The notes beneath the pieces were generated by a model. It was not told where the DNA came from and ran no database searches. It was given only the letters and a program-made list of their open reading frames with translations. 33,697 bases of DNA from an uncultured Prochlorococcus sp. (GTDB lineage Bacteria > Cyanobacteriota > Cyanobacteriia > PCC-6307 > Cyanobiaceae), in the NCBI GenBank assembly GCA_902574425.1, contig CACGNA010000012.1:1-33697 (forward strand), read 5' to 3'. The position numbers and the translations under genes are program-made. Positions 1-33,697 of this stretch are shown here, in pieces; within the stretch, counting starts at the first letter, position 1; each line of letters opens with the position of its first letter.

Positions 1-485
1 AGTATTGCTTTGTTAGGTAATAAAATCCTATCTCCATGCCAATGCAGTACATGAAAAGGGTCTTCAAACAGTGATTTAAAGTCACTATTTGATTTATCAA
101 TAAAAATTTGAGACCATCCAATTTCTGGTAATTCTTTTGGAGGGTATCCATATTTTAAAGTTTCAACATCTCCTCCAGCAGCACTCGCAAGCAACTGAGC
201 ACCTAAGCAAACACCGATTATAGGTCTCTTATTCTCTAATTCTCTTCTTATAAAATCTCTCTCCAACTTTAGCCATGAGTATTTGTCGCTCCCAATATCT
301 TTGACTCCCATCGGTCCACCCATAATTAAAATTAGATCACCTTCTTTTGTTTTAGGAAGATTATCTTTTTTATCCAAACGAATAATTTCAATTTTTAAAT
401 TTCTTTCTTCAGCAAATTGTTTAAAAAGACCAGGTCCTTCTATTTCTAAATGCTGCAAAACTAAGAGTCGTTTTATTCCCTTCAT
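1..485 (-). CDS. class-I glutamine amidotransferase, C-terminus cut by window edge
   Basis: The reading frame starts at ATG (complement 483-485) and runs off the left edge, giving the first 161 residues. A beta-strand/oxyanion segment LILIMGGPMG (about 51-60) is followed by the nucleophile elbow GVCLGAQLLA (about 91-100, catalytic Cys93). A later FHVLHWHGD segment (about 144-152) is typical of GMP-synthase-like class-I amidotransferases. The family hydrolyses glutamine and channels ammonia to a partner, or acts on gamma-glutamyl compounds; the substrate cannot be told here, and the catalytic His/Glu should lie beyond the edge. The ATG follows directly the TGA of the upstream gene, so the two are probably co-transcribed. 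Confidence 0.85.
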   Translation of the reverse strand, partial: MKGIKRLLVLQHLEIEGPGLFKQFAEERNLKIEIIRLDKKDNLPKTKEGDLILIMGGPMGVKDIGSDKYSWLKLERDFIRRELENKRPIIGVCLGAQLLASAAGGDVETLKYGYPPKELPEIGWSQIFIDKSNSDFKSLFEDPFHVLHWHGDRILLPNKAI

Positions 486-782
486 TCACTTTCCCATTAT
501 TTCAGCAGAATTAGAACAGACATTAACGCTAAACCACTCCATTGAGGACCAATTACTTTCTTGATATGTACCAGCAGCAACACTTACAAAACAATCATTC
601 TCAAACCAACTTCGATAAGTGGGATTTAATTCAGTTCCTTTTAATCTGTTTTCTAAGCCTTTTCCATATTTTTTAATAACAAGATTTATAGCTTCGTACT
701 CAATTTGTCTTTGCCTTTCATCAGCAAAAGCTCCTAAAGGTATAAAAAAAAGGATTAATGCAATAAGCAAATGTTTCATCAA
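486..782 (-). CDS. small secreted protein of unknown function
   Basis: 98 residues. Residues 1-20 form a signal peptide (MMKHLLIALILFF then a small-residue end at GAFA), so the product is probably exported. The mature part is rich in aromatic and charged residues and has two Cys (in ENDCF and NVCSN) that could form a disulfide. I do not recognise a named family. A broken paralogue lies at 10461-10754 with the same motifs (GLEN, YRSW, AGTYQES, MEWFSVN), so this is the intact member. Its TGA abuts the ATG of the amidotransferase downstream. Confidence 0.75.
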   Translation of the reverse strand: MMKHLLIALILFFIPLGAFADERQRQIEYEAINLVIKKYGKGLENRLKGTELNPTYRSWFENDCFVSVAAGTYQESNWSSMEWFSVNVCSNSAEIMGK

Positions 783-794
783 TTCTTCTATTTT

Positions 795-1085
795 TTATAT
801 GAAGTTAATTTCATATTGTTTAATTAATTTTTTAAAATCTTCAACTCTTTTTTGTCCGTTCTTTAAAGGTCTTGAGGAGTCAAGTACAGCTGCACAACAT
901 AATTGCCAACAAGATTTTTCATCTAGTTCTAATTGCTCGCATATTTTTTTTGGGGCTTTAAAAACTGTATTTATTTCAGCAATATGTTGAGTAGTTTCCC
1001 ATAATTCTCCTTCAAGAAAATCAAGTTCAATACTTGATAATAATTCTGTGGCTACGTAATCTTTGATTAGCTCAGTTAATTCCAC
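795..1085 (-). CDS. hypothetical protein, 96 aa, GTG start
   Basis: The start codon is GTG (complement 1083-1085). The sequence looks soluble and helical, with an acidic N-terminal half (DFLEGELWETTQHIAEI) and a CWQLCCAAVLDSS stretch holding three Cys. No family recognised. It is the first gene of a minus-strand run (795-1085, then the secreted protein, then the amidotransferase) with short gaps, so an operon is likely. A diverged copy of the recurrent leader block lies about 55-100 bases upstream. Confidence 0.65.
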   Translation of the reverse strand: MELTELIKDYVATELLSSIELDFLEGELWETTQHIAEINTVFKAPKKICEQLELDEKSCWQLCCAAVLDSSRPLKNGQKRVEDFKKLIKQYEINFI

Positions 1086-1138
1086 AATATTTTATTAAAG
1101 TAGGAAAAGTTAAATCATCTCTTACTATTTGTATAGCA

Positions 1139-1190
1139 AGATAAAAAAAAAGGAGCTAATTACCCCTTATTTTTGATCTGATTTAATCTA
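1139..1190 (-). promoter_or_regulatory. diverged copy of the accessory-gene leader cassette
   Basis: Read on the minus strand, a GATTAAATCAGATCAAAAAT block is followed by AAGGGGTAATTAGCTCCTT and a run of T. The second part can fold as a short hairpin with an AATTA loop. It resembles the better-conserved copies at 1897-1941 and 11040-11085, but the distance to the GTG start at 1085 is longer than in other copies. Confidence 0.45.
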
Positions 1191-1205
1191 TAAAATTTAA
1201 GACAT

Positions 1206-1237
1206 AAAAAAGACCCTATTCTGGGTCTTTTTTTTTT
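1206..1237. terminator. intrinsic terminator, usable in both directions
   Basis: GACCC-TATTCT-GGGTC stem-loop flanked by six A on the left and ten T on the right. On the plus strand the T-run is long. On the minus strand it would stop transcripts arriving from the 1633-1896 gene before they enter 795-1085. Confidence 0.7.
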
Positions 1238-1632
1238 GTTGACGACAGAGAGGAGATCTATTTGATAATCAGATTAAGAATTTTCTTAGAAATTAGTTTT
1301 GGAAGTAAAAGTGATAACTCACTTCTTCATGCTTTACAAACGACATGCTTTACAAACGACATGCTTTACAAACGACTTTATTTTTAAGATAGTTCAAAAT
1401 TAATCCCGAAAGTTTAATTTCTGATTACTTAACTTTCTTTCCGGAAAGGTTAGAGAAGTTTATTTACCTTAGTATTGCAGACTATGGATTAGTGAAGATC
1501 TAGTTGGTCAACCTTGGTCGAGTCGATCATCAGAACTTTCGTTTTATTAAGTTGATCGGTCTCAAATATTTTGCATGAATCCTTAAGATTGATTTAATCA
1601 TGATTAATTAAATCTTTAATCCTGGGACTACA
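1238..1632. other. gene-free stretch with tandem repeat and palindrome
   Basis: No convincing ORF on either strand. It contains a 16-bp unit repeated three times (1329-1376) and a perfect 12-bp palindrome CTTTCCGGAAAG (1437-1448). A few longer GC-containing words near 1500-1560 could belong to an untranslated RNA, but I cannot support one. Confidence 0.4.
1329..1376. repeat. three perfect tandem copies of a 16-bp unit
   Basis: The unit ATGCTTTACAAACGAC occurs at 1329-1344, 1345-1360 and 1361-1376 without a mismatch. It is not in a gene. 16 is not a multiple of three, and no stem or T-run marks it as a terminator. Confidence 0.95.
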
Positions 1633-1896
1633 TCATCCAACAAGCTCAATGGAATAAACGGTATCCTTACAATTATTTTTTTTATCCCATTCCTTTGCAA
1701 AAGGTGATTCCATCTCTTCACCTAATTTTTCTAAGTCAGTACAGTTCATTAATAAATGAGATTTGTGGTCATTGACTTTTACAAACTCATAATCAGTGAC
1801 AAACTCTTTGCACATTTCTTCAAGAAATAAATTAGTAACGTCATTTTTAAATTTTTCAAATGTACAGCTAAAAGTTGAGATGATGAGTGTGTTCAT
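1633..1896 (-). CDS. small hypothetical protein, intact member of a local paralogue family (DUF3764-like?)
   Basis: 87 residues, starting MNTLIISTFSCTFEKF and ending CKDTVYSIELVG. The N-terminal beta-strand plus helix (TFSCTFEKF) resembles the TVFTFKLSNTFEEW start of the protein at 10755-11039, which I associate with DUF3764; the link here is weaker. A close relative at 11595-11815 shares DLEKLGE.ME.PFAKE but is frameshifted, and a remnant of only the first codons sits at 3158-3226. The ATG follows directly the conserved leader cassette at 1897-1941 and has no Shine-Dalgarno sequence apart from what that leader offers. Confidence 0.65.
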   Translation of the reverse strand: MNTLIISTFSCTFEKFKNDVTNLFLEEMCKEFVTDYEFVKVNDHKSHLLMNCTDLEKLGEEMESPFAKEWDKKNNCKDTVYSIELVG

Positions 1897-1941
1897 AAAA
1901 AAAGGAGCTAATTGCCCTTTATGTTAGATCGACTGTCAATT
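1897..1941 (-). promoter_or_regulatory. recurrent accessory-gene leader cassette
   Basis: On the minus strand: TTGACAGTCGATCTAACAT, then AAAGGGCAATTAGCTCCTTT, which can fold (AAAGG/CCTTT plus GC/GC around an AATTA loop), then a T-run abutting the ATG at 1896. TAACAT sits where a -10 would put the RNA 5' end at the hairpin. The same order recurs elsewhere in the window. Confidence 0.6.
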
Positions 1942-2005
1942 GAAGTCCTATAAAACTACTTGACCTAAACATTTAAAAATATTTTTGTGCAGATACATAA
2001 TAAAA

Positions 2006-2095
2006 TACATATATGTAGCAGATATGTATAGATTTAATATTAATATGAGCATATATGACCTATTTCTTTACATTCATTAATATTTATGTTATATT
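2006..2095 (+). promoter_or_regulatory. hli promoter with upstream 15-bp element
   Basis: TTTACA (2067-2072), 17-bp spacer, TATATT (2090-2095), then 26 bases to the ATG of the first hli gene. The block TACATATATGTAGCA (2006-2020) lies 46 bp upstream of the -35. The same three elements with the same spacing precede the A-type hli genes at 3995 and 27984. An activator site, for example an HLR1/RpaB-type site, is possible but not shown. Confidence 0.75.
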
Positions 2096-2121
2096 TGTTT
2101 ACATAATCATTATTTTTAATT

Positions 2122-2229
2122 ATGACACCTGAAGCAGAAAGATTTAATGGTTGGGCGGCAATGCTCGGCTTCGTAGCAGCTGTTGGTTCCTACGTAACAA
2201 CTGGTCAAATCATTCCAGGTTGGTTCTAA
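2122..2229 (+). CDS. hli: high-light-inducible protein, 35 aa (type A)
   Basis: Begins MTPEAERFNGWAAMLGF and ends TTGQIIPGWF. It carries the chlorophyll-binding E..NGW.AMLGF signature of single-helix LHC-like (Hli/SCP) proteins, which protect the photosystems under light stress in the thylakoid membrane and probably bind chlorophyll a and carotenoid as dimers. It is among the shortest forms: essentially one membrane helix and no N-terminal extension. Too short for most ORF finders. Its TAA overlaps the next gene's ATG (TAATG), implying translational coupling. Near-identical copies are at 3995-4102 and 27877-27984. Confidence 0.93.
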   Translation: MTPEAERFNGWAAMLGFVAAVGSYVTTGQIIPGWF

Positions 2230-2438
2230 TGACAAATTCTTCATACATAACAACTGAATCTGATGGAAGACAAAATATGTTTCCTTCAGAAACTCGTCCA
2301 TACATAGATGAGTCTGTTTCATATGAGGGTTACCCTCAAAATGCTGAAAAAGTTAATGGTCGTTGGGCAATGGTTGGTTTCGTTTCATTGCTGGGTGCAT
2401 ACGTAACAACTGGTCAAATTATTCCAGGTATTTTTTAA
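2229..2438 (+). CDS. hli: high-light-inducible protein, 69 aa (type B)
   Basis: The start is the ATG overlapping the previous stop (TAATG at 2227-2231). The longer frame opening at 2151 reads the previous gene out of frame and is not real. A roughly 36-residue soluble extension (with FPSETRPYIDESVSYEG) precedes the pigment-binding helix EKVNGRWAMVGF and the conserved end TTGQIIPGIF. Thylakoid Hli protein as above. A relative at 26832-26993 has lost its N-terminal extension. Two Hli types encoded with one-base overlap suggest they are made together, perhaps as heterodimers (inference). Confidence 0.93.
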   Translation: MTNSSYITTESDGRQNMFPSETRPYIDESVSYEGYPQNAEKVNGRWAMVGFVSLLGAYVTTGQIIPGIF

Positions 2439-2548
2439 TCAGCCTATTAGCAAGTTTTTTGATTTTAATAGTCTCATTAACTGCTTTATTCGTCGCTTAT
2501 TTAACTAAATAACTTCAAAAACATCTAATTTATTTAAACCAAAATCAA

Positions 2549-2701
2549 ATGAAAAATTCAAAAACAATTTTAAAAACAAAAACAATCGAAAAAGAAAAAG
2601 TAGTTGCAGAAACTATCAACGGTAGATTCGCAATGCTTGGTCTTATGGCTGCTATTGGTGCATATCTAACTACTGGACAAATTATTCCAGGTTTTGTTTA
2701 A
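2549..2701 (+). CDS. hli: high-light-inducible protein, 50 aa (type C)
   Basis: Lys-rich N-terminus MKNSKTILKTKTIEKEK, then VVAETINGRFAMLGL with the E..NGR.AM.G pigment-binding motif, and the end TTGQIIPGFV. Single thylakoid helix. It differs from the copies at 4102-4248 and 27737-27877 mainly in the first 10-15 residues. The gap of 110 bases from the B-type gene holds no ORF with a standard start, though one frame spells a hydrophobic stretch ending at 2510. Confidence 0.92.
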   Translation: MKNSKTILKTKTIEKEKVVAETINGRFAMLGLMAAIGAYLTTGQIIPGFV

Positions 2702-2734
2702 CCAAAAACTTAAAAACAATCAACCACAAAGCAA

Positions 2735-2863
2735 ATGGAAAAATCACAATCTAACTATTGGCAAAATGCTGAAATAACTAATGGAAGAATGGCAATGATG
2801 GGCTTCTTTGCATTAGTAGTAAACTACGGTCTTTTTGGCTGGATCATTCCAGGTATTTTTTAA
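2735..2863 (+). CDS. hli: high-light-inducible protein, 42 aa (type D)
   Basis: Begins MEKSQSNYWQNAEITNGR and continues MAMMGFFALVVNYGLFGWIIPGIF. The pigment-binding motif AEITNGRMAMMGF is complete. The end differs from types A-C (NYGLFGW in place of AYVTTGQ), marking a separate Hli subgroup shared with 4678-4806 and, more distantly, 7565-7819. Membrane location in thylakoids is inferred from the family. One base separates its stop from the following ATG. Confidence 0.92.
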   Translation: MEKSQSNYWQNAEITNGRMAMMGFFALVVNYGLFGWIIPGIF

Positions 2864-2864
2864 A

Positions 2865-2954
2865 ATGAACATAGACTTTTTCTTAATCTCTTTCTTTATA
2901 TATCTTTTAGTGCCAGTGATAATGATAGCTAAAGGAAAAAAAGCAACTAACTAA
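2865..2954 (+). CDS. 29-aa membrane miniprotein of the hli module
   Basis: MNIDFFLISFFIYLLVPVIM forms one hydrophobic helix with a short basic tail (AKGKKATN). The ATG lies one base after the D-type hli stop, so it is co-translated. A near-identical copy (four substitutions) sits in the same place at 4808-4897, which is strong evidence that it is a real gene. Function unknown; a partner of Hli or of a photosystem subunit is possible. Confidence 0.8.
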   Translation: MNIDFFLISFFIYLLVPVIMIAKGKKATN

Positions 2955-2958
2955 AAAA

Positions 2959-3138
2959 ATGAATTTAGGAATTCTCTTTCTCAAAGTTAATACCACTGGA
3001 GTAATAACTTTATCTGAATTGGATTGGGTTGCAAATCATCAATCACAATTTTCAAGATTAGATATGGCAATAGTTTTAAAAATTGGTCGACTTATGGATG
3101 AAGGAATAATAGAACTTGATTGTAGATTGCCAGTATAA
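2959..3138 (+). CDS. 59-aa hypothetical protein of the hli module
   Basis: Begins MNLGILFLKVNTTGVITLSE and ends IIELDCRLPV. It looks like a small soluble alpha/beta protein with one Cys. The duplicate at 4902-5081 has substitutions that mostly keep or conservatively change residues, which indicates selection on the protein. It is the last gene before the large-loop hairpin at 3158-3198. Function unknown; linkage to hli genes suggests a stress-related role. Confidence 0.8.
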   Translation: MNLGILFLKVNTTGVITLSELDWVANHQSQFSRLDMAIVLKIGRLMDEGIIELDCRLPV

Positions 3139-3157
3139 ATATTTAAAAATTAAATAG

Positions 3158-3198
3158 TCATGAGAGCTTGCTTTTAGGGATATAGGTAAGCTTTTTTT
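3158..3198 (+). terminator. terminator-like hairpin with 14-nt GGGATA loop
   Basis: AGCTTGC-TTTTAGGGATATAG-GTAAGCT followed by seven T: a 7-bp stem (one G-U) closing a 14-nt loop. It ends the first hli module. The loop core AGGGATA recurs in hairpins at 5095-5136 and 28233-28270, and GGGATA at 26478-26516 (minus). Ordinary terminators have 4-8-nt loops. Confidence 0.8.
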
Positions 3199-3226
3199 GT
3201 TTTCTATCTTTGATGAGTATGTTCAT
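3158..3226 (-). pseudogene. 5' remnant of a 1633-1896-type gene
   Basis: After the leader cassette at 3227-3273, the ATG and first codons (MNILI) match MNTLI of the intact gene at 1633-1896 almost base for base. The frame then runs straight through the hli terminator hairpin and stops after 22 codons. The body of the gene has been replaced, apparently by the end of the inserted hli module. Confidence 0.6.
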
Positions 3227-3273
3227 TAAAAAAAACGGGCTAGTTGCCACTTATTTTAGATCGACTGTCAATC
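3227..3273 (-). promoter_or_regulatory. leader cassette left in front of a truncated gene
   Basis: On the minus strand GATTGACAGTCGATCTAAAAT, then GGC-AACTA-GCC and a run of eight T before the ATG. The conserved block is the best match to the consensus in the window, although the gene it served is gone. Confidence 0.6.
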
Positions 3274-3653
3274 ATTCTCCTTTTGTATCTTCTTAAGTCT
3301 TTTGTATTCCTGATTTAGAACACCTAAACTCCAAGAACCTATTAATTCAGTAGAATTAAATAAACTAAATATTTATTTTGAATAAGAGACATCAGTTAAA
3401 TATAAATATAGATGAGGCTTTACTAAGATTTTTATCTTTTCTTGAAAAACATAAATTGCTTTGAATAAAGGTGATTGAAGGGATCAAAATATGGATTGAT
3501 TAGTGTGCTTTTAAGATGGTTGTTATTTCCTAATAGTCACTGATTTACATCAAGATATAAGTCTCTTAAAAACAAAGGATCTTCTTTTAAGTATTTTCTA
3601 CGTTGTTTTTATCTGAGATTCTGATTTGAATTAGAAAAGCTATAGATATTCCT
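3274..3653. other. gene-free stretch between the two hli modules
   Basis: Short stop-rich frames only. A 28-codon frame near 3377-3463 (ending EKHKLL) has only a TTG start and is not supported. No terminator or repeat seen. Confidence 0.4.
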
Positions 3654-3761
3654 ATGGAAAAATCATTTGTAAATTTCATTTATTGGATCCTAGTAAAGTC
3701 AGCTGAAAGTTACTATGGCGACGCAACGAAAACAGAAGTATCATACACTCCTTATTTTTAA
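3654..3761 (+). CDS. 35-aa hypothetical miniprotein
   Basis: MEKSFVNFIYWILVKSAESY then YGDATKTEVSYTPYF. The N-terminal half can form an amphipathic or membrane-associated helix and the C-terminal half is polar and aromatic. The style (short helix plus extended tail) resembles the 50-aa protein at 32095-32247. No clear ribosome-binding site, so this is a candidate only. Confidence 0.45.
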   Translation: MEKSFVNFIYWILVKSAESYYGDATKTEVSYTPYF

Positions 3762-3880
3762 ATCTCCAATGTTTTGTTAATTAAGATTTAGAAAAGATCT
3801 TTGATCATATTGTCTTCTTACAATATATATTTTCTAATTTTTAAATCCTGAGCAGTTTGCTCATAATTCTAAAAATATTT

Positions 3881-3970
3881 TACATATATGTAACATAACT
3901 GTTTAAGATTGTTTTTATAACATGTAATTTAGATAAATTTCTTTACATTAATTAATACCTGTGTTATATT
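3881..3970 (+). promoter_or_regulatory. hli promoter with upstream 15-bp element
   Basis: TACATATATGTAACA (3881-3895), then 46 bp, TTTACA (3942-3947), 17-bp spacer, TATATT (3965-3970) and 24 bases to the ATG. Same architecture as at 2006-2095, although the bases in between have diverged. Confidence 0.75.
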
Positions 3971-3994
3971 TCTTTACATAATATATTTTTAATT

Positions 3995-4102
3995 ATGACT
4001 CCAGAAGCAGAAAGATTTAACGGTTGGGCGGCAATGCTCGGTTTCGTGGCAGCTGTTGGCGCATACGTAACAACTGGTCAAATTATTCCTGGTTGGTTCT
4101 AA
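3995..4102 (+). CDS. hli: high-light-inducible protein, 35 aa (type A)
   Basis: Same protein as at 2122-2229 except Ala for Ser near residue 23. Motif EAERFNGWAAMLGF and end IIPGWF intact. First gene of the second hli module. The stop overlaps the next ATG (TAATG). A start at 4024 in another frame is an artefact. Confidence 0.93.
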   Translation: MTPEAERFNGWAAMLGFVAAVGAYVTTGQIIPGWF

Positions 4103-4248
4103 TGACAAATTCAAAAACAAAAACAAAAACAATCGAAAAAGAAAAAGTAGTTGCAGAAACTATCAACGGTAGATTCGCAATGCTTGGTCTTATGGCTGCT
4201 ATTGGTGCATATCTAACGACTGGACAAATTATTCCTGGCTTTGTGTAA
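4102..4248 (+). CDS. hli: high-light-inducible protein, 48 aa (type C)
   Basis: MTNSKTKTKTIEKEKVVAET, then INGRFAMLGLMAAIG and TTGQIIPGFV. From KTKTIEKEK on it equals the C-type protein at 2549-2701. Its first residues (MTNS) match the start of the B-type gene at 2229 instead, so the gene looks like a fusion of a B start and a C body, as if the B gene had been deleted between them. Both ends overlap neighbours by one base (TAATG). Confidence 0.92.
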   Translation: MTNSKTKTKTIEKEKVVAETINGRFAMLGLMAAIGAYLTTGQIIPGFV

Positions 4249-4430
4249 TGCTTGAGGCAGGAATTAACACTTGGATTAACACTATACTTTTTCCTTTTAT
4301 GCCAGTCATAACAGTACTTATTGTTAGTGCATTAATGTTGAATGATTTGCCATGGAATGATGATGATGACGATGATGATGGCGGTGGATTAACCACCCCG
4401 TTGTATAACTATGTTCCCCAAGGGGTTTAG
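4248..4430 (+). CDS. 60-aa membrane protein with poly-Asp tail
   Basis: One hydrophobic segment (about 11-31: TILFPFMPVITVLIVSALML) followed by a very acidic Asp/Gly run (NDDDDDDDGGG) and an aromatic end NYVPQGV. The ATG overlaps the stop of the preceding hli, so it is translationally coupled to it. The acidic tail could bind Mg2+/Ca2+ or a basic partner on one side of the membrane (inference). It has no counterpart in the first module. Confidence 0.75.
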   Translation: MLEAGINTWINTILFPFMPVITVLIVSALMLNDLPWNDDDDDDDGGGLTTPLYNYVPQGV

Positions 4431-4445
4431 AGGATATACATCAAA

Positions 4446-4633
4446 ATGATTTTCATCTCATCTTTATTTAACTCAGTCCCTTCAAATGCTAAAGACCTTT
4501 TAGAGTTTGGTTTCTTTCTTACTGTGGGTTTTACAGCAGGAAAAGTAGGACTCTTATAAAAACATATCTAAATACCATATCACTATTTGTCATCGCAATA
4601 ATGACTACTGTGATAGCACTAAGTATTGCTTAA
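4446..4633 (+). pseudogene. small membrane protein, probably broken by a one-base deletion
   Basis: ATG at 4446 opens 37 codons (MIFISSLFNS ... FFLTVGFTAGKVGLL) to TAA at 4557-4559. In the -1 frame the sequence continues without a stop from about 4545 to TAA at 4631-4633 as a second hydrophobic helix (TISLFVIAIMTTVIALSIA). The simplest reading is a two-helix protein of about 60 residues with one base lost near 4545-4550. The 37-aa product could still be made, or a -1 frameshift at GGAAAAG could join the halves. Confidence 0.5.
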
Positions 4634-4677
4634 GCGCTATAAAAATTTAATCATTCTTATTAACGAACAATAAAAAA

Positions 4678-4806
4678 ATGGAAAACTCAAAACCAACTTA
4701 TTGGCAAAATGCCGAGAGAACAAATGGAAGGATGGCAATGATGGGCTTCTTCGCATTAGTAGCTAACTATGGTCTCTTTGGCTGGATAATCCCAGGTATT
4801 TATTAA
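4678..4806 (+). CDS. hli: high-light-inducible protein, 42 aa (type D)
   Basis: MENSKPTYWQNAERTNGR then MAMMGFFALVANYGLFGWII. It is the counterpart of 2735-2863 with a handful of substitutions, none in the NGR.AMMGF pigment motif. It is followed by the same 29-aa and 59-aa genes with the same spacing as in the first module, so this three-gene block moved or was copied as a unit. Confidence 0.92.
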   Translation: MENSKPTYWQNAERTNGRMAMMGFFALVANYGLFGWIIPGIY

Positions 4807-4807
4807 A

Positions 4808-4897
4808 ATGAATGTAGATATTTTCTTAATCTCTTTCTTTACATATCTATTAGTGCCAGTGGTAATGATAGCTAAAGGGAAAAAAGCAACTAACTAA
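4808..4897 (+). CDS. 29-aa membrane miniprotein of the hli module
   Basis: MNVDIFLISFFTYLLVPVVM plus the tail IAKGKKATN; paralogue of 2865-2954. The differences (I/V, F/I, I/T, I/V) keep the helix hydrophobic, as expected of a translated gene. One base separates it from the hli stop. Confidence 0.8.
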   Translation: MNVDIFLISFFTYLLVPVVMIAKGKKATN

Positions 4898-4901
4898 AAA
4901 T

Positions 4902-5081
4902 ATGAATTTAGGTATTCTCTTTCTCAAAGTTAATACAACTGGAGTAATAACTTTATCTGAATTGAATTGGATTACAAATCATCAATTACAATTTTCAAGA
5001 TTAGATATGGCACTAGTTTTAAAAATTGGTCGCTTAATGGATGAAGAAATAATAGAACTTGATTGTAGGTTGCCAGCATAA
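4902..5081 (+). CDS. 59-aa hypothetical protein of the hli module
   Basis: Paralogue of 2959-3138, beginning MNLGILFLKVNTTGVITLSE and ending ELDCRLPA. About eight residues differ (for example D/N, V/I, A/T, S/L, I/L, G/E) with no indel or stop. It precedes the second GGGATA-loop hairpin. Confidence 0.8.
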   Translation: MNLGILFLKVNTTGVITLSELNWITNHQLQFSRLDMALVLKIGRLMDEEIIELDCRLPA

Positions 5082-5094
5082 TTTAAGAGAATCG

Positions 5095-5136
5095 TCATGA
5101 GCTTGCTTTTAGGGATATAGGCAATCTTTTTTTTGT
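5095..5136 (+). terminator. terminator-like hairpin with 14-nt GGGATA loop
   Basis: GCTTGC-TTTTAGGGATATAG-GCAATC followed by eight T. The 14-nt loop is identical to that at 3158-3198 while the stem differs (GCAATC versus GTAAGCT), with one stem mismatch. Loop identity exceeding stem identity suggests the loop matters. Confidence 0.75.
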
Positions 5137-5202
5137 TTTTTATTTATTGTTATGTTACTGGTACGAGGTCTCTAAATGCTTAAAAGCCTGTTATGTGTTT
5201 AT

Positions 5203-6282
5203 CTACCCCTCTGTTTTGGGCACTCTAGGTAAAGGTGCAAGTCTTCTTTGTAAATCAATGTTAGGCAATCTTTTTTTTGTATTGCTTGATGCCTTTCCCT
5301 TAAGCCAGCAAGATAGAGAGGTCATAGTTATGTCTAGCTCATTTGCTAGCACTTTTAGTGCTTTCAAGTCTGCTCCATAACCTGCTCTTTCTATCCAGCT
5401 AGCCATTAGCGCAATATCGTGCTCAATGAAATTCATAAGTTTGCGTGGGACCATTGAATAGCGGACTGAAGAAGATTCCTTGAGATTTATTTTTTGCCAT
5501 AGAGCTGCCATTTCCTGCCCAGTCAACTCTTCTCCAGCAATATTCATTGATTCTCCCCAAAACCTTTTGGGATGTTCAAAAACTGCCCTTGTCCATAGTC
5601 CAACATCATCAACTGCGATGGTTTGCCAAACTTTGTTTTTATGGACAATCCCCGGAAAAATTGATTCGGAAATCTGCACACCAGGAAGATCACTATCGAA
5701 ATTCTCGAAGTAGCTAACAGGTCGAAGAATTGTTGAAAGTTTTTTCAACCCATTAATCAGGATGTATTCCTCGATATCCCACTTGCTTGTGAAATGTCCT
5801 GGTGCTGGCTCATTCTTTAGAGGGTCCTTGGGTTTGCAAATCGAACTAAAAACAAAGTGCTTTAATGTACCTAAGTCAGCAAGTTGCTTTACAACGTCTA
5901 CTAAGTTTCTCCCTTGCTCTATTTCATATTCACGAACCATGCTTCCACGGCCCAATAGCCACCCTTTTGTGGGCGTCGTATTGCCAAATATTCCGTAAAC
6001 CCCTGAAAAAACTCTTTTTAAGCTCTCTGGTTCAAGGAGATCTCCTTGAACAATTTCGACATTTGGCAAGTTGTCCAAAACCTTAGCCCGTTTACTATAG
6101 GGAGAACGAGTAATTGCTCGAATCTGAAAAACACCACTTTGCGACAAATGCCTTACTACTGAAGACCCCTGTCGACTGGAGGCCATTGTCACTGCAATAA
6201 CAGGCCTAGAATTTTTTTGATTAAGTTCCTCATAACTAGATAAATCGCCGTGAGAAAGACCAACCTGAGGAGATGAGTTCAA
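5203..6282 (-). CDS. NmrA-like NAD(P)-binding protein, 359 aa
   Basis: An atypical short-chain-dehydrogenase (NmrA/HSCARG-type) Rossmann protein. After a 28-residue polar extension, beta-strand VIAVTMASSRQGSSVVRHL takes the place of the usual VTGATG.QG..V: the last Gly is kept, the first two are Met and Ser, so cofactor binding may be altered. Then ITRSPYSKRAK (dinucleotide discriminator region), VEIVQGDLLEPESL, HFVFSSI, and ILRPVSYFENF all fit NmrA-like proteins, which act as redox sensors or reductases. The C-terminal 100 residues are helical and basic. GC is clearly higher than in the flanks, suggesting transfer. No obvious operon partner. A later start at Met33 would cut the first strand, so the first ATG is preferred. 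Confidence 0.85.
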   Translation of the reverse strand: MNSSPQVGLSHGDLSSYEELNQKNSRPVIAVTMASSRQGSSVVRHLSQSGVFQIRAITRSPYSKRAKVLDNLPNVEIVQGDLLEPESLKRVFSGVYGIFGNTTPTKGWLLGRGSMVREYEIEQGRNLVDVVKQLADLGTLKHFVFSSICKPKDPLKNEPAPGHFTSKWDIEEYILINGLKKLSTILRPVSYFENFDSDLPGVQISESIFPGIVHKNKVWQTIAVDDVGLWTRAVFEHPKRFWGESMNIAGEELTGQEMAALWQKINLKESSSVRYSMVPRKLMNFIEHDIALMASWIERAGYGADLKALKVLANELDITMTSLSCWLKGKASSNTKKRLPNIDLQRRLAPLPRVPKTEG

Positions 6283-6332
6283 TTGTTAAGAGAAATTACA
6301 TTTACTGTTACAAAATGTAAAGCATTTTCTTC

Positions 6333-6398
6333 TCAACCGTGAGTATATTTTGGGAGCACTAGGTCTGACTTTAGAATCTTTTTACACTTATCAATCAT
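6333..6398 (-). pseudogene. 21-codon remnant behind a leader cassette
   Basis: An ATG directly after the leader at 6399-6442 opens only MIDKCKKILKSDLVLPKYTH before a Gly codon and a TGA. It probably marks a gene whose body was replaced when the NmrA-like gene arrived downstream. No homology recognised. Confidence 0.3.
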
Positions 6399-6442
6399 AA
6401 AAAAATAGCTAATTGCTACTCATCCCATATCGACTGTAAATC
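6399..6442 (-). promoter_or_regulatory. leader cassette, hairpin well preserved
   Basis: Minus strand GATTTACAGTCGATATGGGAT, then TAGC-AATTA-GCTA and seven T before the ATG at 6398. The -10-like part (TCTAAAAT elsewhere) is altered here. Confidence 0.5.
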
Positions 6443-6448
6443 AAAAAT

Positions 6449-6492
6449 AGTGTGAATAAAGTGTGAATAAAGTGTGAATAAAGTTTGAACAA
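6449..6492. repeat. 11-bp tandem repeat, three copies plus one degenerate
   Basis: AGTGTGAATAA at 6449-6459, 6460-6470 and 6471-6481, then AGTTTGAACAA at 6482-6492. Intergenic; 11 bp is one helical turn, so the copies face the same side of the DNA. Confidence 0.9.
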
Positions 6493-6508
6493 CTTTGTTA
6501 TTTATATT

Positions 6509-6558
6509 AATTATCCTTCAAAGTATCTATTTAGGAAAGTAAGAGTTGATATATAGCT
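6509..6558. repeat. dispersed repeat, copy 1
   Basis: AATTATCCTTCAAAGT followed by CTATTTAGGAAAGTAAGAGT. Related copies lie at 7937-7985 and 11845-11895. Intergenic, function unknown. Confidence 0.55.
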
Positions 6559-6636
6559 TTTCGAACAATTGCTATATCAGTATAAATATTATTATAAAAA
6601 TAATTTGTTAGTATATTCGATAATAGTAATTAACTA

Positions 6637-6768
6637 ATGGAAGCAATAGTAAAGTCAGTAAATAAATTATTACCCGTTGGTAAACAAGCGAAAAAGTATT
6701 TACCTTTTTTTATTGGATTTAAATTATTAACCCTGACTGGGTTTCTTACTTTTATAATGAATCGTTAG
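6637..6768 (+). CDS. 43-aa membrane-associated miniprotein
   Basis: MEAIVKSVNKLLPVGKQAKK, then a hydrophobic segment YLPFFIGFKLLTLTGFLTFI ending in MNR. First gene of a four-gene plus-strand unit (6637-7340) whose genes abut or overlap. A decayed copy of the same gene order lies at 21333-21700, where KYLPFFIGFKLLTFT is still readable, which supports this as a real gene. Confidence 0.75.
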   Translation: MEAIVKSVNKLLPVGKQAKKYLPFFIGFKLLTLTGFLTFIMNR

Positions 6769-6873
6769 ATGTTGTTACCTTCACCACAAATTGCAATTGC
6801 TTTACTACTAATTAGTATTGGATTAGTGGTTACTTTTGATATAAGATTTGATCGATTAAAAGATAAAAAATAA
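6769..6873 (+). CDS. 34-aa single-helix membrane protein
   Basis: The ATG directly follows the TAG of the previous gene. MLLPSPQIAIALLLISIGLV forms one helix; the tail VTFDIRFDRLKDKK is charged. The decayed copy downstream starts MILSSHK and then stops. Function unknown. Confidence 0.65.
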   Translation: MLLPSPQIAIALLLISIGLVVTFDIRFDRLKDKK

Positions 6874-6894
6874 AATTAATTTATATTAGAACTA

Positions 6895-7092
6895 GTGAAT
6901 AAAGAGGAGAGAACAAAAAAATTCAAGTTAATGTCTAGCGTTGAAAGGCAAGAATTAATTTTAAAGAAAATGAAAGCTAAAGGTATTGAAGTAGGAAGTG
7001 GAGTTCAAGATAAAAATTATGATAGTAAAGAGGTTTATGAGTTAATCCATATTGCTAATTGCTTTCCAGAATTAAGAGAAAAAGATAATTAA
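6895..7092 (+). CDS. 65-aa hypothetical protein, GTG start
   Basis: GTG start, MNKEERTKKFKLMSSVERQE then LILKKMKAKGIEV. Strongly charged and helical, soluble; the end is YELIHIANCFPELREKDN. The homologous stretch at 21333-21700 keeps ERQELILKKMK and IANCFPE but has stops and a frameshift. The stop overlaps the next ATG (TAATG). Confidence 0.7.
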   Translation: MNKEERTKKFKLMSSVERQELILKKMKAKGIEVGSGVQDKNYDSKEVYELIHIANCFPELREKDN

Positions 7093-7340
7093 TGGAAGAG
7101 TTTACTTTGATAAATAAGCAAAGAAATCGAATAAAAATATTTAAGCCATTTGAGGATATTAGTAAGCCATCTCCAACTATTAAGGCAATGGCAATTCTAA
7201 ATGCATATGTTTATAAAAGATCGAGTAAACAAATTATTAAAGGTTCAAGGGTTGAATCTATAGAAGATGCAAGAAAGAAATATAAGCAGTTATTGGAAGA
7301 GGTTTGGAAGAAGACAAGTATTTATAGAAGTTATTTTTAA
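7092..7340 (+). CDS. 82-aa hypothetical protein (distantly DUF1651-like?)
   Basis: Basic protein, MEEFTLINKQRNRIKIFKPF at the start and EDARKKYKQLLEEVWKK near the end. The C-terminal 'AR..Y..LL...W+K' pattern is like the end of the DUF1651-type protein at 11103-11342 (AREIYERLLSQGWRK), so a distant relation is possible. Coupled to the previous gene by a one-base overlap. Confidence 0.6.
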   Translation: MEEFTLINKQRNRIKIFKPFEDISKPSPTIKAMAILNAYVYKRSSKQIIKGSRVESIEDARKKYKQLLEEVWKKTSIYRSYF

Positions 7341-7459
7341 GGATAAAATTCCACTTTCCAACTCATTACTCAATAACTTAGAGCTTTATATCCATTGCAA
7401 TTCAAAAACTTAAATATTTTTATAGCGAAATGGTGAAAACCAGCATCATTGAAAAATAC

Positions 7460-7564
7460 CTAACCAAAATAAATATTAAATGCAGTTGCAACAAACGCAG
7501 CATATTGAAGCCAATGCGTTCCAGACTTATCAACACCATTTTGATCAAAATTTGAATTACTCAT
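7460..7564 (-). CDS. 34-aa membrane miniprotein after hli
   Basis: MSNSNFDQNGVDKSGTHWLQ then YAAFVATAFNIYFG. The ATG follows the hli stop directly, so it is in the same transcript. A polar N-terminus and one short helix; shorter than usual for a pigment-binding protein and lacking the NGR motif. Possibly an Hli partner. Confidence 0.6.
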   Translation of the reverse strand: MSNSNFDQNGVDKSGTHWLQYAAFVATAFNIYFG

Positions 7565-7819
7565 TTAAAGGATTGGATATGCTATCCAACCAAATAAAGT
7601 GTAGTTAATAATAACAGCCATGAAGCCTATCATTGCCAACCTGCCATTTGTTCTTTCCGCTATAAACCAATAGCTATTTGGCCATTCAAAAAATTCCCCC
7701 ATATTGGATATTTGATCTTCTGAAAGTGGAGTCTTTTTAGGAGTATTGTCCTGATCAAGATAATATTTACTATCGGGGTAATAGCTTTCGCTTCGAATAT
7801 TGTCTTCTTTTTTAATCAT
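7565..7819 (-). CDS. hli: high-light-inducible protein, 84 aa (D-like with extension)
   Basis: A roughly 50-residue acidic soluble extension (with KKTPLSEDQISNM) precedes SYWFIAERTNGRLAMIGF and VIINYTLFGWI. The pigment motif ER.NGR.AM.GF is complete, and the NYTLFGW end places it near the D-type proteins at 2735 and 4678. It lacks the A-type promoter; a small hairpin AAAAGG...CCTTTTTT sits about 35-60 bases upstream in the leader. Thylakoid stress protein by family. Confidence 0.92.
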   Translation of the reverse strand: MIKKEDNIRSESYYPDSKYYLDQDNTPKKTPLSEDQISNMGEFFEWPNSYWFIAERTNGRLAMIGFMAVIINYTLFGWIAYPIL

Positions 7820-7936
7820 TTTATTAGAAATTTGAATTTAATATATCTTAAAAACAAAAAAGGCTAAATAGGGTAAAAACCTTTTCTAAACAAGAAGTAG
7901 ATTTTCATTGCAAGTAAAAAATACTTGTATAAATTC

Positions 7937-7985
7937 ATTATTCATAAAAGTCTCTATTTAGGAAAGTATGGGTGGTATGGTTTCA
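7937..7985. repeat. dispersed repeat, copy 2
   Basis: CATTATTCATAAAAGT followed by CTATTTAGGAAAGTATGGGT and GGTATGG. Matches 6509-6558 over the AAAGT..CTATTTAGGAAAGTA core. Confidence 0.55.
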
Positions 7986-8074
7986 GCTGAGTGGCTGTGT
8001 AACTAATATAAAAGCCAAGAGGAATTTATAATATTTTTTGGAAATTTTTAATTTGATAAATCCATCTTTAAAGT

Positions 8075-8707
8075 TTAGGAGTTCGCTAATCGCGAAATAT
8101 AAGTTTCAAGATTACCAGCATTTATCCAACCGGTTGCGATAGTTTTAAAAGCAGTATGATTGACTTTCCCGCGATGAATATGAGAAATCCCTGCTGGAAA
8201 GATAATAAGTTTTCCTCTTTCAGCTTTCTCATGATGATTCTGCCAATGAAATTCTGTCCCGCCAGAAGTAACATCATTACAATAAAGAATCCAAGCTAAT
8301 ACTCTGTGAACAGGTTCTGTAGATTCATTACTAATAGTCCAATCGCAATGCCATTTCTTAAATCCTTCTCCCGGAGCATAACGTTGTAAATTAAATATCG
8401 GGTTAACAAATAAAGATTGTTCTGGGCAACATTCCTTTACTAGTGGCCGATCTTCTAGATATTTTTTTAGTGCAGCATTCACTCCTCTAATTATAACTTC
8501 AGAGATTGCAAAGGCTTCTGGATCTGAACGATCTATAGAAACAAGACTAATATCAGTTGAAACTTTGTATGGATCAGAATTCAAAGAGATGTTTTGACCA
8601 AAAACGATACCATTAGTATGTAAGTCTTTACGGCGATCAAAGAAAGAAATAACACCATCAGCTACAGCCTCGAATCCTGAATTCTTATATTTCCCAATTA
8701 GTTCCAT
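8075..8707 (-). CDS. 2-oxoglutarate/Fe(II)-dependent dioxygenase (prolyl-4-hydroxylase-like)
   Basis: 210 residues. The double-stranded beta-helix core carries the iron ligands HxD (WHCDW, His120 and Asp122) and the distal His in SHIHRGK (about His178); Lys188 in FKTIATGW is placed to bind 2-oxoglutarate. LQRYAPGEGFKKWH and GGTEF are typical of 2OG-FeII_Oxy_3 (P4H) domains. Such enzymes hydroxylate proteins or small molecules using O2 and 2-oxoglutarate; the substrate is unknown. The ATG comes directly after the leader cassette, so it probably shares regulation with the other cassette-driven genes. Confidence 0.88.
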   Translation of the reverse strand: MELIGKYKNSGFEAVADGVISFFDRRKDLHTNGIVFGQNISLNSDPYKVSTDISLVSIDRSDPEAFAISEVIIRGVNAALKKYLEDRPLVKECCPEQSLFVNPIFNLQRYAPGEGFKKWHCDWTISNESTEPVHRVLAWILYCNDVTSGGTEFHWQNHHEKAERGKLIIFPAGISHIHRGKVNHTAFKTIATGWINAGNLETYISRLANS

Positions 8708-8757
8708 TAAAAAAAGAGGGTTTTATCCCTCTAATTTTAGATCAAATGTCAATTAGG
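8708..8757 (-). promoter_or_regulatory. leader cassette with perfect terminator-like hairpin before ATG
   Basis: Minus strand ATTGACATTTGATCTAAAAT, then AGAGGG-ATAAAA-CCCTCT and seven T ending at the ATG of the oxygenase. By structure this is an intrinsic terminator placed between a -10-like TAAAAT and the start codon. Confidence 0.65.
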
Positions 8758-8762
8758 TTGAT

Positions 8763-9188
8763 TTATTCTTCAGGATTCAAAGTAGGTACACCTTCTGCTG
8801 AAGCCACAGCAACCCACATAACTGCTGAAGAATCACCACTATTAGCCATTGTATGAGCAGGAGTATTTGCTGAGAGAACAAATGAATCTCCTTCCTTAAA
8901 GGTTTTACTAATACCTGTCTTTTCATCAAGAGTTAATTCACCACTTTCAATATGACCTAGTAAAGGTACAGGATGAGAATGCATTGGTATAGTTGCTCCA
9001 TTTTCAACTTCTACTCTAATCAAACGCATTTCAGCTTTTCCTTTTGGATACTTAAAATTATCGCCATCAATGTTTTCTGAAGAGGTGAAGATTTCTTGTA
9101 CATCAACAGGTGATTCTGCAGCTATAGAAATGCTTGGGCTCATAAGCATTAATGAAAAAGCTAATGCTATTAAAAAATTCTTAATCAT
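8763..9188 (-). CDS. secreted cupin-domain protein
   Basis: 141 residues with a signal peptide (hydrophobic 4-18, likely cleavage after SIAA near 24). The mature part is one cupin barrel: GATIPMHSHPVPLLGHIESG (about 64-83; His70, His72) supplies motif 1, and NTPAHTM (His112) motif 2. These His residues usually bind a divalent metal. Periplasmic metal-binding or sensory role by family; substrate unknown. It starts about 100 bases after the DsrE-like gene and ends about 5 bases after the 2OG oxygenase leader block, with no strong terminator seen. Confidence 0.82.
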   Translation of the reverse strand: MIKNFLIALAFSLMLMSPSISIAAESPVDVQEIFTSSENIDGDNFKYPKGKAEMRLIRVEVENGATIPMHSHPVPLLGHIESGELTLDEKTGISKTFKEGDSFVLSANTPAHTMANSGDSSAVMWVAVASAEGVPTLNPEE

Positions 9189-9293
9189 GAATTTGAATTT
9201 CTAGAAAATTATCTAAACTCATAGTATTGATTTTAAAAATATTTGTCATTACTTGATTTAATTTTTTAAGTTTTTATTAGTCGACTTTCAAGA

Positions 9294-9671
9294 CTAATAG
9301 CAAAGAACGCTATCCGCTTTAATCGACTCTTCAATTAGTACATTGGGCATTACAAACTCTGCCTTATATCCATTAAGAAGCGTCTTATCGTAACCCCTAG
9401 ATTTAGCCGAAATTTCTGAGACATATATGGTAATCTTTGAATTTTTTAAATTTTCAAGATGATCGTGTAAATCTCCAGTACCCTTACCAACTATTTCACC
9501 AGCTGTTTTGCAATTTAGTATGTTTACTCCATTTCCCTCCAGAAAAAGAGTTACTTGATGCCCTTCGTTTTCTGCAGTAAGGGCAGCCATTAAACCTAAA
9601 GTTACTTTGTTTTTGGATTTTAAACCGCTGTAAATATTAACTAATACTTTATTGTCGGCAATGATTGACAT
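9294..9671 (-). CDS. DsrE/DsrF-like sulfur-relay family protein
   Basis: 125 residues. Alternating strands and helices (KVLVNIYSGLKSKNKVTLGL, then EGHQVTLFLEGNGVNIL) and the small-molecule-like layout fit the DsrE/F fold. The second half (KITIYVSEISAKSRGYDK) has no Cys at the usual persulfide position; a Cys lies at 54 (NCKTA) and one at the very end (VLCY). The sulfur-transfer role is therefore uncertain. Cytoplasmic. Start chosen at the first ATG. Confidence 0.7.
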   Translation of the reverse strand: MSIIADNKVLVNIYSGLKSKNKVTLGLMAALTAENEGHQVTLFLEGNGVNILNCKTAGEIVGKGTGDLHDHLENLKNSKITIYVSEISAKSRGYDKTLLNGYKAEFVMPNVLIEESIKADSVLCY

Positions 9672-9723
9672 TTAATTCTGCTTAAAATTTACTTTTGTAA
9701 TCTAGGTTTTTCTTTGAACTTTT

Positions 9724-9837
9724 TCAACCATCTAATCTATCAACATAATCTCTTAAAATGTTTGCCATTTTATGAGGTGGGATTTCTTCTTGATATTATC
9801 TAAATAAATCAAAAAAATTATCCAGAAAATCTTTCAT
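9724..9837 (-). pseudogene. 41-aa protein paralogue with in-frame stop
   Basis: Reads MKDFLDNFFDLFR, TAA stop (complement 9796-9798), then YQEEIPPHKMANILRDYVDR. The intact paralogue at 17930-18055 has GAA (Glu) at the stop (REYQKEIPPHKM). The original first ATG (MSSS) is also lost; its place is now the T-run of the leader. One base change (GAA to TAA) explains the stop. Confidence 0.75.
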
Positions 9838-9893
9838 TGAAGAGGAAAAAAAAAGAGGGTTTTATATCTCTATGTTAGATCTATTGTTAATCA
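9838..9893 (-). promoter_or_regulatory. leader cassette before a broken gene
   Basis: Minus strand GATTAACAATAGATCTAACAT, then AGAGATATAAAACCCTCT and nine T. It is a close relative of the copy at 8708-8757 whose stem now has mismatches. Confidence 0.5.
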
Positions 9894-9943
9894 ACAAAAA
9901 GTTAAAAAGAGAATTAATAGCTATTAATAAATAAAGGATATTA

Positions 9944-10093
9944 ATGAACCTAAAAATCAATATAAATTTTTTAGAAAAATATTTAGCTAATTTAGTAAAT
10001 GATATTGAATATAAAAGGATTGCAAAAAAATTAAAGGAATATGATTTAATGGCGGACGTTGACGATCAAAGATTTCATCATTTTTGTTATTGA
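9944..10093 (+). CDS. 49-aa hypothetical protein
   Basis: MNLKININFLEKYLANLVND then a basic helix KRIAKKLKEYD and an end with FHHFCY. Plausible charged helical protein with AAAGGA at a suitable distance before the ATG. It is convergent with the DUF1330 gene, one base between the stops. No family recognised. Confidence 0.5.
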   Translation: MNLKININFLEKYLANLVNDIEYKRIAKKLKEYDLMADVDDQRFHHFCY

Positions 10094-10094
10094 A

Positions 10095-10391
10095 TTAATG
10101 AGTCACACCACCATCCATGATTGTGATATTTGTATCGATTGAGTTCGCCCATCGTAACTTGCTTAGTTCCTTATATTTAGCACTATTGTAAGCATCAATA
10201 GCAGCTTGCTTTGATGGGAACTCAATAATTACTGATAATTTACCACCCTTTCCTTCTACAGTTTTACTATCTAGATCCTTTGCAAAAACAGAACCACCTA
10301 CTGAAGCTATCCAGGGTTGAAATGCTTCAACATATTCAGCAAAAGCTGGATTTGTAACTGTAGTAGTGACGAGCCAAAATCCTTTAGACAT
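10095..10391 (-). CDS. DUF1330-family protein, intact copy
   Basis: 98 residues: GFWLVTTTVTNPAFAEYVEA, then FQPWIASVGGSVFAKD and a conserved VIIEFPSKQAAIDAYNSAKY. This is the ferredoxin-like dimeric alpha/beta-barrel pattern of DUF1330 (strand, 'F..Y', 'GG..F+', 'EFPS...A...Y.S..Y'). Members are small soluble proteins of unknown function, some resembling heme- or peroxide-handling dimeric barrels. A second, broken DUF1330 gene is at 16850-17191. Confidence 0.82.
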   Translation of the reverse strand: MSKGFWLVTTTVTNPAFAEYVEAFQPWIASVGGSVFAKDLDSKTVEGKGGKLSVIIEFPSKQAAIDAYNSAKYKELSKLRWANSIDTNITIMDGGVTH

Positions 10392-10460
10392 TAAATTAAA
10401 AATAAATTCTTAAAACTTTAACATCAAATAGCGGTACAAGTAGTAAGCCTTTAATTTCCT

Positions 10461-10754
10461 TCATTCAATTTCAATTATTTCAGCAGAATCAGAACAGATA
10501 TTAACGCTAAACCACTCCATGGCCGACCAAGTACTTTCTTGGTAAGTACCAGCAGCAATACTTACAAAACAATCATTTTCATACCAACTTCTGTAACTGG
10601 GATTTACTCCAGTTCCTTTTAATCAATTTTCTAAACCCATACCATATTTTTGGATAACAAGATTTATAGCTTTATACTCAATTTCTCTATGTCTATCATT
10701 GGCAATAGATCCGAAAGGTAAAAAAAAGAGTGATGAGAATGATAAGATTTTCAT
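10461..10754 (-). pseudogene. paralogue of the 486-782 secreted protein with TGA stop
   Basis: The frame starts MKILSFSSLFFLPFGSIAND (signal peptide), follows the intact paralogue at 486-782 closely, but has TGA at codon 44 (complement 10623-10625) where the intact copy has AGA (Arg, GLENRLKG). After the stop the frame stays open to the end, including NPSYRSWYENDCF and AGTYQES, so decay is recent. Its ATG abuts the stop of the DUF3764-like gene upstream. Confidence 0.8.
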
Positions 10755-11039
10755 CTAATTTGAGACCCAACTTGTGATTTTTGTTGTGCTATATATATGA
10801 CCTCCAGCTTCTATATTCTTTATTGTTTCTGGATCTGAAAATACATGCTTAGCTATGCCTTCTTCAGCTTGATGAATAACAATAACTTCTTTTGGATCAA
10901 TTAAACTTTTGCCTCGATATAGAGGAGTTAGGCCTACTGTTTTATGAAATGCATCTATCTCAGGACTATCAAACATTTTTACCCACTCTTCAAATGTATT
11001 TGAAAGTTTAAAGGTGAAGACAGTAGTTTCAATAGTCAT
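10755..11039 (-). CDS. DUF3764-like protein
   Basis: 94 residues beginning MTIETTVFTFKLSNTFEEWV, with a central TPLYRGKSLIDPKEVIVIHQ and end TKITSWVSN. The ferredoxin-like small alpha/beta pattern and the first line fit what I remember of DUF3764, a family seen in marine picocyanobacteria; the number is from memory. It is driven by the leader cassette directly upstream and followed immediately by the broken secreted-protein gene. Confidence 0.72.
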   Translation of the reverse strand: MTIETTVFTFKLSNTFEEWVKMFDSPEIDAFHKTVGLTPLYRGKSLIDPKEVIVIHQAEEGIAKHVFSDPETIKNIEAGGHIYSTTKITSWVSN

Positions 11040-11085
11040 AAAGAAAGAAGCTAATTACTACTCATTTTAGATCGAATGTAAATCA
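11040..11085 (-). promoter_or_regulatory. leader cassette of the DUF3764-like gene
   Basis: Minus strand GATTTACATTCGATCTAAAAT, then GAGTAGTAATTAGCTTCTTT, which can pair loosely around AATTA, then CTTT and the ATG at 11039. Confidence 0.6.
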
Positions 11086-11102
11086 ATATCAGACTAAATC
11101 AT

Positions 11103-11342
11103 CTAGTAGTTATCGAATTTGGTTTTTCTCCAACCTTGAGAAAGTAATCTTTCATAAATTTCTCTAGCTAAATCTATTTCTACAGAGACTGTTGTTGTTA
11201 TGATTGGAGGCTCTTTCCCTAATACTCCAACTATTTTCCCAGAGTCAATAAACATATACTCGAAGACTCCTTCAATACTCTTATCGTTCTTTATAAATCT
11301 TTTAACTTCTGATCTATTTGAATTTATTAGCCAGTATTCCAT
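11103..11342 (-). CDS. DUF1651-like protein
   Basis: 79 residues. MEYWLINSNRSEVKRFIKND, then a strand-rich centre with VLGKEPPIITTTVS and the C-terminal AREIYERLLSQGWRKTKF. The layout 'W.i......+F..d..s....PP......A...Y..LL..GW++' matches the marine picocyanobacterial DUF1651 family. Function unknown. The ATG overlaps the stop of the 46-aa gene by one base, so it is the last gene of a coupled small-gene operon. Confidence 0.72.
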   Translation of the reverse strand: MEYWLINSNRSEVKRFIKNDKSIEGVFEYMFIDSGKIVGVLGKEPPIITTTVSVEIDLAREIYERLLSQGWRKTKFDNY

Positions 11343-11482
11343 TATTTATTTATAAATACATAAGCGGAATATAAATAAACTAAGAAAGCACCAATAGCAA
11401 AAACACTCCCATAGATAAGAAAATTCCACATCCTAAATAATTTAGGTTTTTCGTATTCTGTTTCTTCTTTTTTAGTAATCAT
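11342..11482 (-). CDS. 46-aa single-helix membrane protein
   Basis: MITKKEETEYEKPKLFRMWN, then a helix FLIYGSVFAIGAFLVYLYSA. Overlaps the upstream gene by 4 bases (ATGA) and the downstream gene by 1 base. A paralogue at 18157-18297 has an in-frame stop in the helix. Function unknown. Confidence 0.72.
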   Translation of the reverse strand: MITKKEETEYEKPKLFRMWNFLIYGSVFAIGAFLVYLYSAYVFINK

Positions 11483-11595
11483 TTAATTTCTTGTTTTTTT
11501 CTGGCTGCGTTACCTCTAGCTCTTGGTACCAGTTTTATAGGCAGGGCAGAACTTAGTATTCCAGTATCTATTAATAAGTGAGGAGAAATATTCAT
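11479..11595 (-). CDS. 38-aa membrane miniprotein
   Basis: MNISPHLLIDTGILSSALPI then KLVPRARGNAARKKQEIK. The paralogue at 18294-18410 (HLLIDAVILSAALTITLLLR, AKGNAARKEKE) has a cleaner transmembrane helix; here Pro and Lys interrupt it, so this copy may be weakened. The ATG overlaps the ancestral stop of the gene upstream (TAATG), and its stop overlaps the next ATG (ATGA). Confidence 0.65.
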   Translation of the reverse strand: MNISPHLLIDTGILSSALPIKLVPRARGNAARKKQEIK

Positions 11596-11815
11596 TAGCC
11601 AACAAGATCAAGCGAATAGACATTATACTCACAATTATATTTTTATCTAATTCTTTAGCGAATGGATCTTCCATAGCTTCTCCTAATTTTTCTAAATCAG
11701 TAAAGTTCATTTTCTTGAGATTAAAGAAATAGTTAGACGAGTGTACTTTCTTATTATCCAACAATTCATTTAATTCATAGGAATCGATTGGGAGTAAATC
11801 ATTAATTGCGAACAA
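11595..11815 (-). pseudogene. frameshifted relative of the 1633-1896 gene
   Basis: An open frame starts at 11815 and reads ... MNFTDLEKLGEAMEDPFAKE LDKN, matching DLEKLGEEMESPFAKEWDKK of the intact gene. Just after, a one-base deletion in an A-run (GATAAAAATAT versus GATAAAAAAAAT) shifts the frame. In the other frame the old C-terminus NCEYNVYSLDLVG is intact and ends in a TAA overlapping the next gene's ATG, as expected of the ancestral end. The product from 11516 with an altered tail may still be made. Confidence 0.75.
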
Positions 11816-11844
11816 ATCTTTAATTTATATTGATTTGATAAATT

Positions 11845-11895
11845 TATTATCCATCAAAGTTCCTTTTTAGAAATGTAAAAGGTGGGATGGTTTAT
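11845..11895. repeat. dispersed repeat, copy 3
   Basis: TTATTATCCATCAAAGT followed by CCTTTTTAGAAATGTAAAAG and GTGGGATGG. It overlaps the last codon of the LOG-family gene. On the minus strand ATGGATAATAAATTTATC here resembles the start of the 20-codon ORF at 18407-18469. Confidence 0.5.
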
Positions 11896-12764
11896 TTGAA
11901 ATTAATACTTTGAACTGCTGAAAAATTTTTTATTAAGTTCCAAGCCTCATTTGCTGTATTAGCGTATTGAAAAATCGATAAATCATTTTCTCCAATTAAA
12001 CCCATATCAGATAGGAATTGAAAATTAATTACCTTTTCCCAGTAGCTTCTGCCAAACAAAATTATTGGAATATTCTTCTTCATCCCAGTCTGCCTCAATG
12101 TTAATAATTCAAATAATTCATCTAAAGTTCCAAATCCTCCAGGAAAAAAAACAGCAGCAGCAGATCTCATAACAAAATGAAATTTCCTCATTGCAAAATA
12201 ATTAAATTTAAAACATAATCCCGGCGTAATAAAAGAATTAGGGTGTTGCTCATTGGGCAGGCTTATATTCAATCCAATCGATTTACATCCAGCATCAAAC
12301 GCTCCTCTATTAGCTGCTTCCATAATCCCGGGTCCCCCGCCAGTAACTATTACATGAGAATGAGGATTTTTTGTTTTGCTATCCAGCGAGATTAATTTAG
12401 ATAATTCTCTTGCTTCAGAATAATAATGTGAGAGAGAGTGCAAATTTTTTAATCTCTCGATATTTATCTTTGTAGATTTAGATTTGGGATTACTTGTAAG
12501 AAGTTTTTCTGCATCATCTAGCCTTCTTTTGGATGTATTTTCTTCTGATATATGGACTCCTCCAAAGACGATAACAGTTGAAATTATATTTTCTTTTTCA
12601 ATAACCTGCTCAGGTTTTGTAATTTCAAGGAGCATCCTAACCCCTCTCATTTCATCAGTATTCAATAATTCAATATCTTCGTGAGCAAGTTTATAAGTAC
12701 TAGATTTTAAAATTGCTTCTAAATTACTAGCCACTAATTCAACCTCGTTACTTCTTTTTTTCAT
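11892..12764 (-). CDS. LOG-family protein (cytokinin riboside 5'-monophosphate phosphoribohydrolase-like)
   Basis: 290 residues. The Rossmann-like core begins at STVIVFGG (about 62-69). Motif GGGPGIMEAAN (142-152) and the signature PGGFGTLDE (208-216) are both complete; these bind the nucleotide and supply catalytic Arg/Glu (MRKFHFVMR near 192-200, E216). Once called 'lysine decarboxylase', the family actually cleaves ribose 5-phosphate from nucleoside monophosphates. A 60-residue N-terminal extension is found in long bacterial forms. Cytoplasmic and monocistronic here. This looks like a conserved rather than island gene. Confidence 0.9.
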   Translation of the reverse strand: MKKRSNEVELVASNLEAILKSSTYKLAHEDIELLNTDEMRGVRMLLEITKPEQVIEKENIISTVIVFGGVHISEENTSKRRLDDAEKLLTSNPKSKSTKINIERLKNLHSLSHYYSEARELSKLISLDSKTKNPHSHVIVTGGGPGIMEAANRGAFDAGCKSIGLNISLPNEQHPNSFITPGLCFKFNYFAMRKFHFVMRSAAAVFFPGGFGTLDELFELLTLRQTGMKKNIPIILFGRSYWEKVINFQFLSDMGLIGENDLSIFQYANTANEAWNLIKNFSAVQSINFK

Positions 12765-12813
12765 GATTAAGGTCCTCTTTAAATTAAGTCTGAAGTGAGT
12801 TTGAGTTTTAATA

Positions 12814-13332
12814 TCAATTTGAATTTGCAGTTTTTTTAACTAAAGGATTAAACATTAATCTTTTGATTTGATTATTTTCCCAAATCCAATAAACGGGTGG
12901 ACTTTTTCTAGCCTTAATAAGGCTTAATTTGTTTAGTTTTTGAGGAACAAATTCTTTTTTTGGATCAAAAAATTTATCTCTGATAGGTTGATTTAAAACA
13001 ATGCTCCCTTCTTTTCCGGAGATTGACCTGTGATAAGTTCCAATAGGAATTTCGAGTGCTCCCATAGATCTTTTTAGATAAATCACATGATGTGGCTCGT
13101 CCCAAGTTGGATTTATCAAAATAAATTTCCGCTCACCACTAATAACTAAATTGTGATCAATTTGATGATTGTGTAAGTAGTACTGTTCATACTCAAATTC
13201 ATCTGGAGGCGATATAGCATCTCCTGAATGCATAACTACATCACAACCATTAGTTGACTCTATGCCTGCATCAAAAAAAGTTACTTTGGGAGCTTCTCTG
13301 AAAATAGTTGTAGGGCAGAATTTTAACTTCAT
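12814..13332 (-). CDS. cupin-like beta-barrel protein, 172 aa
   Basis: A strand-rich central region: YYLHNHQIDHNLVISGERKF (about 52-71), then EPHHVIYLKRSMGALEIPIG and TYHRSISGKEGSIVLNQPIR. Repeated HxH and 'G.yH.s.sg..gs.vl' suggest a cupin, near the dTDP-sugar epimerase-like barrels but without enough to name an enzyme. The last 45 residues are basic and hydrophilic. Possible metal ligands are the His residues in LHNHQIDHN and TYHRS. Function unknown. Confidence 0.65.
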   Translation of the reverse strand: MKLKFCPTTIFREAPKVTFFDAGIESTNGCDVVMHSGDAISPPDEFEYEQYYLHNHQIDHNLVISGERKFILINPTWDEPHHVIYLKRSMGALEIPIGTYHRSISGKEGSIVLNQPIRDKFFDPKKEFVPQKLNKLSLIKARKSPPVYWIWENNQIKRLMFNPLVKKTANSN

Positions 13333-13406
13333 AATTCAACCTCTCTGCTAGTGAATTAACAAATACGAGTAGAATTTATTTGCAAAAAATAATTATTTTT
13401 TGATAC

Positions 13407-13553
13407 TTAGTTGCAACAAACTAAACAATCTTCCTCAGATGGATAATTCATACAACTTTGTTTTAGAGTTTTTTCTAAAGTTTGCATTTTTCTGACGTAA
13501 TCAAGATATCGCAAATCTTTTTTAGGAACAGTGAATTGCGTTTGTAATTTCAT
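13407..13553 (-). CDS. 48-aa Cys-rich hypothetical protein
   Basis: MKLQTQFTVPKKDLRYLDYV then a helix RKMQTLEKTLKQS and an end SEEDCLVCCN. Good Shine-Dalgarno (TTAGGAG) before the ATG. Cys at CMN and the end DCLVCC could bind metal. Last of three tightly spaced minus-strand genes (54, 33 and 48 aa), each with a clear ribosome-binding site, unlike most genes of this window. Confidence 0.65.
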   Translation of the reverse strand: MKLQTQFTVPKKDLRYLDYVRKMQTLEKTLKQSCMNYPSEEDCLVCCN

Positions 13554-13566
13554 TTTTTTCTCCTAA

Positions 13567-13668
13567 TTAATACTGCTTTTTAAAGCCATCCCAGGTTTGA
13601 GAAAATCTTAATGCTATATAAGCAATTAAAATCGCCCAAAATAGAATCTCTATACTTAAATTAGTCAT
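13567..13668 (-). CDS. 33-aa membrane miniprotein
   Basis: MTNLSIEILFWAILIAYIAL then RFSQTWDGFKKQY: one helix and a short polar tail. AAAGGAGG nine bases before the ATG is a strong Shine-Dalgarno, making a real gene likely. Similar in layout to the 31-aa protein at 27415-27510 (LLEMLFWLILLIYIGAILSQ), to which it may be related. Confidence 0.65.
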   Translation of the reverse strand: MTNLSIEILFWAILIAYIALRFSQTWDGFKKQY

Positions 13669-13756
13669 TTACTTTTTCCTCCTTTATTACTAACTGAGAT
13701 TTAGTACGGTTGATATATAAAAATCAAGCGTAAGAATACCTAAAAAAGATCCAATA

Positions 13757-13921
13757 TTAATCACAATAAATTTTGCAATGACTATTGGTAGGTTGCGCTA
13801 TGCATTCTTCATACCAATATTCTTTCTCTTCTTTTTTTGGTAAATGATAATTTAAATCATGCATTCTCAACTTTTCTGAAGTTGCATTTCTGATAGGATT
13901 TAACATAGTCCTGAGTTTCAT
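13757..13921 (-). CDS. 54-aa hypothetical protein with strong RBS
   Basis: MKLRTMLNPIRNATSEKLRM, then HDLNYHLPKKEEKEYWYEEC and an end with two more Cys (SHCKIYCD). AAAGGAGGTC just before ATG is a near-perfect Shine-Dalgarno. First gene of the minus-strand trio; the divergent intergenic region upstream holds the probable ncRNA. Confidence 0.65.
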   Translation of the reverse strand: MKLRTMLNPIRNATSEKLRMHDLNYHLPKKEEKEYWYEECIAQPTNSHCKIYCD

Positions 13922-13982
13922 AAGACCTCCTTTCTCTCTACTCCTTTATTATCATCCTTTTGACCTAAAATTAATAGGGTAT

Positions 13983-13998
13983 TTCTACCCGAGTAGAA
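13983..13998. promoter_or_regulatory. inverted repeat between divergent units, candidate operator
   Basis: TTCTAC-CCGA-GTAGAA, 6-bp perfect arms. It lies between the minus-strand trio and the start of the probable ncRNA, about where the ncRNA -10 region would be. An overlapping GGGTA-TTTC-TACCC pairing is also possible. Confidence 0.4.
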
Positions 13999-14136
13999 GT
14001 GCTTTGTGGTAGTCAAGAATATCTTTCCTGATTTAGTTGGATTAGAAATAATTCAGGATTCAAAAGCACTTCATCGACTTTGTGGACAGCGAGTTGCATA
14101 CGACTCGAAGAGGGCAAATAAATGCCCTCTTATTTT
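13997..14136 (+). ncRNA. candidate structured ncRNA ending in terminator
   Basis: No ORF. Arms AAGTGCTTT (13997-14005) and AAAGCACTT (14063-14071) pair perfectly over 9 bp and enclose TCCTGA/TCAGGA (14026-14031, 14053-14058). A second stem CGAGT/ACTCG follows (14090-14107). The third is AGAGGGC-AAATAAAT-GCCCTCT (14109-14130) followed by T-rich sequence, an intrinsic terminator. Three nested or serial stems with GC well above the surroundings are unusual for this genome. Not recognised as 6S RNA, tmRNA or Yfr1. Confidence 0.55.
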
Positions 14137-14137
14137 T
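14109..14137 (+). terminator. intrinsic terminator
   Basis: AGAGGGC-AAATAAAT-GCCCTCT stem of 7 bp and then TATTTTTA. It ends the candidate ncRNA, 70 bases before the next start codon. Confidence 0.8.
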
Positions 14138-14208
14138 AGGTATTACCACTCTTGATTTTTCTATGTAAGAGATACTAAATAATTACTAGCCCAAAGGAGG
14201 TTCTTTAA

Positions 14209-14370
14209 ATGACCAACTTAGGATTAGAGCTTCTTATATTGACTGTTTTATTAATTTATTTTGGTGTTTTTATGACACAAAATTTTTATCAGCAAGGTAT
14301 TAGAGCTCATCTACGTAAAAACATTTTTTGCGTTAAATCTCAAAGTAATCCCTATTGCATAACTGAGTAG
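14209..14370 (+). CDS. 53-aa membrane miniprotein with Cys tail
   Basis: MTNLGLELLILTVLLIYFGV forms a helix; the tail is basic and has CVKSQSNPYC, two Cys spaced eight residues apart that could form a disulfide. AAAGGAGG ten bases before ATG is a strong Shine-Dalgarno. Followed by 14406-14576 in the same direction. Confidence 0.65.
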   Translation: MTNLGLELLILTVLLIYFGVFMTQNFYQQGIRAHLRKNIFCVKSQSNPYCITE

Positions 14371-14405
14371 TGGTGGATTAATAATTTCAAAAAAGGAGGC
14401 TAATT

Positions 14406-14576
14406 ATGTCTTGCGGAAATCCTTATAAGAATATGATGCAGAATACTTATACACCTTTTATTGATGCTATGTCGTCAGAAAAGAATTTAAGTTATGAAAA
14501 ATTGGAGTGTATGCAATTTGGTATATGCGAATATAGACCAGAACAAGTAGAAGAAGTTCCCTTGTTTCATTACTAA
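14406..14576 (+). CDS. 56-aa hypothetical protein
   Basis: MSCGNPYKNMMQNTYTPFID, a helical centre, then MQFGICEYRPEQVEEV. Three Cys. AAAGGAGG before the ATG is again a strong Shine-Dalgarno. Soluble, function unknown. Ends before a shared terminator. Confidence 0.65.
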   Translation: MSCGNPYKNMMQNTYTPFIDAMSSEKNLSYEKLECMQFGICEYRPEQVEEVPLFHY

Positions 14577-14606
14577 TTAAAGTACCAAATTTATTATTAG
14601 ATTGGA

Positions 14607-14645
14607 AGAAGATGTTGTTTTATATTTAAGTAACCTCTTCTTTTA
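14607..14645. terminator. bidirectional terminator between convergent genes
   Basis: AGAAGATGTT pairs with AACCTCTTCT (one mismatch) and is followed by TTTT. It sits between 14406-14576 (+) and 14656-14874 (-). Confidence 0.55.
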
Positions 14646-14655
14646 ATTATTGTGT

Positions 14656-14874
14656 TCAGATTTTCCTAGTATTTTGATTAGATAAATTCCTATGCGAAGG
14701 ATGAAATCTAAGTTTATTTCTATAATTCTCATCTCCCCAATAGTGATCTTCGTAAAATAAAAAAACAAACATAGCTACACCAGCTGTTAGTAGTCCCCCA
14801 ATAATTAAAACAAAATATATAAGGTAATCTGAAGGCACCCAATTACTAATTCCAAAAATAATTACACCAGACAT
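14656..14874 (-). CDS. 72-aa membrane protein
   Basis: One long hydrophobic helix, YLIYFVLIIGGLLTAGVAMF (about 17-36), preceded by MSGVIIFGISNWVPSD, which may be a second short helix, and followed by an aromatic/acidic FYEDHYWGDENY and a basic tail. No family recognised. Confidence 0.65.
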   Translation of the reverse strand: MSGVIIFGISNWVPSDYLIYFVLIIGGLLTAGVAMFVFLFYEDHYWGDENYRNKLRFHPSHRNLSNQNTRKI

Positions 14875-14993
14875 AATGTTTAGAAAAATTAGATTTTTAT
14901 ATAACTATTTTCACTAAGTAAAACAATTTTTACTACCTGAAAAAATACCCAATTTTTTAATAAATTAAAATCTGAATCTTTCATTTAAGATTA

Positions 14994-15536
14994 ATGATTA
15001 TGTTTCTTTATTTACTGATAATATTAATGAAATTACTATTCAATTTTTTGGTAGAGTTATCTAAGCTTAAAAATCTTTCACCGTTATATTCTTATTGGCA
15101 TTCAGACCAAAATGATTTAGATGAAAGGAATAGGTTGTTAATTGCAAATAAAGATAGTCCAGTTTTATATCTGTTTGAGAAAGAACCTTACAAGTGGGAG
15201 ATATTATTTCAAAGCATTATAAGAGAAATAATAAATGGAGATTTATCTTCATTGAGAGGCTTGCAAGTTCTTTTAAGTAGTCTTTCTCTTGAAGTAAGAG
15301 AAAAAGTTTTAAAGGAATTACTGGCAAATGAAATTATTAATAAGGATTATTTTGCCCAACTTAAAAAGCCAATTGACATGAAGTCACAAACAAAAAGTAA
15401 TTTGCTGAGATTTATAAGAATCTTATTTGCTATATTTACAAATCCTTATGGTATTGAATTAAGAAGAAAAAAAATTCATATTTATGAGAAAACGGGTTTT
15501 TTATTTAACTATTTAAAGAATCTTTATTCAAAATAA
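14994..15536 (+). CDS. hypothetical protein, 180 aa, N-terminal membrane helix
   Basis: Hydrophobic 1-19 (MIMFLYLLIILMKLLFNFL), then a long charged helical domain with DLDERNRLLIANKDSP and SSLSLEVREKVLKELLANE. The end is basic (ELRRKKIHIYEKTGFL). It could start at the second Met (MFLYLL). Not an enzyme I recognise. Probably membrane-anchored with a cytoplasmic domain. Confidence 0.65.
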   Translation: MIMFLYLLIILMKLLFNFLVELSKLKNLSPLYSYWHSDQNDLDERNRLLIANKDSPVLYLFEKEPYKWEILFQSIIREIINGDLSSLRGLQVLLSSLSLEVREKVLKELLANEIINKDYFAQLKKPIDMKSQTKSNLLRFIRILFAIFTNPYGIELRRKKIHIYEKTGFLFNYLKNLYSK

Positions 15537-15611
15537 ATATTTGTATCAGATACTTAAACTTATTTGTAAGAATTGATATTTTAAAAGATCGATATTTAAT
15601 TCAAATTTATT

Positions 15612-15746
15612 ATGGCCAAAAAAGAAGGAAATGAACTTGCTACGGTAAAGGTTTATTTAAATACAACCATTATTGCTACTTTATTAGGAGTTGGTTTTTT
15701 GGCATCAACACTTATTTTTGGTGTGCTTTTGATAGCTTTAAAATAG
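15612..15746 (+). CDS. 44-aa single-helix membrane protein
   Basis: MAKKEGNELATVKVYLNTTI and a helix IIATLLGVGFLASTLIFGVL. Charged N-terminus, so probably N-in. No hli motif. The layout is that of small photosystem- or NDH-associated subunits, but no match is claimed. Confidence 0.6.
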   Translation: MAKKEGNELATVKVYLNTTIIATLLGVGFLASTLIFGVLLIALK

Positions 15747-15862
15747 ATAACTATATTAGTTTGGTTTAGTAAGAATATATCGAATTTTGATTATTAATAA
15801 GTAATTAATACATTGCATTATCCATACCTTTCATACTATTTTTTTTATTAGTTTTTAATACA

Positions 15863-16354
15863 ATGATTAAAAATCTCCTTGATAATGATGAAACCAAAAA
15901 AGATAAGTTACTTAAACTAAGCTTCAAAGAAATACGTCTAGAAGCAAAAAAATTATCACTTCACTTATATAGTCGTAAAACTAAAAAAGAATTGGTCGAA
16001 TTACTTTTGAAAGACCAAAAGAAATTGTTGATTGAAAACAAATCTAATGATGATGTTGTTGCAGAAGAAGATAGGATAGCTATAGAGAAAGCTAAAGAAG
16101 AAGATAGGATAGCTATAGAGAAAGCTAAAGAAGAAGAGAGGATTGCTTTAGAGAAAGCTAAAGAAGAAGAGAGGATTGCTTTTTTGAAGAAGTTGCAACT
16201 GATCAAGATAGAGAAAACTAATGCTAAAGAAAATGAATATATAATCTCAAACAAAAACAAAAATTTGAAAAGATTATTATCTAAGTCATTTCCCAATAAA
16301 AAAATAACCGTTACAGATAATAAAGATGGATCTCAAACAATTCTTATAAACTAA
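15863..16354 (+). CDS. Rho-N/SAP-like domain fused to hendecad helical repeats
   Basis: 163 residues. Residues about 17-52 (LKLSFKEIRLEAKKLSLHLY, then SRKTKKELVELLL) match the two-helix SAP/Rho-N nucleic-acid-binding pattern. Then three full copies of an 11-residue unit (EEDRIAIEKAK, EEDRIAIEKAK, EEERIALEKAK) and a partial one (EEERIAF) form a long charged helix. The end is Lys-rich with ITVTDNKDGSQTILIN, a likely strand pair. A nucleic-acid-associated role is inferred from the N-terminal domain only. The opposite-strand frame 15961-16296 is a shadow. Confidence 0.65.
   Translation: MIKNLLDNDETKKDKLLKLSFKEIRLEAKKLSLHLYSRKTKKELVELLLKDQKKLLIENKSNDDVVAEEDRIAIEKAKEEDRIAIEKAKEEERIALEKAKEEERIAFLKKLQLIKIEKTNAKENEYIISNKNKNLKRLLSKSFPNKKITVTDNKDGSQTILIN
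16064..16180 (+). repeat. 33-bp in-frame tandem repeat
   Basis: Units at 16064-16096, 16097-16129 and 16130-16162 plus a partial unit to 16180. The first two are identical; later ones carry a few substitutions. Each encodes 11 residues, a hendecad period suited to coiled coils. Confidence 0.92.
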
Positions 16355-16434
16355 CTTTTTTAAAATCGATTTTAATTTCTTAACTAGCTGCTCACCTCTC
16401 CTGGTAAAAAAAACTGCTTAGATAAGTGTAAATC

Positions 16435-16716
16435 TTATTTATCAAACTTATTGCGTTTTTTATTAATAGGTCCTTTTTTTTGTTCAGCCTTATTGACCCT
16501 GATTTCTCTTCCCATCCATTCAACATCTTGAAGATCGTCAATAGCATTTTTCTCGGAATTTTGATCATTTAAATCTACAAATGCAAAACCTCTTTTTCTG
16601 CCTGTTTCTCTATCGAGAGGTAAATAACATTTCTTTACTACTCCATAATTACTAAAAAGTTGTTCAAGATCTTCAACTTCAGTTTCCCAAGATAAATTTC
16701 CAATAAAAATAGTCAT
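16435..16716 (-). CDS. RRM-type RNA-binding protein (Rbp)
   Basis: 93 residues from ATG at 16714-16716: MTIFIGNLSWETEVEDLEQL. RNP2 is IFIGNL (3-8) and RNP1 is KRGFAFVDL (41-49), both with the aromatic residues that stack on RNA bases. A basic tail (KKGPINKKRNKF) follows one RRM, the usual layout of cyanobacterial cold-inducible Rbp proteins, which bind single-stranded RNA and may affect mRNA location or cold response. The longer frame to 16782 adds 22 residues unlike the family, so the inner ATG is preferred. Confidence 0.9.
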   Translation of the reverse strand: MTIFIGNLSWETEVEDLEQLFSNYGVVKKCYLPLDRETGRKRGFAFVDLNDQNSEKNAIDDLQDVEWMGREIRVNKAEQKKGPINKKRNKFDK

Positions 16717-16849
16717 TTCTGTAAAGTCTTTTAGTGAATGTACAAATAGTTGCTTTGGACTAGTGAAGTTATCTCCAATCAAATGCTTCCATTATTCTTA
16801 CTCTAACTCTTTATTCGCTATATATCGAGTAGAAAAATATAGATATATT

Positions 16850-17191
16850 TTACATACCCATTGCTCTTCTTAGCTTTGCAGCTTCATCTAAACCTTCCAT
16901 AATTGTGAATGTAGAATTTTCAGTAGCTTCTTGTCTTAGTTTTGAAAGCTCTCTATATTCTTCAGATTCATAAGCTTCAACCGCTGCTCTCATGGAAGGA
17001 AATTCACAAATAACGGCTAAATTGGCATCCTCGGTCCTCTCCTTTCCTTGAGGCTCTGTATTTTTTGCAAAAACTTGTCCGCCAATCCCTTTTAGCTATG
17101 GACCAACTTTATTTACATATTCATCAAATAAATCCTGATTAATTATTTTTGCCGTTGATATCCAGTATCCTTTAGCTCCACTTTTATCCAT
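16850..17191 (-). pseudogene. DUF1330 protein broken by TGG to TAG
   Basis: Frame from ATG 17189-17191: MDKSGAKGYWISTAKIINQD, then VGP, TAG (17096-17098, codon 32), then LKGIGGQVFAKN and VICEFPSMRAAVEAYESEEY. The intact paralogue at 10095-10391 has PWIASVGGSVFAK at this place, so the stop replaces the conserved Trp. 81 codons after the stop remain open, so the loss is recent, or an assembly error should be excluded. Confidence 0.82.
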
Positions 17192-17202
17192 GATGCATTT
17201 AT

Positions 17203-17235
17203 GTTTCTAATATAAATTTAGATTAACTGTCAATC
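17203..17235 (-). promoter_or_regulatory. leader block before the broken DUF1330 gene
   Basis: Minus strand GATTGACAGTTAATCTAAAT, without the hairpin and T-run seen in other copies. The ATG follows within about 15 bases. Confidence 0.45.
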
Positions 17236-17244
17236 AAATGGAAT

Positions 17245-17379
17245 CTATTTCTCAGAATTATAATCTAGTTTATTCTGAAGCTTAGCTGCCTTATGCAATA
17301 AACCTACAGCTTCTTTTCTCCCAGTTGCTATGGATGCTTGATGTAATAATTCAGCATACTTTTTAGTTAATTTTTTCAT
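17245..17379 (-). CDS. 44-aa basic hypothetical protein
   Basis: MKKLTKKYAELLHQASIATG then RKEAVGLLHKAAKLQNKLDY. Two amphipathic basic helices with repeated 'LLH.A', soluble. It precedes the broken DUF1330 gene, whose leader starts right after its stop. Function unknown. Confidence 0.6.
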   Translation of the reverse strand: MKKLTKKYAELLHQASIATGRKEAVGLLHKAAKLQNKLDYNSEK

Positions 17380-17411
17380 TGGTTTAATTTTTCAATGTGA
17401 TATGAACAGGC

Positions 17412-17600
17412 TTAATAAGTAAGTTTAATCTTATCCTTTCCAATAGTAGCTAGATCAAAAAAAACTTGATTATCAGAAAGTATTTGACTCTTGCAGTTCG
17501 CAACCTTTTTCAGGAATTCTTTAGCTTGGTCAATATTGCTACCCCTTATCTCTACCTGAGATTAAACAATCATATCATGAACTACAAAATATATTCTTTT
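17412..17600 (-). pseudogene. unrecognised gene remnant with stop
   Basis: A frame reads YFVVHDMIV, TAA (complement 17562-17564), then SQVEIRGSNIDQAKEFLKKV and a natural-looking end FDLATIGKDKIKLTY. Residue choice looks protein-like on both sides of the stop, and another stop bounds it upstream. No family recognised. Confidence 0.45.
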
Positions 17601-17929
17601 TTAAGCTTCAAGTTCTTATGCCTTAATAGCTTATGAAAGGTTTTTTGTATCCAAATTCATCTCTTATACAGTCATTGTATCGTTTAGTGAAATAAGGCTT
17701 ACCTCTTGACTAAACCCTTATTCTCATTCATTTGAATAGTTAATTTCAATTTTTATATTTGCGTTTAGAGGAGCAAAATTGAACGGATTAGGTATCAAGA
17801 TAAATCTCAAATTAAAAATAATTACCAGAAAAATATATTCAAAACATTAATTTTAAGTTCAAAAATATGTATAAAGTTTGGATAGAAATTATCTTCCTTT
17901 ATCTTCTTTCTGAGATAAGCCAGTATTCT

Positions 17930-18055
17930 TCATCCATCTAATCTATCTGCGTATTCTCTTAAAACTTCAGCCATCTTATGAGGTGGAATTTCTTTTTGAT
18001 ATTCTCTACATAAATCAAAAAATTTATTTAAGAAATCTTTCATTGAAGAGGACAT
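17930..18055 (-). CDS. 41-aa hypothetical protein, intact paralogue
   Basis: MSSSMKDFLNKFFDLCREYQ then KEIPPHKMAEVLREYADRLD. A small helical, acidic protein. The first ATG is used here; an inner Met5 corresponds to the start of the broken copy at 9724-9837. Last gene of a minus-strand small-gene operon starting at 18469. Confidence 0.65.
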   Translation of the reverse strand: MSSSMKDFLNKFFDLCREYQKEIPPHKMAEVLREYADRLDG

Positions 18056-18064
18056 GAAATTAAA

Positions 18065-18160
18065 TTAGCGTTTCATTCTAAAAGTAATGTAAGCAAACAC
18101 ACCAAGCAATAAAATACTTAGCACTCCATAAGTAATTGCTATGCCATACATGTAAGTCAT
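18065..18160 (-). CDS. 31-aa membrane miniprotein
   Basis: MTYMYGIAITYGVLSILLLG and VFAYITFRMKR: one helix with a basic end, so N-out/C-in is likely. The ATG overlaps the stop of the preceding gene (ATGA). It has no counterpart in the sister operon at 11.1-11.8 kb, where a DUF1651-like gene takes this place. Confidence 0.6.
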   Translation of the reverse strand: MTYMYGIAITYGVLSILLLGVFAYITFRMKR

Positions 18161-18297
18161 TTATTTATAAAGATATAAGTGCAATATAAATAATCTAATT
18201 AAAATCCTATAGCAAAAGAACTTCGATTAATAAGAAAGTTCCAAATTTTAAATAATTTAGTTTTTAAAAATTCTTGTTTGTCTTTTTTAGTAATCAT
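18157..18297 (-). pseudogene. paralogue of the 46-aa membrane protein with stop in helix
   Basis: MITKKDKQEFLKTKLFKIWN, then FLINRSSFAIGF and a TAA where the intact copy (11342-11482) has a Leu codon, then LDYLYCTYIFINK. Both overlaps with neighbours are preserved, so the reading frame was recently functional. A truncated 33-residue product lacks most of the helix. Confidence 0.7.
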
Positions 18298-18410
18298 TTA
18301 CTTTCTTTTTCTTTTCTCGCAGCATTACCTTTAGCTCTTAATAGCAAAGTTATTGTAAGGGCAGCGCTAAGTATCACAGCATCAATTAATAGGTGTGGGG
18401 AGATATTCAT
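18294..18410 (-). CDS. 38-aa membrane miniprotein
   Basis: MNISPHLLIDAVILSAALTI, TLLLRAKGNAARKEKESK: one clean transmembrane helix and a basic tail. Paralogue of 11479-11595. Overlaps both neighbours by four bases (ATGA), so coupled translation is likely. Confidence 0.7.
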   Translation of the reverse strand: MNISPHLLIDAVILSAALTITLLLRAKGNAARKEKESK

Positions 18411-18469
18411 AAGATGATAAGAGAAATAAGAAGAGTTATTATCTTTTCAGCAATAAATCTTTTATCCAT
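18407..18469 (-). CDS. 20-codon leader ORF
   Basis: MDKRFIAEKIITLLISLIIL with a TGA overlapping the ATG of the 38-aa gene. Hydrophobic C-terminal half. In the sister operon a remnant near 11852-11865 starts MDNKFIKSI and stops early. Could be a coupling leader or a tiny membrane peptide. Confidence 0.4.
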   Translation of the reverse strand: MDKRFIAEKIITLLISLIIL

Positions 18470-18516
18470 TAAAAAATATGGGTTTATCTATCTAAGTTTA
18501 TATCGACAGTTAATCA
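18470..18516 (-). promoter_or_regulatory. leader cassette copy without hairpin
   Basis: Minus strand GATTAACTGTCGATATAAACT, then about 30 bases with a run of six T shortly before the ATG at 18469. The overlapping inverted repeat GACAGT-TAATC-ACTGTC (18505-18521) is specific to this copy. Confidence 0.45.
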
Positions 18517-18617
18517 CTGTCTATTTTAGATTTTCAGTTTCTCTTAATAAAAAATTATTTTATTTAACTGGAACAAGAGAAGGCACTTGCAAGAATATTT
18601 TTAAAAATATCTTAGGG

Positions 18618-18645
18618 AAGAAGGGGTCAAAAATTGACCCCTCTT
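18618..18645. terminator. strong GC-rich hairpin, possible terminator
   Basis: GGGGTCAA-AAA-TTGACCCC (8-bp perfect stem), extended by AAGA/TCTT. There is no T-run after it on either strand, so it may act as an RNA stabiliser or weak terminator rather than a classic terminator. Confidence 0.5.
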
Positions 18646-18756
18646 GGTGAAACTCTTCCAAAGAAACACCATAGAAAGTTTACCTTGAAAAATGCAAATT
18701 TAATTAAATTTACAATATCAAGATTAAAAATTTAATCTGCGAGTCCCATTTTTTGC

Positions 18757-18879
18757 TCATATATTATTAATGAGCCAACTAATTTTTTGCTCAACAATTT
18801 TTTCTTCATCAGTCATTACTGGCTTGATATCAAAATCTATATCAAATTTAACTTTCCAAGAAGAAAAATGTTCTGTCAT
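18757..18879 (-). CDS. 40-aa hypothetical protein, uncertain
   Basis: MTEHFSSWKVKFDIDFDIKP then VMTDEEKIVEQKISWLINNI. The composition looks natural, with alternating pattern then an acidic helix. The opposite strand is also open here (18770-18976), and a 28-codon frame with AGGAG before its ATG overlaps upstream, so which is translated is unclear. Confidence 0.4.
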   Translation of the reverse strand: MTEHFSSWKVKFDIDFDIKPVMTDEEKIVEQKISWLINNI

Positions 18880-19003
18880 TTTTATAACTGCTGAAGCCTG
18901 GACAAAATATAAAAATTATTTGAGTAAGAGTCATGATATCTCCTCAAAAATTAAAATTCATCAAAATCATCTTTAAAAAAGATCTCCAACTTGCTTTTAA
19001 AAA

Positions 19004-19213
19004 TTAAGCGGCCTTTTTAAAAGGGTTCATATTCTTTAGAAAGTTATTACTTTTGTTGTCACTCATTTGTCTATATCTTTGATTTATTTCCAGGATATAT
19101 TTTCTAGCTTTTTTGTCACTTTCAATTTTCTGTTTTCGAAGACGTAAAGACCTTAAATCTTCTATTGACATGAGGCTATCATCTTGGTTGGATTTAAAAT
19201 GATCAAATTGCAT
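19004..19213 (-). CDS. 69-aa basic hypothetical protein
   Basis: MQFDHFKSNQDDSLMSIEDL, then a highly charged helix LRLRKQKIESDKKARKYILE and a tail NMNPFKKAA. Soluble, rich in Lys/Arg and Asn. No family recognised; nucleic-acid binding is possible from charge alone. Confidence 0.6.
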   Translation of the reverse strand: MQFDHFKSNQDDSLMSIEDLRSLRLRKQKIESDKKARKYILEINQRYRQMSDNKSNNFLKNMNPFKKAA

Positions 19214-19761
19214 CAGTTTAAGAAATTAATTGTCTTCTTTAAGTGCTAGATTAACAACCTCGTAGTTATTTGCAATAGATATAATTAACTAATTTGATTT
19301 CAATAAGGTGGTTGATTTTTAGTGGGCTATAAATTTAAATATTAAAACCTTCAAATAAATATTTTTTAAAATCAAGAAAAACTTTTGAGCGAATTATATT
19401 GAACTTCTACTGATGCCATTGATTCGCCGTAATGTGATTCGGCTGATTTTATTAGTAACCAGTAAAAAAAGTTAACTAAAGCTTTATCCACGAGAATTTA
19501 GAAACTAATCTAAATAACCTAATAAATTTTGTAATAGCAATATACACAACAAATTTATTAAGCAATCAAGATATTTATATTAAAAACAGTATAGATTTAT
19601 ATTCATCAAGAAAGATTAGCACCTTTAGCAGCGTACTTAACCCCCTTTGAGTATTGGACTTTAGCCCGCGCTCTCTTTTTAGTAAACGAAAAATGGCACT
19701 TTAAGGGAGTTTATAAATAAAGAATCCAAGTTTGAATTGAAATTTAGTTTCACTTAAGGCT
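19214..19761. other. gene-free stretch with a GC-richer block
   Basis: Nothing convincing except 19615-19700, clearly more GC-rich than its flanks. Its minus strand has two open frames lacking a standard start (one very basic, with KKRARAKVQYSKGVKYAAKG). It could be a gene fragment or an RNA. Confidence 0.4.
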
Positions 19762-19790
19762 TGACAATTGAGTATAAATACTTTATTAAT
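19762..19790 (+). promoter_or_regulatory. consensus-like promoter
   Basis: TTGACA (19762-19767), 17-bp spacer, TATTAA (19785-19790). It would start transcription near 19797, just before the structured leader at 19811-19880. Confidence 0.6.
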
Positions 19791-19810
19791 AGAGTGTAGT
19801 AAATTTTATA

Positions 19811-19880
19811 AAATCGTCCGATCTACCATCAGATAGACCGCAGTACGACTCAAGCCATAGGACGGGGACTTGAGCAAGAT
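19811..19880 (+). promoter_or_regulatory. structured 5' leader, candidate glutamine (glnA / Downstream-peptide) riboswitch
   Basis: A GC-richer block in an AT-rich region, between a good promoter and a short ORF. CGTCC (19815-19819) can pair with GGACG (19860-19864), ATCT/AGAT form a small hairpin (near 19821-19834) and CTCAAG/CTTGAG pair at 19849-19854/19869-19874. The arrangement ATCGTCC ... GGACGG before a very short ORF resembles what I remember of the cyanobacterial glnA and Downstream-peptide motifs. The match is by eye and the conserved 3' part (AAGTAGG in that family) is not obvious. Confidence 0.45.
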
Positions 19881-19893
19881 CAGGAGCTGCATC

Positions 19894-19995
19894 ATGGTAA
19901 AAATGTATTTCAATGGAAAGTCATTCGTATATTGTAAGAAGCAGGAAGAGAAGATAATAAAACTTACTTATAGAGGATCTAGTTACTTAAGATAA
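19894..19995 (+). CDS. 33-aa peptide behind the structured leader
   Basis: MVKMYFNGKSFVYCKKQEEK then IIKLTYRGSSYLR. AGGAG (19881-19885) lies eight bases before the ATG. KLTYRGSSY recalls the KLTYRG.SY start of cyanobacterial DUF4278 proteins, though here it is at the end. Basic, with one Cys. The leader-plus-peptide layout parallels riboswitch-controlled small inhibitors of nitrogen metabolism in cyanobacteria, which is only an analogy. Confidence 0.6.
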   Translation: MVKMYFNGKSFVYCKKQEEKIIKLTYRGSSYLR

Positions 19996-20552
19996 GAGTT
20001 CTAATTTATTTTAAATATCTAATAAAAAATTTATTTAAGAGGTACTACTAAATTTATTAATGCTCCTTTTGCCATACTCCACAATAAATAAACTCATTAG
20101 ATTAACAAAAAAGGAATCTTATATTTTGAATTTTGGAGAAGCTAAAGAGACAATCAACCAATTCTGAATGAATATAAGTAATCTGTTTTTTAAGAGTATC
20201 GTTCTTTAAAAATTGCCACACAAAATTCTTGCTATTAAAAAATATAGATATCTTTATTACTAATTCCATTAGAATTATTCCTAATAAATATGTTTTTTGT
20301 TGTTATTGATTTATTGATGAGAGGAGAAATTACACTTAAAAAGGCTAGATAAATATATTACTCATCAAATTATCTTTTAAAAATTTTTGGCATGTATTTA
20401 AGTTATTTATAAACCAGTATTTATTTATACTTTATAAGAAAAACTTATGGTTAAAATAGTTTTTTCCTATTTTTAAAGTTATTTATTTGTATATCTTGTA
20501 ACGTGAAATTTATCTAGATATTATTAATTTGTAATCAGATTTTACCAGCTTT
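19996..20552. other. gene-free AT-rich stretch
   Basis: No ORF over about 25 codons with plausible composition, no strong hairpin, no repeat seen. Confidence 0.5.
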
Positions 20553-20680
20553 ATGCAACCGATTTCTGAAGAACTTTACAGAAAAATAGTTGAGAGTTCA
20601 AAAAAATGAGTAAGTTACTAATTGCTTTATTAGCTTTAGATATAGGTGTTAGTCTTTCTAAAATTTATATTTTCACCTGA
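20553..20680 (+). CDS. two overlapping tiny ORFs, doubtful
   Basis: MQPISEELYRKIVESSKK (20553-20609) overlaps by ATGA with MSKLLIALLALDIGVSLSKI, ending YIFT (20606-20680), one short hydrophobic helix. The overlap style is that of other coupled genes here, but there are no paralogues or ribosome-binding sites to support them. They may be the remains of longer genes. Confidence 0.3.
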
Positions 20681-20831
20681 TAATCAAATAACTTTAGAAA
20701 AAAAGAACTAATTAAAGTGTTGAAGATAGGCTATAAGTATTAGATACTTATTATTTTTTTTAGAGTTTCAATTTATAAAATCAATAATTAAACCAATAAA
20801 GGAGCTACCATCAATAAGGCTATTAACTTTG

Positions 20832-21221
20832 CTAATCCCATAAAGATAAATCTGAATCTCCTGTTGATCGTTGCATCCAATGTATTTTCCAAATGTTGTC
20901 TACTTTTTTAAAAATAGAAGTAACTGTTGGTAAATCATCATTAGGTTTACCTTTGTAGCTAAATTTTGAACCAAGAGTGAAAATGCACATTACTATATTT
21001 TCACTTAAAAATTCGAATCGATGTATTTTAGTTATTTCTGCCTTTTCTTGAATGACATCACCAGAAGTCATCATTTGTTCAAATCCTGCTGCATCAAGGG
21101 GATTGCCACTAGGTCTGATTAACAAAAAATCTGAAGTTGCATTTTTAATAAAAAAAGAACCCATTTTTTCTGGGGTCGCAAGCTCATTTAATAATGAAAT
21201 TATTTTTTCTTTATCAGACAT
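20832..21221 (-). CDS. NTF2/SnoaL-like protein, 129 aa (DUF3804-like)
   Basis: Helical first third (MSDKEKIISLLNELATPEKM), then strands with FLLIRPSGNPLDAAGFEQMM, NIVMCIFTLGSKFSYKGKPN and TSIFKKVDNIWKIHWMQRST. The 'l.rpsGnp......f..m' and the terminal 'W+i.w.qRs' fit an NTF2-like cone; I recall DUF3804 for such picocyanobacterial/algal proteins, from memory only. Small-molecule binding or enzymatic role unknown. A leader-block copy lies directly upstream. Confidence 0.7.
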   Translation of the reverse strand: MSDKEKIISLLNELATPEKMGSFFIKNATSDFLLIRPSGNPLDAAGFEQMMTSGDVIQEKAEITKIHRFEFLSENIVMCIFTLGSKFSYKGKPNDDLPTVTSIFKKVDNIWKIHWMQRSTGDSDLSLWD

Positions 21222-21266
21222 AAGAATAACGATTTATTGTCTTTAGTTTAGATCGACTATTTCAAC
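21222..21266 (-). promoter_or_regulatory. diverged leader block
   Basis: Minus strand GAAATAGTCGATCTAAACT, then about 25 bases to the ATG. The AGTCGATCTAAA core is kept; hairpin and T-run are not. Confidence 0.45.
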
Positions 21267-21332
21267 TCTACAAATTTTAACTGAGATAATTTAAAAATAT
21301 TTCGTTAAAATATTCAAAATTACCAGATTCGT

Positions 21333-21700
21333 AATGCAAACAATGTTGAGGTTTTTAAAAAATTATTATCCATTGGCAAAAAACTAAAAAATATCTACCT
21401 TTTTTTATTGGATTTAAATTACTTACATTTACTTTATTTCTTAACTATATTATTAATCGCTAAATGATATTATCTTCACATAAAACATAATTAAATAAAT
21501 ATCTTGTTAATAATGAAGAACGAATAAAACGATTCAAGTCTATGTCTCTTAGTGAAAGACAAGAATTGATCTTAAAGAAGATGAAGCTAAATAAATAGAA
21601 GAAGAAAGCGGGATTCTTAATAAAAAATATGATAGTAAAGAGTTTTATTAATTAATTTATATTGCAAATTGCTTCCCAGAATTTAAGAGAGAAAAAATAA
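21333..21700 (+). pseudogene. decayed copy of the 6637-7092 operon
   Basis: The same three genes in order. First: KKLLSIGKKLK, one-base shift, then KYLPFFIGFKLLTFTLFLNY and an INR stop. Second: MILSSHKT then stop. Third: NEERIKRFKSMSLSERQELI and LKKMKLNK, stop, with ILNKKYDSKEFY, stop, and IANCFPEF readable in another frame. Several stops and shifts make it older than the single-hit pseudogenes. Confidence 0.82.
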
Positions 21701-21731
21701 AAAAATATTTAGGTTTATTTATTTAAGCTAT

Positions 21732-22112
21732 TTATTTTGGTTCCCTTAAGGCAGTAATAATTAATCCTCCGATCAATCCGAGATTAATAAATACTGCTCT
21801 TTGATGGAAAGGGAATACATGAAAAATTATTGTTGTTGGAATAAGAAAAAGTAATAATAAAAATGAACCGATTTTTTGATTTTCTCCAAATATAAAAAAT
21901 CCTGAACCAAAGATAAGACATATAATCGCCTGCACTAGAAGAATAGATGAAATTGGATCAGGAATACCTTTGGAAGAAATATATTCAACTGTTTTATTAA
22001 AACCATTTATTTTTCCTGGTATGGCTGAGATGAAAATTGCTGAGATTGCTAATCTAGACAAAAAGTCTAAAACAGATTTGATACCTTTATTTCTAAAAAA
22101 AATATTTTTCAT
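21732..22112 (-). CDS. DoxX-family membrane protein
   Basis: 126 residues with four hydrophobic helices. KSVLDFLSRLAISAIFISAI (about 12-31) with 'R...a.iFi..g..K' then PGKINGFNKTVEY, and YISSKGIPDPISS before helix 2, are the DoxX hallmarks. Helix 4 has HQRAVFINLGLIGGLIITAL. Such proteins are linked to redox/thiol stress or quinone chemistry; the role here is unknown. Cytoplasmic-membrane location. Confidence 0.85.
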   Translation of the reverse strand: MKNIFFRNKGIKSVLDFLSRLAISAIFISAIPGKINGFNKTVEYISSKGIPDPISSILLVQAIICLIFGSGFFIFGENQKIGSFLLLLFLIPTTIIFHVFPFHQRAVFINLGLIGGLIITALREPK

Positions 22113-22306
22113 AATCTTAGTATAAGAAAAAATATTATTTGTTTTATAAATAATTAATTAGGCATTAAAATTCTAAACTGTTTTTCTAAATAGGTTAGCC
22201 TTGAAAAAGTTTTTTCTATGAATGTGAAGCTTTTAAAGGGAATTAAGAGTACTTTTTGAATTGTCTTTTTATTTTTATGTAATAATAAACTCAACTTAAA
22301 TTAAAA

Positions 22307-22783
22307 ATGTTTAATAAATTACTTTTAACTTTCTTTTTACTTTTTAGTGCCTTGATAACTATTTATCCTTCAAACAAAGAAAATACTAACTTTTTCAATT
22401 ATTGTTATTCTCTTGAAAATATACTTTCTAGAAATTCGTTAGAAAAAAGTAAAAATTTATCAAAGAATTTTAAGCCTCTTGCAAAAGATATTACTTTATT
22501 TGGGACTAAAAAAACAAAAGGAGCTTTAGCTAACAAGATTATTGATCAATATAAAACTTCTAAAAAATTATTTATTATAAATCTTGTGCCTAATCAAATT
22601 TATTGTTTGGGAGGATATTGGATTGAGAAGGTTAATCCAGGAACGTTTAAATCAATTTTCCTTGAGAAAAGTAAACAAAAAATAAATGAATATAAAGATA
22701 TTAAAAAGGAGGTCGATGAATTTATAAATGATATAAATTCAGAATATAAATCTTTAAAAATAGAAATTAACGATCTATTTTAG
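22307..22783 (+). CDS. 158-aa exported hypothetical protein
   Basis: Signal peptide or anchor MFNKLLLTFFLLFSALITIY, then a Lys/Asn-rich domain with two Cys (NYCYS, YCLGG). IIDQYKTSKKLFIINLVPNQ and CLGGYWIEKVNPG suggest mixed alpha/beta; the last 40 residues are a charged helix. No family recognised. Convergent with 22788-23237, 4 bases apart. Confidence 0.65.
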   Translation: MFNKLLLTFFLLFSALITIYPSNKENTNFFNYCYSLENILSRNSLEKSKNLSKNFKPLAKDITLFGTKKTKGALANKIIDQYKTSKKLFIINLVPNQIYCLGGYWIEKVNPGTFKSIFLEKSKQKINEYKDIKKEVDEFINDINSEYKSLKIEINDLF

Positions 22784-22787
22784 AAAA

Positions 22788-23237
22788 TTAAAATTCTTTT
22801 TCTAAACTAAATGATTTATTAGTTATATTTGGTTCACTTTTTCTAGATTGTGATATAAAAAGCATTAGAAATCCAAAAATTAATACAAAACCAAAGATTG
22901 ATAAAGAATAAATTAGGTTTTGTGAGACATTTAATTTAAGTTTGCTTTTGGTAAATTTTCTAAAGAGATTAAATGTTTTATTAGATGAGGAAGAATAACT
23001 TTCTGAAATATTATCAATATAATTTTTAATAATTAGTTCTTTGTTATTTAATTTTTTATCTAATTGCATATTATTTTCAGATGCCCCAACTTTATAATTG
23101 GATTGCTCATAAAAAAATTCATGTATATTTGAAATGTTTTTTATGTTTTTATTTTGAACCTCCAATTTGGTTCTTTCTAAATCATCATCAAACCATTCGT
23201 CATAGATTATAAAGTTAGGTTTAGCAAAATAAGACAA
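22788..23237 (-). CDS. 149-aa hypothetical protein with C-terminal membrane anchor
   Basis: MSYFAKPNFIIYDEWFDDDL, a long polar Asn/Ser/Lys-rich part, then a single helix NLIYSLSIFGFVLIFGFLML (about 105-125) and a short polar tail. A tail-anchored layout: the N-terminal domain is cytoplasmic or lumenal. Low complexity limits any assignment. Confidence 0.6.
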   Translation of the reverse strand: MSYFAKPNFIIYDEWFDDDLERTKLEVQNKNIKNISNIHEFFYEQSNYKVGASENNMQLDKKLNNKELIIKNYIDNISESYSSSSNKTFNLFRKFTKSKLKLNVSQNLIYSLSIFGFVLIFGFLMLFISQSRKSEPNITNKSFSLEKEF

Positions 23238-23844
23238 AATTCTTTATACAAAAAAGTACATTAAAAAGATAAGTTAAATTAAAAAAAAAAGTTATTTTTG
23301 TTGGTAAATTTTATAAACTATATTTATAAATCATGATTAATTGTCAAGTCCTTATTTAATTTAATTTTATAAATTTTCAATCTTTTAATTATTTCATTAC
23401 TTTTTGAAGGTTAGTTGGATGGATTATTTTATAATTTTTACTTTCTTTTTAATCAATAAGAATATTTACTCTCTTTTGAAATAATATGCCAAGATTAATT
23501 TTAACAAAAGATCCAATTAGTATTAATTATGCATTTAACTCTGAAGTGAACTTTATCTTTCTCTTAATATAAATAACATTTTTTCATTAATTTAAACTTT
23601 TGCTAAAGAAATTTTATATATAAAAAATAGTTTAACTTAATTAACTTCACAAATATTTTTAAATTAGCTCATTATAAAAATGAACTTAACATCTTCTATA
23701 GCAAAGCAGTGGTAATGTTTAGTGCAAATTTATTTAATTGATTCTTTATAAATATATAATTCTAAAATATAACTAAAAATAAAAATCTTTACTTAATTTA
23801 TTCAAAGATATAAACTTGTCCTGAAAACTAAATCTTTAAAATAA
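23238..23844. other. gene-free AT-rich stretch
   Basis: Stop-rich on all frames; no hairpin with a T-run, no repeat. Probably long untranslated or decayed DNA upstream of 23845. Confidence 0.5.
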
Positions 23845-24540
23845 ATGTCTGAGATAAGAACACCTTGGGGTTCAATATCAACAAAAGTTAGTTTATTCCC
23901 AATTTACTATTTGATATTTATTTATGGTTTTGTGTACATATTACCTTTTGGCAAAAATTTAATTGGAACAACTTGGTTTGATTTATTGAAAAAAGAAGAT
24001 GGACCTTTGGAATGGTTGCAGTTTAGTCAATTTTTTATGTCCTCCATAATGGGACTTTTTATTTTCTATAAGTCTAAAAGAAAGAGATCAATAAATTCTT
24101 TGATTTGGTTATTTTTTAGTATATTTTGCTTCATAGTTTCTGCTGAAGAAATAAGTTGGGGGGAAAGAATTATAGGCTTTACATTGAATTCAATATCAGA
24201 ATTAAGTATCCAAGGTGAGACTAATTTTCATAATCTTCCTTTTTTTCATAATCTTCTTCTTGATCCATTATTACATGTTTTATGTATATTTTTGGGTTGG
24301 GTGGGATGGAGAAAATGGCCTTATTTAAGTTCTTTACCAAGTAAAGAATATAGCTTGTTTTTTTTATTAGTATCTTTATTTTTTGCTTATTATGATCTCT
24401 CCTGGGCTTCAACGGTTCAACATATTAGAAATGATCAAGAGATTTTTGAATTTCTCTTTTCTACTGGAATTTTTATGCATTTTTGGCAGAATATAAAACT
24501 TTTAATAAAATCTAAAAATAAACTTTTAGATAATTTTTAA
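23845..24540 (+). CDS. polytopic membrane protein, about 6 helices
   Basis: 231 residues. Hydrophobic helices near 16-35, 60-78, 86-103, 130-150 and 165-185, and a last one before IKLLIKSKNK. Between helices 3 and 4: AEEISWGERIIGF, then QGETNFHNL. The 'EEISWG.R..GF....N.Q.E.N.HN' pattern occurs in a family of uncharacterised bacterial membrane proteins; acidic and His residues in loops suggest metal or substrate binding. Function unknown. Codon use is AT-extreme, like its neighbours. Confidence 0.72.
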   Translation: MSEIRTPWGSISTKVSLFPIYYLIFIYGFVYILPFGKNLIGTTWFDLLKKEDGPLEWLQFSQFFMSSIMGLFIFYKSKRKRSINSLIWLFFSIFCFIVSAEEISWGERIIGFTLNSISELSIQGETNFHNLPFFHNLLLDPLLHVLCIFLGWVGWRKWPYLSSLPSKEYSLFFLLVSLFFAYYDLSWASTVQHIRNDQEIFEFLFSTGIFMHFWQNIKLLIKSKNKLLDNF

Positions 24541-24597
24541 ATATTTTTTCTTTTATTTCAAGAAAATGATAATATTGATGATTTTATTTTTAGAAAA

Positions 24598-25800
24598 TTA
24601 TTTTGAGTTTCTTCTTAAAAAATAAAATCCAGCCCCTAGAGAAATTATTACTGGAAACCAAGCTGCAATTATTGGAGGAAGTAATCCCTTAACTCCAAAA
24701 GCACTAAATATAAATGACATCACATAATAAAATAATATGAGAATCACACTCAATCCAAATCCCTGACTTTTGGAAGATCTTAAATTAGATTTAGAACCCA
24801 AAATACTACCTATTAATCCAAAAACTAAACATGCACAAGGCAATGTGAATTTTTCTTGAATTCGTACTTGAATCTTTCTAATCTCCTTAAGATCTCCTAT
24901 CTTTTTATATATATTTTCAGCCTCTAAAGCTTCTTTTAAAGACATATCGCTTGCATCTTTTGGGACTTTTGCAAGATCTAATGGGCCTTCAACGAAAGGA
25001 TATATATATTGTTTGAATTTAATGCTTGTTGTTTGTCCCATTGAGTCAGTTGAAACAATACTTCCATCTTTGAATATCCAAGAAGAATTATCTTTATTAA
25101 AGATGGCATTTTTTGCAGTAAGAATTTGCTTTATATTTTCTCTGGAAAAGTCTAAAACTGTCACTTCTCTCATAATATTGTTTTCAAACCGAGAAGCATA
25201 GAAAATATGGGTTAGTAATGTATTTGTTTTTGTTGGCTTATTAGTGGAAGCACCTATTCTGGATCCTTTTCTAGAAAAAATGATGTTATTTTTCCCTTTT
25301 TCTTTGTTGAAAGCACTTCCTATTCCAGATCTTAAAGTTGATTCAGCAAGCTTATTACTTGTTGGTACTAAATTATCATTGAAATAAAAAGTTAATCCTG
25401 TCATAAATATTGAAACTGCAAGAGCAGGAGCAATAATTCGAGATGTTTTAATTCCTAATGATCTTAAAGCTAATAATTCAGAATTAGCTGATAGTTTTCC
25501 ATAAGATAATAGTGTGGACAATAAAACTGCCATTGGAAATGATAAAACTAAAAAGCTAGGAAGGCTATAAATTAAAGCTTTTAAAGCTTGTATTAGAGGT
25601 AAGCCATACTCAACTATTTTTCTTATAAGATCGAACATTACCCCAACAGATAATGAAATGACAGTAAAAGCAGAAATGGCAAATATCATAGGAGGTATTA
25701 TTTGTCCTAATAACCATCTATCTATCAAAGGTATTGAATGCCAAGGTCTAATTATTTTACTGATGGCCTTCTGTATTAGCGATTGATTTGAATGTTTCAA
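24598..25800 (-). CDS. LptF/LptG (YjgP/YjgQ) family permease
   Basis: 400 residues with the family layout: three N-terminal helices (IIPPMIFAISAFTVISLSVG; ALKALIYSLPSFLVLSFPMA), a coupling segment SYGKLSANSELLALRSLGIK, a periplasmic beta-jellyroll domain (about 150-300, with FSRKGSRIG and IFKDGSIVSTDSMG) and C-terminal helices. 'S.dsEl.alra.Gi' is the conserved cytoplasmic coupling helix contacting the LptB ATPase. Members move lipopolysaccharide or other lipids to the outer envelope. One fused or single LptF/G type gene is usual in cyanobacteria. It looks like core genome, not island. Confidence 0.9.
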   Translation of the reverse strand: MKHSNQSLIQKAISKIIRPWHSIPLIDRWLLGQIIPPMIFAISAFTVISLSVGVMFDLIRKIVEYGLPLIQALKALIYSLPSFLVLSFPMAVLLSTLLSYGKLSANSELLALRSLGIKTSRIIAPALAVSIFMTGLTFYFNDNLVPTSNKLAESTLRSGIGSAFNKEKGKNNIIFSRKGSRIGASTNKPTKTNTLLTHIFYASRFENNIMREVTVLDFSRENIKQILTAKNAIFNKDNSSWIFKDGSIVSTDSMGQTTSIKFKQYIYPFVEGPLDLAKVPKDASDMSLKEALEAENIYKKIGDLKEIRKIQVRIQEKFTLPCACLVFGLIGSILGSKSNLRSSKSQGFGLSVILILFYYVMSFIFSAFGVKGLLPPIIAAWFPVIISLGAGFYFLRRNSK

Positions 25801-25990
25801 AAGGAATTTATTAATTTGTTCTTTCGTTTCTTTAATTATAAAATATCAATGATATGGAGATCAATAAAAAATTTCTGGTTAATAAGAATATTTTTTATTA
25901 GTAAATCTCTAAAATAAATCCAAAAATAATTTATTAATACTTGCAGTAAAACAAGAAATTTGGTTAATTGAAAAATATAAAAACAAGTTA

Positions 25991-26104
25991 ATGACTACTA
26001 AAACAATTTTGATAGATTGTAAGTGCATTCATTGTCAAAAGAAATCAGAGCAAATTAGTAATTCGATATTATATTGGAGCAAATTAGTTTTAAGAAAACT
26101 TTAG
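25991..26104 (+). CDS. 37-aa Cys/His miniprotein
   Basis: MTTKTILIDCKCIHCQKKSE then a hydrophobic-basic end. C-x-C-x-H-C-like cluster could bind zinc. No strong ribosome-binding site, so uncertain. Confidence 0.4.
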   Translation: MTTKTILIDCKCIHCQKKSEQISNSILYWSKLVLRKL

Positions 26105-26238
26105 ATCAGTTTCTCTTATAAACTCTCTTAAATAGATAGCTAATTTTAAACTAGTCAATTTTTTTAAAATTTATTATGAATAGATAAACAATTAAGTTTA
26201 TACGGCTTGTCTTTATATCCTCTTGTAAGCTTATTAAA

Positions 26239-26340
26239 TTACTTAGCTTTTTGATTCCCTTTGTAGATTCTATTTTCTCTATTTAAAAGAAAAAGTATAA
26301 TTAAAATACAAGAAGGGATGAGAATAAAATCTAAAGACAT
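26239..26340 (-). CDS. 33-aa membrane miniprotein
   Basis: MSLDFILIPSCILIILFLLN then RENRIYKGNQKAK: one helix with a basic tail, like the 43-aa protein at 30934-31065 (MSLESILMVVAPICLFTVGV). The shared MSL.....P.C start suggests they are related. Confidence 0.5.
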   Translation of the reverse strand: MSLDFILIPSCILIILFLLNRENRIYKGNQKAK

Positions 26341-26831
26341 AAGTTTTATTAAGTCTATTATTTATTTAGCAATAAAATAAAAATTTGACAGTAGGTTAAT
26401 ACTCTTACTTTAAGGCTTTTTATTTAATAGGAAAACTATCATCTAATTAGTTATATTATTTGCTTGATTTTAAAAATTTAAAAAAGCTTGCAAGTATCCC
26501 ACCGGCAAGCTCATGACGACATAGTTAAATTCAGATTTTCTGATGTTAACCAGCTAAGCACTTCCTAAATGCTATTAATATTTTACTGAGTAAAATTACT
26601 TATCGTGAGTATAAATGCTTATTTTTAGTAATTTATCTATAAGTTAGATTAAAAAAATAATTTAATTAAAAAGTTCTCAAGCAACAAAAATTTTTAACCA
26701 AAAATTCACATTTCTACCCATTAATCCTTGTCACTAAATTTTCGCTACCTTTGTTTTACATAAGTTAATAATTGTATTCTTAATTAATTTCAAATTCAGG
26801 AGTGACAACAGAATGAGGAGGAAGACAAAAT
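26341..26831. other. mostly gene-free stretch
   Basis: Apart from the hairpin at 26478-26516 there are no ORFs. 26790-26831 is the decayed 5' end of the hli gene that follows: a GTG ACA ACA GAA frame stopped by TGA. Confidence 0.45.
26478..26516 (-). terminator. terminator-like hairpin with 13-nt GGGATA loop
   Basis: Minus strand AGCTTGC-CGGTGGGATACTT-GCAAGCT followed by six T, stem 7 bp perfect. The preceding TCATGAGCTTGC matches the copy at 5095 exactly. No gene is recognised just upstream on this strand, so it may end an RNA. Confidence 0.7.
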
Positions 26832-26993
26832 ATGTTTCCATCCGAAACTAGACCTTATATTGATGAATCTGTATCTTACGTCGGTTACCCTCAAAATGCT
26901 GAAAAAGTTAATGGTAGATGGGCTATGGTTGGTTTCATTGCACTACTAGGTGCTTATGTAACAACTGGACAAATTATTCCAGGAATTTTTTAA
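26832..26993 (+). CDS. hli: high-light-inducible protein, 53 aa (type B, shortened start)
   Basis: MFPSETRPYIDESVSYVGYP, then EKVNGRWAMVGFIALLGAYV and TTGQIIPGIF. It equals the B-type protein at 2229-2438 from its Met17 on. Upstream, the homologous codons are stopped by TGA (GTG ACA ACA GAA TGA), but the changed bases give GAGGAGGA seven to ten bases before the inner ATG, a good ribosome-binding site. So a shorter Hli is probably still made. The pigment-binding motif is intact. Confidence 0.85.
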   Translation: MFPSETRPYIDESVSYVGYPQNAEKVNGRWAMVGFIALLGAYVTTGQIIPGIF

Positions 26994-27122
26994 AAAATAT
27001 TTTTATTAACTTTAGATCTCTTTGATCTTTAAGAAATATTCTAAATAATTTAATAACTAATAAATTCAAAAAAATAAATTATAAATTTATTTACTTCCTA
27101 CTTACTATATTAAAAAATTGAT

Positions 27123-27251
27123 TTAATTAAATTTTGAGAATAAAAAAAACCAAATAAATGTTATTGCATTAAGAATAAATATTATTCCAAGAAATATATA
27201 TGCAAATTTTTTACCAATAAATGCTGTCTCAGGTTCTAGCTTTACTCTCAT
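27123..27251 (-). CDS. 42-aa membrane miniprotein
   Basis: MRVKLEPETAFIGKKFAYIF then a helix LGIIFILNAITFIWFFLF and a short tail. One helix, acidic/basic N-terminus. No paralogue seen. Function unknown. Confidence 0.55.
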   Translation of the reverse strand: MRVKLEPETAFIGKKFAYIFLGIIFILNAITFIWFFLFSKFN

Positions 27252-27414
27252 AAAAATCTCGATTTATAATAATTAAAATAGCATCATTTCTTGAATTAAT
27301 TTAAGTATTACAGAAGAAAAAGGATGAATTTAATGTTTTTTGTTTTTAATCTATTTTTTACTTTAATTTAATAGTTTTGTACTTTCCTAAACTTTTTCGT
27401 CGGGGAGATTTTTA

Positions 27415-27510
27415 CTATTGTTGTTTAAAACCTTTTTTAGGTTGAGACAGTATTGCACCAATGTAAATTAGTAAAATTAGCCAAAATAGCATTTCTAATA
27501 GTGGGTTCAC
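27415..27510 (-). CDS. 31-aa membrane miniprotein, GTG start
   Basis: GTG start, MNPLLEMLFWLILLIYIGAI then LSQPKKGFKQQ. One helix plus a basic tail. Similar in pattern to the 33-aa protein at 13567-13668 (EILFWAILIAYIALRFSQ, GFKKQ). Confidence 0.5.
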   Translation of the reverse strand: MNPLLEMLFWLILLIYIGAILSQPKKGFKQQ

Positions 27511-27681
27511 TATGAGAATTAACTCCAATTACTAAAACAAATCTAATTCTATTTTTATTATTACGGTAGAGTTTTTATATTGATTCTATTTTGCATATTA
27601 TTTATATTTTTTATAAGAATATTTAAGTCTGTAGAAATTCAAAAAAAAAGATATCTATTAAAAAATGAAACTTTCCTAAAC

Positions 27682-27716
27682 AAAAAAAACCAAATTTAAA
27701 TTTAGATTTGGTTTTT
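27682..27716 (-). terminator. terminator of the minus-strand hli pair
   Basis: AAAACCAAAT and ATTTGGTTTT form a 10-bp perfect stem with a 10-nt loop; on the minus strand it is followed by a T-run. It lies 20 bases after the last hli stop and could also serve plus-strand transcripts. Confidence 0.75.
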
Positions 27717-27736
27717 AATAAATTTTAGGTGTTTCT

Positions 27737-27877
27737 CTAGACAAAACCTGGAATTATTTGACCTGTTGTTAGGTACGCTCCAACAAGTGCAATGAAACCA
27801 ATCATTGCGAACCTTCCATTAAGCTTCTCAGCTACTACTTTTTCTTTTTCTATAATTTTAGGTTCAGTGTTTTTCAT
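27737..27877 (-). CDS. hli: high-light-inducible protein, 46 aa (type C)
   Basis: MKNTEPKIIEKEKVVAEKLN, then GRFAMIGFIALVGAYLTTGQ and IIPGFV. Pigment motif AEKLNGRFAMIGF intact. The start overlaps the previous gene's stop by one base (TAATG); the longer frame to 27955 is an out-of-frame reading of that gene. Together with the A-type gene it forms the minimal two-gene hli unit found expanded at 2.1 and 4.0 kb. Confidence 0.92.
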   Translation of the reverse strand: MKNTEPKIIEKEKVVAEKLNGRFAMIGFIALVGAYLTTGQIIPGFV

Positions 27878-27984
27878 TAGAACCACCCTGGAATAATCTG
27901 CCCAGTTGTTACATAAGCACCAACTGCTGCAACAAATCCTAGCATTGCTGCCCAACCATTAAAACGTTCTGCTTCTGGAGTCAT
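27877..27984 (-). CDS. hli: high-light-inducible protein, 35 aa (type A)
   Basis: Same 35-aa protein as at 3995-4102 (MTPEAERFNGWAAMLGF ... IIPGWF), but synonymous codons differ at many sites, so the copy is old and kept by selection on the protein. The promoter architecture upstream is the same as in the other two copies. Confidence 0.93.
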   Translation of the reverse strand: MTPEAERFNGWAAMLGFVAAVGAYVTTGQIIPGWF

Positions 27985-28008
27985 TTTTGTTAACCATATT
28001 TGTTAATA

Positions 28009-28097
28009 AATATAACATATTTGTTTATTAATGTAAAGAAACTAATGTTATTTCGTAGATAATGCTCCATAGATTTAATATATGCTACAAATATGTA
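28009..28097 (-). promoter_or_regulatory. hli promoter with upstream 15-bp element
   Basis: Minus strand: TACATATTTGTAGCA (28083-28097), 45 bp, TTTACA (28032-28037), 17-bp spacer, TATATT (28009-28014), then 24 bases to the ATG. Third instance of this layout. Confidence 0.75.
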
Positions 28098-28232
28098 TCA
28101 GATTATACTCTGATAGTAATATGGCTTTTGGCTCTGATACTTATAAATTTGAAAAATTATATATAAGCTGGAAGCCTTTTTTTTCTTAGGAGTAAATCCT
28201 CATACATAGGTGATTTAAATTAATATGTACAT

Positions 28233-28270
28233 AAGAGTCAGCTAGTAGGGATACAGGCTGACTCTTTTTA
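28233..28270 (+). terminator. hairpin with 14-nt GGGATA loop, perfect 10-bp stem
   Basis: AAGAGTCAGC-TAGTAGGGATACAG-GCTGACTCTT then TTTA. The stem is unrelated in sequence to the hairpins at 3158 and 5095, but the loop shares TAGGGATA.AG and its length of 14. No gene precedes it on this strand, so it may be the 3' end of a small RNA starting between 28100 and 28200. Confidence 0.75.
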
Positions 28271-28349
28271 ATTAGAATTTTTGTTTTAAGAAAAAGTAGG
28301 TTTTAGAATGCAAATAATTGCTATTAATAAATTAGATGTATAAAAATTA

Positions 28350-28514
28350 ATGTCATTCACAACCTATTACATGCATTTTATTTTTGCAAGAATTCCTTCT
28401 CTATTAAGCTCTGATTTAATACTCTATATCGTGCCTGCGCTTACAATTACAATATTATTCTACAGCTTTAAAATAATGTTTTTTAAGACACCGAAATTGA
28501 GAAAAGTTAAATAA
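28350..28514 (+). CDS. 54-aa membrane miniprotein
   Basis: MSFTTYYMHFIFARIPSLLS, then a helix DLILYIVPALTITILFYSF and a basic tail KTPKLRKVK. Met8 is a possible alternative start. Follows the GGGATA hairpin by about 80 bases. Function unknown. Confidence 0.55.
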   Translation: MSFTTYYMHFIFARIPSLLSSDLILYIVPALTITILFYSFKIMFFKTPKLRKVK

Positions 28515-28559
28515 CCCAGGATCTCAGAATATTTATTTTTACTGCAGTTTCTAATTTTC

Positions 28560-29175
28560 TTAATTTTGGAAAATAGACTTTTCTAGATTACTAAAGGAAA
28601 TATAAGACTTCATTGGAGATGTACTATCCAGAATCATAAAAAAAAGATGATTTAATATTGGAAATTGGAAGTGGCAGTGGTGAGAATGGAGTAGGTTTTC
28701 ACAAACGCTTTGCTGGAATAAGTTAGCAAACAAGTGATTCCGATTTGCAGCATAGAAAAAGTATGATTTTTTTTCATTGAGTCTGAAGACTTAAATAAGA
28801 AAATGCCCCAACCTCTTGAGCTTGATTTAGAAAATATTCGTTGGAAAATTAAAATGGAGTTAACCCATGTTTTGAAAGGTATAATTCCCATAAATCCGAT
28901 TCATTTAGCTCAATGGAAATATTTCATAGTAAGGGGGCAGGAAAATTAATTAGGAAGGGATTTTGTGATATTGTTTGGGCCATTTAAAATTGGTAAGAAG
29001 TATAAAAGTCAAAGTAATTATTTTGTTGATTATTCATTAAAAATGCAAAATGATCTTTGATGTATTAGAGATCTCTAGCAAGTTACTTAGGAAGCTAAAA
29101 AAATGATTTGTTTCTAGAAGATATCGTTAGGATGCCAGAAAATAATTTTTAAATACTTTATAGAAAAGTTTCTTG
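28560..29175 (+). pseudogene. DUF938-type methyltransferase, heavily decayed
   Basis: Fragments in shifting frames match the order of DUF938 SAM-dependent methyltransferases: LILEIGSGSGENGVGFHKRF (SAM-binding motif I), QTSDSDLQH (motif II, acidic), PQPLELDLENIRWK, NPIHLAQWK, FGPFKI and YKSQSN, then MPENNF near the end. At least six stops or frameshifts separate them. About 600 bases equal the full family length, so the whole gene is present but dead. The minus-strand frame at 28652-28891 is a shadow. Confidence 0.8.
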
Positions 29176-29227
29176 TTAAATAAAATTAAAATATCAATAA
29201 ATTATTAAAGAGTATTTTAATAAATGA

Positions 29228-29389
29228 TCATCCTGAGAGCTTTCTGCTCCACTCTTTATGCTTTTCATCTAAATCTTCAGCTTTCTCTCCTAAGCTCAAC
29301 TGTCTTTCTAATAATTCCACTTTTGTAAGTGTTATTTTTTCTGAATAAAATTTAATAGGCTGTTTTCCATGCAAGTTGTCACCACTCAT
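29228..29389 (-). CDS. 53-aa acidic/basic helical protein
   Basis: MSGDNLHGKQPIKFYSEKIT then LTKVELLERQLSLGEKAEDL and DEKHKEWSRKLSG. An in-frame ATG three codons upstream (29396-29398) is an alternative start. Likely coiled coil with strong charge alternation. No family recognised. Confidence 0.6.
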   Translation of the reverse strand: MSGDNLHGKQPIKFYSEKITLTKVELLERQLSLGEKAEDLDEKHKEWSRKLSG

Positions 29390-29506
29390 AAATATCATAA
29401 AATTCAATTATCTTTTTTAAGATGAAAATTACGATATCGCTAATTCTTTTATATTCTTTTCAGATTTGCGTAAATTAATGTGATAAAAAATTTATATTTA
29501 TTATTT

Positions 29507-30676
29507 TTAAATACTCTTTTTATTATATGAAGTTTCCCAGATATATCTTCCTTCTTTGATATCTGACTTAACCGCAACACAATTGCAAGCGATATTCCAA
29601 AGTGCTTTGGGTATAGGATCAGGATTAAAAAGATATGCCTTTCTAAAGGCTTTTTTAATCAAGACGGTAGCCTTTTTAGCATGATAATGAGGAATGGTTG
29701 GACATACATGATGAACTACATGGCTCGAACCTATATTATGATGCAGAAAATTAAGGATTTTCCCGTAAGGCCTGTCAATAGATAGAAAGGCTCCCCTCAT
29801 AAATGAAAATTCCGTATTTGAAAGATGCGGTACATCTGAATCTGTATGATGAAGCCATGTATAAACTACTAACCAACTATTAACTATTAATAAAGGACCA
29901 ATATACATTGCAATTACTGGAAATAATCCATACTTAAAAACAAAGAAAAAAATACCCAATAACGTTAAAGCTACACCAATATCTGATATCCAAACTTTCT
30001 TAGTCCATATTGATGGCCATAATGCTTTGGAAAATGGTTTGATTGGCCAAAAATGATTTGAAGTTCCATATTTTATACCTCCTGTACTACCTGTAAGTAA
30101 ATAAGCAGGCCAGCCAAATATTAGATGTAAAATAAGTTGAAGAATTCCGTAATTTTTCTTACCTATGGAATTTGAAAAATGTAATTCTTTTTCGCCTCCA
30201 ACCTTTTCTGTAACTCCATTTCCCTCAATGACTAAAGGAACGTGAGTTTCACCATTGGTTACATTATTTGTGAATCGATGATGAACTGCATGAGAACGCT
30301 GCCAAGAGAAATAAGGAACTAGTAGTAATGAATGTAGTAAATATCCAGTTATAGTTTCCAAAGTTTTGTTTTCAGAAAATGCTCCATGTCCACATTCATG
30401 GGCAATTACCCAGAATCCCATCGCAGTGGTACCTGACAGTAATGAGTAAATGATCCAAATTGGGATCATATTGGGACTAAATGGAATAGATAACCCTATT
30501 CCTACTACTAGTAATTGAATCAAAGCTGATTGTAAAAGATACCTCGAAGAAGTTTTTGTATTGCACTTAAAATAGTGATCTGGGATAACATCCTTAAATT
30601 CTTTTATGCTTGGAATATCTTTATTATCTATTACAAGCGCTTGGCCTTTAAGACCTGAAAATTTTATATTACTCAA
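29507..30676 (-). CDS. membrane fatty-acid desaturase (delta-12/omega-6 type)
   Basis: 389 residues. The three diiron His boxes are complete: HECGH (93-97), HAVHH (129-133) and HVVHH (319-323), with extra His in WLHHTD (275-280). Helices flank the boxes (QSALIQLLVVGIGLSIPF and others). HECGHGAFS and the HHTD.DVPH motif are those of the plant/cyanobacterial FAD2/DesA-like group, which adds a double bond to acyl-lipid chains using O2 and ferredoxin. Acts in thylakoid/plasma membranes; important for fluidity in cold or light stress. Length normal for the family. Confidence 0.92.
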   Translation of the reverse strand: MSNIKFSGLKGQALVIDNKDIPSIKEFKDVIPDHYFKCNTKTSSRYLLQSALIQLLVVGIGLSIPFSPNMIPIWIIYSLLSGTTAMGFWVIAHECGHGAFSENKTLETITGYLLHSLLLVPYFSWQRSHAVHHRFTNNVTNGETHVPLVIEGNGVTEKVGGEKELHFSNSIGKKNYGILQLILHLIFGWPAYLLTGSTGGIKYGTSNHFWPIKPFSKALWPSIWTKKVWISDIGVALTLLGIFFFVFKYGLFPVIAMYIGPLLIVNSWLVVYTWLHHTDSDVPHLSNTEFSFMRGAFLSIDRPYGKILNFLHHNIGSSHVVHHVCPTIPHYHAKKATVLIKKAFRKAYLFNPDPIPKALWNIACNCVAVKSDIKEGRYIWETSYNKKSI

Positions 30677-30933
30677 ATTTTTGTTAGGTAAGAATTTAGT
30701 TAAATAAAAATCAATTTACATATTCTATTATCCAACACAGCCTCTTAATTATGGAAATAATGTATCATTTTTCTTTCTCAATAGAATTTCTAAAAACTAA
30801 AATTTTGTCTTCACATAAATCAATTTGAGTAGAACATTTTTGATTTTAATTTTTATGGTGGAATCTCTTGATTTATTCATTCAATTAGTTTTTTACAACG
30901 CCTGTGTTTGTTCTTATTTAAAGTTTATTTAAT
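30677..30933. other. gene-poor stretch
   Basis: Only two 25-codon frames (near 30751 and 30854), neither with paralogue or ribosome-binding site. Confidence 0.45.
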
Positions 30934-31065
30934 TTAAAGACCGCGTATATACCTCTTTGGGAGAACTGATTGTTTACGGGGTTTTACTAAAATAGGTAAA
31001 ACAATTACTCCTACAGTGAAAAGACAGATTGGAGCTACTACCATTAATATAGATTCTAATGACAT
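30934..31065 (-). CDS. 43-aa membrane miniprotein
   Basis: MSLESILMVVAPICLFTVGV, then IVLPILVKPRKQSVLPKRYI and RGL. One or two short helices and a basic tail. Likely related to 26239-26340. Function unknown. Confidence 0.55.
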   Translation of the reverse strand: MSLESILMVVAPICLFTVGVIVLPILVKPRKQSVLPKRYIRGL

Positions 31066-31264
31066 AAAAAAATTTAGAATTTATTAATAAATAGCAGGAT
31101 TTTTTTTTAAAGTCATGCGTATTTATATCTATTTAGTGAGAATTACTTCAAAATATTTGTAAATTATTAAGCAAAAAAGAAAAAAAGATTAAAAAACATC
31201 AATTTTCTCATAATTCATCCTATTAAATTATCCATGTAGTTTTCTTGATTGGAGTTTATTGCTA

Positions 31265-31405
31265 ATGGATGAAGAAAAAAAATGGATGCTAATGACTTAT
31301 TATTGCCCAACTCATGGCGATTCAGGTAAAGTCAAGCCGATTGAAATAACAAAAAAAGAAATTAGTAGAACATTCTTAAAAAAAGATAGGACCTCTAAAA
31401 ATTAA
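31265..31405 (+). CDS. 46-aa hypothetical protein
   Basis: MDEEKKWMLMTYYCPTHGDS then GKVKPIEITKKEISRTFLKK. YYCPTHGDSG suggests a Cys/His pair that may bind metal. Basic C-terminus. Ends before a strong inverted repeat. Confidence 0.55.
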   Translation: MDEEKKWMLMTYYCPTHGDSGKVKPIEITKKEISRTFLKKDRTSKN

Positions 31406-31442
31406 TTATTCAAAATAATTTTATTTAGATATTCGTTTTTAA

Positions 31443-31479
31443 TTTATTTGCTTAATTAATAATTTATTAAGCAAATAAA
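31443..31479. terminator. bidirectional terminator, 14-bp inverted repeat
   Basis: TTTATTTGCTTAAT (31443-31456) and ATTAAGCAAATAAA (31466-31479), 14-bp perfect, loop 9 nt. It lies between convergent genes 31265-31405 (+) and 31499-31651 (-). Confidence 0.75.
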
Positions 31480-31498
31480 GTTCTAGTATTAATAATTT

Positions 31499-31651
31499 CT
31501 AAATTTGATCTGAATCGCATGTCAATTCACATTGATTAAGATCACTAGATGATATTTTCTCTAAAATTCTTAACATATCAATTTCTGAAAGATCTCCATT
31601 GGAGTTCCACTTTAAAGTTGTTTTCCTTTGTGGGGAAATTTTTTTATTCAT
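31499..31651 (-). CDS. 50-aa hypothetical protein with Cys pair
   Basis: MNKKISPQRKTTLKWNSNGD, LSEIDMLRILEKI, then NQCELTCDSDQI. C-x-x-x-C near the end. The ATG overlaps the end of the upstream gene by eight bases, so the two are coupled. Confidence 0.6.
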   Translation of the reverse strand: MNKKISPQRKTTLKWNSNGDLSEIDMLRILEKISSSDLNQCELTCDSDQI

Positions 31652-31802
31652 TTTGATTCTCTCCCTTTAAATGTATTTCTAAACAACGAGTAATACATTC
31701 TTGATGACCATCCACAATACTGCATTCAGTAATACATTCAAAATATGAATTAATAGAATCTATTTCTGTATTTTGGTTATTAGAAACAACTGAATCATTC
31801 AT
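31644..31802 (-). CDS. 52-aa hypothetical protein with twin CxxxC
   Basis: MNDSVVSNNQNTEIDSINSY, then FECITECSIV, DGHQECITRC and a helical end LEIHLKGENQNE. Two C-x-x-x-C motifs 13 residues apart on predicted helices resemble twin-CX3C proteins, which form disulfide-linked hairpins or bind metal. Acidic. Coupled to 31499-31651. Confidence 0.65.
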   Translation of the reverse strand: MNDSVVSNNQNTEIDSINSYFECITECSIVDGHQECITRCLEIHLKGENQNE

Positions 31803-32094
31803 GAATTTGTAAGATTTAATTGGAATAGAGATATAGCACGAAATTGTGGCTCATAATTTAATTTATTAAGTGAATTAGAAAAAATAAGTATTATTTACTA
31901 AATTAATATTTCAAGTGATTTAACTTAAGAAAGTTAGTAATAATTTTCTTTTAAAAGATTAAAAAAACAACAATTTTGAGTGTTAAATCTTAATTCTTCA
32001 TAAAGCATGCTTTCAAAAAAAAATCAGCATAAAGACTGATTTACTTTGCAGTAATTTAGTTAGATGATAAAAAAGTACAATTTTAGATTTTCAA
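31803..32094. other. gene-free stretch with terminator
   Basis: No ORF of note. Contains the hairpin at 32013-32042. Confidence 0.45.
32013..32042 (-). terminator. intrinsic terminator, minus strand
   Basis: Minus strand AAATCAG-TCTTTATG-CTGATTT followed by a T-run. It would stop transcripts from the desaturase at 32251-33387 after crossing antisense to the 50-aa gene. Confidence 0.65.
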
Positions 32095-32247
32095 ATGAAA
32101 TCAGTAATTAATTGGCTTTCAAAAATTTTAGAGAGTATGGCAAATGCTTTTATGCATCCTCTAAAGAATGAACTACCCCCATCTATTGGTACTCATGCAT
32201 ATAGCACTATTCCTGCCAAAAGAAAATTGAGAAGAAGGTTTAATTAG
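32095..32247 (+). CDS. 50-aa basic hypothetical protein
   Basis: MKSVINWLSKILESMANAFM then HPLKNELPPSIGTHAYSTIP and AKRKLRRRFN. Amphipathic N-terminal helix, Pro-rich centre, very basic end. Convergent with the second desaturase, four bases between stops. No family recognised. Confidence 0.6.
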   Translation: MKSVINWLSKILESMANAFMHPLKNELPPSIGTHAYSTIPAKRKLRRRFN

Positions 32248-32250
32248 GCA

Positions 32251-33387
32251 TTAACTTATTTGGATTAGTTCTTCATTTTTATTATCCCAAATAATATATT
32301 TGAAGCAGTTTGGGAAATCGCTTAATTTTAAGAACTTTGCTTGATGAAGTAAATGAATATTTGCTTTATGACAAGCCTTTAAATTGTAATTTGGTATTCT
32401 CTCAGAAAGATGATGAATGCTATGGAAGGATATGTCTGCTAAAAACCAATTTAGCCAAGCAGGTATATTTAAATTGCTACTACCTAAAATAGCTCCATCG
32501 ATGATATCCCAATTTTTTGTGTTTTTAGCATATGCATTTTTATAGTTATGTTGTACGAAAAAAACACATATTAGAATGGCGGCTGATAGGGTTGATACTA
32601 AGGAATAAAATAATAAGAAAAAAACTAATCCCAACCATTTGCACATAAAAATCCAGCCAATTATTACTACTACATTATTTATTATTAATTCAAATAGTTC
32701 ACTAAAATTATCTCCATAATCAGAAAAAGGTGGTTTAACTCTTGCATTAATAGCTAAAAATTCAGAAAATTCTCTGTTTTTTATTTTGATAAAAGTCTCT
32801 TTAAATATATCTTTAGTGAAATTAAAAATAATAATAATAAGTCCTAATCTAGGTTTCAAAACTAAGTAATAAAAGCCACCAGGGAAAAGCATTATCCAAT
32901 TTCGACTGACTTTATAGAATATTTGTTCTCTTTTTGAGAGGGAATTATAATCTTCAAGACTTAAAACATCTATCGGACCTTTGTAAACTTCCCAATTCCC
33001 ATTATTTCTATGATGAAATGCATGATCAATCGACCATGATTTCTGAGGAATACCATTTACCAAACCAAGTAAAAATCCAAAAAAGCGGTTTAATTTACGT
33101 TTTGTGAAAAGAGAATTATGGCCACAGTCATGCATTAATGAGAATGTTCTAGATGAAAATAGAGTTAGAAGACAAATAATAGGTATCAATAATAAACCTT
33201 TTATTAATATTGAAAAAGAATGATTTACCATTTGGTAAACAATTAACCAAATAGAAATTATTGGGATTATGGTAGAAATAATTTGATAGAAAGCTCTAAA
33301 ATTATTTCTTTTTAGAAATGGCCTGATTAAAAAATCACTTCTTTTTACCCCAAGCATATTACCTAACCTTTTTAATGAACATAACAA
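32251..33387 (-). CDS. second membrane fatty-acid desaturase family protein
   Basis: 378 residues. His boxes HDCGH (86-90), HAFHH (122-126) and HSIHH (322-326) are complete, plus FFVQHNYKNAYA (277-288) before the third. It differs from the 29507-30676 protein in box spacing and in having a charged insert of about 40 residues between boxes 2 and 3 (FTKDIFKETFIKIKNREFSE). The group resembles DesA-like or hydroxylase/ketolase-type members, so the substrate (lipid or other) is open. Met11 (MLGVKRSDF) is an equally likely start. Diiron enzyme of the thylakoid or plasma membrane. Confidence 0.88.
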   Translation of the reverse strand: MLCSLKRLGNMLGVKRSDFLIRPFLKRNNFRAFYQIISTIIPIISIWLIVYQMVNHSFSILIKGLLLIPIICLLTLFSSRTFSLMHDCGHNSLFTKRKLNRFFGFLLGLVNGIPQKSWSIDHAFHHRNNGNWEVYKGPIDVLSLEDYNSLSKREQIFYKVSRNWIMLFPGGFYYLVLKPRLGLIIIIFNFTKDIFKETFIKIKNREFSEFLAINARVKPPFSDYGDNFSELFELIINNVVVIIGWIFMCKWLGLVFFLLFYSLVSTLSAAILICVFFVQHNYKNAYAKNTKNWDIIDGAILGSSNLNIPAWLNWFLADISFHSIHHLSERIPNYNLKACHKANIHLLHQAKFLKLSDFPNCFKYIIWDNKNEELIQIS

Positions 33388-33441
33388 ATTTTAAAAATTT
33401 TTGATTATTAACTATCAAAAATCTATTTTATTTTAAAATTC

Positions 33442-33597
33442 CTAAAGAATAAATTCTTTAGACATAGTTCTCAATTGATCTAGATTTAATCTCTTTAAGT
33501 AATTCTTAAAATCTCTAAGAATTTTAGTTGATTCAGAATCATTACTCTTGCAAAGAAGACTAGTAGAAATTAATTCAATAAGATGATCTTTATCCAT
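33442..33597 (-). CDS. 51-aa hypothetical protein
   Basis: MDKDHLIELISTSLLCKSND, then STKILRDFKNYLKRLNLDQL and RTMSKEFIL. Helical, charged, soluble. AAGGAGTT seven bases before the ATG is a good ribosome-binding site. It ends about 55 bases before the desaturase start, so they may be co-transcribed. Confidence 0.65.
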   Translation of the reverse strand: MDKDHLIELISTSLLCKSNDSESTKILRDFKNYLKRLNLDQLRTMSKEFIL

Positions 33598-33697
33598 AAC
33601 TCCTTATAGACCATAATTCCTGTTTAAAGAATTAAGGTCTTGAATTCGAGATCATTAAATCATTATTAAAAAAGTTATTTTTAAGAAATTTTTATGA

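Follow-up and report, generated by a model that had tools for sequence, protein, structure and literature searches.

The promoter early stem-loops (PeSLs) of T4-type phages were reportedly described by Arbiol in 2010 and by Comeau in 2014. In Prochlorococcus, whose cells are among the most numerous phototrophs on Earth, a 48-bp element repeated in genomic islands was reportedly noted by Coleman in 2006, without a description of its anatomy, a role as promoter, or mapped crossovers, and the islands also contain tycheposons, mobile cargo that is associated with tRNAs and carries tyrosine recombinases. The gain and loss of small genes in these hypervariable islands has been only partly explained so far. 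PeSLs of T4-type phages have been described as shuffling motifs, and the cyanophage S-PM2 is reported to lack the high density at which they occur in other T4-like phages (PMC4503421). In the archaeal myovirus HGTV-1, a TATA-like region and an inverted repeat precede many ORFs, and gene shuffling was proposed (PMC3950731).

We analyzed a stretch of 33,697 nucleotides, hereafter the window (contig CACGNA010000012.1 of assembly GCA_902574425.1, positions 1-33,697, forward strand), from an uncultured Prochlorococcus sp. whose own genome is 65% complete. In variable regions of Prochlorococcus, a block of approximately 45 bp separates unrelated small genes; it consists of a 21-bp core, GATTGACAGTCGATCTAAAAT, with a hairpin and a T-run behind it and, in many copies, a start codon. 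All ten positions named for this block in a preliminary description were found to carry it on the minus strand, in a full, decayed, or partial form. The copies, scored with a model of the block (R1), and their flanking genes are listed below.

1139-1190, minus strand: hairpin and T-run with a decayed core (R1 match 1145-1179, 25 bits)
1633-1896, minus strand: gene for 87 aa that follows a block, without a Pfam family at E 0.01
1897-1941, minus strand: block, core 1921-1941, hairpin and T-run 1897-1920, directly 5' of ORF 1633-1896 (45 bits)
3227-3273, minus strand: block with a perfect 21-bp core, 5' of a 22-codon gene remnant (46 bits)
6398-6442, minus strand: block with an altered -10 (TGGGAT), 5' of a 21-codon remnant (37 bits)
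8075-8707, minus strand: 2OG-Fe(II) oxygenase gene behind a block (PF13640; PHROG 2OG oxygenase)
8708-8754, minus strand: block between the cupin stop (8763) and the 2OG oxygenase start (8707), hairpin AGAGGG/CCCTCT (40 bits)
8763-9188, minus strand: cupin gene ending 8 bp before a block (PF07883)
9848-9892, minus strand: block with a decayed hairpin, 5' of a 13-codon remnant (35 bits)
10755-11039, minus strand: DUF3764 gene behind a block (PF12594)
11040-11084, minus strand: block between a DUF1651 gene (11103-11342) and the DUF3764 gene (41 bits)
17215-17235, minus strand: core without hairpin (partial block), 9 bp 3' of the stop of ORF 17245-17379
18471-18515, minus strand: block with a decayed hairpin (31 bits)
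20832-21221, minus strand: DUF3804 gene behind a weak copy (PF12707)
21222-21266, minus strand: weak block copy, 5' of the DUF3804 gene (R1 match 21222-21258, 16 bits, E 0.0025)

The six main copies of the window scored 35-46 bits with R1. The exact pattern, with up to three mismatches, matched five sites in the window for 0.01 expected from shuffles, and a degenerate core pattern matched 12 sites in the window's own genome versus one for the reversed control; one of these 12 sites (L003) looks like a chance match in a coding stretch. The downstream start MDKRFIAEK... is common to the copy at 18471-18515 and an intact block in another locus (L006). As described before, the proteins behind the blocks are unrelated according to Pfam (2OG-Fe(II) oxygenase, DUF3764, and DUF3804), and blocks were kept before truncated genes, those at 3227-3273, 6399-6442, and 9848-9892 preceding ORFs of 22, 21, and 13 codons, respectively. 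The block also lies closely 3' of the stop codons of unrelated upstream genes (8 bp for the cupin gene, 18 bp for the DUF1651 gene, and others). The window contains no tRNA, and Rfam at gathering scores detected in it only Yfr20 and a glutamine-II riboswitch, neither of them at a block.

In the consensus of the aligned copies, the edges of the block are position 1 and about position 45, a -10 signature is present, and no conserved -35 was found. A 15-bp part of the core, which the -10 hexamer adjoins, is near-palindromic (12 of 15 letters), and the left edge of the core often reads TGATTGA, a stop for an incoming frame in two of the three phases.

A sequence-only model detected the block in each of 25 same-genus genomes, at 4-23 copies per genome, and a single weak match was obtained in one of 15 genomes from other families. 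From a draw within the family, 22 of 201 genomes matched; 10 of these belonged to the genus of the window (9-18 copies) and 12 to other genera (one or two copies). The blocks form co-oriented arrays: neighboring copies were on the same strand 100 times and on opposite strands 10 times when near-identical strains were counted apart, and 87 versus nine times when each pair of junction types was counted once.

At least 119 loci were fetched with a sequence pattern, 80 of which were searched for blocks; the best 150 of the 183 matches of this search were aligned, the 33 weak ones being left out. A total of 310 matches gave 288 unique contexts, 277 of them with at most six core mismatches, and 274 junctions after removal of L203 and of short or repeated flanks. 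As 95 of the 274 junctions fit the pattern by which the loci had been selected, the conservation of the core and the proportion of class-1 hairpins are overestimated; both main tests were thus run again on the remaining 179. Among the matches listed, the 274 junctions comprised 125 upstream and 111 downstream DNA families in 226 pairings, and at least two partners were found for 47 of the 49 upstream and 30 of the 33 downstream families with several members. The corresponding values for 319 junctions without a block in these loci were only 22 of 51 and 22 of 46; this is the clean control, a first one (45/83 and 40/75) having taken in loci with unmasked blocks. Several partners were likewise found for 16 of 17 upstream and 13 of 16 downstream families at the protein level. 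From these sequence comparisons, the block seems to be a junction along which whole island genes are swapped in and out.

In pairs of junctions alike on one side only, identity ended within or after the hairpin in the 205 pairs alike only upstream and at block position 1 in the 180 pairs alike only downstream. Linkage to the upstream gene extended through block position 1 (z 10.6; 8.1 without the pattern-matching junctions), and linkage to the downstream gene was observed at most block positions from 23 on. Variation to the left of the core tracks the upstream gene and variation to its right tracks the downstream gene, which places the exchanges inside the core. A precise single-gene difference was also observed, L131 being arranged as A-block-X-block-B and L170 as A-block-B, with A and B 97% and 98% identical over 120 bp. 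Over all arrays, the 12 empty-site matches were not above chance (null mean 7.4, maximum 15), and among five inspected by letter, one was clean, one likely, and three not convincing. With near-identical strains counted apart, a stop codon lay at most 40 bp upstream of the block in 123 of 225 junctions (12% at random positions), a start codon at most 10 nt downstream in 125 (7.5% at random positions), both in 75 (1% at random positions), and neither in 52.

The earlier proposal that TAAAAT acts as a -10 was supported by its conservation, as letters T1, A2, and T6 were unaltered in 98 of the 99 junction types that have an ORF directly downstream versus 74 of the 86 that have none (p = 0.0007), and in 64 of 65 versus 51 of 64 when junctions matching the locus-fetching pattern were removed (p = 0.0005). 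These patterns support a putative sigma70-type promoter that is combined with a stem-loop within one intergenic motif. A DsrE-like cassette inspected by eye was antisense to its block, and the block is therefore not always a promoter for the sense gene. The mean fold energy of 179 distinct hairpins was -4.2 kcal/mol versus -0.9 kcal/mol for mononucleotide shuffles. The RNA had been expected to begin with this hairpin, but the usual spacing from -10 to start would place +1 at block position 27-30, at the end of the 5' arm or in the loop. The block's own transcript would thus miss most of the 5' arm, so that a leader hairpin replacing the ribosome-binding site, as also suggested before, is unlikely; with the predicted start inside the hairpin and pairing that shows no covariation, a leader RNA with a 5' hairpin was dropped as a candidate. 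It is more likely, given such a predicted start, that the hairpin ends the upstream transcript. This terminator role is putative, because covariation was absent in the main hairpin class (class 1; 6.02 of 7 pairs versus 6.04 in shuffles) and hairpin energy did not differ significantly with or without an upstream gene (p = 0.07 and 0.94).

We therefore favor, with a probability of roughly 0.6, a reading in which the block unites promoter, terminator, and junction in one composite element and is the seam for shuffling of island genes. From 5' to 3', the element comprises the near-palindromic 15-bp core, the -10 hexamer, the terminator-like hairpin with its T-run and, in about half of the cases, the start codon of the next gene; a cassette would run from the hairpin and T-run through the gene to the left edge of the core that follows. 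If the cores of unrelated neighbors recombine, every gene end could be linked to every gene start, and the newly linked gene would bring its promoter along. Because transcription would start inside the hairpin, the gene's own transcript would escape and read-through from upstream would be terminated. The exchange would be homologous recombination on short identical cores, probably by cell or phage machinery with no dedicated integrase. The earlier view of a portable regulatory unit was thus right as to portability and incomplete, the partner shuffling indicating that the block is also a junction between swapped genes.

Alternatively, a recombinase could bind the 15-bp near-palindrome and use it for crossover, in an integron-like site-specific system that excises and inserts cassettes, which would fit the co-oriented arrays with 27 of 100 same-strand intervals between blocks being 300-399 bp long, the cassette difference between L131 and L170, the confinement of exchanges to the core, and a dyad kept equally with or without a gene behind it (mismatch rate 0.064 versus 0.071). 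Six of 11 genomes contained one or two PF00589 matches beyond a family-wide protein, located about 12-18 kb from blocks in four of them (G156, G004, G024, and G022). In L085, only 8 bp separate the end of a recombinase-like ORF of 391 aa from the following block, and relatives of a 389-aa protein are encoded in six further block loci; tyrosine-recombinase genes near blocks in seven of the examined loci, a proximity that may be due to chance, leave room for an integrase. However, the other five genomes have only the family-wide PF00589 protein (G015, G134, G228, G175, and the incomplete G000), which is the sole match in the first four, complete or near-complete and carrying blocks, and which 77 of 80 reasonably complete genomes of the family contained, with or without blocks. 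The PF00239 protein, found once in each of the 11 genomes, reads YARAID or YARATH at what we take to be the site of the catalytic serine motif, and the dyad is shorter than the recombinase sites of either class. Searches for PF00589 and PF00239 revealed no dedicated recombinase tracking the block among the genomes compared, and we consider such a system possible but unlikely. A simple regulon is less probable still: the dyad, between -27 and -13, would be the operator of a shared regulated promoter, and shuffling would be incidental because only intergenic DNA tolerates breakpoints. The near-palindrome is indeed conserved beyond the needs of a -10, the -10 is conserved where a gene follows, and the islands reportedly contain genes that are responsive to light, phosphorus, and phage (PMC2518516). 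However, the dyad is preserved to the same degree without a gene behind it (0.73 versus 0.94 mismatches over all junction types, p = 0.09), shuffling is more extensive at block junctions than at junctions without a block in these loci, and the switch of linkage falls inside the core. A short hairpin-bearing sequence in many dispersed copies could also suggest a small mobile repeat (MITE or REP-like) inserting between existing genes, but insertion should keep the gene pair, contrary to the 205 and 180 pairs alike on one side only, and would not be expected to fix orientation and start-codon distance, making this explanation very improbable.

Among viral contigs, short core patterns matched three and three contigs, four in all, and the strict 24-bp block pattern, the class-2 hairpin pattern, and a further degenerate pattern matched none. 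Blocks were present in three of these contigs, two with phage genes (L255 and L258) and one without a recognized phage gene (L254), all of which may be assembly chimeras; the match in L253 was rejected as a chance match in coding DNA. The DUF3764 protein and cassette DNA of L255, as well as L254, had no match in named phages, and scanning the viral contigs with the DUF3764 protein of the window returned no relative. A cupin scan returned the contig of L255 itself and L257, which was rejected since it has its junction within the cupin gene and is apparently a chimera. It is conceivable, though rather unlikely, that high-light Prochlorococcus has a cassette system of a distinct kind, spread over the whole chromosome, with a promoter-bearing crossover site cut at the 15-bp near-palindrome by an unrecognized recombinase, by which single genes would be exchanged between island arrays and phages and hypervariable islands would be built one ready-expressed gene at a time.

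If the composite junction element is real, seam and promoter would be united in one 45-bp element, a foreign gene would land already expressed and insulated, and the block would offer a mechanical handle on island turnover. The block may be the same element as the 48-bp repeat of Coleman, with which it shares a similar length, the genus, and the islands. Tycheposons are likewise mobile island cargo with tyrosine recombinases, but are tRNA-associated, whereas the window contains no tRNA. As in integrons, co-oriented small-gene cassettes are split by a repeated site, with one exact cassette difference; however, the block holds a putative promoter inside the site, four block genomes have only the family-wide tyrosine recombinase, and the attC core boxes RYYYAAC/GTTRRRY were absent by inspection from both strands of the block consensus. 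The HGTV-1 motif also places a repeated promoter-like region and an inverted repeat before many ORFs, but belongs to an archaeal virus, the likeness being one of description. The closest known system is that of the PeSLs of T4-like phages, of which the block would be the counterpart in bacterial islands: both appear as composite promoter-terminator motifs between genes, with recombination between copies that shuffles genes, as judged for the block from sequence patterns. Unlike PeSLs, the block resides genus-wide in the chromosome of a free-living cyanobacterium and has a conserved 15-bp near-palindrome adjoining its -10, so that a phage trick would have been carried into a cell lineage.

All ten sites of the window at which a shared regulatory block had been proposed were found to carry it or a decayed or partial form of it, and all ten lie on the minus strand. 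The block is an element of ~45 bp composed of a 21-bp core (positions 1-21, with TAAAAT as a putative -10 at 16-21), a hairpin, and a T-run. Read directly, six of the ten sites are full blocks, and a pattern search allowing up to three mismatches returned five sites in the window against 0.01 expected. The decayed, partial, or weak copies are the following:

18471-18515, minus strand: full block with a decayed hairpin
17215-17235, minus strand: core without hairpin
1139-1189, minus strand: hairpin with a decayed core
21222-21266, minus strand: weak copy

Two versions of one cluster of small genes, which look high-light-inducible in kind, are located at 2116-3138 and 3990-5081 and are separated by a block and a gene remnant (3273). 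Rfam matches were also obtained for a glutamine-II riboswitch (19812-19874, plus strand) and Yfr20 (26485-26574, minus strand). Two proteins of the window (10095-10391 and 10755-11039) match DUF1330 and DUF3764, and among ten scanned cassette proteins, three match DUF3303 and one matches ABM (L219, L187, L197, and L013); several of these four families are presumably dimeric alpha/beta barrels.

R1, a model of 45 positions built from sequence alone on 11 copies, matched all 25 genomes examined from the window's genus, at 4-23 copies per genome, and gave a single weak match in one of 15 genomes outside the family. In a draw of 201 genomes from the family, 22 matched: 10 belong to the window's genus and carry 9-18 copies, and the other 12, from different genera, carry one or two each. 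Five near-complete genomes contained 53 core sites (≤2 mismatches), while the reversed core pattern gave none in the same genomes at the same tolerance. In genome G015, most strong copies fall into two groups, at 347-360 kb and 1347-1364 kb, which we take to be two of its known islands. The class-1 pattern that was used to collect loci occurred in at least 119 stretches of species genomes; among those listed, 118 bore Prochlorococcus or Synechococcaceae titles and one came from a Bacteroidales MAG. A 2.3-Mb genome from another genus of the family (G200) contains one strong block (L121, G200:C1:314184-314225), located before a 390-codon ORF; its upstream flank resembles, by eye, one in G015, and this copy looks like a transfer between genera. 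Blocks or degenerate copies were also observed ~26-34 nt ahead of two core-looking genes (L007, L122, and L111; L125, L116, L111, and L107), presumably encoding an RluB-type pseudouridine synthase and an SRAP/YedK-type MCG protein. Weak copies at 655674-655717 (L098) and 656690-656709 of G015 would lie near the expected place of MED4 PMM0684-0686, as deduced from the yfr7 coordinates in PMC1242208. PMC2518516 reports these MED4 genes as phage-induced.

Across 277 contexts, conservation runs from position 1 to ~45, and position 0 is T in 68%. Positions 1-15 are near-palindromic (GATTGAC-A-GTCGATC, 12 of 15 letters; hereafter the dyad). T16, A17, and T21 hardly vary and A18-A20 vary more, the pattern expected of a -10 element; these contexts showed no conserved -35. 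TGATTGA, at the left edge, includes a stop codon in each of two phases, and 18 of 95 upstream ORFs end inside the block. The hairpin sits to the right of the -10, together with the T-run, and falls into two sequence classes, AAGGGGC-AATTA-GCTCCTT and AGAGGG-ATAAAA-CCCTCT. The 179 distinct hairpins fold with an average energy of -4.2 kcal/mol, compared to -0.9 in shuffles. Pairing within 125 sequences of the main class was no better than with randomly dealt partners (6.02 of 7 pairs versus 6.04); since covariation is absent in this class, support for the structure comes from two unlike sequences that place a hairpin at the same position.

The block often lies between two co-directional genes. 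Of 225 junctions (block plus both flanks), 123 have a stop codon no more than 40 bp upstream, 125 have a start codon no more than 10 nt downstream, and 75 have both, compared to 12%, 7.5%, and 1% at random positions, respectively; 52 junctions had neither. Of 110 pairs of neighbouring blocks 100-2500 bp apart, 100 are co-oriented (87 of 96 when each pair of junction types is counted once), and the same-strand intervals have a median of 837 bp, with 27 of 100 measuring 300-399 bp. By DNA similarity, the flanks of 274 junctions sort into 125 families upstream and 111 downstream, joined in 226 pairings. When single-member families are set aside, 47 of 49 families on the upstream side and 30 of 33 on the downstream side have at least two partners. 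In 319 block-less control junctions from the same loci, these numbers were 22 of 51 and 22 of 46, and with protein families in place of DNA (121 junctions) they were 16 of 17 and 13 of 16. For 205 pairs selected because only their upstream sides match, identity averaged ~0.9 up to the block and 0.27 past it, and for 180 pairs selected because only their downstream sides match, it stayed at chance level until position 1 and was ~0.9 after the block. Divergence is thus not the cause of the variety of partners.

A linkage test with one representative per pairing (n = 226) indicated where the exchanges fall. The upstream family is linked to position 1 (z 10.6) and to what lies left of it, the downstream family is linked to most positions from 23 on, and positions 2-22 are clearly linked to neither, with small exceptions at positions 9 (upstream), 15 (both), and 16 (downstream) and a small upstream signal at 38. 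The switch persisted without the junctions matching the class-1 fetching pattern (z 8.1 at position 1; 157 pairings). These results argue that exchanges occur inside the 21-bp core and that the hairpin moves with the gene behind it. In a clean case, L131 reads A, block, 348-bp cassette, block, B, and L170 reads A, block, B; over 120 bp, the A flanks are 97% and the B flanks 98% identical, the hairpin at B differs by one letter, and the stop codon of the cassette is the TGA within the next core. L145 and L155 are likely a further case of such an empty site (B 99% identical; A similar beside the block, with an indel that shifts it), and the three other candidates of the four listed besides L131/L170 were unconvincing. 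Over all arrays, empty sites were not in excess (12 versus 7.4 from label shuffles, maximum 15).

The simplest reading is that homologous recombination on the short identical cores drives the exchange; a recombinase acting at the block is a possible alternative. A tyrosine-recombinase-like ORF of 391 aa (L085:1553-2728, genome G106) stops 8 bp before a block and resembles a 389-aa PF00589 protein, relatives of which end just ahead of a weak core copy (L200) or lie within ~1.3 kb of a block (L223, L075, L231, L201, and L106). The 389-aa protein, the PF00589 match common to the 11 genomes surveyed, occurs in 77 of 80 family genomes that are fairly complete. PF00589 matches number one in five genomes (G000, G015, G134, G228, and G175), two in five, and three in one, and the extra matches in G156, G004, G024, and G022 lie ~12-18 kb from blocks. 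PF00239 is represented by one protein in each of these 11 genomes, with relatives in 28 of 80 fairly complete family genomes; where serine recombinases carry their catalytic serine motif, two such proteins read YARAID and YARATH (L251:494-1180 and L252:441-1064), and they seem to lack the catalytic serine. The L252 protein has a sub-threshold HTH_7 match, and the PF00239 protein is perhaps a regulator. No recombinase of either family tracked the block in the 11 genomes or, through relatives, in the fairly complete family genomes.

The proposal that TAAAAT acts as a -10 was supported by its conservation ahead of a gene. Among junction types with an ORF starting beside the block, 98 of 99 keep T16, A17, and T21 unchanged, and among those lacking one, 74 of 86 do (p = 0.0007). 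When fetching-pattern junctions, which inflate core conservation, are left out, the counts are 64 of 65 and 51 of 64 (p = 0.0005). With the same junctions left out, the mismatch rate at positions 2-15 was the same in both sets (0.064 and 0.071). Over all junction types, the dyad averaged 0.73 mismatches when a gene lay downstream and 0.94 when none did (p = 0.09); for a gene on the upstream side, the averages were 0.64 if present and 1.02 if absent (p = 0.045). The -10 is thus kept for the gene behind, and the dyad for another reason, which may be linked to the upstream side. With the usual sigma70 spacing between -10 and +1, transcription would start at block positions 27-30, in the loop or where the 5' arm ends. 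The block's own transcript would lack most of the 5' arm and form no hairpin, and read-through from upstream would form it and then meet the U-run. We infer that the block may in this way end one gene and start another while insulating the two. Hairpin energy did not depend significantly on the presence of an upstream gene, and no block positions were seen in the accessible part of PMC5607370. At L145:2132-2651, a DsrE-like cassette is, by eye, antisense to its own block and is thus not driven by it; the reversed -10 (ATTTTA) may serve there as a T-run in the other direction.

Strict block patterns gave no match in 2.9 million viral contigs, and short core patterns led to three contigs with blocks recognised by R1:

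L255, 5-49, 328-367, and 1036-1079: three blocks, one of them 22 nt ahead of uvsX
L258, 520-562: block right after phoH
L254, 22-61: block at one end of an 85-kb contig, behind an ORF with no known family

The uvsX gene of L255 is 79-80% identical to Prochlorococcus phage DNA. The phoH gene of L258 is nearest to methylophage and pelagiphage genes, and its block is followed, by eye, by a 41-codon ORF resembling window 17930-18055. L257, from the same sample as L255, has a cupin as in L255 fused to phage genes within the cupin gene and looks chimeric. The three metagenomic contigs, which may themselves be assembly chimeras, are suggestive of the block in phages.

Coleman and others (2006) reportedly noted a 48-bp repeat in Prochlorococcus islands, which is probably this block; the listed results of full-text literature searches showed no account of it. 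PMC3950731 describes a motif in the archaeal virus HGTV-1 that resembles PeSLs, the promoter early stem-loops of T4-type phages. In its proposed role, with a putative terminator function, the block works like a PeSL, but its home is the bacterial chromosome; for both reasons, the putative terminator role and the chromosomal home, we do not class it as a PeSL.
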